Assembly: GCA_037976565.1 (NCBI GenBank)
Contig: CP137684.1
Coordinates: 22,394,233 to 22,458,232 of the forward strand
DNA length: 64,000 nucleotides
DNA from: Mesocentrotus franciscanus
Lineage: Eukaryota; Echinodermata; Echinoidea; Camarodonta; Strongylocentrotidae
Reading direction: 5' to 3'
Shown here: piece by piece, positions 1 through 64,000 of the stretch
How positions within the stretch are numbered: position 1 is the first letter of the stretch
How the letters are laid out: each line of letters begins with the position of its first letter
Program-made: the position numbers and the translations under genes
The notes under the pieces: generated by a model
What the model was told of the DNA's origin: nothing
Database searches by the model: none
The model's input: the letters and a program-made list of their open reading frames with translations, nothing else

Positions 1-184
1 TGTTGTTAGGTAGGACAAGCCATAATGTTTTTCCTACCTAGCAACAATCAATATGAATCAATTTGAATTATGACTACTGAGATACAGTTATTTGTAACAG
101 GTGAATGAAACAATTCTTATTGAGGTGCTTCACAAAGGCATATGCATAAATTTGGTTAGATTACGAAAATGGCCTATTTCACTG

Positions 185-275
185 TCTGTGAGACCCGTAC
201 ACCCATTCATGATATTTCCAACACGTCTGGTGTCAGTGAATTATGACATGATGTGTATGGAAACTGACCAATGTA
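185..275 (-). mobile_element. LINE 3'-UTR fragment
   Basis: Bases around 185-275 resemble 40070-40145, the 3' tail of the LINE relic described at 39835-40700, including the shared phrase GTCTGGTGTCAG. Only a short, diverged piece is present, in an intron of the ethanolamine kinase gene. Confidence 0.5.
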
Positions 276-477
276 TAATTCATCAACTATAGAACCAAGG
301 GCCCCTTATTATAAACAGTTGCAATTAATTGCACCTTATTTGCGATTGATATCAATCAATCATTTGTGATTCATTTTTCATGCCCAGTGATGGGATGCGA
401 GAGTTAAGTTTGCTAACAAGCACCCCTTAGTTCTTGTAATATATGAAGAATCCAATATTCACTAAGTAAATGCTCAC

Positions 478-618
478 ATTTCTTCTTTTTTAGGATCTTC
501 AAAGTGATCCGGATGGAGTGAGATAAAATGTCTTGTCTTATCAAAGAGCTCAGCAGAGGGTGCTGTTCCTTCACCGGTCTGTATAAGGTGCATTCCAGCC
601 AACTCCCGAGCAACTAAC
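478..618 (-). CDS. ETNK1: Ethanolamine kinase coding exon 3
   Basis: The acceptor TTTATATCTAG is followed by one base that completes the split lysine codon, then LVARELAGMHLIQTGEG. The exon ends in phase 2 at a GTGAGC donor (477-472). LVARELAGMH matches the helix after the hinge in ethanolamine kinases. No later exon was found between 1 and 477. Confidence 0.82.
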
Positions 619-3600
619 CTAGATATAAAACAAAGAAAAACGGTGCCTTGCAAATTCTAAATCTAATGCAAGCTGAATTACATTGCAAGGAAGCTTAGTG
701 TAAATTTCCCATAAAACCAATCATAACCGAATGTCCTCTTTACGTTCTTTTAAAGGTATAGACCAGTTTTGGAAACGTCCCCCTCTCAAAAAATGAAATG
801 GAAGCTCTTATTACCAATCAGGTGAAAGAATATGTTTTGACTAATACGTGATAATACAAATTTTGCCGGGAAACTGCCTACTAATTGATATATTTGGTAA
901 ATTATCACATCGATCCGGACTGGATAGATATCGCGTAGAAAAAGTCTAATCCCATATACATCTTTCTATGTACAGTGCTTGTAACTTTACCAAGACTGGA
1001 CCAAATTTCTTATCATTTTGATGATTCCAGAACCTTGCAGTACACACCAATACTTATATGCTAGATGATCTACCTTTTCTGATCGATTCCACAATGTATC
1101 TTTCACAATGCAATCGCATGACCAGAACTGGTCTATACCTTTAAAGAGGGAAATCCAACCTTAAAAGTAAACTACTACAGAAGAAAACAGAAAAATCAGA
1201 AGCAAGCTTATGAAAGTTTGAAAGAAATCTGACATAAAAATATGAAAGTTATGAATTTTCTAAAATTATAAGCAATATACATGTACGTATGGGAATTTCA
1301 AATTGGCAGTGTCACTATGATGTAGTGGCGGACAACTTTCCGATTTGTTCCATCACACAAAATGACTAAAATGCCAATTTATCAAAACCTTAAACTTGGG
1401 ATTGTCTTTCCTTTTTAAACAAGTGAAACGCTCTCAGCGGTCTCGCCTGCATTACGCAATTCGGCATTACGCAATTCGATATGATGAAAAGTTGAGGTTG
1501 GGACATTATTTTTATAGGCAGGCTGGCCCATTTGCAGACCCCCGAAAATGAAATCCTCTGAATATAATAAGCATTTTGAAGTGAATATTGATTTGGAATC
1601 ATCAGAATAATTATTTACTGTATCATAAGAATACAATATAATGAGATTTAGTGTATGGGTAAGACTACAAATGTTTCAATGCTTGTCAGTAATTTACAAA
1701 TAAAATTATCTAATAAACTTTTTAAGAAAAGAGGATTTTTCAGCACTTTGTGTAAAAACAATTGGAAGGTAGAACCCATCTACATCACATCACGTCTCAT
1801 TAGCATAATGAGAACATTATTATGAGATATACTCCAATATATATTATCCAAACATCAATATTGTCACCTAGCTGTAACTGATCATGTACATACTAGGCCT
1901 GGGATCGAATACTAAAATTACTATTAGAATATTCATGGGAAAGTACTCGAATGATTCGAATATTTACTTTCATGAAATATGAAAAAATAACAACAATTTA
2001 TTTATTAATTCTCATATTAAATTTTGATAACATAATCCAAGTCTACTGACCTAAAATGACCTTTGACCTTGACTTTGTGACCTGGAATTTGTGTCACATG
2101 ATTAGTGATACTTGATAGCCCTTGGGTACAAGTTTCATGGAATTTGAACAAACACTTTTGAAATTATGCTAAAATTTCAAAATCTTGATGTTGATGCCAC
2201 AACAAAGTCTAAGTTTCCAGACCTGAAATGACATTTGACCTTTACTTTGTCACCTAAAAGACTAATAACATGATTGGTGATACTTGATAACCCTTATGTT
2301 CAAGTTACATGGAATAGGAATGTATACTTTCAAAATTATGATAACAATTAAAAAATCTTAGCCTGATGCCACAACATAGTTAAGTTTGTTGACCTGAAAT
2401 GACCTTTGACCTTGACCTAGTGGGCTGAAATTCTACTCACATGATTGGGGATACTTGATAACCCTTTAGTCTAAGTTTCATTGAATAAGAACTTATACTT
2501 TCAAAATTATATTAAAAATTCAAAAACTTAACCTTAGGTTAAGTTTTGATGTTGACGCCGCCGCCACCGGAAAAGCGGCGCCTATGTCTCGCTTTTTGCT
2601 ACGCAGGCGAGACAAAAACCTTCAATAATATTCTATCCACAAATTTATTTTGGGTAGCGCCCCAAGAGAGGATGCACTTGTACCTAGATGGTGTAGATGA
2701 ATTGAGTGTTTACAGGCTGGATGAGGTCCTTTGATTTAAAAAAAAATAATGGTTTAAAGTGCCCTTACAGTTTCAAGTTTAAAACCGTATTTACTTGTTG
2801 CCCATCATAACATTTGCATTATTATTACCATTACTATTAAACTAATATTATTATTAATCCAAAAGTAATGTAACATTTTTTGTCCAATTGTGCATGCCTA
2901 ACTGATTACAAGCCTGAACCTTACTTGTATATTTTCTCCTCTCTCACAGTCTTCTCATCCAGGATCACACCAGGCACAAAGTCATAGCATATACCATTCT
3001 GGAAGGAAGCATGGAGCTTTGGTCCACATCCAGCTTTATGCAGGATTTTAAAGGTGTCCTTCTCCCTCTGCCGATCCACCAGGAGTTCGGTCTTCTTACC
3101 GTAGATACGGGAGAGCAGAACGTCATCCTTGTTGGGTGCTACATAGCAACCAAGCAGTTTGTTGGAAATGCCTCCTGAAAATACCTAGAGAAAAAATAAT
3201 TGATTCAATCATGAGCTTACATTAATTTATTTGAGGTGTAATAATTTGATTGTAGCACATTGCTGTTCATAAATGTATGTATCAGACTTGACAGTTTCTT
3301 TGAATTTGTGTAGATTATTTATACCATTGTTACCTATCTGTTTGTATTTATATTTGTATTTGAATTCCAATCTCAGTTTTGGTTGCAATATAGAAATGAT
3401 AATTTTACAAAAATTATGAAATTTGAAAAGGAAAATAAGTTGCTTCAGATTATCTATAATTATATTCAATATGTTTAAGTTTGAAGTCGCTGCTTGTTCA
3501 AACAATTACAAAAAAAAAAAAAATCATTTCTGAATATTCCTTGTAAACATACTAATTGATCTTTGAGATTTAGCAATCAATAGAAAAATGGTACTGGTGT

Positions 3601-5009
3601 TGGCAGTATGAAAATAAATGCTGGTCTGCTCCTTTCTTCTTTTTCCCTTATCAATATTGGGTACACTAAATCTGCAAAGTACAGGTTTACGAACTAAATG
3701 GCAAATACAACTTTCAAAATGCTGATCATCTTACTGGTACCCCTTAAAGGGAGTCACTCGTCAGTTTCCATGTGCAGAAGGCCATAATTCGCTGACACCA
3801 GACTTGGTGGAAATACCATTAATGGGAGTACAAATCTGCACACAGCAAACCCGTAGGCCAGTCAAGAATTCCCCCCTAATCTCTCGGAGAATACTCGAGA
3901 AACTTCAGGTGAGGGAAAAGCAAAGCATTACATAAGGTCAAAATAACTCTAATGGTCATAAAACTGAAAGCTAACCCAGGTGATTGACAACACCTGTTAT
4001 TGGGTAAACACCCGAACGGTGTCGAATTCCCCATGAGAGCTGACTACCGAGTGTCTTTAAAGCCCCACTGCACTACTCATAGCTACTTGTGCCCTCTATA
4101 TAGCAAACAATGCCTAATCGGTGACCATTGGTCCCCCATGGTCCCCTTTTTCTTATGTTAATTGAGAGCTGATTGAGATAACCACCTGTCAGTGACCATG
4201 CAGGGAGGTCTAATCCCTCCTGGCCAAACTAGTGCAGATAGGCTTTAAATCTTCCTGCCATAACTTGCTGCAGGTAGGGTAATCCTTTCTGTTTTTCACC
4301 CCATCTGTAATCTGAATTACTGCTAAGGCCTTTGCGATTGTGTCGACGAGAACACTGTTCATGTCCAGAATGCTCAGGTACTCGACTCGTGTGTGTGTAT
4401 TGGGTTTTTACAGACGTGTATCAATCAGATATGATTATTTACGTCTGGGGACCGACCTTTAACGTCACAATCCCAAAGACATGACTCAGTTTCGAACCTG
4501 CGTCCTCGGCTGAATCAGTTTGTAACTTCCACTGTTAGCTGGATTACAGGCGCACGCCACAACGCCTCCCTTTGTTCACCTCCCTTTTATACTGTTTTGA
4601 TTTCTTTCAACGCTGCTCGCAGCACTTGTGTATATGATGACATCATGTGACGTATTCACCATACATATGCATATTTCCTGCACAAGCGCCACTTTGAATG
4701 AGCTCAAATCACGTACTGGTACAGCTAGCTAGGTAAGTACTATCGCTAAAGAGAACGGCATTGTAGATTGAGGTGACCGTCAAACCCCGAAGTGCATGAA
4801 CACATTCTCGATTCCGGTTAAGTGCCCCCCAGCTCCACTGACGTCAACCTGTCTTTCTCTACTTCATAGGAACTTACCTTAACCTTGATGTCTTTATCAT
4901 TCCAGTCTGGTCTCACTATCTTGGCTATAGATATAACACTCTCCTCAGCATTCTCCTCATCTACAAACACATCAAGATGAGGCAAGTCTGAATCTCCGCT
5001 CATCGTCAT
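478..5009 (-). CDS. ETNK1: Ethanolamine kinase, 5' part (coding exons 1-3; gene continues past the left edge)
   Basis: Ethanolamine kinase phosphorylates ethanolamine in the first cytosolic step of the CDP-ethanolamine (Kennedy) pathway to phosphatidylethanolamine. Three minus-strand exons join in frame: 5009-4878 (44 codons), 3184-2925 and 618-478, giving 177 codons plus two bases. The joined protein reads through GGISNKLLGCYV, RIYGKKTELLVDR and AGCGPKLHASFQNGICYDF, which match the N-lobe of the ETNK family as I know it (human has GITNKLIGCYV and RIYGNKTELLVDR), followed by KLVARELAGMHL (human RLIARQLAKIHA). The catalytic loop (family HNDLLCKNIIYN) is not present and should lie left of base 478. 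An acceptor-like TTTTGGTTTCAG just upstream of the start codon (5036-5047, read on minus) suggests a 5' UTR intron. ETNK1 versus ETNK2 cannot be decided; the family assignment is firm. Confidence 0.9.
754..1140. mobile_element. TTAA-flanked MITE (387 bp)
   Basis: Inverted ends AGGTATAGACCAG and CTGGTCTATACCT are flanked on both sides by TTAA (750-753 and 1141-1144), the target site of piggyBac/Kolobok-type elements. There is no coding potential. It lies in the intron after exon 3 of the kinase gene as read leftward on plus. Confidence 0.65.
1146..2035. other. AT-rich intron DNA without a gene
   Basis: This stretch is intron of the ethanolamine kinase gene. Bases 1440-1485 contain a short direct repeat of TACGCAATTCG. 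I see no exon, RNA gene or complete mobile element here. Confidence 0.5.
2036..2620. repeat. 172-bp tandem repeat (about 3 copies) with a GC-rich hairpin end
   Basis: The phrase TGACCTTTGACCT starts at 2057 and 2400, and a one-mismatch version starts at 2229, giving a period of 171-172 bp. The units also share ATGATTxGTGATACTTGATA. The array ends in a GC-rich segment (about 2551-2615) with two small hairpins, GCCGC...GCGGC and GTCTCGC...GCGAGAC. I recall similar units with such a terminus from marine invertebrate genomes. Confidence 0.7.
2925..3184 (-). CDS. ETNK1: Ethanolamine kinase coding exon 2
   Basis: The acceptor is TTTTTTCTCTAG and the exon opens VFSGGISNKLLGCYV in phase 0. It ends in phase 2 at a GTAAGG donor after EEKIY. 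It carries the nucleotide-binding N-lobe motifs of the choline/ethanolamine kinase family. Confidence 0.9.
3755..4056 (+). mobile_element. LINE 3'-UTR copy, 5'-truncated
   Basis: This is the reverse complement of the segment 39850-40145 over most of its length. Shared phrases include CAGACTTGGTGG, AACCCGTAGGCCAGTCAAGAA and ACACCTGTTATTGGGTAAAC. It lacks any coding part, as expected for a 5'-truncated LINE insertion, and is interrupted on its right by the MITE at 4061. Confidence 0.7.
4061..4244 (+). mobile_element. TTAA MITE, family A copy 1
   Basis: A 184-bp element with TTAA on both sides (4057-4060, 4245-4248) and inverted ends AGCCCCACTGCACTA and TAGTGCAGATAGGCT. It is closely related to the copies at 34881-35068 and 19497-19684. 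It sits in the LINE tail next to it. Confidence 0.75.
4440..4570 (-). mobile_element. tRNA-derived SINE fragment
   Basis: Read on minus, GGTTCGAAACTGAG resembles an RNA polymerase III B box, and the segment GGAGGCGTTGTGGC... before it sits where a tRNA-like head would be. The A box is degenerate, so the call is moderate. Confidence 0.45.
4878..5009 (-). CDS. ETNK1: Ethanolamine kinase coding exon 1
   Basis: Starts with ATG ACG ATG, so the start could be 5009 or 5003. It encodes 44 residues ending DWNDKDIKVK and stops at a clear GTAAGT donor (4877-4872) in phase 0. The HLDVFVDEENAEESVISIAK stretch corresponds to the short N-terminal strand and helix before the kinase N-lobe. Confidence 0.88.
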
Positions 5010-5059
5010 CGTATGAGTGATCTTAATTTAAAACGCTGAAACCAAAAGAGAAAAAGAAC

Positions 5060-5290
5060 AAGAAGAAGAAAGCATTAATTTTATTGATAATAATGATAAT
5101 AGATCTATTAGTAATAATACTATTGGTAATATTAATAATAATAATAACAATGATAATAATAAATAATAATAATGATATTAATAATAATAATAATAGTAGT
5201 AATGATAATAATGATAATAATAATAAAAATAGCAATAATAATAATTAATAACCATAACAATAATAATGATAATAAGATTACAGAAAAAAA
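5060..5290. repeat. (AAT)n / (TAATGA)n microsatellite tract
   Basis: About 230 bases of imperfect AAT, AAC and ATG trinucleotides, immediately upstream of the first coding exon of the kinase gene. Hydrophobic reading frames across it are low-complexity artefacts. Confidence 0.9.
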
Positions 5291-5984
5291 CATATATAGT
5301 CTATAATTAAAAGGCCCTAGGCCTGTGACCTCGCAAAACAAGCACTACAGGAAGAAAAACAAAAACAAAGAATCGGTTATATTTATCTGAAATAAAAGCG
5401 TTTTTTAAAAATCAGAACTAATAAATGGAAGCAAAGGTAGCAAATGCATATTGACACAATTAGACTTTTCAAACCAACAGTTTTACATAACTTTGAATCA
5501 AATTGAATGCAAACTGAACAGAGATGAAGTGCATGAACTTATCATACGCAGACTTAGATTTAATAAGCAATGTTGGCATGAATACAGACCCGCCAAAGTA
5601 TGGTCACCCAAAAAAACAAAAACTTGAAACTACTGCAATATACCCCTGAAACAATTATTCATTAGTTAATAGAAGTCCAAAACATAGGCCTACAATAGAA
5701 TGAGCAATGTTAATGACAGAATGTAATAGTTAACTCTAGCAAAATAATTAAACTCCTATAATCAACAGAAAAAGTAGTAAAAAAAAGCTTTAGTTAGCTT
5801 CATTCATAGTGGCCCCGCCCCTTTATTCTTTAACATAAAAATTAATAAAAATGAAAAGGCTTAAATATTCCTATAAGAATGAACGCCGAATAACAACAAA
5901 AGAAACAAGTAATCAAGTATTGAAGTAAGTGTCTATTAAACTTTCAACCATGTTACGAGTTACGGCTACAATTAAACTTGTTTA
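5291..5984. other. AT-rich upstream DNA, nothing recognised
   Basis: This lies upstream of the ethanolamine kinase start. It may hold its 5' UTR exon and promoter, but I cannot place a TATA box, initiator or exon with confidence. Confidence 0.4.
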
Positions 5985-5986
5985 TA

Positions 5987-7075
5987 CAGTGCGTCCCAAA
6001 AAAAACTATACACTTTTGAAATGGCTGCCGAATAAAAAAATATATAATTCTGGGGGGAAAGTTTTATATGTATGGAAAGCTCATAAACTCAACTTTCATA
6101 TGACACCAAAAGTCCGAAAATAATTCATGCTTGGGTGAGCACTGCTCACTTTTGTAAAGGGTATGAAAATTAGGTTGCGCAGGAATCAGCCTTCCAATTT
6201 GTGAGAGGTAACTCCTTTGGAGCTTACACCATTGAGGGTGATATGATACATTCATGATTTGCTGAGTGAATTTCATGGTTAATTAAACCAAACTTTTATG
6301 CATGATTGAACAGGAATTGCATTGTTTATTGTAGCATTGTAACTTTCTCTGGTAGACTCAGTGGTGTGTTCATGGGAGTCAAGATGGAGTGATGGTACAT
6401 GTTGTAATTTCCATGTTACAAACTGTTATTTTTTACATAGGGTTACCCATTTACCTGAATAATAAGTAACCAACATCTGTGACATTCCTTTTTCAACAAA
6501 CCATATTTGAATAATCAATTTACATAATCCCCATCTGGTTATTAAGTAAATCAATGAGATGTTCAACTAATCTTACAATAACTAAAATGTGGGGTGAAGG
6601 CTTTTATTCAAAGTCACAGATGTAAAAAATAACAGTTTGTAATATGGAAATTACATATACAACATGTACCATCACCCCATCCTGACTCCCATGAACTCAC
6701 CACTGAGTTTACCAGGGAAAGTTACAATGCTACAATAAACAATGCAATTCCTGTTCACTCATGCATACAAGTTTGGTTTAATAAACCATGAAATTCACTC
6801 AGCAAATCATGAATGAATCATATCACCCTCAATTTTTAAGCTCCAAAGGATTTACCTCTCACAAATTGGAAGGCTAATTCCTGCGCAACCTAATTTTCAT
6901 ACCCTTTACAAAAGTGAGCAGTGCTCACCCAAGCATGAATTATTTTCGGACTTTGGTGTCATATGAAAGTTGAGTTTATGAGCTTTCCATACATATTAAA
7001 CTCTTCCCCCAGAATCATATATTTTTTTATTCGGCAGCCATTTCAAAAGTGTATAGTTTTTTTTGGGACGCACTG
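5987..7075. mobile_element. Mariner/Tc1-like foldback element (1.09 kb)
   Basis: Ends CAGTGCGTCCCAAAAAAAAC and its inverse are flanked by TA (5985-5986, 7076-7077), the mariner/Tc1 target. The arms, about 5987-6445 and 6615-7075, are inverted copies of each other over some 450 bases, with a spacer of about 170 bases. No transposase is encoded, so this is a non-autonomous, almost fully palindromic unit. Confidence 0.85.
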
Positions 7076-7489
7076 TATAGCCACTATAGGGTGCAGGGTG
7101 TACTGTAACTCCTCCAGCAGTCCAGGGGCGTCGGCGGCGGAGCTCCCTGCCTGAAATTAGGTGTAGATCTACTGTAGTAAATCCTATGGCAATGCTTACT
7201 TTACTGTTTAGTGTGGTGTCCTGCAATTACAATAATGAATAATGCACTGCCTGCCCTTTATTTTCTGTAAAATATTCAATATTAATGGAAGATATATTTA
7301 CCTATTGACTACTGGAAATTTAACACTTGATCTGGGGCCTGGGCTTCCAGTGATGACGCCAAAAATAACCTAAATTTTTACTAAATATGAGCTGAGAGCG
7401 ATCGAGAGGAGCTCGAAAATGAGCGAGCGAGAGGCCGAACAGGAGCAATCATCGTGTGACGTCATGTCCAATATAATGAATATGCATTT

Positions 7490-7680
7490 TATAGCAGTAG
7501 TAGTCGTAGTAGTAGGAGTAAATTAGTAGTACTAGTAATACTATTATATTATATTGGTAGTAGTAGACTAGTAGAATTAGCTATTGAATGTATTGTTTTA
7601 AAAATAATTAACTGTATTGTTATTATTGTTATCGTTATTATTATTATTGTTGTTGTTGTTGATTTTGTTGTCACCATCAT
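7490..7680. repeat. (GTA)n and (TTATTG)n microsatellites
   Basis: Imperfect GTAGTAGTA and ATTATTGTTGTTG trinucleotide tracts in intergenic DNA. Confidence 0.8.
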
Positions 7681-8202
7681 TATCATGCCGACGCAGCGGG
7701 TAATTAATATTCATCTACTCTTTGCATATTCATAAAATCGTTAATATTTACAGCAGAAGCCAGAAATAGAATAAAGACATCGCCAAGTCCTGAAGCTTTA
7801 CAATTGTTAGCCGTAAGTTAATCGAATTTTTCGTCTGTTGACTTGTTTAGACATTCTTTATAACTGGTATCCATACTCCATAGTTTATTTTAGAAATTGA
7901 AAGAACGAGTTTCCTCACTTTCATGACGTTTGATATTCGGCCGTTTCTTGCAGTGTGGTCCCATGCATTACCTTTTCTGTGTTGCCCAAGTTGGTGCAAT
8001 CAGCCATGCACACAGCTGATTAGATTTAGACTACTGACTTTACTCACTTTAGACCGAAAATTTCTGTCTCTTTCGTTCGTTAGCCTCTGATTTGGGTAGG
8101 GTCGGCTCCTAAACTAAAATTTCACTTTAGCTGATTCATAATCATATCCGATGGCGATGCATTTATTTTTGAAAATTAGGTCTAGGCTAATAATATACAT
8201 CG

Positions 8203-8431
8203 GTTCCACTTACCAGATTGATTGTATGATGTATTTAAGGGTCTTTTTTCCCTGGTTTTCCTCGTCAAAATTGAAGTTTGCTCCGTGTTGAAATTGTTAG
8301 TGTTACTGCGCATGCGCTGCAAAAATTTCAACCCGGAGCGCGAGCGGAGTTCAATTTCGACGAGGAAAACCGGGAAAAAAGATCCTTAATTAAATGCATC
8401 ATAGTTTTACAGTCAATCTGGTAAGTGGAAC
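8203..8431. mobile_element. Palindromic MITE (about 230 bp)
   Basis: Left end GGTTCCACTTACCAGATTGA is inverted at the right end (TCAATCTGGTAAGTGGAAC). The arms also share CCGGTTTTCCTCGTCGAAATTG-type sequence around a GC-rich centre (CTGCGCATGCGC). There is no coding potential. Confidence 0.75.
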
Positions 8432-8689
8432 ATGGCGTCCGAGTATTCGAGTATTCGCGGGCAAGGCTGGGAGTGTACTCGAGTACCTCATTACACGGTT
8501 ATGCACAGCCCTAATGTAATGGTCGGGCAGCATTCACGTCAGAAACTCCATTAAACTTACCAATAAAACAATTTTAAAAATCTAAATAAATATTATGGTG
8601 TAAACAGGCACGTCAAAAGGAATTTTAAAGTGGTACGTATACGATCAACGGATTGGGGGCGTGGCACAACTGCGAGGGAGCAGAGCACC

Positions 8690-8978
8690 GCAGGGGGGGG
8701 GCAGGCGCGGATCCAGGGGGTATGGGCATTTATTACGGTCAGAAGAGCATATTTTGATACCTTATTCATGACACTGGCAGGCCACTAATTGGCATGGGGT
8801 CCAAAGGGGCAGAGCTCTCGTAACCTCAGGGGTTTTAGGCATTAAATTACCGTAAGATCTAGGGGCACGCCTTAGGGCCCTAGGTGGGGTCCAGGGGGCA
8901 GAGCCTCCAAAAGCTCAGGGGTTTTAGGCAATAAATTACGGTCAGATGAGCATCCAGGGGAACGCTTTAGGGCCATTA
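8690..8978. repeat. GGGTCCAGGGGGC repeat, tandem degenerate copies
   Basis: Phrases such as CTCAGGGGTTTTAGGCA, ATTACGGTCAGA and GGGTCCAGGGGGCAGAGCC recur about every 90 to 140 bases at 8700-8980. A further copy at 9500-9600 has been split off by the MITE at 8979-9498. Confidence 0.65.
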
Positions 8979-9498
8979 ATACTCTTTTCACACTTGTTTT
9001 GCTTAACCCCGTACTTTGCTTAGCCCCGTACTATCCTTAACCCCGTACTAACTTTTTTGGATTTTCTCACTGCAATTCGTTAGCCCCGTACTAGCCATAG
9101 CGTGAATATTCATTAATTCGCTCCACTGCGTAGTCCCGGACTATTTTTCGTTTCTGTTCTCATTCATTTTGCTTGGCACCGCAATTGCGGAGTTAGCACC
9201 ACAATTTGGGTTAGCCCTGCTATTTTGCAGGGCCAGCTAACCCCGTACTATAGGTGGGGCTAGCCCACTTTGGTAAAAACGTGTCTGAACAGAAAGTGGA
9301 ATAAGCTTAACCCGGACTATAGGTAGGGCTAAGACCCCCCTTTAACCCCACCTATAGTCCGGGGTTAAGCAACATTTTGCCAATGTGAAAAGAAAGTGGA
9401 ATAAGCTTAACCCTGGACTATAGGTGGGGCTAAGACCCCCCTTTAGCCCCACCAATAGTACGGGGTTAAGCAAAATTTTGCCAGTGTGAAAACAGTAT
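8979..9498. mobile_element. MITE inserted into the GGGTCCAGG repeat (520 bp)
   Basis: The ends ATACTCTTTTCACAC and GTGTGAAAACAGTAT are inverted, followed inward by TTTGCTTAACCCCGTACT and its inverse. The body is made of inverted and direct copies of TTAGCCCCGTACTA. It interrupts a copy of the flanking repeat, so it is the younger insertion. Confidence 0.7.
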
Positions 9499-9869
9499 GA
9501 GTGGGTCCAGGGGGCGGAGCCCCCGGAAGCTCAGGGGTTTTAGGTATTTAATCACAGTCAGATGAGCATATTTTGATACCTCATTATTTTGTGACACTGG
9601 CTATTTCTCTCTAATATTTTTTTCACAAAAAGTGTAGGGGGGAGCTCGAGGCCCTCGAGCCCCGCCGTTCCGCGGGCCCTGACATGTAGGCCTCTAAATA
9701 AGCATATTTCTTGCCTGACTGTAAATTTAGGAATTTGTCATTTCCAACAAATGCATAAAAAAGTATAATTTACTAAAAAGTGAGGACAAATCTCGTAAAA
9801 TGATGTCATTTCAGCAACATTTGAAAATCACCGGTATCGAATTAGAAATAAACCACCTTTGAATTTATT

Positions 9870-10530
9870 TTGGGGCAGGCCCCCCCCCCCCCAAGCCCCC
9901 AAGCCCCCGTCAGTACGCCACTGATCTCCCCTACCTTTCTTCTTTCTCTTTTTTTTTCTTTCCTTCCTTCTCTCTCTTTTAGGTTTGCTGGGGGAGGGAG
10001 GCAAGGGCCTTTCGGCCGATCCACACGTTGTTGGCGGGATTAATCGCATCTGATCTCCCTTTTTTGTACCCCTTTCTTTTCTTCTTCCTCTTGTTTAATG
10101 TTCCATTTTAGCTCTCCTCTTTCCCTTTCCCTTCCTTCTCTTTCTTCTTTTTGGCGGGCGGGGAGAGGCAAGGGCCCTTGGCCTTCCCGATTCACAACTT
10201 GTCGGCGAGAAAATTGCAACTGATATCCCCCTTCTTTTCCCTTCTTCCTCTTTTTTTCTTTCCCTTCATCTCCTCTTTTCCTTTGCTCTTTCCCTTTCCT
10301 TCTTTTTGATGGGGGGAGGGGGGAGGAGGCAACAGCCTGGTAGGCAATTAAGGTCCTTTCGGCCCTCCCCCGATCTCCTTCTTTTATCCCCTTTTCTTGT
10401 CTTCCTCTTCTTTCCCTTTCTCTCCTCTTTCCCTTTCCCTTCTTTTCCCTCTTTCTCTCTCTCTCTCTCTGTCTCTCTCTTTTTTTTTGCTGGGGCAATT
10501 AAGGCCCCTGGCCCCTGGATCCGCGCCTTG
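9870..10530. repeat. Polypyrimidine tandem repeat (unit about 150-170 bp)
   Basis: Four imperfect units each combine a CT-rich tract with a segment like GGGGAGAGGCAAGGGCCCTT and a short unique tail. The right end reads CCCCTGGATCCGCGCC, a terminus also seen at 8705 and 20125. Lysine/arginine-rich and proline/serine-rich reading frames here are artefacts of composition. Confidence 0.7.
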
Positions 10531-10559
10531 ACTCGAAATAATGCAATCTCATGCATACC

Positions 10560-11930
10560 TTGGAAGGAAATTTGATAATAAACTTAATTAAAGAAATCAT
10601 TACCATTTCCCCTCATGATAATTAGACCGCTATATAGTATAGTCTACAAACACAATCGAACTTACACACACACCTGAAGTAGCTTACATCGTCCCAGGGG
10701 CGGATCTAGCTTTTTCCTCTGGCATTTTTTCTACTGGCATTTTTACCTCTGGTATTTTTACTCGACACCTGTACAGTATGATTGTATGCATGGGCTTATG
10801 TGTGTGTGCATTCGTGTGTGTCCACGTTCGTGTCTTTCTGAGTTTGACTTCATGTAGTTATTTTGTGTGAAACAGTTTCAATAATAAAAAATAGTTCAAG
10901 CAACCTAAAAGTATGATAAACGGATAGTTCTGCTTCTCCATCTTTTTTTGAAAATTAACGCACCCTTTTGGCAAAACCGGGGGGACTTTGGACGAATGGT
11001 CGCGTTCAAGTTAATGCGACGCACCGCGACGCACCGTGACGCTACCCGACCATTCGGAATAAGCCATTAAAACCTGTTCTATTGATTCTCAACATTTCAA
11101 ACACCACTGTACAAAACTCAACTGATTTCACTAAAAAATGGTACTTTAGTGACAATTGATGACACCTAAATAGCAGTAAAATACAATTTTTTCAACTTAC
11201 TGATGTTAGACTTAGGCCATTAAAAAAAATGTACATGTTTAGCTTCCCCGCCCTCTACCTTTTTGGGGGCCGCTTTTTTTTTTTTTTTTTTTTTAAATTA
11301 AAAAAAAAAAAAAACCGAGCAGCCATTTTTGAGCAGCCATTTTGAAAAAAAAAAAAAGAAAAAAAAGAGCCTCCTCCTTCCTATTTTTCAAAAAGGCAGG
11401 ACGCTAAACATGTTTTTTTTTTTATTTGGCCTTAGAGTTAGACTTAGAAAGAATAATTTGAAAATTCAAATCGTGAGTCTACTGTCAAACTTGCCGATCA
11501 GCCACATCGTATTCTTTGCGTGCATTTGTGTGTAATGTGTGTATTGACTATTCGTGTGTGCAATTACTGCCTATTAGCACGTAGTACAGCGCTAGAAGTT
11601 AATACGCATTAGCATTGACTCTCTATGCTTTGTTGGAGTGCAATCAGCTAGAGTCGAACTTCGAAGACGAAGTAACTTGTCAATTAATTGTCGGACTCAG
11701 ACGCGCACGCCTCGCTCTCGGCCTTGTACATGTATGTAATTGTAAGTCCAGGAAGTGGCTCGAAATTATGTCCAAGAGGCAAGAGGCTGCATCTGGCCAT
11801 TTACTTTCTGAACTCATTTTTTAATTTTATCTTCGTTCAACTTCAACTTTCAAGTTCAATCAGAGTTCAGATGATATATTTTTCAAAGGTGTTTTGGGGG
11901 GTTAAAATAATCTTGTTTATACTATTTTTT
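10560..11930. other. Intergenic / 5' region of the JmjC gene
   Basis: Contains an inverted pair GAATGGTCG...CGACCATTC (about 10995-11055), poly-T and poly-A runs (11272-11360) and otherwise unique DNA. A 5' UTR exon of the JmjC gene may lie here, because the first coding exon begins just after an acceptor-like TTTTTTTTAG. I cannot place it. Confidence 0.4.
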
Positions 11931-11937
11931 TTAGAGG

Positions 11938-12116
11938 ATGAGCTCCTATATGACTTTCCTGGTTGCTGCCATTACAGCTGCTGTGACCTCGGTCCTCTTT
12001 GATGCACTCCACCAAGACTTGGGGCGGAGCTATGAGATGGGCGGGGCTCTAGGTTTGATTGACAGAGAAGCCAATCTTAGCTTGGAGGAATACGATGAAA
12101 AGTACAATGGCAAGTG
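11938..12116 (+). CDS. JmjC gene coding exon 1
   Basis: The ATG lies three bases after TTTTTTTTAG, suggesting an upstream 5' UTR exon. It encodes the hydrophobic N-terminus and ends in phase 2 at a GTAAGC donor. Confidence 0.75.
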
Positions 12117-15100
12117 GTAAGCACTAAAAAGTCACTAGCTGTTGGCTTACTTAGAATCATCGGGTCATTGCGTCCGGTCGGGTTGTTGCGTTACACAACA
12201 TTTTGTGAAACGAAAGCGGTAGAACGTGTGAAGATGCACATTAAGGAAGTGACTTTTTGTAGATTTGGGGTAGGTTTTCACAAAGTGTCGGGTAAATTGG
12301 ACTTGACCACATGTTGATGAGAAAGGTTTATTTCACAAAAGTTATCCCTGACTTTTCATGAATAAAGGGGCATGTTTTCACAAAAGGTTGGGTAACACGA
12401 CCACCTGACCCAACGCAATGACCCAACGCTTTGAAGTAAGCCCAGACTGTGTGGGGCTTTAGCCAGCTTTTTTCCTGCTACAAATTAAGTCTATGGCGTC
12501 ACCTGTTCCTGGGAGTGGAAAAGCGAACTTGATCACTGTAACCCTTGGGGTCTCTCCTGGTATATTACTGATTGGGATTTGTTGGTGAACCACTACAATG
12601 GGGTTTCCCCCTAGTCTTATATGAATAGTGTAGTGGGATCTTCATGTGTAAAGGTGGTGACTCACCTTTCCATCCGGCCTCCATTTAACATCCTATCCGA
12701 GGGATGGGGTGTTTTCCACAGACTGTAACATACACTGTAGCCTGCAAGCCCTGCATCTCTGAAACAGGGGACGGTTGTGGAAAAACAACAGAGCCTTCAG
12801 TCATCCGCCCCGGTTAGATTTGAACCCATGATCTTTTGTTTGACAGGTTGACGCTTTTAATGCCAACTGAGCTACCTGGCCTCTTCAACAACAAAGATTA
12901 GTAAGGGGAAAGAGAGAAGGAAACTTAGGAAGGACAAACTACCCCCCTATTATTTTGTACTTAAATCAATAAATGAGTATCAATTAATTGTGATATTGGT
13001 TTCTCACTTTGATTTATAAATTAGATCATCTAGGTTATTATGAAAATTAGTGACAGCATTTCCATGCTCCATCTTCTTTTTTAATGGAAAGAAAGGATAA
13101 AGAGGTTGAAACTTCGCACAAAATAAGTCAATGAAGTGTCAATGATAACTCAGTGCCCTATTCAGTTTGAATAAAGAAACTGTGCTATTGTGGCTTACTC
13201 TTTTTGACGAAGCTTTGGGCTTTTGAGTTGTGAAGGTCTTTTTTTAAATAACTATTTAGAATTTCTTTTGTCAACACAAACAATAAAAATAAAAAAAAGA
13301 AACAGAAATTAAGAAAAGAAACAAACCATGACCAAGATTTCAGGGAATAATTGTTACATACTGACTGGTATTTACGTGTTTGGACACTTGATGACACTCA
13401 TGCCTGGAACTCGGTATTAAATCCATCTGTTCTTATGGATACGAGCCAATGTTTTCATACTCTACTTTTCATTCTGTACAGGCCTGTTATCATCACAGAT
13501 GTGGTAGGGGACTGGAAAGCTAGCGGCTGGAGTGAGAATTTTTTTATTCAGAACTTTGGAGAGGAGCATGTAACTTTGAAATCTGTCCAGGTAAGACGTC
13601 ACTTTACTCTAAAACCAAAAACTTTATCACATGAAAGTTTCTGGACTGAGACAGATCAGGCCCCGTCTTATAACCAGCTGTGATTGATTCAAAGCACTCG
13701 CAAGTTTACAGTCTCCTATCTCTTATGTACATTGATATTAATCGCAAATAAGTTGTGATTAAAGAGAAAGACCACTAAGTTTTTACACATTTCATTTTGA
13801 GTTTAATGAAAAGTTTCATCTTTTGAAGTGATTGAATTACAACACTGATTTTTTGCACTCTGGGATAGTGGATGAAGATCTAAAAAGAAATTTCCAAGTT
13901 TGTTGGTATTACAGTAAACTTGATAAAAAGAGTTTCCATGTGCATGTTCCACATTTTTTGTTTCTCTTGATATCTTTGTTTAAAGAGAAAACTGAAAGAT
14001 GCCACAAGCAGCTATACAACCCTGCAACATTTTGTGAAGCTGAAGAAGAGGGCTGGAACGAGAGACAGATGGCTTTATGTTGAAGATGAGATCTTTATAC
14101 CACGAAGGCCAACATTAAAGGAGGATATTGGACAAGTGGTAAGTTTACAGGTAGTCAACAGTCAACCATGAATATTTAATAGTATTACCTGTACAAGGTA
14201 ATTTTACCATGAAATTAAAATGCAGATTTCCTGGTATCTCCTCAAGGCCAATCAATATTATATAAATATTAGATAGCTCTTTGATACAGGTACAAAAGCA
14301 TGATTGATCCAGAGTGCGTCACGTGCTATTATTTTTGATATACATTGAATACTCCAGGGTTTTACAAAATAAATTGAAGAAAGAAATCCCGCTAAAATAG
14401 AAAAGGTTCTCGCGTTTGAGATTGGTAAGGGCCTATTGATTTACATGTAAATATGTTTGATATTGACTAAGCTATTCAGTCTTATTTTTTCATTCATAGA
14501 GTGTGCGCTAAAGATGTATTTCAAGATGCACAATTCAGAAATTTACAGCATAATTGTTGACCCACAGCAGATAGATGCAAATGTGTAAATGTATACAGCT
14601 TTAAAGGGATTGGGTAACTTTGTCTCAGATTCTAAAACAAAATCCTGGATTTAGCTCATGCTGCAATGATAATTATAAACCTTAAGGTCAGTCAGGAACC
14701 CCATGACTTTTACAAGCTGATCGCCTGTCTGATTATCAAGATATTTATGATTGGAAATCAAAATTTAGAAATTCGTTTTCCTAACAGTTTTCATAACACT
14801 ACAGTCTATTGGGGAAAATGAGTATGGTAAAACCGGTCACTCAAAGATTTTTACTCTTTTGAGGCACTTCATGATCATTTGAAGCGCAATTTTTTTAGGG
14901 CTTCAATATTACACCATATCACAGACACTGATAACACGGGCCATGCATCTCAGATTTAACATTGTTAAACGATGCCTTTAATCAGCAGACTTGTTCAATG
15001 TACTTGATTGATTTCAGATGTATCTTCTAGAGGACTTCTTCCAAATATTCCCAGAAGAGATCAGACCATGGAATGCCATGATGTTATGGGGTACTGCTCA

Positions 15101-15323
15101 CTCAAGATCAGCTCTACATATAGGTATGACATCATCACCCCATCTCTTTCTCTATTTCCCTCTCTCTCCCCCTCCCTCTCTCTCTCTCTCTCTCTCTTGC
15201 CTTTTTTTTTTGGTCTCATGTCTGTTCTCATCTCTGTCTCTTTCTGTGTACCTTCCTATCTCTCTATCTATCTCTCTTTATCTTGCCTGTCTCTGTACTT
15301 CTCTCTTTCTTTATCTTTCTTCA

Positions 15324-15354
<31 letters not shown>

Positions 15355-18300
15355 TTTGTCTCTCCTCTCTCCATCTCTCTCCATCTTTCTCCATGCTTCT
15401 GTCTCTCTACCCCTGCCTCTTCTCTCTGTATCTCAATCTCTCTCATTCTTGATTTTACCATTTTCTATCTCTCTACCCTTTCCCTTTTTTTCTCACAAAC
15501 TCTCTCTTTCTTTCTCAGTCTCTCTTTTTCAGATTGTACTTTGTAACCGTTTTCATCTCTTCCTGTTGATCTCTGTTTTTGTCTATGCCTCACTCTCTGT
15601 GTCTGTCTTCCTGTCTCTCTTTCTCTTTCTCTTTCTCCTTTTTTCCATCTCTCTCATGTCTGTCCCCATCTCTGTCTCTCTCTCTGTGTACCTTCCTATC
15701 TCTCTATCTATCTTTCTGTATTCTCTCTTTCTTTCTTTTTCTTTCTCTCTACCTCTTTCTCTCTTTTCTCTACAGCTTTCTCCATGCTTCTATCTATCTT
15801 TCTCAGTCTCTCTTTGTTTCTGAATGTACATGTACTTTTATCTGTTTTCATCTTTTCCTGTCCTTCTCTGTGTTTGTCTATGCCTCACTCTTTTTGTCTG
15901 TCTGTCTGTGTGGGTATGTATGTCTGTCTGACTGTGTGTGTGTGTCTGTCTGTCTGTGTCGGTCAGTCTGTCTGTCTCTCTTCTTTACATGTAGATGTAC
16001 GCCCTAACTCCATCTCATCATCTGTGTTGTAGATCCATACAACTGGACAGGCACCAATGCAGTGATCTGGGGAAAGAAAAGATGGAAGCTCTATCCTCCT
16101 GGTCAAGATGACTTACTGTATGCTACAACCAACCCTAACTCAGGATTCCCTCTTAATTGTCATACTTATAGCAGGTCAGTTTCCTAACCCATAAAGTGTC
16201 GTAGGCAATTATTTTCTGCTTCAATTCTGCTACTATTTGACGGAGAAAAGCATGTACTGTGTGAAGTGATTCATGAATATTTCCTGGAAAGCATGGGTCA
16301 ACAGATGTATACAACTGAATCCCATTAGAATAACAGATGTAATCTAAATTATATTCAGATTCAGATTCAGATTTAGATTTTATTATCCACTTTAAAAACA
16401 CAGAAATTTGGCCTCCACTGGCAAGAGATAACAATGAATAACATAAGAATACATCAATGTGCACAAAATAAAAACATAAATTAGATTAACAAACAGTTGA
16501 ACACATTCTGACAAAAGTAAAGACCTACGGTAAGGAAGAGGAGATTAAGATGAGAGAAGGAATGAAGGAAGAGTAGGAAAGAACAAGAATGTAGGTAAGG
16601 GGAAGAGAGAATAAAAACCGCTTGCTTTATGACTCCATATTATTTATGGATGATGTTGGAGATTGAGGTGATGTATAAGCTAAAAAGAATCGGTCCAAGC
16701 ACAGACCCTTGTGGTACTCCAAAATCTGCAACCCATGGCTCAGCTAGTTCCCCAGCTATGTTCCTCCTGGATGACCAGCCAGTGAGATATGACTTCATCT
16801 CCTGGAGGACTTTTGTGGATATCAGAAAATGTGACTCTAGACGGCTGAATAATATGAAATGATCCAGCATAATCAAATGTCGAGCTCAGGTCTAGCAAGA
16901 CTAGTAAAACAGATTTCTGTCGATCAAAGAAGACAGAACATTGTTTTGTAACTTCTAAAGGGCCATTTCGGTGCTAAAATTTGATTTAATAATAATTTTT
17001 AGAAATGTGTTTCTACTGTGCACTTTCTGATATAATATCACTAAAGGGGATACAATGTAATATGATAATAATACTTCAGTGTTGTCATAACAAAAAACAA
17101 AGAAACAACAAAAACAATATTAGACATGTAACATTAAGTTTTTTAGTAACTCTGGGTAAAAGGAGCTGCTTGATTCTCCTTTGATCTGTATGCCGACTGC
17201 ATTGGATTAGTTAAGTTATTATCCTTCAAGTGCCATCTGTGAGTTGAAGAGCTAGTTTTTTTAGCTATAACCTTCCTATAAATTTAGCAACATGTGAAAG
17301 ATTACTAACAGGTCTATAGTTATGTAATAATATCCAAAGTCCTTTGGAAGCAACTAAAGATGTCACGGTATATCATAATGTGATATGCGATAATCAAGAA
17401 CAGAATATTGGTAGTATTATTAGAATGATTGTACATAATTTGTTGTGGGCTTAACATTTAATTTGATTCTTTCTTCCTTCCTTTCTTTCTTCCTTCAGTC
17501 CTATTGATGCCTTTGATCCTGATCTTGATGCCTATCCTAACTTTGCCAAAGCAAGAGGTATTCAGGTAGAGCAGAATCCTGGAGAGCTTTTAATCATTCC
17601 AACAGGATGGTTTCACCAGGCTTTCAATGTTAAAGAGACATTTGCTATCAGCAGTCAAGTCATGAACCTTGCAAATTATAAGTAAGATAATTTTTTTAAA
17701 TTACCTTGTACTTTCAATTAAATAGAGATATTTGCTATCAGCATCAACTCAATAAAGAGCTCAAAGTAAAAGTAAGATATTTGTAATGTATCACCTTGTA
17801 CTTTACATGTGGCTATCAGCATCCATTCACTAACCTTGAAATTAGTCTACTACCCATTTGGTATATTGTTCATTTAGTCTAATAACCAATTAGTCTAATA
17901 ACCAGTCGTCTACCATCCATAAGGTCTAATAATCATTTGATGAGGATTATTATTTATGATTAAATGATAATTAGACCATATGAATAGTAGACAAAATAGG
18001 CATTAGACAAACTGGAAATAAGACCAACTGGAAATTAGACTAAATGAGCAATAAACCAAATGGGTAGTAGACCAAATGGAAATTTGATCAAATGACTATT
18101 AGCCTAAATGGTCATTAGACCAAATGATAAGTAGACGAAATAATTATTAGACCATGTGGATAGTAGACGGGCTGGGTGTGGACCATATGGGAATAGACCG
18201 ATTGGGTAGTAGACCAACTGGTAATAGACCAAACAGCAATTAACAAGCCTGTGTACATACATAAGGATCCAGTTTTCATCTCCTTTTACATTTCACAGAG

Positions 18301-18901
18301 TCATCCTTGAAGAGATAGCCAAGGCAGGCCATTTTCCCCAAGGCACAATCCCTCAAGCATATGAATCCTTGACACCAGAAAAACAGGTAAGGTCCAGGTA
18401 AAGCCTCGGTCACAAATGCCATTACGAACTGCTACGAACGCTGTACGAACGATTTTCAGACAATTGAAATTTGGGAAGACAATGGAAAAACGGAGATTCG
18501 TACGAAATTATCGTTCGTATGGACCTTTGTGACCGTAGCATTAGGTCGCAGAAGGGTGCTGCATTTTAATAACTGTTTTTTGATTAAATTGCAATTAGGG
18601 GTGGCAAAATCTTGTCATTATGAAGGGAGGGAGGGGTGATGGGTTGATGCATGAGATCCATGTGGATATTCTGTGTCATTTGAACCATATGCTAATTACA
18701 AACTGATCTATTGTAAATGGGATGAATAAATTAAAAAATAATGAAGAACTCCTGTTCGTTTGATTCTATCCTTGGTTACAGGTGGAAGCTGCTATGAGGC
18801 TCATTCCACAGCACGTCATTGATAGAGGGCGCACCGTCATTGACATTGCCATCAACCAGCTTACATTGCAACAGTCCATGCAAGGGAAATATGACTCGTG
18901 A
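11938..18901 (+). CDS. JmjC/cupin-type 2-oxoglutarate Fe(II) oxygenase, 359 aa, eight coding exons
   Basis: Exons 11938-12116, 13482-13590, 13986-14138, 15018-15123, 16033-16174, 17499-17681, 18299-18386 and 18782-18901 join without a stop to give 359 residues. The fold signature is a JmjC iron site: H181-I-D183 in SALHIDPYNWTGTNAVIWGK and the distal H269 in IIPTGWFHQAFN. Lysines in GKKRWKLYPP (197, 198, 201) are candidates for the 2-oxoglutarate contact. Residues 5-21 are hydrophobic (MTFLVAAITAAVTSVLF), a likely signal anchor that would place the domain in the secretory pathway. A JmjC enzyme hydroxylates or demethylates protein or nucleic acid substrates; the target cannot be read from sequence. 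I do not recognise the subfamily; JMJD8-like or other membrane-linked JmjC proteins are possibilities only. The gene is divergent from the ethanolamine kinase gene. Confidence 0.88.
12143..12444. mobile_element. MITE in JmjC intron 1 (about 300 bp)
   Basis: TGGCTTACTT at the left is inverted as AAGTAAGCCC at the right. Both arms share GGGTCATTGCGT / ACGCAATGACCC and TTTTCACAAA motifs. Confidence 0.7.
12700..12895 (-). mobile_element. tRNA-derived SINE
   Basis: Read on minus, GGTAGCTCAGTTGGCA (A box) is followed about 45 bases later by ATGGGTTCAAATCTAAC (B box), then a non-tRNA tail to about 12700. A working tRNA is unlikely because the acceptor stem is absent. Confidence 0.75.
13482..13590 (+). 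CDS. JmjC gene coding exon 2
   Basis: Acceptor CATTCTGTACAG; encodes PVIITDVVGDWKASGWSENF and on to KSVQ, ending in phase 0 at GTAAGA. The (R)PVII..W segment is typical of the strand before JmjC domains. Confidence 0.85.
13986..14138 (+). CDS. JmjC gene coding exon 3
   Basis: Encodes 51 residues from RKLKDATSSYTTL to LKEDIGQV, phase 0 to phase 0, with donor GTAAGT. The acceptor (TTTGTTTAAAG) is weaker than the others. Confidence 0.78.
14605..14977. mobile_element. Probable TTAA MITE in JmjC intron
   Basis: TTAA at 14601-14604 and 14978-14981 flank short inverted ends (AGGGATTGGGTAAC against GTTAAACGATGCCT). The inverted match is imperfect, so the call is tentative. Confidence 0.4.
15018..15123 (+). 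CDS. JmjC gene coding exon 4
   Basis: Acceptor GATTTCAG. Encodes MYLLEDFFQIFPEEI through SRSALHI and ends in phase 1, so the HxD iron motif is split by the next intron. Confidence 0.85.
15130..16020. repeat. (CT)n / (TCTG)n low-complexity intron tract
   Basis: Almost 900 bases of imperfect CTCTCT, TTTCT and CTGTCTGT repeats fill the intron between JmjC exons 4 and 5. Several long Ser/Leu-rich reading frames across it are compositional. Confidence 0.9.
16033..16174 (+). CDS. JmjC gene coding exon 5
   Basis: Completes the iron-binding aspartate codon and encodes PYNWTGTNAVIWGKKRWKL to NCHTYS. It ends in phase 2 at GTCAGT. Confidence 0.88.
16640..16960 (-). pseudogene. LINE reverse transcriptase fragment, frameshifted
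   Basis: Read on minus, one frame shows SVLLVLLDLSSTFD, the RT motif A region (normally ..D..AFD). After a frameshift another gives LLxRLES-type sequence, MKSYLTGWS and GVPQGSVLGPILFSLYI (motif B). These are hallmark motifs of non-LTR retrotransposons of the CR1/Jockey group. It is a short dead relic in a JmjC intron on the opposite strand. Confidence 0.85.
17499..17681 (+). CDS. JmjC gene coding exon 6
   Basis: Follows a long CTTTCTTTCTTCCTTCAG acceptor tract. Encodes PIDAFDPDLDAYPNF, then GELLIIPTGWFHQAF with the distal iron ligand H269, and ends in phase 2 at GTAAGA. Confidence 0.9.
17865..18240. repeat. Degenerate ACCAAATGG / TAGACC mini-repeat
   Basis: About 20 copies of short motifs such as TTAGACCAAATG and ATTTGGTCTAAT in both orientations, 15 to 22 bases apart, fill part of the intron after exon 6. 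Confidence 0.8.
18299..18386 (+). CDS. JmjC gene coding exon 7
   Basis: Acceptor TTTCACAG. Encodes VILEEIAKAGHFPQG to LTPEKQ and ends in phase 0 at GTAAGG. Confidence 0.85.
18413..18540. mobile_element. Small palindromic MITE
   Basis: CGGTCACAAATG at the left is inverted as CCTTTGTGACCG at the right, with further inverted TACGAACG motifs inside. It lies in the intron before the last JmjC exon. Confidence 0.6.
18782..18901 (+). CDS. JmjC gene final coding exon
   Basis: Acceptor TTGGTTACAG. Encodes VEAAMRLIPQHVIDRGRTV to QGKYDS, then TGA at 18899-18901. This helical tail follows the JmjC core. Confidence 0.88.
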   Translation: MEAAMRLIPQHVIDRGRTVIDIAINQLTLQQSMQGKYDS

Positions 18902-18959
18902 TAATGAGTCCTATGATTTCAACTGTCCTTAGCTCAGTAACTGTAGTATATGTATTATG

Positions 18960-19190
18960 TAGAGGTGTTGTGGATTAGTTGATAAGTCACTTATCTGAGG
19001 ATGACAAGGTTAAGGGTTCAATATCCTACCAGGTGCGTACATGTACTCATTACACCTGGGTCAAGTGTGGCAAATGTAGATCAATGTCTTGCTGAAGGCT
19101 ATTAGTGAAGTGGCAGGTATTCGAACACGTACCCTGTGATCCACAGTTCAATGACTTAGCCATTTCGACCACAAGACCAGTTCATCTTTT
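18960..19190. mobile_element. SINE-like composite repeat
   Basis: GGGTTCAATATCC (plus) and GTTCGAATACC (minus) resemble B boxes. The middle phrase GTGTGGCAAATGTAGATCAA recurs at 43630, showing a dispersed family. Confidence 0.5.
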
Positions 19191-19496
19191 GACTTCTTTA
19201 AAACATTCACATATTTATTAACTCTGTCAGTTTTGAGAGAGCTTACTCATAATATTTGTATTAACAAATTGACTAATTAATTATGTCATTTTCCATAGGC
19301 TTTGTACATGGACCACCTGGCTCAAGTAAGCAATGGGTTAAATAAGTCCTCAAGTTTGGAATTTATCATCCTGTGTGTTATGTAACCCTATAAATCCAAT
19401 CCAATCGATCCAGAAATTTGTACAAGTCCAATATCTCCTTGCCTAGTCAAAGGCGCTGGTCTGTTCAAATCCAGAGGGGCATTATCTCTGCTTTAA

Positions 19497-19684
19497 AGCC
19501 CCTCTGCACTAGTTTGGCCAGGAGGGATTAGAGGGATTAGCGTGGTCACTAACAGATGGTTATCTCATCAACTCAGCTCTCAATTAACATAAGAAAAAGA
19601 GGATCATGGGGGACCAACGGGCACCGCTTAGGCATTGTTTTCTGTATAGAGGGAGCAAGTAGCTACAAGTAGTACAGTGGGGCT
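19497..19684 (-). mobile_element. TTAA MITE, family A copy 3
   Basis: A 188-bp element in the opposite orientation to the copies at 4061 and 34881, flanked by TTAA (19493-19496, 19685-19688). Ends are AGCCCCTCTGCACTA and the inverted GTAGTACAGTGGGGCT. Confidence 0.75.
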
Positions 19685-19782
19685 TTAAGGTATATGAGCT
19701 GACCAAGTGAACGTACCGCTATCTATATATCTAGAGCAACGTACCGCTAGACCAACTGACATCTCCCTAGTACCAGTACCCA

Positions 19783-20135
19783 GGGGCCGATCCAGCCGGC
19801 GGCAAGGGAGGGGGCCTAAAAAGGGGCCCACTTCGTGCGAAAATTTGAAAATCGTGCCGGTCGATTTTTCGCTCAGTGGGGGTTGTGAGCAAAAAATTTT
19901 TCTCCGGGAAGGGTAATTTTCTCCCACCCACCCTTGCGTGTCAGGGTAATGAGCACAATTTGTTTTTGGCACCGAAAAATTTTTCCCTATGGGAAGGGTT
20001 ATTGTTTTCCACCGCCACCCCCTCCCTCCTCTTGGGCGCCAGAGGCCCAACTTTTTTTCTCAAAAATGGGTGTTTTTACCTTTTTTTTTCTAGGGGAGGG
20101 GGCCCAGGCCCCCTGGCCCCCCCCTGGATCCGCCA
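19783..20135. mobile_element. GGATCC-ended G/C-rich element
   Basis: Starts CAGGGGCCGATCCAGCC and ends GGATCCGCCACTGCC, roughly inverted, with G-rich and C-rich runs between. Similar ends occur near 8705, 9915 and 10515. Confidence 0.5.
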
Positions 20136-20197
20136 CTGCCAGTACCTACATGTCTGTATTCTTTGTATCAATATGAATATTTTGTAACTGTGAGTGC

Positions 20198-20203
20198 AAT
20201 AAA
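20198..20203 (+). terminator. AATAAA, candidate poly(A) signal of the JmjC gene
   Basis: AATAAA followed by a T-rich stretch lies 1.3 kb after the stop codon. Repeats lie in between, so the link to this transcript is weak. Confidence 0.25.
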
Positions 20204-20209
20204 GTTTCT

Positions 20210-23200
20210 TATTATTTATTGAAGTTGGAATGAAATGAGCTTATCTTATTTAATACTTTTTTCATGTTGTAGAATATAGTCCAGTAAAAGTAGCAATTTA
20301 TAGAAGGTAAAGGATTCTTGGAAAGCGCATGTGCATACATATGCAGAAAATGATATACTCCCCAAACTCAATTGGCATAACAGTGGCATACATAAATATT
20401 TCTCCAATATATTGCGGTTAAACAGAATACAGCCTAGGGCAGATAATAGCCATGCAGAATTACTGCATATTCCTGCGGGTCATTGTTTTTTTAGACATGC
20501 TTATGCCAGGCGCGACCATGAATTTTGAAAAGTTTACAGAGATGGTCGGACAGAATGTACAAAAGAGAGAGGGAGGACGGAACCAACTAGAGAGAGAGCG
20601 GGAAAGAAACAAATTTAGAATAGTAAGGCAAGAGAGAGAGAGACAGACAGACAGACAAAGGAGAGAAAGAGACAGAGAGTGGGGGGGGGGGGAGAAAAAT
20701 GAAAGAGAAAGAGCAGGGATGGGAGGGGGAAAGGTAACGATTATGAAATTGGGAATTAATTGCCCTCCTCCCCTGCCAAAACTCTCTCCCCATGTTTCAA
20801 CATGTTTCATAGCATTTATCACCGAGTGAAACCGTCGCCACACCCCTCCCCAACGACCCCAGAACCCGCTTTAAAAGGGGCTTATTATAAGTTAATTGCC
20901 TGCTGCCACCCCTCCCATTCTAAAACAGTGACGCCGCCCCAGAATGAGCTCACTCAAGCTCTATACGTCACAGGTAACATTCTGTGTGTTATCTTTATAT
21001 TGAGATGTAGAAATGAATAAATACAAACTAAAGAATACTAGTTATGTTTATTAGGCATGGAGGAATAGCAATGACGTGGTGTAGGCTAGCTGCGGATGAA
21101 CATGGGGGGGGGGAGGAGAGTATCGCCAACCCTTGGCATCGAAGGGCGCAAAAAGAGGGGGATTGCATGTTTAAATCTGTAGACACTTTTTTGGATAGGA
21201 CTATAAATCATGGGGGAACCAATGACTATAGATCTCCCATTTTTCTCCCTTTTAAATAAAAGGGCCGATTTGTTGGTCTCGCTCGCTGGCTGTCTGTAAT
21301 CCTAACAAAGTTGGCGATTTTTTTTATTAAAAAAGGGGGAAAGTAGGATTGAATGATATCTATAAATGAAAAAAAAATCAAAAATAAATACACCTCACAG
21401 ACAACATAATTATGGATAAACAATGGGTGAGATAAGGATAAAAGCCGAATTATTATACCAATTGCTTGCAGTACGTATTTGGCAAGTCAAGTTCCAATTG
21501 AGCGCTCGCTGCATGCGCTTTAATTTTTTCTCCGCGGTTGTAATTTTTTACGGAAATGCCCGTTTCCATGTAACAATTAGTACTGTTTCCTTTTTTCTCT
21601 CCTGTCTTTTCCACCTGTATATAGTATCGTCTGTAGTTATATTGTTACTGGACAACGAGGAAGGGCTGATTTAATTAGCTTTTGACAACATGCAATGTTT
21701 TCGAAACACATCAGTAATACTTTTGCAATTTATTGCGGATCTTCTACTTCGCTGGATAGATACCGAGTTTGTATCTGTATATAACTGGTGATTTGTTAAT
21801 TAAAATACGTGTAGATATGGTGAACATGCCCCATGATGCCGGCCCATGATTCTACTTGGAGTAAGAAATAAACAAAATTGACTGATCGACATTATGGAGA
21901 ATGCATGTGGCGTTGTCTGTTTTTTCAGCGTTGTATATTCTGGTTGCAGTAGGTAAGATATTTAGGTGATCTGCCGAGTAGCGTATATATAGCAGAGCAC
22001 CTTTTGATTTTGTCAGAATCAGTTTTTGTATTTTCTCGACTGAATTGATTTTATTTGCTTCATATCTCATGAATGACATGCTTCGTTAATGACGATGAAA
22101 TTATCACTACTTGTGGCATATATGCGTGATTATTGATCCTAACAAAGATTTTTTTTAAATTACTGATGCGTGACGTCATCTAGGCGCCATTTTGTTAATT
22201 TCTATTATCGACCATATTCATCGATGTCGTTTCTGAATGATATTTGATATGCATAAACTTGACGTCATATATGGGTAAACTTTTGGTTACACCCGTGTCC
22301 CTGCGCGAATCATTGGGGACGCGTACGCGTACTAATTAAACATTGGTCAAAATGCTACACGTTTATAGACCTTTTTGAACATTTTAAAAATTTGCGCACG
22401 GGGACCTTTGGGCGCGTGTTTTTGCGTGTGCCGTCCGTACTGAATGTAATAATTAAATTTTGTCACTTGTATTGTGTTGCTGATACTATTCTTAGCAATT
22501 TGAAATCACTTAAAGCAACTGTTGACCTCAATTTAGCCCAAAGACATTCGTTAAACCTCAAATTAGACGCAGGCGCGCGCATATGCAAAAATTGCCAAGA
22601 GTTGTTCAAATTAAAAGTATCTATTTCGAAATCCGCTGTAACTCTTCAGAATCAATGGCTTTATAATTACCCCAATATTTCTTTCATGTTCTGATAGGGT
22701 ATGAATTGGAGATGTGATGTCATGTATCACGTTAGCTGTTAAAATGCTTTGACGTGAACATAGTGCCACTTTAAGGAAAACAATTGAATTTGATTCGAAT
22801 AGGTAATAATTGCTGTTTTTGTTTTGAATATATCTCGTCTGATTCCCTAGCTACACTCGATCATGCTGTCTCCCTTATTTTATTGTGTTGTAGCTAAGAC
22901 TTATTTACTCTACAAATGTACTACGATTCAATTTTTGATCGGAAGAGGGGTTCATGGTTAAAATTCCGATTTAAATCTAAAAAGGCCGGGCTATTAATTT
23001 GAAGTCTTATAATACGGCCGGGGGGCATATATTATGCCCCCCTCCCCTAAGCCTGGATCTCGGCCGTGAAACGGCCGATCGCCGCGAAAATTTGCATGTC
23101 AAGTGAATTTAATTTTTTGAAAAATTCACTCATTTGCATATTTATGGTAATTTATGCAAATAAGGTCATAACATTCACCTTTTTACCCATAAATCATATA

Positions 23201-23440
23201 TTCTTTATATTTAAGCATTCTTTTTCACTACATGTATTCGTTAGACCATTTGAAACAATAATACGACAAAAAACTGGAAGAACTAGATTATTCCTTATGT
23301 TATCTCTTGTTTTGATAATTTCTTATGTATTTCATTGTTTTTTTAACTTATGTATTTCATTGTTTTTGTTGTTTTATTTCATTTCTAACTACAATTCAAC
23401 TATTTTGACACCCAAAACAAACATCTAAACTTTAAACAAG
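20210..23440. other. Intergenic DNA without a recognised gene
   Basis: Holds a purine tract (GAGAGA/GACAGACA, 20560-20730) with a G-run, and otherwise mixed AT-rich sequence. Reading frames are short with no recognisable domain. Confidence 0.55.
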
Positions 23441-23509
23441 ACCCAATAACCAATATGTCTTATCTCTTTTTAGGAAAAAAATGACATTTCCATATGTTTT
23501 GTACACAAA

Positions 23510-24745
23510 TCACGAAAATGAGCGATTTTCCCCAAAAGTGTCCCTTTTACTTTGAGAAGTGCCCCTAATAATTTGTAAAAGAGCCCCTTCAGCTTTGCAT
23601 CTCTGAAAAGTGCCCCTTTTATTTTGACACGTGCCCCTTTTCCTTCGACAAGTTCTCCATTATATTTGTTCTTTTTTTAAAGATGGAAAATATTAAATAA
23701 ATTGAATTGAATTGAATTGAATTTTCCTTTGCAATAAGTGTCCATTTTCCATTCTCATAAGTGCCCTTTTTAATCTCTAGTAGGTTCCCCTTTTCAGGTA
23801 CGAGAATTGCCCCTTTTACTTTGTAAGAAGTGCCCCTTCCCATTTTAATAGCTACCCCCTTTTTTAACTCGGATAAGCGCACCTTATATTTTCACATGTG
23901 CCTCTTTTCCTTTCTAATAAGTGCCCCTTTTCCTAATGATAAGTGCACCCATAAAAAAGAGTCCCTTCCCCTTCTCATAAATGCCCCTCTTCATCTTTGG
24001 TAAATGACCCTTTTTCAGGTACGAGAAGTTACTCCTTTTTTCACTTCAGATAAGTGTCCCCTTCACCTCCGATAATTGCCCCTATTCAAATCTGAGATAT
24101 ACTCGTTATACTTTGACAAGTGCCCCTTTTCCTTTCTAATAAATGTTTTTTTTTTCTTATAAGTTCCCCTGCCCCTTCTCATAATTACCCTTTTTCATTT
24201 CTGATAAGTACCCGTTTATTTAACCTTGTGCCTCTTTTTCTTTTCAATAAGAGCCACTTCCCCCTTCTCATAAAAGCCCCCTTTCACCTCCGATAAATGC
24301 CCCTATACAAATCTGATCGGTGCCCCTTTTCCTTCCAACTTATGCCCATTTCCTTTATTATAAGTGCCCCTTATTCATTCTCATCAGTGCCCCTTTTTCA
24401 TATCTGGTCAGTGCCCCCTTTCAGGTGCGATAAGTGCCCCTTTTCCTTTCTAATAAGGGACCTATTCCCTTTTCATAAATGCCCCTTTTTACCTCTTATA
24501 AATGCTCCTATCAAAATGTGATGGGTGCCCCTTTTCCGTCGACAAATGCCCATTGCCCATTTCCCATTCTCATGAGTGTTTTTTTTTCATCCCTGGTGAG
24601 TGCCTCTTTTTGTAGGTGTTAGAAGTGCCCCATTTTCACATCTGATAATTGTCCTTTGTACTTAGACACGTGCTCCTTTTCTTTTCTAATAAGTCTCTTA
24701 TCCATTTTGATAAGTGTGCCCTTTTCCTCTCATCATTAAACACGC
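23510..24745. repeat. AAGTGCCCCTTTT minisatellite (1.2 kb)
   Basis: About 35 to 40 degenerate units built on (G)ATAAGTGCCCCTTTTxC with a 25 to 40 base period. A (GAATT)n interruption lies near 23700. The consensus is clear although individual units vary strongly. Confidence 0.85.
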
Positions 24746-27183
24746 CCCTAATTTCAAGCGACTGAGAGAAAATTTCCCCCAAAGCTCACTCGCTACGCTC
24801 TCTCGCAGTTATAGATGATATAATCATGTTACTTATCAAAGGTCGTTTCAGTCTTCCGTTATGAGAATGTGCTTATAATCCCATCGGGATTGGTTTTTTC
24901 CTCTTTATAAGATGTAATTTTTTGCACTGCGACCTCACAAATCTTAAAATTGTTCGTCGCTTCGCTCGCTCGCACATGAATTTTCAGACCATCACACCTA
25001 ACTGCAAAGTATGATGCTTAAGCAATATCTTGTATGGTGTATAAAGAGAAAAAAATATTGAAATCATCCCTGATAATGTAATCACAATGTAGGGGTATAT
25101 ACCAATGTCTATAAAATTGTATATTTTCGCTTTGAGATTTTCCTTTGAAGGTGCCCTTTTTTGTTGGTTCCCCCCTCCCCACTTTGGAAGTCGCTCCGCC
25201 GCCCCTGAATAGTAGCATGTGTAAATACCTCTTCCACATATAGGTGTGAACAAGCCTTTAATAGCCACTTGCATAGACTTACTCTGGCAAAGTGTAAAAA
25301 CTGTACCTAAGTTGTTTATAAATGTGAACAAGACCTTTGTTCTACGAGAAAGACTGTGTGTCCTCGCACTGATAATCTACAGATACCAGTCTGTGGTCAA
25401 GCACGCAGGTCTTGTATCTCATGGGTCAAGGAAGGGATAGTAATTAGGCACAGACCCACATAGAAAATGTATTTTACTATTTTACAATCAGCAGATTAAT
25501 GATTGATGATTTAAGTACACATTTAATAGCTTAGAATACATTTTAATATATGTATATCTTTATTTATGAGGCTACAACAGATCATTTAGCTTAGTAATAT
25601 TAGTTATTTAAGAAAAAGGAATTTGAGTTTCGGGCTAAGATTATATTGTAGTTATGCTTTCTTTCGATAGTATTGAAATTGTGTAGCACAGACTATCATA
25701 ATTATACCCAAAACATGCGATAACACACGTACTTTCTCAACAATCGAACCTTCATTTTGATAATTTTAAATATGACACGAGATATAAAACATACCTGTAC
25801 GCAAATATTCCTAATTGACCTTATACACTAATCTTTATTTTTCACATATATGTTTGCGATTTCGTGCAAATATACCGATGTAAATGTAAATAAGTCCGTA
25901 GCTTTGATTAGATTATTGTGAAATGTATAAAATACCTAATTTTATGATAGAATGATACAATACACATGTTCAGTCAACTAAGGAATATCTTTTTTCCCCC
26001 AATGTAATCTATATAATCTTGTCTCCCTAACGTCGTATATATACAAATATACAATGGCACCTAAAAGGGAAGTGTTTTACGGGTCAGGCTATTCCATGAC
26101 CCATGTGTAAGGAAGAAATCCGTTTATGAGTTTTGCTGTAGCTGGGCCTCTTCTCACTAAATAGGAAACTTCCACAAACTTTTTAAAACCTTTCCCCCGA
26201 GGGAGGGGGGCGTTTTGATCGCTTCTTGGAATTATAAGTTTCATACAATTCTGTTCCTTTTCTTGCTCTCTCCATTCGATGTTTAACTATGCATCGTGGT
26301 AAATATTGATATATATTGACAATATCATTTGTACCTAAATCCAATGAAGCAGGTTAACATTCTTAGAAGAGTGACCAGGCGACCTAGGCTTATACCCGGT
26401 AGACGTGGCTTGGACTGAGAATTATTGTCTACACAAGGGTACTACACCACGTTGCCTTCTTTTCAACCGGGAATTCCATAAAGAAGACTTTGCAAAAATG
26501 TATTTTGCTGAGACATGCACGTTCCATGGACTGCAATGCGATGGATAAATACTGTTGACTGGAAATAATTCACCATCATCTTCACCTCCATTACCCTGAT
26601 CGCCATAGTCAATAAAATACTGTACACTCCATCGTCGTCGTCGTCGTCGTCGTCGCTGTTACCACAATTACGGTTATCTTCAGTCGGATTGTTGTACCAA
26701 CCTTTCCCCATTATCATTACCATACTTAGTGCCATCATCAGCGTTAATATTTGCCTTGATCATGAGTAATTCAATTATCAAAGGGTAGGAATCAGCATCC
26801 TCCACGCCTAGTTAGTATTTTATTTATTTTAATTAAGGAGAAATAAAGAGAGAAGCCTAACAATAGAATAGGAATGAGAAATATTTGAATTTCGTTGAAT
26901 ATGTGCATAACGATTCAGTATTTCAGTTAACTGCACAGGACTTTGGAACTTATTGAAAACGACAAAAATGACAATTACACATTGCGATTATGAATTTGAA
27001 AGAAAGGAAATAAGTGTAGTGTATACTAATGCTTGTAACATGCAGCATGCAACCGGACTATCTGCTACAAAAGATTTAGATTCTTAATCGTAACATTTCG
27101 AAGTCAAAAGTTGAAAGAGAAGTAGACGATTGCAAAGAACTGTGCTAGATAAGGATGTCTGGTAAACCGGTGCATCTTCAAGT
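24746..27183. other. Intergenic / 5' region of the ankyrin gene
   Basis: AT-rich unique DNA with a short (CGT)n run at 26631-26655. No TATA box or upstream exon could be assigned. An out-of-frame ATG at 27155 starts a 22-codon upstream reading frame that overlaps the main start; an in-frame TAA at 27163 precedes it. Confidence 0.45.
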
Positions 27184-30100
27184 ATGGAGGGCACAAATCA
27201 ACAGCTTCATGATGCAGCATTGAGGGGTAACATCAAAAGCGTCAACAAACTGCTAAAACAGGGTTGTAACATAAACCAGACAGACCGAGATGGAAACACA
27301 CCCTTACACCTGGCGGTCCATGATGGCGTGGAGAGCGGCTTCGAGTATATCATTAATCATAGAATTAATCAAAGACCTGAGGTGAATAAGGACGGTACGG
27401 TTACATTACACACTCCTGCTCCGAAAGGTAATCTTGATATCACCAAATATCTCATCAGTCAAGGAGCTGAAGTGAATAAGGGAGGTAAAGACGGTGTGAC
27501 TGCATTACACATTGCTGCTTACAAGGGTCATCTTGACGTCACAACATATCTGATCAGTCAAGGAGCTAAAGTCAATAAGGGAAGTCAAAACGATTGTACT
27601 GGATTCCGCCGTGTTGGTCCGGCTGTCACCAAATATCACATCCGTCATATAGCTGAGGTGAATAGGGGAATTGATACCGGTTGGACTGCATTACACGGTG
27701 CTACTCAGGAAGGGCATCTTGATGTCATCAAATATCTCATCAGTCAAGGAGCTGTGGTGAATAAGGGAGATAAGAACGGTTTGACTGCATTACACAGTGC
27801 TGCTCAGAATGGTCATGTTGATGTTACAAAATATCTTATCAGTCAAGGAGCTGAAGTGAATATGGGAAGTAAAGACGGTTGGACTGGATTACACATTGCT
27901 GCTCAGAAAGGCCATCTTGATGTCACCAAATATCTCATCAGTCAAGGAGCTGAGGTGAATAGGGGAAATGATAACGGTTGGATTGCATTACACGGTGCTA
28001 GTCAGAAAGGTCATTTTGATGTCACCAAATATCTCATCAGTCAAGGAGCTGTGGTGAATAAGGGAGATAAGTACGGTTTGACTGCATTACGCAGTGCTGC
28101 TCAGAATGGTCATCTTGATGTCACCAAATATCTCATCAGTCAAGGAGCTGTAGTGAATATGGGAGATATTGACGGTTTGACTGCATTACACGTTGTTAGT
28201 CAGGAAGGTCATTTTGATGTCACCAAATATCTCATCAGTCAAGAAGCTGTGGTGAATAAGGCAGATAATGACGGTTTGACTGCATTACACAGTGCTGCTC
28301 AGAATGGTCATCTTGATGTCACCAAATATCTGATCAGGCAAGGAGCTGAAGTGAACAAGGAAAATAATGGGGGTTGGAATGCATTGAATTGTGCTGCGTT
28401 AAATGGTCATCTTGATGTCACCAAATATCTGATCAGTCAAGGAGCTAAAGTGTTTGAGGGAAGTAAAGACGGCTGGACTGTATTACACGGTGCTGCTCAG
28501 AAAGGTCATCTTGATGTCACCAAATACCTCATCAGTCAAGGAGCTGAGGTGAATAGGGGAAATGATAATGGTTGGATTGCATTACACGGTGCTACTCAGA
28601 AAGGGCATCTGGATGTCACCAGATATCTCATCAGTCAAGGAGCTGAGGTGAATAGGGGAAATGATAACGGTTGGATTGCATTACACGGTGCTAGTCAGGA
28701 AGGTCATCTGAATGTCACCAAATATCTCATCAGTCAAGATGCTGTGGTGAATAAGGGGAACGAAGACGGTAAAACTGCATTACACCTTGCTGCAATCAAG
28801 AATCATCTTGAGGTCACCAAATGTCTTATCAGTCAAGGAGCTGAAGTGAATTTGGGAGATAATGACGGTTTGACTGCATTACACCTTGCCGCAATCAAGA
28901 ATCATCTTGATATTACAAAATATTTAATCAGTCAAGGAGCTGAAGTGAACAAGAAAATGTATGTGGGTTGGACTGTAATAACAGGTGTTTCGTTAAATGG
29001 TCATCTTGATGTCACCAAATATCTGATTAGTCAAGGAGCTGTAGTGAATAAGGGAAGTAAAGACGGTAGGACTGCTTTGCACATTGCTGCTGAGAATGGT
29101 CGTCTTGATGTCACCGAATATCTGATTAGTCAAGGAGCTGAGGTGAATAAGGGAAATAATTACGGTTGGACTGCATTACACAGTACTACTCAAGAAGATC
29201 ATCTTGATGTCACGAAATATCTGATCAGTCAAGGAGCTGAGGTGAATAAGGGAGATAATGACGGTGCGACTCCATTACAAAGTGCTGCAAGCAAGGGTCA
29301 TCTTGGTGTCACTAAATATCTCATCAGTCAAGGAGCTGAGGTGAAAAAGAGAAATGATTACGGTTGGACTGCATTTCATTTTGCTGTTTACAGAAGTCAT
29401 CTTGATGTCACCAAATATCTGATCAGTCAAGGAGCTGAGGTGAATAAGGGAGATAATGACGGTGCGACTCCATTACAAAGTGCTGCTGAGAATGGTCGTC
29501 TTGATGTCACCGAATATCTGATTAGTCAAGGAGCTGAGGTGAATAAGAGAAATGATTACGGTTGGACTGCATTTCATATTGCTGTTTACAGTAGTCATCT
29601 TGATGTCACCAAATATCTGATTAGTCAAGGAGCTGTAGTGAATAAGGGAGGTAAAGACGGTAGGACTGCATTACAGCTTGCTGCTGAGAATGGTCATCTT
29701 GATGTCACCAAATATCTGATTAGTCAAGGAACTGTAGTGAATAAGGGAGGTAAAGACGGTAGGACTGCTTTACACATTGCTGCTGAGAATGGTCATCTTG
29801 ATGTCACCGAATATCTGATTAGTCAAGGAGCTGGAGTGAATAAGGGAAGTAAAGATGGTAGGACTGCTCACATTGCTGCTGAGAATGGTCATCTTGATGT
29901 CACCGAATATCTGATTAGTCAAGGAGCTGGTGTGAATATTGGAAGTGAAGACGGTAGGACTGCATTACACAGTGCTGCTCAGGAGGGTCGTCTCGATGTA
30001 ACCAAATATCTCATAAATCAAGGAGCTGAGGTGAATAAGGGAAATAATGACGGTTGGACTGCATAACACAGTACTACTCAAGAAGATCATCTTGATGTCA

Positions 30101-31419
30101 CGAAATATCTGATCAGTCAAGGAGCTGAGGTGAATAAGGGAGATAATGACGGTGCGACTCCATTACAAAGTGCTGCAAGCAAGGGTCATCTCGATGTCAA
30201 TAAATATCTCATCAGTCAAGGAGCTGAGGTGAATAAGAGAAATGATTACGGTTGGACTGCATTTCATATTGCTGTTTACAGTAGTCATCTTGATGTCACC
30301 AAATATCTGATTAGTCAAGGAGCTGTAGTGAATAAGGGAGGTAAAGACGGTAGGACTGCATTACAGCTTGCTGCTGAGAATGGTCATCTTGATGTCACCA
30401 AATATCTGATTAGTCAAGGAACTGTAGTGAATAAGGGAGGTAAAGACGGTAGGACTGCTTTACACATTGCTGCTGAGAATGGTCATCTTGATGTCACCGA
30501 ATATCTGATTAGTCAAGGAGCTGGAGTGAATAAGGGAAGTAAAGATGGTAGGACTGCTCTACACATTGCTGCTGAGAATGGTCATCTTGATGTCACCGAA
30601 TATCTGATTAGTCAAGGAGCTGGTGTGAATATTGGAAGTGAAGACGGTAGGACTGCATTACACAGTGCTGCTCAGGAGGGTCGTCTCGATGTCAATAAAT
30701 ATCTCATCAGTCAAGGAGCTGAGGTGAATAAGGGAAATAATGACGGTTGGACTGCATTTCATATTGCTGTTTACAGTAGTCATCTTGATGTTACAAAATA
30801 TCTGATTAGTCAAGGAGCTGAAGTGAATAAGGGAGGTAAAGACGGTAGGACTGCATTACAGCTTGCTGCTGAGAATGGTCATCTTGATGTCACTGAATAT
30901 CTGGTAAGCCAAGAAGCTGAAGTGAATATGGGAGATTATGACGGTATGACTGCATTACACCTTGCTGCTCTAGAAGGCCATCCTGATGTCACCAAATATC
31001 TAATAAGTCAAGGAGCTGAGGTGAATGAGGCAAATAATGACGGTCGGACTGCATTACACAGTACTACTCAAAAGGATCATCTTAATGTCACGAAATATCT
31101 GATCAGTCAAGGAGCTGAGGTGAATGTGGGAGATAATTGCGGGAAGACTGCGTTACACCTTGCCTCTCAGAATGGTCATCTTGAAGTCACTAAATATCTC
31201 ATCAGTCAAGGAGCTGAGGTGAATAAGGAAGATAGTGACAATAGGACGCCTTTACACTATGCCGTTCAGAAAGGTTACATTAATATCGAGAAAGTCCTTC
31301 TGAAAGGAGGAGCACGCTCTGACACAGGAGACATTCAAGGACACACACCTCTCCAATTGTCTTCGTTCCTCGGGTACCAAGGCATCGCTGATCTATTCAT
31401 CGACCGCTCAAATTCCAAG
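27184..31419 (+). CDS. Ankyrin exon (about 43 repeats of 33 aa), interrupted by TAA at 30064
   Basis: A single 4.2 kb exon. After a divergent first repeat (QQLHDAALRGNIKSVNKLL) come nearly identical 99-base units of the form WTALHxAAQNGHLDVTKYLI-SQGAEVNKGxxDG. Repeat 5 (near 27600) is shortened and lacks the TALH helix start. Repeat 28 has lost one leucine codon (near 29875). Repeat 30 carries TTA to TAA (30064-30066); the frame stays open on both sides. The last two repeats diverge as in capping repeats. The exon ends in phase 0 at AAG|GTAAAA. The start is the first ATG after an in-frame stop at 27163. Ankyrin repeats form a curved solenoid that binds partner proteins. Confidence 0.9.
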
Positions 31420-34400
31420 GTAAAAATAGTAAAACACACTTTATGTCGAAATCATCTACCTTGATGTATTCAATACACGCATGTAGAATAACAAGTACTG
31501 AAATTCAATAAGCTGAATTTTAGGCATAGACTACCTATCATTATTTATTCAGACTTGACCAACTCGATTTTGTATCTCCAATATATATTCTCCAATATAT
31601 ATAATCATACGTAATTATGACACCAGTTAGACTTCAATGCTGTTTTTTATGTGTTTTATAGACAAGTTACAATGTTTCCTTAAAACGTATTCGAATCATT
31701 GGATTAAATTATTCACATGGCAGTACTTGTGTTCACAGAAATTTGGCTTTCCTAGCAATAAACAAAAATCAAATCTCAAGTTTTCATTCTGCGTATTTTC
31801 CTTTATCCAGCTCGCCCAGAAAGATTTAACTGATATCCATTTTGCCATACAACACGGTCACACGTCTGTCATTGAAAAGTTAGTTTCTGAGGGAGCTGAT
31901 CTCAATGTCCAGTCAACTGATGGCCAGACGTGTCTGCATAAAGCCATTAAACTCTGCTATAAGAGCGTGAAAATTGTGCAAGAAACTGACACACTAAGAA
32001 AGGTGAGTCATGCCCCAGTAACCCAAACGAGACCGATACCAGACCGACGTATAGGTCTGAAAACAAATTAACATTAAGGGCAAATTAGGGTCAGTTCTGG
32101 AGTCTACATGGAGTCGTTATGATTTGATTTGTTTTATTGTCCAAATAAATGGAAATTATTTTTTCACATGGTTACAAAGTATATAAAATCAAGCATAAAT
32201 CAATTGAACAAACTTCAAATTACACATTACTCATTAATCACCGAGTAAGTCATATTAATAATTCAAACTTAATCTTTAAGGAACCAATCCTAAATTCAAA
32301 AACAATAAATCATACTTTTAATTTTAACTATGTGATCACATTATCTCATTAATGACTGTATATTTAATTTCAATATCCATATATATATAATAATAATCAC
32401 TTTAAAATCATATTTTACATCAAAGTACAATTTATGAATCATAAACAAGTACAACAATTTACTCATATTAAAGAGAGCGTCTATTACAGTTACGTATGAT
32501 TGGCGGTCGCCAATTTGGTCTTTTCAACACCATCCCCCAGAACGCTATTCTGTCTTACACAATGTTCATTGTATAGACTTCGCACCATATGAGACTATTA
32601 AAAAGACTGAATAAAAATGTACCGCACACGCAATGAATGTTACATTTATACTAAAAAAGTAGCGTGAGAAAATATTTAAAAAACACTTATGTTTGATATT
32701 TTCCGAAATAGTTTCACAACAACATCATTAATATTAATCTAAACATGATTTAAAGCAATGTTTGCTGCATTCAGCACGAGAAAATTTTGTTTACTAATAT
32801 TTTCACGTATACATTTTAACCAAGCTCGCACTTCAACGCAACGCTGTTTTGCTTGGCAACACAACCAAAATGGCGACTTATACAGTGTTTGCCCATTGCA
32901 AGCTCGGTACACACATTTTATTTGACCAAGTTTGCCGTGTTGCTACACAATCAACAATATCAGATTTGTACAATTCAAATATTGAGAATCTCCCGGAGAA
33001 AGATGAGCTCAAAATTATAAAACTGAAATATTAACATCAGTGTTTATTAACTTGCCACTTTTATTTTTCTATGTCAATATGCCGTTCATTCAAATCAGGT
33101 TCTGAACATTCTTAAACTCATTTTAAAAGGTGCTGTATTTTAAAGCCAAAACACTTTCTGTCTTGGTCTTGCAAACATTCATTGCACATATGTTTTAAAA
33201 CATGATATTAAACTAGTGTTTTACCATATTAATGTGTTTTATTGACGTCGTATATTTTAATGCTTGACATCCCAATGAAATTATTTATTTAACTCCAAGA
33301 GGCAGCGTTAAACTATGCGTATAATGCTCATCCACCCTGACTAAATTGATGGACGATACTTTTCTTTAAAAAATAATTATATATCTGTGTATGTTTCAGA
33401 TCTCTGATGAACATTACAAGGGCGAACTACCTCCTGAGAAGGCCTTGGTGTTTTATCTTCTGGAGAATGGAGCCAAGTTAGATGTGAAGGATAAGACAGG
33501 CAACCTACCAATCCAGTATGCCAAGGACGAAGTGATCAAACAAATGATTTTGTCTAGGTGATTTTTTTTTTCAGGTCTAAAAAAATAACATTATCCCCAT
33601 CAGCAATGTCACTTGTAAGACAAGGCGTATTTCCAACTTCCTCCTCTGAGACTAGGTAACGGAATGAGATATTTTGAAATAGAAAAGTCCACTAAGTACT
33701 GTTATTGTAAATCTTAACAGTTGATCATATATTAATATATGTGTTATTCGGACAATAAAATTGTACATTATGCGACAACTGCGACAATTAATATGTTCGG
33801 GGCTATAAGTCAGGCCTACATGGTCGACTACTTCATCTTTGTTTCCCTTCTACTCTTCTACTCAGATAGACAGTATAGATTTTCTACCAAATTCGTTTAT
33901 ACGATATTATCTAACTATAGTTTTTTTAAAGTTTGTCTTTTGTGTGTATTGTATTTTACGACATTACCAGGTGCAAAGGTATGTATTATTTTCTTCTTTG
34001 AATGCGTAATGCTAAGATTAGAGCCTCATTTTTTAAGTAATAGGCCTCGATAAGCGTCTGACATTCAACAGTTGTTCGATATTTGCTATTATTATCTATA
34101 TAAGGCTTCCAAGTGGTACAATAAATCAGTGTATTTCATATCTTTAGCGCAGTACCCGGATGACTGATCAATATTGTTGTCGTATTGCTCAGTCATCCGG
34201 GACAATATATTGTTATATCACACTCAAAGCCATCCAATATTATATAAATATCATGTATGTTGTTTCATATGAGTGGAAACAAATAGTTTTCACAGCCCAT
34301 AGAAATGACTTGTTTACGTATGAATAATTTCAGATTACCTTCTTTAGAGGAGATCCAGTCTTATCGAGGTAAGAAAATCCTTCAAACACAAATAGCTTTT

Positions 34401-37400
34401 CTCAGTATAATAGCTAAATAAGTGATTCTGATTTCTTTTTTCTTCTCAATCATTGAGTCACGGATTAATGACTAGCGATGATTAAACATGGTATTTCAGG
34501 TTTTCCATCATGAAGAACAAGGGATTTGATAATTCATTGTCCGGGTATTTTACTTAATCGCACACACAACTTACCTACTTATCCCTTACGAACACTACAT
34601 TCGTATGCATGTATGTAGAACCACCTCTTTGGTTAACATCAATGGACCAAATACGAGAGATAAACGGGGAATGTGCCCAAAATGAAAGAAAAATAGGAAA
34701 AACAGTTACATATAATAAAGAAGTGTTATGGATAAAACATTATTGGTTTTTCATAGGCCCTAATTGAAATATTAGAAACCAGTATTGAATATCAGAGTTT
34801 AGGTAAATAACAAAACCTTTGGAAATGGTAACAAACTCAATCCTTTTTTGTGGACAAGATTGAAAGGAAAACTATTTTAAAGCCCCATTGCACTACTTAT
34901 AGCTACTTGCGCCCTCTTTATAGCAAAACAATGCCTCATTGGTGACCGCTGGTCCCCCATGATCCCCTTTTTATTATGTTAATTGAGAGCTGATTTGATG
35001 AGATAACCACCTGTCAGTGACCCTCTGTGTGGTCTAATCCCTCCTGGCCAAACTAGTGTAGACGGGCTTTAATATGTTATTTGTTTTCATTCCAATGATT
35101 ATCCCGATGTGCAAATTAATTTACTTTGTTGTTTATATATGTCCTTATTGTCGTGTCATTTCCTTATGTTTGAAATAAACAACAGATAAACCATCAACAC
35201 CTACCATTGTCTCTGTTGAAGTCGAAACGAATACAAGTAAGGAAATCGAACTAGAAGACCATGGCGTATCACTGTTTATTCCTCTGGAGGCGGTTCATCA
35301 GAATGAATCGTGCAAGATCACCCTCACCCTTTTAAGAGACCCTCCCAGTGTTGACATCCAAGATGGTGAATCAGTGGCCTGCTACGGGATCAGATGTGAT
35401 CCACCAAACATGATCTTCGACCAACCTGTTAAGATAAGGATACCACACTCTACCTTGGCCATCAACCCTGATCAATTGAAACCAGACATCGTTTCCCATG
35501 TATGGGATTCAGAAAACGGTAAGTCCATCTGGTCAGGTGCTGAAACCGACTCGTTTTTAATGCTGGAGTAAATGAAAATTGATGCCCTGAGATCCATTTT
35601 CAGCAAACCATGCAAAGCACTTTCGAGACAACACTGATGAGTTGCGACATGTCTAAGTGGTAGAGATTGGTCTCGTAACCGGGTTGTCTCTGGTTCGAAA
35701 CCAAGTCGATGTGTTAGTGCCTTTTGGTAAGTCATTAAATTACCAAGTGGACTTAAGAGGACTCAAAGATGTTTGTCTCCTTGTCTTTTTTTAAACAAGT
35801 ATACTGCTTTCCTAGCAGTCGGGTAAAATACAAAAGCAAAATAAAACAATAAAAGTTGAATTCTCAGTATGCTATGCCCTGTTATGTTCTACGATTCCAT
35901 TGCAGGTAATAGAAAAAAATAGACTAAATGCTTGTCTAAAACTTGACTCTTTAATCGATCCTGATTGGTGATTGTGGTCTTTGAACGCTTTCTAAGTAAT
36001 CTCAGGGTTAGTAGTTCCAGTTCTAGGTATCGTCGTCATCACAGCGCCATAACGTCGTGAGGAACAATATATAACTCCCATTTTTCTGTTGAAATTGTTA
36101 ATAAAGGGAAACGGGTGAAAGGGGAGAGTGGGTGCTTGCTAGGATGGCTTATTAAACTTAAAACCATTTGTAGTAATCATGTCCACAGGGACACTAATTT
36201 CCTTTACTGATAGAAATATTTGGTGTCACCATATTCAGTTGCCACAATTTAAAGGAAAAATCGGCTCCATGCGGAATAACACATCCTAAAACAAACGCAT
36301 TTTGTTTTGTTACCCGCTGGCAATAGATCTACCAAGAACATCAAGAATGAAATCATCCAGTTCACCAGACGAACCACCATACTGCAGAGTGTACAAGCGA
36401 CATCTTGAGCTGTACATCGGTCACGGTGCTGAGTGGTGGGTTCTTATTCCTTTTGAACAGCAGGTGATCCGACACCAACTTATGTGCACTCCATACATCC
36501 CAGAAACCGTAGAAAGAGGCAAAGAGATTGAAGTTCATCTTCATGTGCATGCCGATGTTCCTGGCATGGATGCGGTTAGTAATGTTAACGTTTTCTATTA
36601 GTAAATTGTTAATTTGCAGTTCTGTTAAAACTGGCAACTACTGCACATTTCCGGAAGATTATAGGGTAGTTGTTTAAAATCCGACTTTCTGGGGTTATTA
36701 TGTGCAAGGCCTCACAGCTTGCTTACGCCAGACTTGATGGGATTTTCTAGAAGTGTGGTTAAAATTGCTGTACGCCATTAAAAATGTCTTGATGCATAAT
36801 TATCCGAGCATGGCCATGGCCTGTATGCCAAAGCCTACAAAATGCTGGTAACAAGCTGAATTTACTCGGATAGAACGAAGGATAAAGTACGGAATTACAT
36901 TTTATTGTCCTCAAGAATCATCCATCAGCGGCCTATAGTTTTTTTTTCGGAAAGGCTATCTGGGAAAAGTTGGGTGAACTCCCAATTTTCACCAATCGAT
37001 GTTTTTGAATTCCATTGAAATAAAAATTAAATGGAATCATGATAATGATTGTGAAAATAGTGTTGTTTAGTGAACCTCGGGATATATCCCGATGTTGTCA
37101 AGACAAATTTCCACGAGAACCTGAGAAACTTTCCGATTCATGAGGCCCATGTTTAACTCATTTGCTGGTCCCCTGATAGCAGAGCGACGTCTTAAAGACG
37201 TCATATTTACGTCTTGTACTACGTCTTTAAGACGACATAACATGACGTAAAAAAGACGTAAACTTGCACCCGCGTACGTCGTCTTCAGGACGACATATTT
37301 TGACGTGATTTTTACGCCTTATTCGTCAAAGAAAGACGCCTTTAAGACGTCAACTTGTACCATAGGAAGACGTCATATGGACGTCATATTTACGCCTTTT

Positions 37401-40400
37401 AGTTAAAGAAAGACGCCTTTAAGACGACATAACTTTACGTCAAAAGACGTAAACTTGCACCCGCACGTCGTCGTGAGGACGTCATATTTTGACGTGATTT
37501 TTACGCCTTATTAGTTAAAGATAGACGCCTTTAAGACGTCAACTTGTACCATAGGAAGACGTCATATGGACGTCATATTTACGCTTTTAGTTAACGAAAG
37601 ACGTCTTTAAGACGACATAACTTTACGCCAAAAGACGTAAACTTGCACCCGCATACGTCGTCGTGAGGACGTCATATTTTGACGTGATTTTTACGCCTTA
37701 TTAGTTAAAGAAAGACGTCTTCAAGACGTCAATTTTACCCAAGAAAGACGCCTTACAGACTTCGTGTATACATTGTATGGACATCAAATTTTGACGTGAT
37801 ATTTACATCTTATTGATAAAGAATAGACGCCTTCAAGACGGTAACTTGTATCAAAGGTAGACGTCGTACTGACGTCATATATTAATGTGATTTTTACGCC
37901 TTACTGGTAAAAAAGACGTCTTTAAGACGTTAAATTGTAAAAAGGAAGTCGTCATACAGATGTCATATATTTATGTAGTTTTTACATCTTTTAAGTAAAA
38001 ATTACGTCTTAAAAGCATAAACTTGTATCAATAGTTTACATTGTACGGACTTGAATCTTTACACAATTTGTCCATCCTATTGGTTAAAAAGGACATCTTC
38101 AAGACGTAAATTTGTAGCAACGGAAGACATAAGGACACCAATTCGATGTACTTTTTATCCTTACATGAGCTTTACGCCTTTTTGTCCTCTAAATGACATC
38201 TATATGACCACCTGATCAAGGAAGAAAGTGTACAAATCACTCATTCTGAGCAATCACACGGTACAATCAAAGCAACAAATATTGCATCACATACGGTAAT
38301 ATATACATGCCAGACAGAAAGTAATTTTCATATTTTTAATGTACATGTAAATGGTGTGAAGAAGGATAACACAAAACTATAAAATACTTATTTCTATACC
38401 TTCTTTTTCTAACTTGCCTTCTATACGTACAGTGTCTTTCCATCCCCATCCTAATCTCATAATTGATTTTAATAAAGTTAACAGGCCATCACAAAGATAT
38501 CTGTTTTGTCATAAAATGTGCTACTTTTTAAAGATAAACATTACAATTAAAGAACGGTTTTCATTTGCTTTCAAATTAAATTCACTTATCAGTACAAGAA
38601 ACCATGACATATTATATTGCATAATTGGTTAAACTTATAAGTCTTGCGGTTGTGAGAAGCAGGTTAGCAGCATAGAGACTAGGTAAAGCTATACTGATAC
38701 CCGCAGTTTTTAGTAGATAAGCAAACATCACACTGGGGAAGCTCCTCACATTCAGCAAAACAGAATAGTGGAAAGCAGGGCATTCATCAGCATAGCTCTA
38801 CCTCGTCTCCATGCTGCAAACCCGCTCCTCACAACCACAAGACTGTAATGCAGATAAAGAGTATCAGATAAAACAAAAGGTTGTTGGAAACAAGTCTTAC
38901 CAGAGAGTCAAGACAAATGGCTATATGTCAACAGAAGTAATTGCATTATTAGCAGCACATAATACATCAAGTAAACACAGATGCTCATTCAATATAGAAT
39001 TTCTGAGCGTGAAAGATAAATTCTTGTTACATACAAGGGGAATCTCTAAGTTTATGGCAATAATTCATATTCACAGTTTTAAAAAGGCACATGCAAATGA
39101 AGTATAAAACTATACAATCTATATCACACATAAGAGAAAATGGCACAAATGATAAACACATGGCTTAGCTTAGTTATCTCTTACACTCAAAAGAAACAAG
39201 TTGGCAGCAAGGAAAACAGGGAGAGCTATGCTGATACCTGCAGAGTTTTCTGATGATGGTTGCTTGCCCGTTGAAACCACGATGTTCGCATTTGGCGATA
39301 CAGCATATTGGAAAACTGTGCAGAAATTAGCTCAACTGTACCTATTCTCTGTGCTAGAAACCTGCTTCTTACGGGCACATGACTTAAATATAAGAAAAGG
39401 CATTACTGGCAGTGGCAACTTTCATTCTTATAAATATCATCAAAGATTTTGTTTGCGAATACAGAAGCTGAAGTATAAAAACACAATTTTGATCAGATTA
39501 AACATTCCTGCCAGTACGACTGGCTCAATTGGGCAATTCCAAGGTGACTGTGCAATAATGATGCAGAAGATATTTCCAACTTTAAGATAAAATAGCAAGC
39601 ATGATGAAACAGTTTAGCACAAACAGATATATTCCATTGCTTATGTCACAACATTCATTTGGCAAGTTTGAAACTCCTGGGGTATTTTCACAAAGAATTA
39701 AAATTTAACTTAGATTCAATATAGGTAAGCCGTATTGTGCTTTCAAAATCACAGGTACAATCCAACAATTTTATACTTTTAACTACCAAAAATTCTCAAA
39801 CCACAAAGATATTTATGGTTTTCTTAGAAGGCGCCACAGTGTGACACCCTTTAAAGACACATAGAAGTCAGCTCTCATGGGGAATTCGACACCGCTCGGG
39901 TGTTTACCCAATAACAGGTGTTGTCAATCACCAGGGTTAGCCTTCAGTTTTATGACCATTCGACCTTATGTAATGCTTTGCTTTTCCTCACCCGATCCGC
40001 GGGATCCGGCTAGACTCTCCGAGAGATTAGGAGGTAATTCTTGACTGGCCTACGGGTTTGCTGTGTGCAGATTTGTACTCCCATTAATGTTATTTCCACC
40101 AAGTCTGGTGTCAGCGAATTATGGCCTTCTGCACATGGAAACTGACGATCCACTCACTTTAACAGTTGATTCTCCCAATAAATTTTTGAATTTTCCCCAA
40201 CCGTTTTCCATCGCTCGTTCGCACGAAGAATATCAAGGAGTACATCATGATAGGAAGATCCTTATTTATCCAACTGATTGTCTCATCATCGAGCTCCCGA
40301 AGTCCAGAAGCACCGTGAGGGGATTTGTAGATAGGACAAGCATCGATGACATGATCCATAGTTTGGATCTCTCCACAGGCACAGTTTGGCGATGGATCAG

Positions 40401-43400
40401 CTCCAATTTTATGCAGGAAGTATTGTGTACGGCCAACTCCAATTCTGATACGGTTGAGGTTGACCCAGCTTTTCTTGAGAGGTCGCTGCCACTTGGTTTT
40501 GCACAGGGCTCTGGGATGAACTCCTTCAAGTTGGTAGTAGACGAATTCCACTGGTCTGACCAGCGTTTTGCTTTCCAGGTGGGTAAGGTGGAGGGGGGCT
40601 TCTCAAACGGCAGCTCAGCAGCCTGTGTTGCAAAGTGTCTTCTAGGGAGACGCTGTCCTTCAAAGGCAGAGGGGCAGGAACAAGGCATTTATCTCTGTCA
40701 TGCTTTTGGGCAAGCTTAGTGTACTGCGCATCTCGTCTGAGCTGAAAATAAGATATAAAACAGGCCTTTAAAAACTTTCAACACTTAAATGTTTGGAAAA
40801 GGTATATAGAGCCAATTCTTTGCTTTGTGATGATTTACATTCACCTAAAATTAAATTAAATTATAATAATATAATTGGGAGAATTAAGGAATTGACCACA
40901 TCAGTTTTTCCCAATTGTTATCATTAATAATGGTCTTTTTCACTCGAACTTTCATATTATCTTTAATTGTACATCTAACATTGAAGTCAATACCTTAGCA
41001 CCATTATCTCTCATCTGAACAATGTAACTAAGTCCCTTTATGGCTCGTTCAGATATGATGCTGCAAAACATTCAAAACCGCAGAGTATTTTTTAATGTTG
41101 ACATAAAGTTCAATATGCTTTACATTTCTGTATATTATAAAACAAAGCTCACTGAATACGCGCAGTCCAAAACATACTTCACTTTACACATAAACCAAAT
41201 CTGCATCATTTTTTAAAATTTGTTGGCGGTTCACGTGCCGTACCTGAGCAAGTCTTAATTGCTTAAGAATGGAATCGATTTGTATTGCATTTACCTCACT
41301 CAATTTTTCTCTATTACCAACTTATATCATACACAGGTTTTAGGAACCGATACAAAGGGGGTGGGGGTGAGCATGAGACAGAGCATATCAAGTGTACGAC
41401 ATAAGTATATGAAACAGGTCAACTTCATAAATAGTAATTACAAATATACGCAAAATACTGATTTTTTTACCCAAATCATTATGTCAGTTTGTAAACCCTG
41501 TAATTCGTTAAAATTGCAAGTGACATGATTCAGTTCTACAGCTTTGCCATTCAGGTTTGTGGCTACACCTCACCCCTCCCCATCCCCTCCCCCAATCTCT
41601 CTCTATAATCAATGGAGGGAAAAATAACCTGAAATATTTCTTGCAGTTATGCTATCGGGTGAGTGTAGACATCATTTTGGAAATATTCCTCTTCAGCTTG
41701 GGCTCACGGTTTAGCTTTTGGGTGGAATCTCCTGTATTATGCACTGCTTTCAGATCCCGGTACATAGGCGCAAATAATTCTAATGGATGAAGAAAGCAAA
41801 AAGAAAGGAATACAATTAAGAAAAAACTGTTATATATTTTAAAACTGAAATGTAAACAATTAATTAAATAATGAATTCTGCCAGAAAATTACTGCTTGGT
41901 AAGATTTATCAGAAATAATTTCTCATTGCTCACAAACATAATGTAAACACTTCTTGGATTTTAAACTTTTGTTGGCAATGCAAAACGTGATTCAGGATTG
42001 TTTTTGTAAATTATCAATACAATTCTAGTTTGCTGATGAGGGTAGAATAAAAGCTCCTTGACCTATGCTGAAGGGGAAATAAAAATGTTTGAAACTCGCA
42101 AAATATGGTCGGTTATTGCAACATACCTGCAGGTTTTAGTGATCTGAAATTAATTGAATTATATATACCGGTATATATAGTCAAACCTGCTTTAGTGACC
42201 ACCTGTCTACAAGGACCACATTTTTGTTTCCCTTGAAAATGGTTTCTCATTGAAAAATGTACTAAAGGAACCTGTCTACAAAGACCACCTGTCTACAAAG
42301 ACCACTTTTTGTGTTTCCTTGGGCGGTCGCTATAGACAGGTTTGACTGTATATTTGAAACTACCGGTAAGGAAAATACGCCTTTCGAGTGAAATGATCAA
42401 TTCTGTAGTGTCTAATTAGTCGGTGATCATGCACAATATGACAAAAATGTACAAAAATAATACAAGTACATGTACACATTTACCGATAATGGCTTCGACT
42501 TTTTCATGAGGCTGCTGATCCTTAAGGAACATCCAGAAGGCTGAGAGAAAGTAGCATTTTCTGCATGGTACGCCTCACGTCAATCCAATCTATTGTGGCC
42601 ACAATGTGCTTTGAATCCACTGCTTTGACGAAAGATGTTAAAAAGATGCCTACAATTAATGAGAAAATAAATAACGTTAAAACAAAATGAATGGTTGATA
42701 ATGTATGCATGTGCAACACATGTATAGGCCTACTACAAACTTCTTTGTACAGCCTGTGGGGAAAGAATTTTGTTTACCATTTACGGGTGTAACCGATTAT
42801 TTCCAGATAAAGGCTTGTGTTTACGGTAGCCTATAGGAACACACCATGAATTGATTAGAATTTATACCATTAAAACAATTTATGGTAACACAAATTTGTG
42901 CACGTCTTCAAAGGTGAAGTTTTTTCTGATACATTTGCTGTCTAAAGACTAAACTCTGTAGAAACGACTTGTTTAAGGTTATATGTATGTGACACAAGTC
43001 ACAATGCTTTATTCCTCTGCGCATCGCACTCACAAAGCTCAATTTCCAGACATCTGGGCCCAGTCTTATAAAAAATTGCAATTAATTCAAATAACCAATT
43101 CTTTTTATTTTTAAAATAATAAAGCACTAAATTCTCAAAACTGACATTACTCACAGCAGATGTGAGGCAGGCGTACGGTAGGCGTACGGTATGCCATTGT
43201 ATTGTGCAGCAGTTTGCCGTGAATCACGTGAGAAAGTGTATATTTTAAGCCTTCATTTTTAGGAAAAATAATCCAAAAAAAGATAAGAAAATTGACACGA
43301 AAGGGGTAAGAAACATAACTACTTTTAAATCATGACCATTATTTGAACAATTGATGAAGATTTAGTTGATTTTGGGTTATGTTTTAGTAGGGTATCTCCA

Positions 43401-46400
43401 CGCCGTTAGGGTTAGGGTTTTAAAAAATGGATACGAAACTACACTAATAATAATAATTATATTTGCTTATATAGCGCCTAACACTTACTTTATCAGAAGT
43501 CTCTAAGTTACTTAGTAAGCGCTCTACAATAATGCAACATAATTACCCTGGCTTTAGCAGAGCAGCTGTCACGTGCTCTGCATTTCAAGGAATTCCTGCC
43601 AGGTCCCCATTTACTTCACCTGGGTGGAGTGTGGCAAATGTAGATCAATGTCTTGCCAAAGAACATTAGTGCCGCGGCACCTCTACATCAATTACACTAG
43701 CGCCCAGAATTGTTTGCAGAGCAGACCCTATGGTCGGCTTCTGTTTCTAAGTCTAAAGAGAGGAGCCGACCCTACCCAAATCAGACTAATCAGAATATCT
43801 AGACCTAGTCAGATTTTATTGAAACTTTCATCAGTTTGCTCCTCTTATTTTTCTACTTTCTTTTAGTTTGACTTTGAGAGTAGACTAGATCTAGTTGTAT
43901 ATTCAGGTTGGATTTCCCTTTAAAGTCATGTGTAGGCAAATGAATAAACTTTGCTTCAAATGATGCCCCAACCATGCATCCCATCAACAGGATCAAGATG
44001 TTACATAAAAATACATAGAAGGGAACAGCATGGACGTAGTACATACAGCACCAAGCTGCCTGCATTATGACACAATTATCAGTACACGGGACTACTTTTG
44101 TCAGCAGGTGTTGAAAGTCCGAGCTCACAATCATTAGACATACATATTAAACATGCATGTCAACTTTTCAGAACAGAAAACAGTAACTATAGATTTATGT
44201 ACATTTTGTAAATAAATTAGGTAATTCTAAGACTTACCCATACTGTAGATTAGCAGGGGAAAACAGAGTACTGCACTGTACAATGGCAGCTGTATAACGG
44301 CCATTTACACTCCGATCAGCTCCCAATGCATACTATTACTATTGTAATGTATTGTGTAGGCCTACGGCCTTGAGTATCACACACACAGCCTTTTTCAAAT
44401 AGCGAGATTAGAGCATGTTTAGTCTTGATCGATATTGCAGACCTTTGCATGTCAAGATGGTGCACAATCTGATAATGACTAATGATTTGGGGGCAAAGAA
44501 GTTCCCCATTTTCACCTCTGATAATTGCCCTATTTACTCAGTGACAAATGCTCATATTTGATCCTAATGGTTTCTTTTGGTTTCTACTGTTCTCTTTTTT
44601 TTTATAAAGACGTCAAATGACGTAATAACGTCGTCCATACGACAAAAAAATAATGACAAATAATAGTCTTTGAAAGACGTCATATGACATCGTCCACACG
44701 ACAAAAATTATTACGGAAGAAAATAGACTTTTAAAGACGTCATAATAACGTCGTCCATACAACAAAAATTAATGACAATTAATATTTTTCGAAAGACGTC
44801 ATAATTACGTCGTCCATACGACAAAAAATTCATTGGAAAGAATAGCCTTTTAAAGACGTCATAATGACGTCAAATTAACGTCGTCAATACGACAAAGTTT
44901 ATATTGGAAAGAATAGTCATTTAAAGACGCGTCATAATTGATGTCGTAATAACGTCGTCCATACGACAAAAATTAATGACAAATAATAGTCTTCGCAAGC
45001 CGTCATAATTACGTCGTCTATACGACAAAAATTATATTAGCAAAAAATAGTCTTTTAAAGACGTCAAAATGTTGTCGTAATGACGTCGTCAATATGACAA
45101 AAATTATCTTGGAAAAAGTAGTCATTTAAAGACGTCATAATGACTTCGTAATAACGGCGTCATTACGACATAAATTTTATTGGAAAAATAGTCTTTTAAA
45201 GACGTCATAATGTTGTCGTAATGACGTCGTCAATACGACAAAAATTATCTTGGAAAAATAGTCTTTTAAAGTCGTCATAATGACGTCGTCAATACGACAA
45301 AAATTATCTTGGAAAAATTAATCTTTTAAAGACGTCATAATGACGTCGTAATGACGTCGTAAATACGACAAAAATTATCTTAGAAAAATAGTCTTTTAAG
45401 TCGTCATAATGACGTCGTCAATACGACAAAAATTATCTTGGAAAATATAGTCTTTTAAAGACGTCAAAATGTTGTCGTAATGACGTCGTCAATACGACAA
45501 AAATTATCTTTAAAAATAGTTTTTTAAAGACGTCATAACGACGTCGTAATGACGTCGTCAATACGACACAAATTATATTGGAAAAATAGTTTTTTAAAGA
45601 CGTCATAACGACGTCGTAATGACGTCGTCAATACGACACAAATTATCTTGGAAAAATAGTCTTTTGAAGACGCCATAATGACGTCGTAATGACGTCGTCA
45701 ATGCGACAAAAATTATCTTGGAAAAAATAGTTTTTAAAGACGTCATAACGACGTCGTAATGACGTCGTCAATACGACACAAATTATCTTGGAAAAAATAG
45801 TCTTTTGAAGACGACATAATGACGTCGTTATGACGTCGTCCATACGACGTACGACGTGTTTACCACTTTACGACCAATTTATGACGTCTTTAAGACGTCA
45901 GTCTGCTATCAGGGTCCTCCCTTCTTTGAAATAGGAAGTTCTAGTCGACGAGAAGCATCAGTCGTACCGCAAGGCCCATCGCCCGGTCCCATTTAGCATC
46001 ATATCTCATTCAGGTGACGTTACAGTGGCACGTGATTGTGAGGGGAAGATGGCAGAAAATAAGGTACGTAAATCAGTTTTGTCCTTAGAGAGGAAGTTCA
46101 CTCTGAGATGAGCTTGGATTTAATGGAAGCAGAAAAATGAAAAGAAGGGGTCAGTCAAAGTTGAGCAAAATCCGATTAAAATCAAGAAAGTTTTGAATAT
46201 TTAATTTACGATCAATCGTAAACAAATTGGCAACTATGTGACGTTTCTTGCGAGATTCCTTTTTATTTGCTCTGTATTAAATTTAAAAAACAGGACGTCA
46301 CAGTGTTGTAAATTTGTGTATCACTGATGACATTACTTCACTAAATCATAGCTTTCCTATTGTTAATCGGATATCGCTCAAACTCTTACTAAAATATGTG

Positions 46401-49400
46401 TTTCTCTAATTTTTCGGCTTCTATTAGTAACAGCTAATTATCAGGGTAGACTTCCCCTGCTTGATGTTCAGACTTTTTGCACCGCAACATTTGCTCTTGT
46501 TTCATTTGCTGAAAATACACACACACACACACGCAAAACAGTTAGAGTTTTGAGTGAGGGTTGCAGTAAGATTTAAGGTTAGATGTGCGGTAAAGGTTAG
46601 GACCGGTTTAGTGTTAGTGTTAGGTACGGTTAAAGTACAAAAAATAAGTTTCGATGTAAAAATATCAGGTGTAATTGTCCTGGGGTAAATTGTACAGGGA
46701 GGTAATTGTCCTGTGTGTAAGTATCCGCAGTGTTTCTGAAACCCTGACATCCGGAAAATAATTTTGGGTAGGACACGTTTTACTATTTTTTCCCTGATAC
46801 AACACACTTGAAGGTGCCAAACAAAGAATTACAGCCAATTTCGGCCAGCGCGCCGATCCGCACCGCGCTATATATAGCCCCTCTATTTAGAAAAGCCGCT
46901 TTCTTTTGGCAAGCGGATAAAGAATAATAAGAAAAAACTAAATAATGACATAAAATTGCAAACTTCGACACGGAACCCCTTTTCTCGTTACCTCTCGGGG
47001 TTTCTTTTCAGAGAGAAAACAGTTTGTTTCTTAATACTCTATTTTTCTCGTCCTTTAGCTGCTCTCTCTAAAGGAAATTCACAACCGAATGAGACATAAT
47101 GTAGTCTTAAAAGTGCCCCCGAGAGAGGACGATACTACATTCAACGTGATAACCATCACACTTACACAGTCTGGGAACCTAGGAGTGTCTCGATCAATGG
47201 CATTTGTCATTAGATACGAAGGTTTGTCTATACAATCTGTAATCCATCCCAGTATTTCAATAAAGAGAGATGGACTATTATAGTAATAATGACTGCTATG
47301 AGAGGCATAGTTGTTTTTATTGGCTCAAGGGGAGGTTACATCGTGCTATCACTCCGAGGCGTGCCGAGGGGTGATAGCACGATGTAACCTCCGCGAGTGC
47401 CAAAAAACAACTATGCCTCGAATATTAAAGCAGTCATTATAACTTTTATATACTGAAAAAAGGTCATATAATACATGTGCGACTTACTGGTCGATCAATA
47501 ATGGTAGTCAAGTTTGTTTACGCTATCGAGGTCTGTGTTGATAAACTTGCAGGTAGCTTTAATAGGCGCACTCGATTTTGTGTGCTAAAATCCTTCACAT
47601 TGAGATTGCACGCATATATCCCTATGCAGTCTACGTGCATTGCGCGATCATGCTAAATTGGTCAATGTAATAATTTCCAAATCGAGATTCAAACCTTTAT
47701 TGCTTGTGATCCTGGAGGTGATACTCAAAAAATGAGGTGTCATATGAAAGAGCAGGTTTATCTCCATATTTTCAAAGGGGTGTCATCTCGTCATTACATG
47801 TAAATCTAGCCCTAGCTACAATCGAGGTCGGCGGTCGTACGCGCTGTGTTTGTAGCAACCAAATTAATCGCACCAAAATATGTATGGTAGCCGCGCTACG
47901 CACAAACTAAGTTAATTAACACGTAAATCAAAGGGGATCGCAGGATGAGGGCACAAATTAAAGACTATTGACTTGTGGGCGGGTACAAGCGGGGCATGGC
48001 TTAAAATCACGGCTCCAATTTCGACCAATCAGATGGCTAGATTTCTAAAGAGAAGTATATAATGTTTAATATTTTTCCCCTTTTCTTGACGAGCTATGCC
48101 TATACATGATATAATGAACGTTATTTTCGTCCGTGTTGTTTTTTCCTTAAACAGCTCTGGCTATTACTTTCTAATTTAAAACTTGGCTTAATAAGAAAGC
48201 ATTACTCGGGAAAATGAACGTAATTATCAGTTTCGTATAAAGGAATACCTGCGTAGGCATAGTATGAAATTCTTTACTTATTTGCATTTAGTAATTGGTA
48301 GACATTACATATTCACTTTTATCTATAATACTCAATCATTTGAATCGTTTTTACCGGGACATTTATTTGGGACAATAACTCTTTAAAAAAAAAATAAAAA
48401 TGATCTTTTTTAAATGTCTTAATGTTTTACATTTTCTTTTAAAACTCTCTATCAACGTATACATGGTTGCAGATGAAATCAAGAGTCCTGAATTTACTCC
48501 AGTTATCCGGTAAGCATGTCGTTATCAATTTATTCACATGTTTTACAAATAAATTTATGTTAGATTAAGGTGCATTATGATTTTTTCTTCTTCTCTAAGT
48601 TAAACTACAATTTCGTTTAAGATATTAAGGTGAGACATAACGTAATGGCTGAAATACAAGGTATTCATATTCGTGCAATGTTTTTTCTTCTCCTTTTTTA
48701 GGAAATAAAAATGGAATGTGAAAGATTCTTAACATCTTAATTATAAGGCCTGGCCATGCAGGAAATGCGTAGTTTCTAAGATGAAGAATCAGTTACATGT
48801 ATTTGTTTTACAGAGAAATCGAAGGAACTTCTCGAAATGATCTCCCTGATGTAGATGTCCAGAAAATCGCTGAAAAGCTTTCGATAGACGACTTTTATGA
48901 CCTGGGAGTTGCACTTGGTTTCCAAATACAACAATTGGATGCAATAGAGTATAAGAATCTCAAAGACAGACAAGGGGCCATCTTCGAAATGTTGATAAAA
49001 TGGAAACAGAGACAACTACCTCATCAAAACGTGAAGGAAGTGCTTCTTTCACTCCTAAAGTCTGAAGAAACAGAGGCCGAGAAGACGCAAATTACAGGTT
49101 TTACTGTTACTCATTTAGATTTATCAGCAGATTCTTTACACTTTTTAAAGCATACCAAACATAATGCCTGATGACTCAAGATATAAAGTACCTAAGCTGT
49201 GTATAGATCTGTACTAATCTTTTGATTTAGTTATACATTGGCCATTGTTGCTATGGGGGAAAAACAGTTGAACGCCAATGATGATCATTGCCATTATGTG
49301 GCGCAATATGTTTATATAACAACATCAAAAGGCGCAGGCTCCTATAACAAATTAATTTGATTACACTTCTGCGAGATGAAGACAGGATGGAAACAAGTTC

Positions 49401-52400
49401 CAGAAACAATTGATGAAAAGGCGCGATCTTTATCGCACCAAAGATGAGACTTTGTGACAATTTTGTACGTTCTTTTAAAGAACTGCAACTTATTATAAAA
49501 GCAGAACATTTCGATTTTAAACAATAAAATTTAAAAAAAGAAAAAAACGACTATAATGATGGTAATAATTAATGATTATAACAACAACAATACAAATGGA
49601 TAATGATATTTACAAATTTATAATGACGATGATAAGAAGAATAACAGTAATAATGATGTTAGTAGTAATTCTAGTAGTAGTAAGAACCATAGAGTGCGAA
49701 GATTATATTTTTTCTAAAATACATTAGCCAATTATGGAAGGAAGGCAATGTGAACAAATATATTTAAAACTATGTTTTCAAATACCTACTACAGTTTTTC
49801 ATCGAATCATTTGTGGTTATGCAGGATAATCTAATTTAACTATATTTCCTTTCTTTTTTTATGCAACAATGACGTAATTTATATTTGGTCACCGTACTTC
49901 AGATATTACTCCAACAGGGTAAGAATTTGTATTGGTCACTAACCCTTACCGTAAATCTAACCTTAAACCTTACTTGCAACTTGCAACCCTAACTGAAAAC
50001 TCTAACCGTGTGTGTTTTTAATTTCTCCACAAAATAAACCCAGAGCAAATGTCGCAGCACCAAAAGTCAGAACATCAAGAAGGGTGATTATCAAAGAGGA
50101 AGTCTAACCTGATAATTAGCTGGTATTAATAAAAGCCGAAAAATTAGCCAAACAAATTAGGGAGAGCTTCAGCAATATCTGATTGAAATAGGAAATAATG
50201 TATCTTTTATGTTGTCACCAGTAATACCCAAATAGGCAACTCTGTAACGTATAAAGCCTAACTACAACATTCTTGAAGCATATACTAATACTCATCATTC
50301 CATATAGTTAGTCCAACTAAATCGCCAATTTATAGTTACATGCATATGGTTCTATTAAAAGCTTTTGGTGAGCTTATCTGAATTTGTCTTTGCAAATACA
50401 AAAATAGGGAGAAACAAAGGCGATTTGATGGAGGGTTACAAGAGGTAACGTTAAATTTAAAAGGTAATCATCTGCTATATGATGGAAAATAAAATTTCAC
50501 ACATCCAAACTTACATTGACCCTTCTGATAATAAAGATAAATGATATATTAGTGAAATAAATATAGTAGAAGTTTTTTAAAGCTTAACAAAATATACGCA
50601 AAATAAAGGTATTCGTTCGGACCGCGTGTCAAGCGGATTACGTGCCTCATTGATTTGAATTTCAATGATGCCTGGCTTATTTTGTTTATATACGTTTTGC
50701 TGGTCGAAGCAATCGATTTATCTTACTGCATGACAAAAAATCCGATTGACTGGATTACAGTTTCTGTCGAAAAGCTGTTCACTAACCAGAAGTCAAGATA
50801 TTCTTTGACTCTAGTATAATAAACATAATTTATTCTCAATATATTTAGTGACATTTCTGACCAAGACTTGCTTAAATTGGCTCGACATATCAAGTCGACG
50901 GACTTCATGGAGATTGGCACAAAGCTTGGATTCAGTCGGAATAAGCTTGAGAACATCAAACACAAGACATTGCAGAATCGCAAAGACGCTAACATCCAAA
51001 TGCTCTGCACGTGGAAGGCATCTCAAAGATCAGTTCCTGAAGCGACTGAGACGTTGAAGTGCATTTGGGAATCTGTCTCCTTGGCATCTACGGCTGAGAA
51101 TACAGGCAATTGTTCTTCTTCATTGTTAATAAATAATAGCTCTATGACTTGTATACATTGTATATTATATATTTGGTCATTCTATGCAAATGTAGAAACG
51201 AACAGACATCTTAAACTGAACTTTGTCTTCAATGGAATCATATGATTGAAATGTTTAGTGGTAATAAAATTGGTTTTGAAGCTTCAGGTGGAATATTAGG
51301 GCTGATAATGTCATTCATAGCAGTCATTTTGATGTGTCAAAAACTTGTCTCACGAGATAAGACGAGATAAGGCGGCGCCATTTACACTCACTAATACATA
51401 GTATGCAGGAGAAAACGTCTGTAGTACACAAACAACTTTTAAAAAAAGCCTCAGCAGTCATGACTGCTACGTACGACTGTCATGACAGACATGCTATATA
51501 ATATTTATATATGTTTTTCTCAGACGATAGCTTGCTTATGATCTCTTCGGCGACTCCTGAGAAAAGAGCCAAACCGAGCGAGCCTATAGAGCCTGAAGAT
51601 ATGGATATCATTACAACATCAGATACAGGTAGATTACAGAACTATAACATCATATGATTGGGACAATGATAGCATACCCTTTGTATAACACAATTCCAAT
51701 GGGCATGATAAATATCGAAATATAACAAAAATCAATATCAAATATCAATTTTGATATTAGAAAATTGATGCACTTCTTAGATGATTTTTCATCGTTTGAT
51801 TTCGATGTAGAGCGTGATGGCCTTGACCAATGTGGGGGTACACCAAACACAGAAGAGCTTTGCAGCGTCGCTCTTTCAGTGAAAAGTCTGTCATTAGCAT
51901 TTTCACTTGGGAAAGCTCTCCGTGTTCATGATGACCTAATCGTTGGATTCATCGATCTACCCAGTTTGTCAGTACTCCATAAGATCGCAGAAGAGCTCGT
52001 AGACAGTTGGCGGAATGGTTTGAAAGAGGAAGAACAAGAAGATAAGTTCGCTAAGCTTCTCTCTGAGTACAATATCCCAGATGTCAAAACAGGTTCGTTA
52101 GAATCAAAAGCCTTAATTAATTCGTAATCGTGTTGATAAGAAATATAAATGTTACCCTTTTAAAGAAAAGTTTCAAGTTCAAACTTGCATTTCAGTTCTC
52201 TATATCACATTCCATTAACTTCATTTATTAGCGTTAAGGCAATGTGATGCATGTACAGAAGTACAGAAGATTTTCTGTAGGTATATAAAGATTTGTATTT
52301 ACATGTATCTACAAATCATGAACACTATTTTTGTTTTCTTTACTTGTCCTTACATTCATCAATCTTTTACAGTTTATTTCACTATTTTATACGCCGTCCA

Positions 52401-55400
52401 TGTCCTCATTCATCACCATTATTATGCTATTTACATTAAAGGGAGTGTAGCATGACGAGACTATATGTGTCTTTCCCGTGGCCCTACTCGGGGCCAATCG
52501 GGTAATAGCGAGCTTTCGATTTAGGCACCCGACGTGGGCTACTACGAGTTACTGGAGCGTGGAGACGTTGCGCAGCTCACGTCCGTTCCCTTCGCGGAAG
52601 TGCTTTCGATTTTTCACGACGGGGCTTTCGTCGGTCACGTGACCAATTTTTGAGATCAGGTGACTAAGTCAGGTACTAAATTCACAGTGCGCGAAAATCT
52701 GATACGAAGAATAACATAAGGATGAGAGAAAGAGATAGAATGATAAAAATAAAGAATAACATAAGAAAAGGTGATAGAAGGAAGAAACAAAGAATAACAT
52801 AAGGAAAGACAAAAAGAGAAAGTGATAGAATGATAAAAATAAAGAATAACATAAGAGAAGGTGATAGAAGGAAGAAACAAAGAAAAACATAAGGAAAGAG
52901 AATGTGATAGAATGATAAAAACAAAGACTAACATAAGAGAAGGTGATAGAAGGAAGAAACAAAGAATAACATAAGGAAAGAGAAATTGATAGAATGATAA
53001 AAATAATGAATAACATAAGAGAAGGTGATAGAAGGAAGAAACAAAGAATAACATAAGGAAAGACAAAAAGAGAAAGTGATAGAATGATAAAAAAATAAAG
53101 AATAACATAAGAGAAGATGATAGAAGGAAGAAACAAAGAAAAACATAAGGAAAGAGAATGTGATAAAATGATAAAAACAAAGACTAACATAAGAGAAGGT
53201 GATAGAAGGAAGAAACAAAGAATAACATAAGGAAAAAGAAAGTGATAGAATGATAAAAAATAAAGAATAACATAAGAGAAGGTGATAGAAGGAAGAAACA
53301 AAGAATAACATAAGGAAAGAGAATGTGATAGAATGATAGAAACAAAGACTAACATAAGAGAAGGTGATAGAAGGAAGAAACAAAGAATAACATAAGGAAA
53401 GAGAAAGTGATAGAATGATAAAAAATAAAGAATAACATAAGAGAAGGTGATAGAAGGAAGAAACAAAGAATAACATAAGGAAAGACAGAAAGAGAAAGTG
53501 ATAGAATGATAAAAATAAAGAATAACATAAGAGAAAGTGATAGAAGGAAGAAACAAAGTATAACATAAGGAAAGACAAAAAGAGAAAGTGATAGAATGAT
53601 AAAAAATAAAGAATAACATAAGAGAAGATGATAGAAGGAAGAAACAAAGAAAAACATAAGGAAAGAGAATGTGATAGAATGATAAAAACAAAGACTAACA
53701 TAAGAGACGGTGATAGAAGGAAGAAACAAAGAATAACATAAGGAAAGAGAAAGTGATAGAATGATAAAAAATAAAGAATAACATAAGAGAAGGTGATAGA
53801 AGGAAGAAACAAAGAATAACATAAGGAAAGACAGAAAGAGAAAGTGATAGAATGATAAAAATAAAGAATAACATAAGAGAAGATGATAGAAGGAAGAAAC
53901 AAAGAATAACATAAGGAAAGAGAATGTGATAGAATGATAGAAACAAAGACTAACATAAGAGAAGGTGATAGAAGGAAGAAACAAAGAATAACATAAGGAA
54001 AGAGAAAGTGATAGAATGATAAAAAATAAAGAATAACATAAGAGAAGGTGATAGAAGGAAGAAACAAAGAATAACATAAGGAAAGACAGAAAGAAAAAGT
54101 GATAGAATGATAAAAATAAAGAATAACATAAGAGAAAGTGATAGAAGGAAGAAACAAAGAAAAACATAAGGAAAGACAGAAAGAGAAAGTGATAGAATGA
54201 TAAAAACATAGAATAACATTAGAGAAGGTGATAGAAGGAAGAAACAAAGAATAACATAAGGAAAGACAGAAGGAGAAAGTGATAGAATGATAAAAATAAA
54301 GAATAACATAAGAGAAGGTGATAGAAGGAAGAAACAAAGAATAACATAAGGAAAGACAGAAAGAGAAAGTGATAGAATGATAAAAAATAAAGAATAACAT
54401 TTGAGAAGGTGATAGAAGGAAGAAACAAAGAATAACATAAGGAAAGACAGAAAGAGAAAGTGATAGAATGATAAAAATAAAGAATAACATAAAAGAAAGT
54501 GATAGAAGGAAGAAACAAAGAAAAACATAAGGAAAGACAGAAAGAGAAAGTGATAGAATGTTAAAAACATAGAATAACATTAGAGAAGGTGATAGAAGGA
54601 AGAAACAAAGAATAACATAAGGAAAGAGAATGTGATAGAATGATAAAAACAAAGACTAACATAGGAGAAAGTGATAGAAGGAAGAAACAAAGAAAAACAT
54701 AAGGAAATTAAGACAGAAAGAAAAAATGATAGAATGATAACAACAGGGATACCGAGGAAACTGCACCCACGTTGCCGTTTTCACGACGACGGGGATTCAC
54801 GGAAATTGCCCCCGACTCCCGTCGTGTGATTTGGAAGGGAACGTGGGCCCAGAAGCTCGCACATGCGCAGTTGATAAATATGACGTCACGCGTCGTAGCC
54901 CACGTCGGGTGCCTAAATCGACTACGGACGACGCGACCGCAGCATTCACGTGCGTGCAACATACGCGAAACCGAAGCGTGAGGAGAACTTCGGTCTGTTT
55001 CGCGGACGCTAGCGCACGCTGATCTGAGCATGAAGAGATTAAGTCGCTGATTACCGTTAATCAAGTCCATCCGTTTACGTGCAGTTGTCCAAAAGAAGAC
55101 GTAGATGGCGTTAACCAGTATTTGCCATGCTACACTGAATATTTTCCTTCCTATCTACTGACAAATGCATTTTTTCACTGTCCACAGGCCGTGAAGGAAT
55201 CTCAAACGCCATTGGATCCAAGGTAGACCTAGTGGACTTATGTCAACGCCTGAATGTTAAACCTTCTGTCGTCTTGCAGATCATGAGCACATTTGTGACC
55301 TTCTCGCCTGACATGATTGGCCGTTGTACTCTGAAGATGCTTAAAGAATGGGTCCACCACGGTGGGACTAGGGAGAGGCTTCTGGAAGTTGCTCAGGCTT

Positions 55401-58400
55401 TCCGTTTCAACGATGCAGCAGTAAAGATAGCAGAAGGTAATGTCATTTCACAACTCCACTGTGTTTCACATCACACTAAAATAATGGTGTAGGCCTACTT
55501 GGTCAGTGGAAGAAGACAAATGTTTGAAAGATTCATTGGGTGGTATTCTCATAAGTTAAGCCAGGCTTAACTTAGTACGCGCTATCGGAATACCACCCAT
55601 TATGTTTACTTACTATTGCCTGACTATAAAATTAATCCACATCCTCCCTTCAGAGAAAAAATCATTAAATGATCGGCAGGATCGAGCTTGTGCACCTTCA
55701 ACTTCTATTAAGAAAGATTAATCATGAGCCGTGTTGCTAGATAAGGAAACGCGCATAGGAAAGGAAATTATCCCTTTACCAGTTATCATTCAGACCTAAG
55801 AAGCGCAGTATACCAACAAATTAACTTGTTTGAATTTTTCAGGAACATCTCGGAGATTTTGCCAATGATGACTATCTTTTAAAACATTGACATAATTTAC
55901 TCAATACAGCAGAGTTCTAAGAAAATAAATTTGGAAAAGCGAGATTACCTACCATTATTTATTCTTTTACTCGAATCAAATCCTGACTCAACATGATTGT
56001 AACATCTTTATTCAAGCCCCTACAAACATGCCTTATTACACGCTTGTTTCCCAATCGCTTTACAGTAAAAACACTCAAAATGGACTGCCTTGGAAATAAC
56101 CATGAACAAAACTTGGCACAACTTGATATTTTTATGATGAACTGTAGGTTATTTGCTTCATGTTTCATATGGGGATTATCAATGACTTGTTTCCTTCTTA
56201 TCATCCTCAGCCATGAAATGCGAGCCGAGCTATATACCTTTCATCTCGCATGGCATCATTGATCACAAGGGTGGAAAATTAACCATTGATGAACTTGGTA
56301 TCGCCGTATCTATCCCTGAAGGAGCTATGCCAAAAGGGATGAGATCAGTTGTAAGTCTTCGCGTCCCAACTCATGATACTCCTAGGCTTCCTGTACGGGA
56401 GGGTGAGGTAGTCATTACTCCAGCCATAGAGTGTTCTCTGACACAAGAACTGCTCAAGCCTGCCACGGTGGTACTATCACACTGTACCAATCAGCATGAA
56501 CTTACAGACGACTCTTCTGTCATCTTGTACACAAGAACTGGACCAGGTACAAAGTTATCAACATATTTTGATTTTGTTCTCTTGGGATAAAAAATGAAAA
56601 CATCATCACTTGACATTTGAATCCTGATAAGTTGACACATGAGGTCTTTTCACAGATATATACTACTCTTCCCGTCATGAGAATCAAAATCTAGAATGAT
56701 GAGCTGGAGAAAGTTAATATTGAATCATTTCTCAATAATAAACATAAAGTATCATTATGCAATTTGAATCAACTCGCTGAACAAAACTTGAATCTAGTCA
56801 AATACCAGAACATGAAATGATTCGAAATCAATTCCTACTCTACTCATAATCCATATTGTATAAGCCTATATTATCAGGGAGTAAGATGGTTTAATAAATA
56901 TTCTTAAATCTTTATTTTCTTTGATTCAAAGGAACGTTCGGTCGTAGAAGCCTGACTCCGCGCACGTCACAAATCTTAAAAGATAAGATAAAGTTTCGTA
57001 CACGTCATCTTCAAGTCTGGGCTCTGTCATCGACTGATCTTCAAGAACTCCAGCTGAGATGTGTAGTCTTCCAGCCTCTCTTCATGACTCCTGCAGAGAA
57101 ACCAACTCTACGTGTATACATAATTCATCCATATAGGAACTATATAGAGGTATTTATATCATATAATCTATATCCCTCTTTTGCGGACACCATTTGATTA
57201 TCTAATAATTAAAAGGTTCCCCTACTGGCTATTCAAGTTACGAAAGGCATGTGGTAACACTTTGCAATTCATCGAAGAACGTCTCATTAGAATTTCTTTG
57301 TGATGAGTGATGAGTTTTGGGAAGGGGGAAAAGTGAGGAGGGAGAATGAGTGGGGAGTAAAGTAGAAGGAGGAATCGGATGGATGCCACAAAAACGGCGG
57401 GTAAGAGGGAAGGATAGGGCTTTTACAACTCTAGTCCAGAAATGATAAGGTTTCCATTCTGCCTGCTTAATTCGAACAAATTCCTTCAAATTATAGCTTT
57501 GTGCTGAAATACGGGATGAAAGAAAACAAACTTAGTCTGGAGTAGAGACTACTCAGGTAATATTTTTTAACAGAATACATGCCAAATATGTTATTTCATG
57601 GAACAATACACATTGCAGTTAGCACGTGTAAAAGAAAGGGGGCAGTACTTTATGGTTTAATAATAATAATAATAATACACAACATTTATTAGGCGCTTAA
57701 TACTTGTGTTTCTAAGCGCACCATTGTCTGATTTAAAATTACTAACCAAAACTTATAATAAACACACAAATTATAAATCTGTTCTTTATTCAATAAATCA
57801 TGCATATACAATAATATATGTGTGTTAGATTATGAAATCCATTGAAGTATCTATTTCTCATTAAATTTCTTTGTGATAAGTGATGAGTTTTGAGTGATAT
57901 TGCCGTACATATCTTTCTGTGATGCTTGTTGTATCAGATGGTAAGTGGGGATCAGTACATAATTTGACGGTTCATACACGACGTAGAGTTTTGTGATTAG
58001 CGTTATCCTGGGGAAGGTCATTGGAATAGGGATGTAGAATGTTTTGGAACTGCATCACTTTCAGGCTAATTAATGTCCTGATAGGCCTAATGTTATTTTC
58101 GGTAAATATTCAGCTTAAGTGCAGTATTTGTGCATTTAGCTATTTCATTATGTGGATATTAGAAGATTAATCTGGACATGTTAACATATTTTGGACCGAA
58201 CTCTTCAATAATAGAACTAATTTTCTGACTGTTTATTGAACATGTTATTTCTAACATTAAATTGTTACGTTTAAACAATCGAAATGAGCTTTACATGTGT
58301 GTAAATAAAGGTTATGTATATGTTTTTTATAGGCCTACAATAGTTGACGTCAATCATTTGCATAACATATTATCATTTTGCCATATCCAGATTTGAGTTG

Positions 58401-61400
58401 TATTTGTCATATTCCAGGATATAACGAGGAAGGAGAAGAGTTCTTCTGTACCCTACTGCCAAGTCCTGAAGGAATTCAGGTTCGCTATGCAGTCAACATC
58501 ATTGGACTTAAAGATTTTGTTCCACGGCGGGGCGAAAAGAAACAAAAGAATGGTAAATATGTGTGAAAGTTATTCCATAAGGTCTGTTAGAGAATAGTGG
58601 TCGATATGGGATTTTGAAGGAAAAAAAAGTACATTATCGAAGCTTAATTGTATAGCTAGTATAAAATCCTAATTGTATCAGAAATCCTGAAACGTATTGA
58701 ATATCACTCATTAGCACTCTACCTATGTGAGTATGTAGGACTACAAATATTTGGGCAAATAATCAATTCCTCCAGCACACGTTCTTTTATTCAGTTCATA
58801 CGACTTGAATGATTTTATCGGAATAACTGTAGGCATTATGGACTTTTGCAGTCAAATTGAATTGTAATGATTGTTACAGCAACAAAAATGACATGATAAT
58901 ACAAATTATGAATCACATTGAAGAGCGATACATTGTATTCTGGAGGCATGAACATGGCGTCGAGATTTTGAAAGGTATTTCAGTAGAAAATCAACATTTA
59001 TTTTAGACTCGGATGCAAAGACATAAATAAAGATCTCCAGGGATATGAAGCATGCATACATAGTAATGGACAGGTGGTACTAGGAGGGTTTCGTGTAGAA
59101 AGTATGAAATCGATAGGATGAAGAACAAAAATCAAATAGATATTTTACACACCTCATTCTTTTCCAGATGTACATGTATTTTTCAAAGGTGATATCATGA
59201 CATGCCTGTTTTACATAAGTGCAACAATCGACTACCTCGAGGGTACATTTTAGTAAAGTAGTCAGTAAGTAGTAATTGAACCTCTTCCTTATTTCGAACT
59301 CGGATCACATTAAATCAAATATATTCGCTCTCTTACTTTCTCTCCTTCATCAAACTCACCTATATCCCCACATAATATGCGCGTTAGACTTACTTACACT
59401 TGGTCCCTCCTATTCCATGTGTCCAATTGGACAGCAACACAAGTCCTTCATCCTCAGTGGTCCTCACCAAGAGATTTGTCATCTTTCCAGCTCAGGTTCA
59501 GGGCGTATAGATCATAAAGATTATCATCCATGTTGTTATCAGACGTCCACGTTTTCTGTTCCACCTTCTAGCTTCCAGTCTATACTCCCTGTGTGTCTTG
59601 TTGATGGCATTCTAAAAATACGCCAAAGAACCTCAGAAGACGATCTTTCTCTGAATACACGTATGATCATGTTAATTTTGTATTGTCATCTTCATTATTA
59701 TTTTTGTCATTATTATTATAATTATTCCCCTGGAATTCGAATCAAGATGCCCATCAAGAGTATACTAAATGGAAAGTGCAGCCCTCTGAATTTCGAGCTT
59801 CCGTTTTCTCTTGAAGAGAAAGGAAAGAAGAACGTCCATATCGACATACTTCAAGGGTCAGCAACCCTTGCTGAAAGAGAGTATATCATTTCAATAGAAG
59901 GTAGGTCTATATTATCAGGAATTACGATAGTTTGTGTATTTCACTTCATCGAATTAGCCCGTTACCTCAAAGACTATACACAAGCCATTTCTGTGACTTG
60001 TTACCTCATAGACCCTACATAAGTCATTCATGTAGCCATATATCTCAAGGACCCTACATATTATCAATTCTGTAACTTCAATGTATCTGTTTTCTCCTCA
60101 ATCAATATGAATTATTAAAATGAGCTTTAAAGTTAGCGTTTAAATGCCCCCCTTTTAAAGGTTAAGTTTGAAAGAGGTGGAGAATGAATTCTGTTGCAAA
60201 ATACAATAAATGCCATAAACAATCATTCCTAGTTTAGGACTAACAAAAAATAGCTGTGGGATAGATCGGGACGGATCTGAAATCTGTTTTTAACAAGTTC
60301 ATTTTCTTCTCCTGTCTTCTGAAATAGGGATATTGCATTTTGTGACACTCATCAAACATTAAAAACAAAATCATTGAGTATGCTGATTACTTTTTCTCTC
60401 TAAACACAGCCTTTATATTAAATACATAGCAACTCCGAGTACAGAAAAAAAAATACGCCTTAGTACTATATATTTTTTCGTTCATATTCCGTTTGATGCA
60501 GACGAACCAGATTATGCAGTCGATCACACAGATTCGTAAGTAAAAGAATATCATCATCCATGAATTTATTTATCCATCATTCTTCCAACAATAAGTATTA
60601 AGTAAAATCTAACATATGTTTATTATAACAATGTCCATAAAGATCATTACACCAGGCATTTATCATTTCTAACGCGTAACCCATCACTAGAAAGTTATAG
60701 GCCTAATTACCTGTAATTAGTATGACTACTGGTCGACATTCAACTTTTGTCAGTCGATTCTCGGTCTATATAGATAAGGGTGGTTTATCTAATGGCCCTG
60801 CCACACCTTGACAATTTAGCCAGCGTATGCCGACGTATGAAGATTTTGGTAATTACGCTGGCGTACGTCGAATAAATTATGGGTAAGTTTTGTATCAGTT
60901 AAGAGCACGCTGAAGCACGCTGGCGTACGGCGAGGTCGTCGAAAATTTGTGTGCATGTACAACATTTTCGACGTATGCCAGCGTATGGCTCATTGTCATA
61001 CGTCCCGCATATGCGGGCCATAAGTTGTAGGTACGTTATGCGATCGTTGACACACATTCACACACATTACTTGTAAGTTACTCATAAGTCGACATACGTC
61101 GAGATAATGTCTAGCGTACCCAAAACTTATTTCTAACCTATGAGTAACGTGCTTTGAACCTATGTCGAACTTATCTCCAACGCATATCGATGTATGTACG
61201 CGTATTTGACGTGTTCCGAACGACCACAGAACTTACTACTAAACGTGCTTTTAACTATTACAGCTACCGTATAATGGCGTATTGACAGCGTTTAGGGGAA
61301 TTGGTATATATAAATGGGGTTCACTATTACGTTATGTATACGTCCAACTCGTTATGAATACGCTATATACGCCCCCCCCCCCAAAAAAAAAAAAAAAAAA

Positions 61401-62863
61401 AAAATGATAGTTCAGCGTATTCCAGCGTTTTAGAGAAATTTTGATACGTCGGCATACGCTGGCTAAATCGCAAAGGTGTGACAGGGCCATAAGGACAATA
61501 ATTCCTGTCAATATTTACAAAGGAATGTACCAACCCTCCATCAATTAGTATTTCATTTATTAATACTTTTTGCATATTTTTTAAATATAATGAGTAACAG
61601 ATGGACATAATGACGAAAATAACAAAATTCGCAGCATTATACATTTCGATATCCTAAAATATGATTTCCCGCCAAATGTTATGAATTTACTTTTCTGCAG
61701 GCAGGGGCGATTACAGTATGTATCCAACAATCTTCTCGAAACCCTGCCAGATGTAATCCCTTCAATAAAGGACTTAAAGTCCCTTGGATACCAGCTAGGG
61801 TTCTCTTACTCAGCTGTAGAGAAATACCTCAACCGCCCAGACTCGTCATTTGATTGTGTCTCAAGATCAGGCTGTGGTGAGATGCTACGTGAATGGAGAC
61901 GGAAGGTTCGACCTAGTGAGCAGGTAGATGAACTTCATCTAGCATTACAAAATGCTGGGTTAGGCCATACAGCTGATGTCATCCTACCTGAACGTAAGTA
62001 CCATACTACACTCTCTCTCACCCTCTCTCACCCTCTCTCACCATTTGCAAAACTACAGTGTATAATGTTTCCTTGACGCGTTGCAGAGTTTGGAACAATA
62101 ACAAATTTTCGAACTCCCTTTTACTAAAACATAGACGAAGGTACTAAGAAAAGTTTTTCAATTGTATTATTCACCGAAGCGATCTGGTTTGTGCTCGAAC
62201 AGTCGAACTATTTCTAATCCTGCCCCATTATTGGTAGGCACATATTTCATACACATCGGAAGAGGCTTATCAAGTTGGGAAAACAATCTGGTCCTATATA
62301 TTTCGTAAGCACCCAGCAAGGATGCAACCTGGAACCTCTCATAATTATGACAGTCCAGAGTCATCAATCTACCACAGTTCTTCCACGTATATAAATGAAT
62401 GTGAGCTTTAATTTAATCCTGGGGGCGGTTTTTTGTTGTTGTTGTAAGAACAGCAGCAAGGAAGGCTTTGTTCCCCTACCGCCCACATTGACTCCCCCAT
62501 ACTCTAATTGTTGTATATTATTCGTTCTTTACTCTTTAAATGAACCATCAGATTTTGTTGATGTTCTTTGTCCTTTACTATGTTCACTGTTCCTTTAATT
62601 CTAACCCTCAATTAAAAGTACCTCCGGATATTCCAATTATTGTACTTTCTGTCTTCTTTACTATGTGTTTTTTAAATCAACTATCATTGAGTAGCATCGC
62701 GGAAATTTATAATTCTGGAATTTTCTTCCTTTCTACCCTTTTGATTTTACACATAAACTATCAATCTTTCTTCTTCCCTATTTATATGTGTATTTTACCA
62801 GTGAGTAGCACTTCTAGGAGGCACTTTGAACAAGTCAGACAAGCATTGGAGTCAAATAAGTAG
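27184..62863 (+). CDS. Giant ankyrin-ZU5-UPA-Death scaffold gene, 21 coding exons, 2,618 codons with one internal nonsense codon
   Basis: Twenty-one exons join with matching phases from ATG 27184 to TAG 62861-62863. Approximate residues: ankyrin repeats 1-1530; ZU5-1 1541-1651; UPA-like 1652-1788; Death 1 1801-1895; Death 2 1901-1986; acidic linker 1987-2021; Death-like 3 2022-2125; Death-like 4 2126-2208; ZU5-2 2209-2320; UPA-2 2321-2489; Death 5 2501-2598; short tail. No signal peptide or membrane segment is evident, so it should be a cytoplasmic protein-interaction scaffold. ZU5-UPA-Death is the supramodule of ankyrins, PIDD and UNC5 receptors, known to keep the Death domain in check; the role here is inferred. 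Codon 961 is TAA (30064-30066) where sister repeats have TTA. Either this allele is broken, the assembly is wrong, or a shorter product is made. It could also be two genes, but unbroken phase continuity argues for one. Confidence 0.75.
30064..30066 (+). other. In-frame nonsense codon in ankyrin repeat 30
   Basis: GGTTGGACTGCATAACACAG here differs from GGTTGGACTGCATTACACAG at the matching place of repeat 21 (29164-29183) by one base. It turns Leu TTA into TAA without changing the frame. Confidence 0.9.
31811..32002 (+). CDS. Ankyrin-like exon 2
   Basis: 64 codons, phase 0 to 0, acceptor CTTTATCCAG and donor GTGAGT. Contains LTDIHFAIQHGHTSVIEKLV and DGQTCLHKAIKL, two diverged ankyrin repeats that end the solenoid. 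Confidence 0.88.
32003..33399. other. Intron, AT-rich, no element recognised
   Basis: No exon, RNA gene or inverted repeat of note was seen in this 1.4 kb intron. Confidence 0.5.
33400..33557 (+). CDS. Ankyrin-like exon 3
   Basis: Acceptor TATGTTTCAG, encodes KALVFYLLENGAKLDVKDKT then GNLPIQYAKD, ending in phase 2 at GTGATT. This is one more diverged ankyrin repeat. Confidence 0.85.
34334..34368 (+). CDS. Short linker exon (35 bp)
   Basis: Acceptor TAATTTCAG, donor GTAAGA; phase 2 to 1. Encodes LPSLEEIQSYR between the ankyrin repeats and ZU5. It is small, but the phases fit exactly. Confidence 0.72.
34881..35068 (+). mobile_element. TTAA MITE, family A copy 2
   Basis: 188 bp, TTAA at 34877-34880 and 35069-35072, ends AGCCCCATTGCACTA and the inverted TAGTGTAGACGGGCT, in the intron just before the ZU5 exon. 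Confidence 0.78.
35186..35518 (+). CDS. ZU5 domain 1 exon
   Basis: Phase 1 to 1, 111 residues. The ZU5 pattern is visible: ELEDHGVSLFIPLEAVHQNE (family GVSLxIPPGA) then GESVACYGIRCDPPNMIFDQ and PVKIRIPHSTLAI (family GPxxxxFxxPVxLxIPH). ZU5 is a beta-sandwich found in ankyrins, ZO-1, PIDD and UNC5. Confidence 0.88.
35641..35760 (+). mobile_element. tRNA-derived SINE head
   Basis: A good B box GGTTCGAAACC lies at about 35692-35702, preceded about 45 bases upstream by an A-box-like TCTAAGTGGTAGAG. It lies in an intron; a functional tRNA is not supported because the acceptor stem does not pair. Confidence 0.6.
36327..36574 (+). CDS. ZU5-1 C-terminal / UPA-1 start exon
   Basis: Phase 1 to 0, 82 residues. 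RVYKRHLELYIGHGAEWWVL corresponds to the end of ZU5 (compare TRHLQVWALSS in the second copy), and GKEIEVHLHVHADVPGMDA to the first UPA strands. Donor GTTAGT. The polypyrimidine tract before GGCAATAG is weak. Confidence 0.75.
37180..38120. repeat. Left terminal array, period about 190 bp
   Basis: GCACCCGC...ACGTCGTC recurs at about 37267, 37457 and 37646. Each unit also repeats AAGACGTC, GACGTCATAT and TTTTTACGCCTTA motifs. Copies decay towards the interior. Confidence 0.85.
38121..39834. other. Transposon interior: inverted and direct repeats, no gene
   Basis: A hairpin spans about 38640-38845 (AAGTCTTGCGGTTGTGAG against CTCACAACCACAAGACT). Part of it (GCTATxCTGATACCxGCAG) recurs at 39226-39246. 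Reading frames are short with no recognisable domain. Confidence 0.55.
39835..40160 (-). mobile_element. LINE 3' UTR, with the ORF relic next to it
   Basis: Follows directly, on minus, the C-terminal ORF relic at 40165-40700 and matches the isolated tails at 3755-4056 (plus) and 185-275 (minus). This links the tails to a non-LTR element. Confidence 0.7.
40165..40700 (-). pseudogene. LINE ORF2 C-terminal fragment, frameshifted
   Basis: Minus-strand frames give RWSDQWNSSTTNLKEFIPEP then, after a frameshift, WVNLNRIRIGVGRTQYFLHK and CACGEIQTMDHVIDACP. The LNRIRxGxGR motif and CxC-x8-H-x4-C knuckle are typical of the end of Jockey/CR1-type ORF2 proteins. It is nested inside the 8.7 kb transposon. 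Confidence 0.82.
42180..42349. mobile_element. TA-flanked MITE (about 170 bp)
   Basis: Ends AGTCAAACCTG and CAGGTTTGACT are inverted and flanked by TATA. The inside repeats CTGTCTACAAxGACCAC. Mariner/Tc1-type by its target. Confidence 0.65.
43440..43690. repeat. Dispersed TAATAAT...AGCGC repeat with SINE-like tail
   Basis: The (AAT)n start followed by ATAGCGCCTAACACTT resembles 57660-57720. The later phrase GTGTGGCAAATGTAGATCAA matches 19065-19085. Confidence 0.5.
44600..45895. repeat. Right terminal array, period about 70 bp
   Basis: Eighteen or so units of TTTTAAAGACGTCATAATGA, CGTCGTCAATACGACAAAAA and TTATCTTGGAAAAATAGTC; the last several are spaced 69-71 bases apart. A perfect CRE palindrome TGACGTCA lies at 44865-44872. 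Confidence 0.88.
46049..46063 (+). other. Possible alternative first coding exon (MAENK)
   Basis: ATGGCAGAAAATAAG in a good start context (GGGAAGATGG) ends exactly at a GTACGT donor in phase 0, the phase accepted by the exon at 47059. This could be an internal promoter start or chance. Confidence 0.25.
47059..47221 (+). CDS. UPA-1 exon
   Basis: Phase 0 to 1, acceptor TCGTCCTTTAG. Encodes LLSLKEIHNRMRHNVVLKVP and NVITITLTQSGNLGVSRSMA, a UPA-type beta-rich stretch like that encoded at 59747-59900. Donor GTTTGT. Confidence 0.78.
47284..47442. mobile_element. Near-perfect hairpin MITE (159 bp)
   Basis: Left arm 47284-47358 (AATAATGACTGCT...GGTTACATCGTGCTATCAC) is inverted at 47366-47442. Almost the whole unit can fold into one stem with a tiny loop. 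It lies in the intron after the UPA-1 exon. Confidence 0.8.
47443..48472. other. Intron without recognised features
   Basis: AT-rich DNA between the hairpin MITE and the next linker exon. Nothing further seen. Confidence 0.45.
48473..48509 (+). CDS. Linker mini-exon before Death 1 (37 bp)
   Basis: Acceptor CATGGTTGCAG, donor GTAAGC, phase 1 to 2. Encodes DEIKSPEFTPVIR. A parallel mini-exon (DEPDYAVDHTDS) precedes Death 5, which supports it. Confidence 0.75.
48814..49097 (+). CDS. Death domain 1 exon
   Basis: Phase 2 to 1, 95 residues. Shows the Death pattern: VQKIAEKLSIDDFYDLGVAL, GFQIQQLDAIEY, then AIFEMLIKWKQRQLPHQNV and KEVLLSLLK, with the conserved tryptophan of helix 5. Death domains form homotypic signalling assemblies. 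Donor GTTTTA is unusual. Confidence 0.87.
49903..49918 (+). CDS. Micro-exon (16 bp) before Death 2
   Basis: CACCGTACTTCAG acceptor and GTAAGA donor bracket 16 bases encoding DITPT(G), phase 1 to 2. It is needed to pass from the phase 1 end of Death 1 to the phase 2 start of Death 2, which is why I accept it. Confidence 0.55.
50849..51105 (+). CDS. Death domain 2 exon
   Basis: Phase 2 to 1. DQDLLKLARHIKSTDFMEIG, TKLGFSRNKLENI and IQMLCTWKASQRSVPEATE fit the Death helices with the conserved tryptophan. The exon end fits ACAG|GCAATT, a GC-AG type donor; no GT donor in phase is present there. Confidence 0.82.
51524..51628 (+). CDS. Acidic linker exon
   Basis: Phase 1 to 1, acceptor TTTTTCTCAG, donor GTAGAT. 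Encodes SLLMISSATPEKRAKPSEPI then EPEDMDIITTSDTG, a disordered, acidic and proline-containing linker. Confidence 0.72.
51781..52092 (+). CDS. Death-like domain 3 exon
   Basis: Phase 1 to 1, 104 residues. CSVALSVKSLSLAFSLGKAL, IVGFIDLPSLSVLHKIAEEL and VDSWRNGLKEEE give a helical Death-like pattern with the tryptophan kept, but it is more diverged than Death 1 and 2. Confidence 0.78.
52444..55136. mobile_element. Foldback element (2.7 kb) with an internal minisatellite
   Basis: Terminal AGTGTAGCATG (52444) is inverted as CATGCTACACT (ending 55136). Further in, GATTTAGGCACCCGACGTGG GCTACTACG near 52520 is inverted at 54894-54923. The GC-rich flanks enclose the tandem array at 52690-54740. No transposase was found. 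It lies in the intron between Death-like domains 3 and 4. Confidence 0.75.
52690..54740. repeat. Dimeric purine-rich minisatellite (unit 81-93 bp, about 24 copies)
   Basis: Each unit has two related halves, both starting AATAACATAAG: one continues AGAAGGTGATAGAAGGAAG, the other GAAAGA...GTGATAGAATGATAA. The opposite strand lacks stop codons over long stretches, producing hydrophobic reading frames of up to 574 codons that are artefacts. Confidence 0.92.
55188..55436 (+). CDS. Death-like domain 4 exon
   Basis: Phase 1 to 1, acceptor TTCACTGTCCACAG, donor GTAATG. KVDLVDLCQRLNVKPSVVLQ, TLKMLKEWVHHGGTRERLLE and VAQAFRFNDAAVKIAEG fit a Death-like helical bundle with the helix 5 tryptophan. Confidence 0.8.
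55437..56210. other. Intron without recognised features
   Basis: A short inverted stretch near 55540-55610 (GGTGGTATTC...GAATACCACCC) suggests a small MITE; otherwise unique DNA. Confidence 0.45.
56211..56546 (+). CDS. ZU5 domain 2 exon
   Basis: Phase 1 to 1, 112 residues. IIDHKGGKLTIDELGIAVSI followed by PEGAMPKGMRSVVSLRV is a textbook ZU5 start (family D..GG.L.....GV.L.IPEGAI); VVITPAIECSLTQELLKPAT and VVLSHC complete it. It resembles UNC5/PIDD ZU5 more closely than ZU5-1 does. Confidence 0.9.
56932..57149 (+). CDS. ZU5-2 C-terminal / UPA-2 start exon
   Basis: Phase 1 to 0. DKIKFRTRHLQVWALSS is the ZU5 end; PTLRVYIIHPYRNYIE starts UPA (UNC5 has LRVYCLEDTPDAL). Where PIDD has the self-cleavage HFS, this copy has HLQ. 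Donor GTATTT. Confidence 0.8.
57150..58417. other. Intron with (AAT)n and short duplicated text
   Basis: TTTCTTTGTGATxAGTGATGAGTTTTG occurs at about 57293 and again at about 57869. A TAATAAT...AGGCGCTTAATACTT repeat lies at 57660-57720. No exon was recognised. Confidence 0.5.
58418..58552 (+). CDS. UPA-2 middle exon
   Basis: Acceptor TTTGTCATATTCCAG, donor GTAAAT. In phase 0 it encodes DITRKEKSSSVPYCQVLKEF and RFAMQSTSLDLKILF, which lines up with the UNC5 UPA stretch ELEQEERKLGGCLLEK...HNLRLSI. Another frame is also open (GYNEEGEEFFCTLLPSPEGI) but does not fit the neighbouring phases. The frame choice is inference. Confidence 0.6.
58553..59746. other. Intron without recognised features
   Basis: A plus-strand frame stays open from 59276 to 60022, but only its end (59747-59900) resembles UPA. 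The earlier part holds an exon-like stretch at 59572-59661 whose phase does not fit. Confidence 0.4.
59747..59900 (+). CDS. UPA-2 C-terminal exon
   Basis: Phase 0 to 1, donor GTAGGT. Encodes MPIKSILNGKCSPLNFELPF and KNVHIDILQGSATLAEREYI, parallel to the UPA-1 exon at 47059. The acceptor (GAATTCGAATCAAG) is poor; AG at 59757-59758 would also keep the frame. Confidence 0.6.
60502..60535 (+). CDS. Linker mini-exon before Death 5 (34 bp)
   Basis: Acceptor TTTGATGCAG, donor GTAAGT, phase 1 to 2. Encodes DEPDYAVDHTDS, the counterpart of the mini-exon at 48473. Confidence 0.72.
60793..61490. mobile_element. MITE-like element with GGCCCTGCCACACC ends (698 bp)
   Basis: Left end ATGGCCCTGCCACACCTTG is inverted at the right end (GGTGTGACAGGGCCAT), followed inward by TTTAGCCAGCGTATGCCGAC and its inverse. 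The interior repeats GCGTACG and GTATGTCG motifs, with a C-run and A-run near 61370-61403. It lies in the intron before Death 5. Confidence 0.78.
61701..61993 (+). CDS. Death domain 5 exon
   Basis: Phase 2 to 1, acceptor CTTTTCTGCAG, donor GTAAGT. LPDVIPSIKDLKSLGYQLGF, SYSAVEKYLNR, GEMLREWRRKVRPSEQVDEL and HLALQNAGLGHTADV give a clear Death domain with the helix 5 tryptophan. Confidence 0.87.
61994..62801. other. Last intron
   Basis: AT-rich DNA between Death 5 and the terminal exon. A plus frame near 62540-62863 is open, but only its last 20 codons fit the gene. Confidence 0.5.
62802..62863 (+). CDS. Terminal coding exon
   Basis: Acceptor GTGTATTTTACCAG; completes a Leu codon and encodes SSTSRRHFEQVRQALESNK then TAG. 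The phase fit and the amphipathic helix following the Death domain support it. Confidence 0.72.
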
Positions 62864-63127
62864 GCAACCCTGTCATTGAAATGTCCATCATCATCTCACG
62901 ACCAAGAAGGGATTCACTTGTTTCTCTCATTCAGCTGAGAAGCCTACGTCTTCAGAAGTATGTATTGCAAGTCTGCATGATTCTCAGCCTGAATCTAGAA
63001 ATTGCTATTTTCCCTGGCCAATGCTGTTGGGAGTCATGTTGTTAACCTTTATATACCTACAAATGATATTGACTTCTTTTTAATTATATTTCATGCTTAA
63101 AAAGGCGGTTGAGATGTAGAGTATTAA
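62864..63127. other. 3' flank of the ankyrin gene
   Basis: Probably 3' UTR. No AATAAA signal was found nearby. Confidence 0.4.
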
Positions 63128-63654
63128 AGATACTATGTCCCTTTTGCAGCCAACATCAGATTCTGTAGAACTTTGCAGGCATTATGAATATGTCGTGTAT
63201 GTCCTATCTGTGAAATTTAAACGTTAGCAGTGTCCTAATATTCAAATTATGCAAGGAAACCGTTTACTTGCTAGACTTCACTGTCAGACACTATTGAGTG
63301 ACTGACTGGCTTTTTCATCTGTGGTAATAACATACATAAAATGAGCTGTAAAGGGTACATGAGCATTTGTCTACATCAATAACCCACCTCTTGTAATGGC
63401 CAAAATTAAACTGATTGAATCTTTGCGCAGCATAAAACGTACGACCATTCGGTACAATGGTCTGAAAAATCAGACTATTACTTACTGGCTCTATAGCTCC
63501 TAAGTCGATTCGACAACTAATAGTCGTTATTTTCCCACTTAAAGACATTTTCAAGCCCCTTTTTTTAGGGAAGTTCTCAATTAGTATTGTCTTTCAAATG
63601 CCGTTGGAATTTAACCTTTTCATTTTTTTGGCCTGCAAATGGGACATAGTACCT
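63128..63654. mobile_element. TTAA MITE (527 bp)
   Basis: TTAA at 63124-63127 and 63655-63658 flanks inverted ends AGATACTATGTCCC...GCAG and CTGCAAATGGGACATAGTACC-like sequence. No coding potential. Confidence 0.68.
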
Positions 63655-64000
63655 TTAAGAGTGTAAACATTTATAGGATTTGTGTGTGTGTGTGTCGGGG
63701 GGTATGTAAAAGAACTTCCCGTTTGAAACACGTGCTTGGTATATAGGCCTTATTCCTTTTCCTTTCATCCTTCGCTCAAGGATATCTAACAAAATTCATA
63801 AAGCAGCACACTCCAAATCATTTACATGTGACAACAAATTCATTAGATATTTTCTTTATCGAACGTTTGTATGAATACTGTTTCAGTTCTGTTTCACCAA
63901 TGACAATATACATAAGATTATATATGCAGTTAATGTTTCCTTTTTGTTAAAGGTTGTATAAATACCGTTTCAATTCTATTACTATAATAATCATGTACGA

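Follow-up and report, generated by a model that had tools for sequence, protein, structure and literature searches.

Two putative ZU5-UPA-Death modules behind an ankyrin arm in a sea-urchin multigene family

The window analysed here, a whole 64,000-nucleotide stretch of Mesocentrotus franciscanus DNA (C19:22394233-22458232, in an assembly of 773 Mb in 21 contigs), almost certainly contains a single transcription unit belonging to a multigene family of sea urchins; its domains run from an ankyrin arm through ZU5-UPA-Death, Death, D3 and Death (D4) to a second ZU5-UPA-Death. We regard the locus as a member of a gene family and not a one-off, because the D3 exon recurs at 32 loci of the genome and annotated Strongylocentrotus and Lytechinus proteins have the same order. 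The family is already in databases as uncharacterized.

Exons were delimited by stop-to-stop frames whose conservation extends to five paralogs within this genome (C16b, C6, C20, C21 and C16a), and splice sites were taken from aligned boundaries. The resulting plus-strand gene (27184-62863) has 22 exons, running from an ATG at 27184, the first in-frame ATG after an upstream in-frame stop at 27163, to a TAG ending at 62863; all 21 junctions are in frame, and 2651 codons lie ahead of the final stop. E1 (27184..31419) carries the ATG and an ankyrin-repeat array, followed by the last ankyrin repeats (E2, 31811..32002), the end of the ankyrin arm (E3, 33400..33557) and a short linker exon (E4, 34334..34368), the last three identified by paralog conservation and splice sites. 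A conserved stretch at 34440-34790 was considered as an exon and discarded, with stops in the tested frame.

The first module begins with ZU5-A in E5 (35186..35518). E6 (36327..36574) holds the ZU5-A end and the start of UPA-A, which continues through E7 (45935..46063) and E8 (47059..47221), both supported by paralog conservation, module alignment and splice sites. A 37-base exon (E8b, 48473..48509) stands ahead of Death 1 (E9, 48814..49097), and a 16-base microexon (E9b, 49903..49918) is required to keep Death 1 in phase with Death 2 (E10, 50849..51105); in the annotated proteins P0013, P0014 and P0016, D1 and D2 stand 99 residues apart, which fits this microexon. Then come a linker (E11, 51524..51628), repeated three times in P0009, the D3 exon (E12, 51811..52092) and the D4 exon (E13, 55188..55436). 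The second module comprises ZU5-B (E14, 56211..56546), the ZU5-B end with the start of UPA-B (E15, 56932..57149) and UPA-B (E16, 58418..58552, and E17, 59747..59900), E15 to E17 on the strength of paralog conservation. A 34-base exon (E17b, 60502..60535) precedes Death 5 (E18, 61701..61993), and the last coding exon (E19, 62802..62863) ends in the TAG stop. The E8b peptide is the same in annotated P0008 and P0009, and P0009 also has a peptide matching E17b; the gene model is therefore independently supported.

A sequence-only reading of the same DNA had described the gene with 21 exons, a number that we raise to 22, the microexon at 49903-49918 among them. Its coordinates, strand, domain order and consistent phases are borne out by conservation against the five paralogs. 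Because phase helped choose some of the splice sites, frame agreement by itself is no independent proof, and the conservation of splice dinucleotides serves as independent support. In C16b and C6, the two closest paralogs, acceptors are conserved in 37 of 38 cases (AG) and donors in 38 of 38 (GT/GC), against a background in intron flanks of 242/388 for AG (62%) and 283/446 for GT (63%); the sole acceptor failure is E5 of C6, which reads AT. Across all five paralogs the corresponding counts are 75/84 acceptors and 81/84 donors. The E1 donor, E9b and E19 were left out of these counts. The E10 donor is GC, and is likewise GC in 5/5 paralogs.

Several other features of the window were recorded. 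The intron after E6 spans 9360 bases, far longer than in C16b and C6, and contains tandem arrays rich in GACGTC (37221-45848, periods 59-189) that are probably an inserted element. The intron between D3 and D4 holds a minisatellite (52725-54740) in which a 90-base unit is repeated about 23 times and which accounts for the long minus-strand frames there. Downstream of the gene, 63120-63663 has similar sequence, in one orientation or the other, within three paralogous regions and looks like a dispersed repeat. An open frame at 13351-13683 has a JmjC-type resemblance by eye; Pfam returned no family at E <= 5 for the ORFs 13351-13680 and 39174-39587.

Pfam finds ZU5 twice, at 46.1 bits in module A and 55.7 bits in module B (cut-off 21). 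Among PDB sequences, ZU5-A matches ZO-1 and weakly UNC5B, and ZU5-B matches ZO-1 (1e-8) and the UNC5B structure 3g5b (E 3.6e-7). UPA (PF17217) was matched in 0/5 module-A members, and in 2/5 module-B members below the 27-bit cut-off (15.7 and 13.5 bits; E 0.012 and 0.058); PDB sequence profiles of whole modules likewise gave ZU5 matches and none to UPA. The putative UPA assignment is thus sub-threshold, drawn from position and from the alignment of module A with module B, in which 238 columns of the two ZU5-UPA profiles align (E 7.6e-5, probability 62%). Of the two ZU5-UPA-Death supramodules proposed in the sequence-only reading, the ZU5 and Death parts stand above the Pfam cut-off, whereas UPA falls below it. 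The phase series of E5-E9 and E14-E18 are identical. Since the cassette is present twice with identical phases, the simplest reading is that a six-exon ZU5-UPA-Death cassette was duplicated internally, with Death-type exons inserted.

The Death family of Pfam is found three times, in Death 1 (30.8 bits), Death 2 (30.6) and Death 5 (26.7), against a cut-off of 22.6. D4 shows a six-helix Death fold, and we class it as a Death domain by structure; Foldseek gave a best E of 0.38 for it, with none <=0.001, and a PDB profile search gave nothing convincing (one RIPK1 row, E 0.43). D3 is a helical domain whose Death-like status is not settled: its fold search returned weak rows alone, no Death domain among them, a result that excludes nothing, and a PDB profile search gave no convincing match. 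The three extra Death domains claimed earlier therefore hold for D2 and D4 and are not settled for D3.

The ankyrin array in E1 has 42 repeat anchors, spaced mostly by 33 residues, and E2-E3 contribute a few more, so that an earlier estimate of about 45 repeats was fair. Across 33 ankyrin units, per-codon variation averaged pN 0.185 and pS 0.254, with pN above pS at several unit columns including 2, 7, 29, 31 and 32; these values are descriptive. The array is interrupted by an in-frame TAA at 30064..30066 (codon 961, plus strand), not mentioned in the sequence-only account, and the window copy is for this reason not open throughout. The stop falls after about 28 of the 42 anchors, where a sister repeat at 29164 has TTA at the same codon; beyond it the frame stays open to the donor. 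A recent segmental duplication around the stop was considered and rejected: self-comparison of E1 gave no block >250 bases at 95% identity, the best 400-base windows reached 89%, and a shared 27-mer differing at the TAA was the sole such match. A damaged ankyrin arm is common to the window copy and several others. In 2/5 paralogs (C16a, 1028 aa; C20, 1036 aa) the ankyrin exon reads through without interruption; in the other 3/5 it is damaged, occupying two frames in C21 and three in C16b and lacking its 3' end in C6.

We read the window copy as a probable null or truncated allele, most likely unable to yield a full-length protein; it would be either a dying copy, an allele or the source of an ankyrin-only product. 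One rival explanation holds that the locus is a dead pseudogene, in which selection ceased with the stop in the ankyrin exon and the copy is decaying, and we see the chances for and against it as evenly balanced. The TAA is present in the assembled sequence, and other copies are broken as well: C16b and C21 by frameshifts in the ankyrin exon, C6 by loss of the 3' end, and C6 and C20 also by a Death 5 split over frames. Against decay, the exons downstream of the TAA have no further stop before the final TAG, the 21 junctions remain in frame, and the TAA, a matter of one base within a repeat array, may reflect a misassembly or an allele still segregating. The tail dN/dS also speaks against it, at 0.40 even against the closest paralog, where dS is 0.13. 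This ratio, which omits small exons, is 0.40 for C16b (1164 codons), 0.39 for C6 (1145), 0.36 for C20 (1075), 0.33 for C21 (1096) and 0.33 for C16a (670); single exons exceed 1 in E15 (1.42, C16b), E11 (1.14, C16b; 1.15, C6) and E16 (1.15, C20). Such comparisons show the family to encode a protein under constraint, and paralog dN/dS does not show that the window copy is alive.

Genome-wide searches gave 150 scored ZU5 matches (241 candidates), 31 D4 matches and 32 good D3 matches (35 rows), 20 of the last on C16 and the others on eight further contigs. At these 32 D3 loci we found ZU5-A 27 times, D1 28, D2 31, D4 31, ZU5-B 31 and D5 29; two of the ZU5-A matches lie more than 25 kb away and may come from a neighbour. 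All six landmarks are present in one order and strand at 24/32 loci, and the window copy has ZU5-A, D1, D2, D3, D4, ZU5-B and D5 in one order and strand. No opposite-strand D2, D4 or D5 row lies within 12 kb of any D3 at the 32 loci. At 27/32 D3 loci an ankyrin-end exon precedes D3 by 5-45 kb on the same strand (two at ~30 and 34 kb). Eight of 39 D2 rows lack a D3 within 25 kb, among them C16a, a sister type whose second ZU5 differs. Stops occur in 9/39 D2, 0/32 D3, 0/31 D4 and 2/31 D5 rows, and three of the 31 D5 matches come in two pieces. C16:19635036-19651928 carries an inverted duplicate: two D3-D4 copies with the same scores, facing opposite ways at a distance of about 15 kb. A dense cluster of another ZU5 type (profile 5-87) at C2:16.1-18.0 Mb is unrelated to the ZU5 pairs studied here. 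The lineage-specific expansion first suggested from the window is supported by the 32 D3 loci and by named relatives that are all sea urchins.

A search of annotated proteins (which are predictions) with E2-E19 scored about 7980 candidates and returned 40 proteins, all from S. purpuratus, L. pictus or L. variegatus. Twenty of them have D3 and D4, ten of these have both ZU5, and five of the ten have the ankyrin end; ZU5-A, D3, D4 and ZU5-B stand in one chain in 10/40, and P0013, P0014 and P0016 span ZU5-A to D5. A profile search (~7980 candidates scored) gave 42 proteins at E <= 1e-20, with source-given names all sea urchin, adding a Diadema antillarum protein with ankyrin-ZU5-UPA-D1-D2 and without D3, D4 or a second ZU5, as well as P0048. 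So far as searched, the family appears restricted to sea urchins. P0048 (L. variegatus LOC121405948) starts with the last ankyrin piece and extends to D5, its ankyrin match below Pfam's cut-off; P0012 (L. pictus LOC135155490) runs from the ankyrin array through UPA-B, with the D5 match absent; and P0008 (S. purpuratus LOC580955) runs from ankyrin through ZU5-B. All three have the domain order of the window gene and are called uncharacterized, and we found no published description of them or of this layout in the open literature searched. No annotated protein was seen to join a long ankyrin array to Death 5; a full-length relative could not surface, because the 1239-residue query admits candidates only up to about 2170 residues. 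Proteins spanning both modules support the claim of a single gene. Two L. variegatus proteins depart from the common layout: P0039 (LOC121417076) is annotated as Death-NACHT-ankyrin-ZU5-UPA-Death, an NLR-like head or a fused gene model, and P0049 (LOC121421169) reads D2-D3-D4-ZU5B-UPA-D5 and then another ZU5-A and UPA-A, possibly a third module or a run-on into the next gene.

According to PMC3210808, PIDD, CARD8 and NLRP1 cleave themselves at (H/S)F|S at the ZU5 end, and an F-to-H change in CARD8 severely impairs cleavage. Downstream of the TAA, the window's predicted protein contains no [HS]FS. The aligned site of module A, in E6, is HGA at the place where HFS-bearing relatives carry HFS; most relatives read HCA or HSA there, and module B lacks a corresponding site. 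HFS occurs in 0/20 proteins with D3 and D4 versus 7/20 others, related sequences that do not amount to 20 independent events, and the alignment is less certain for P0034, P0046 and P0047, which have weak ZU5-like parts. It is absent from the 12 further proteins of the profile search. The sister locus C16a, in the same genome, has HFS and encodes WLEVSISHFSGGFF. We predict that the window's protein type does not self-cleave. The split in HFS between the D3+D4 subfamily and the sister subfamily is new here.

In each window module, ZU5 and Death are ordered as in the ZU5-UPA-Death cytoplasmic region of UNC5B, with a putative UPA, below cut-off here, between them. UNC5 proteins have an extracellular Ig/thrombospondin part and a membrane span; the window gene differs in having an ankyrin arm in place of the receptor part, two modules and extra Death-type domains, and Pfam on E1 pieces and E2-E19 found no receptor (Ig/thrombospondin) families at E <= 1. 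PIDD1, CARD8 and NLRP1 also place ZU5-UPA beside a Death-fold domain, and the sister subfamily has HFS where a ZU5 ends, but the window type is without [HS]FS. PIDD has leucine-rich repeats, whereas Pfam finds ankyrin repeats in the window gene. Canonical ankyrins (ANK1-3 type) share with it an ankyrin array before ZU5 and Death. They have two adjacent ZU5, then UPA and Death (cf. entry 4d8o); the window ZU5s are instead separated by four further domains, ZU5-UPA-Death occurs twice, and there are dozens of loci. Marine invertebrates, echinoderms included, have lineage-specific expansions of Death-fold immune proteins, some fused to UPA-ZU5, according to PMC8195603. As described there, these proteins resemble the window family in pairing a constant Death-type core with an arm that varies and differ in being built on TRADD-N domains, the window gene having been checked by Pfam alone.

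We give our best explanation as a whole, family identity together with working mode, about an even chance. Tentatively, and with somewhat less than even confidence, we propose that the family works as a cytosolic scaffold, with an ankyrin ligand arm, ZU5-UPA closure, Death assembly and no autoproteolysis. The ankyrin arm would bind a protein ligand, and each ZU5-UPA pair would fold onto its own Death domain and keep it closed; in UNC5B, ZU5-UPA closes over the Death domain. Ligand binding would open the Death domains, which may then nucleate a Death-domain assembly and recruit caspase or NF-kB adaptors. Release would come through opening, not autoproteolysis, since neither module carries the self-cleavage motif, unlike PIDD and the sister subfamily. 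The large Death-platform under intramolecular control, with an ankyrin as sensor arm, that the sequence-only reading suggested is likewise a proposal.

Innate immunity would fit better than a housekeeping role because of the high copy number, the broken copies, the variable ankyrin arms and the published Death-type expansions; the NACHT-bearing layout of P0039 also points toward immunity, unless it is a fused gene model. A scaffold function unconnected with immunity is possible. A fuller scheme, which we consider unlikely, would make these proteins two-tier intracellular immune sensors, an HFS self-cleaving subfamily and an uncut multivalent platform or brake, both diversifying by copy birth and death with changing ankyrin arms. 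In that scheme the second subfamily, which includes the window gene, would have doubled the ZU5-UPA-Death cassette, gained two further Death-type domains by insertion and lost the cleavage site from both modules. It is improbable that uncleavable double-module members act as decoys or dominant regulators restraining the HFS sister proteins through Death hetero-assembly: HFS is kept in the sister subfamily and at C16a and absent from the D3+D4 subfamily, but motif loss is also expected of plain scaffolds. We attach similarly little probability to an ankyrin-like role as a membrane-cytoskeleton adaptor with structural Death domains; the gene has an ankyrin array and ZU5-UPA-Death parts, and relatives are named 'ankyrin-3-like' and 'ankyrin-1-like' in databases, yet its two ZU5 are not adjacent, unlike the ankyrin ZU5-ZU5-UPA-Death tandem, and dozens of copies, many broken, contrast with the single echinoderm ankyrin gene reported in PMC5135030. 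Two adjacent genes (ankyrin-ZU5-UPA-Death-Death and D3-D4-ZU5-UPA-Death) are scarcely credible: the D2 rows without D3, the Diadema protein ending after D2 and an ATG codon at the start of E14 would suit them, but phase is continuous from E9b to E14, D3 and D4 rows all share strand with the neighbouring D2 wherever listed, the ten proteins above join both halves, and C6 has a leucine codon in place of the E14 ATG, with leucine also in 5/7 aligned proteins.

In this large set of proteins, restricted to sea urchins so far as searched, the ZU5-UPA-Death unit (its UPA putative) that serves for control in UNC5, PIDD and ankyrins was doubled and wrapped round extra Death-type domains. HFS-bearing and HFS-less relatives in one genome offer a direct way to test the role of self-cleavage in such scaffolds. 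If immune, these genes would constitute a new intracellular sensor family in animals whose expanded surface receptors are better known.
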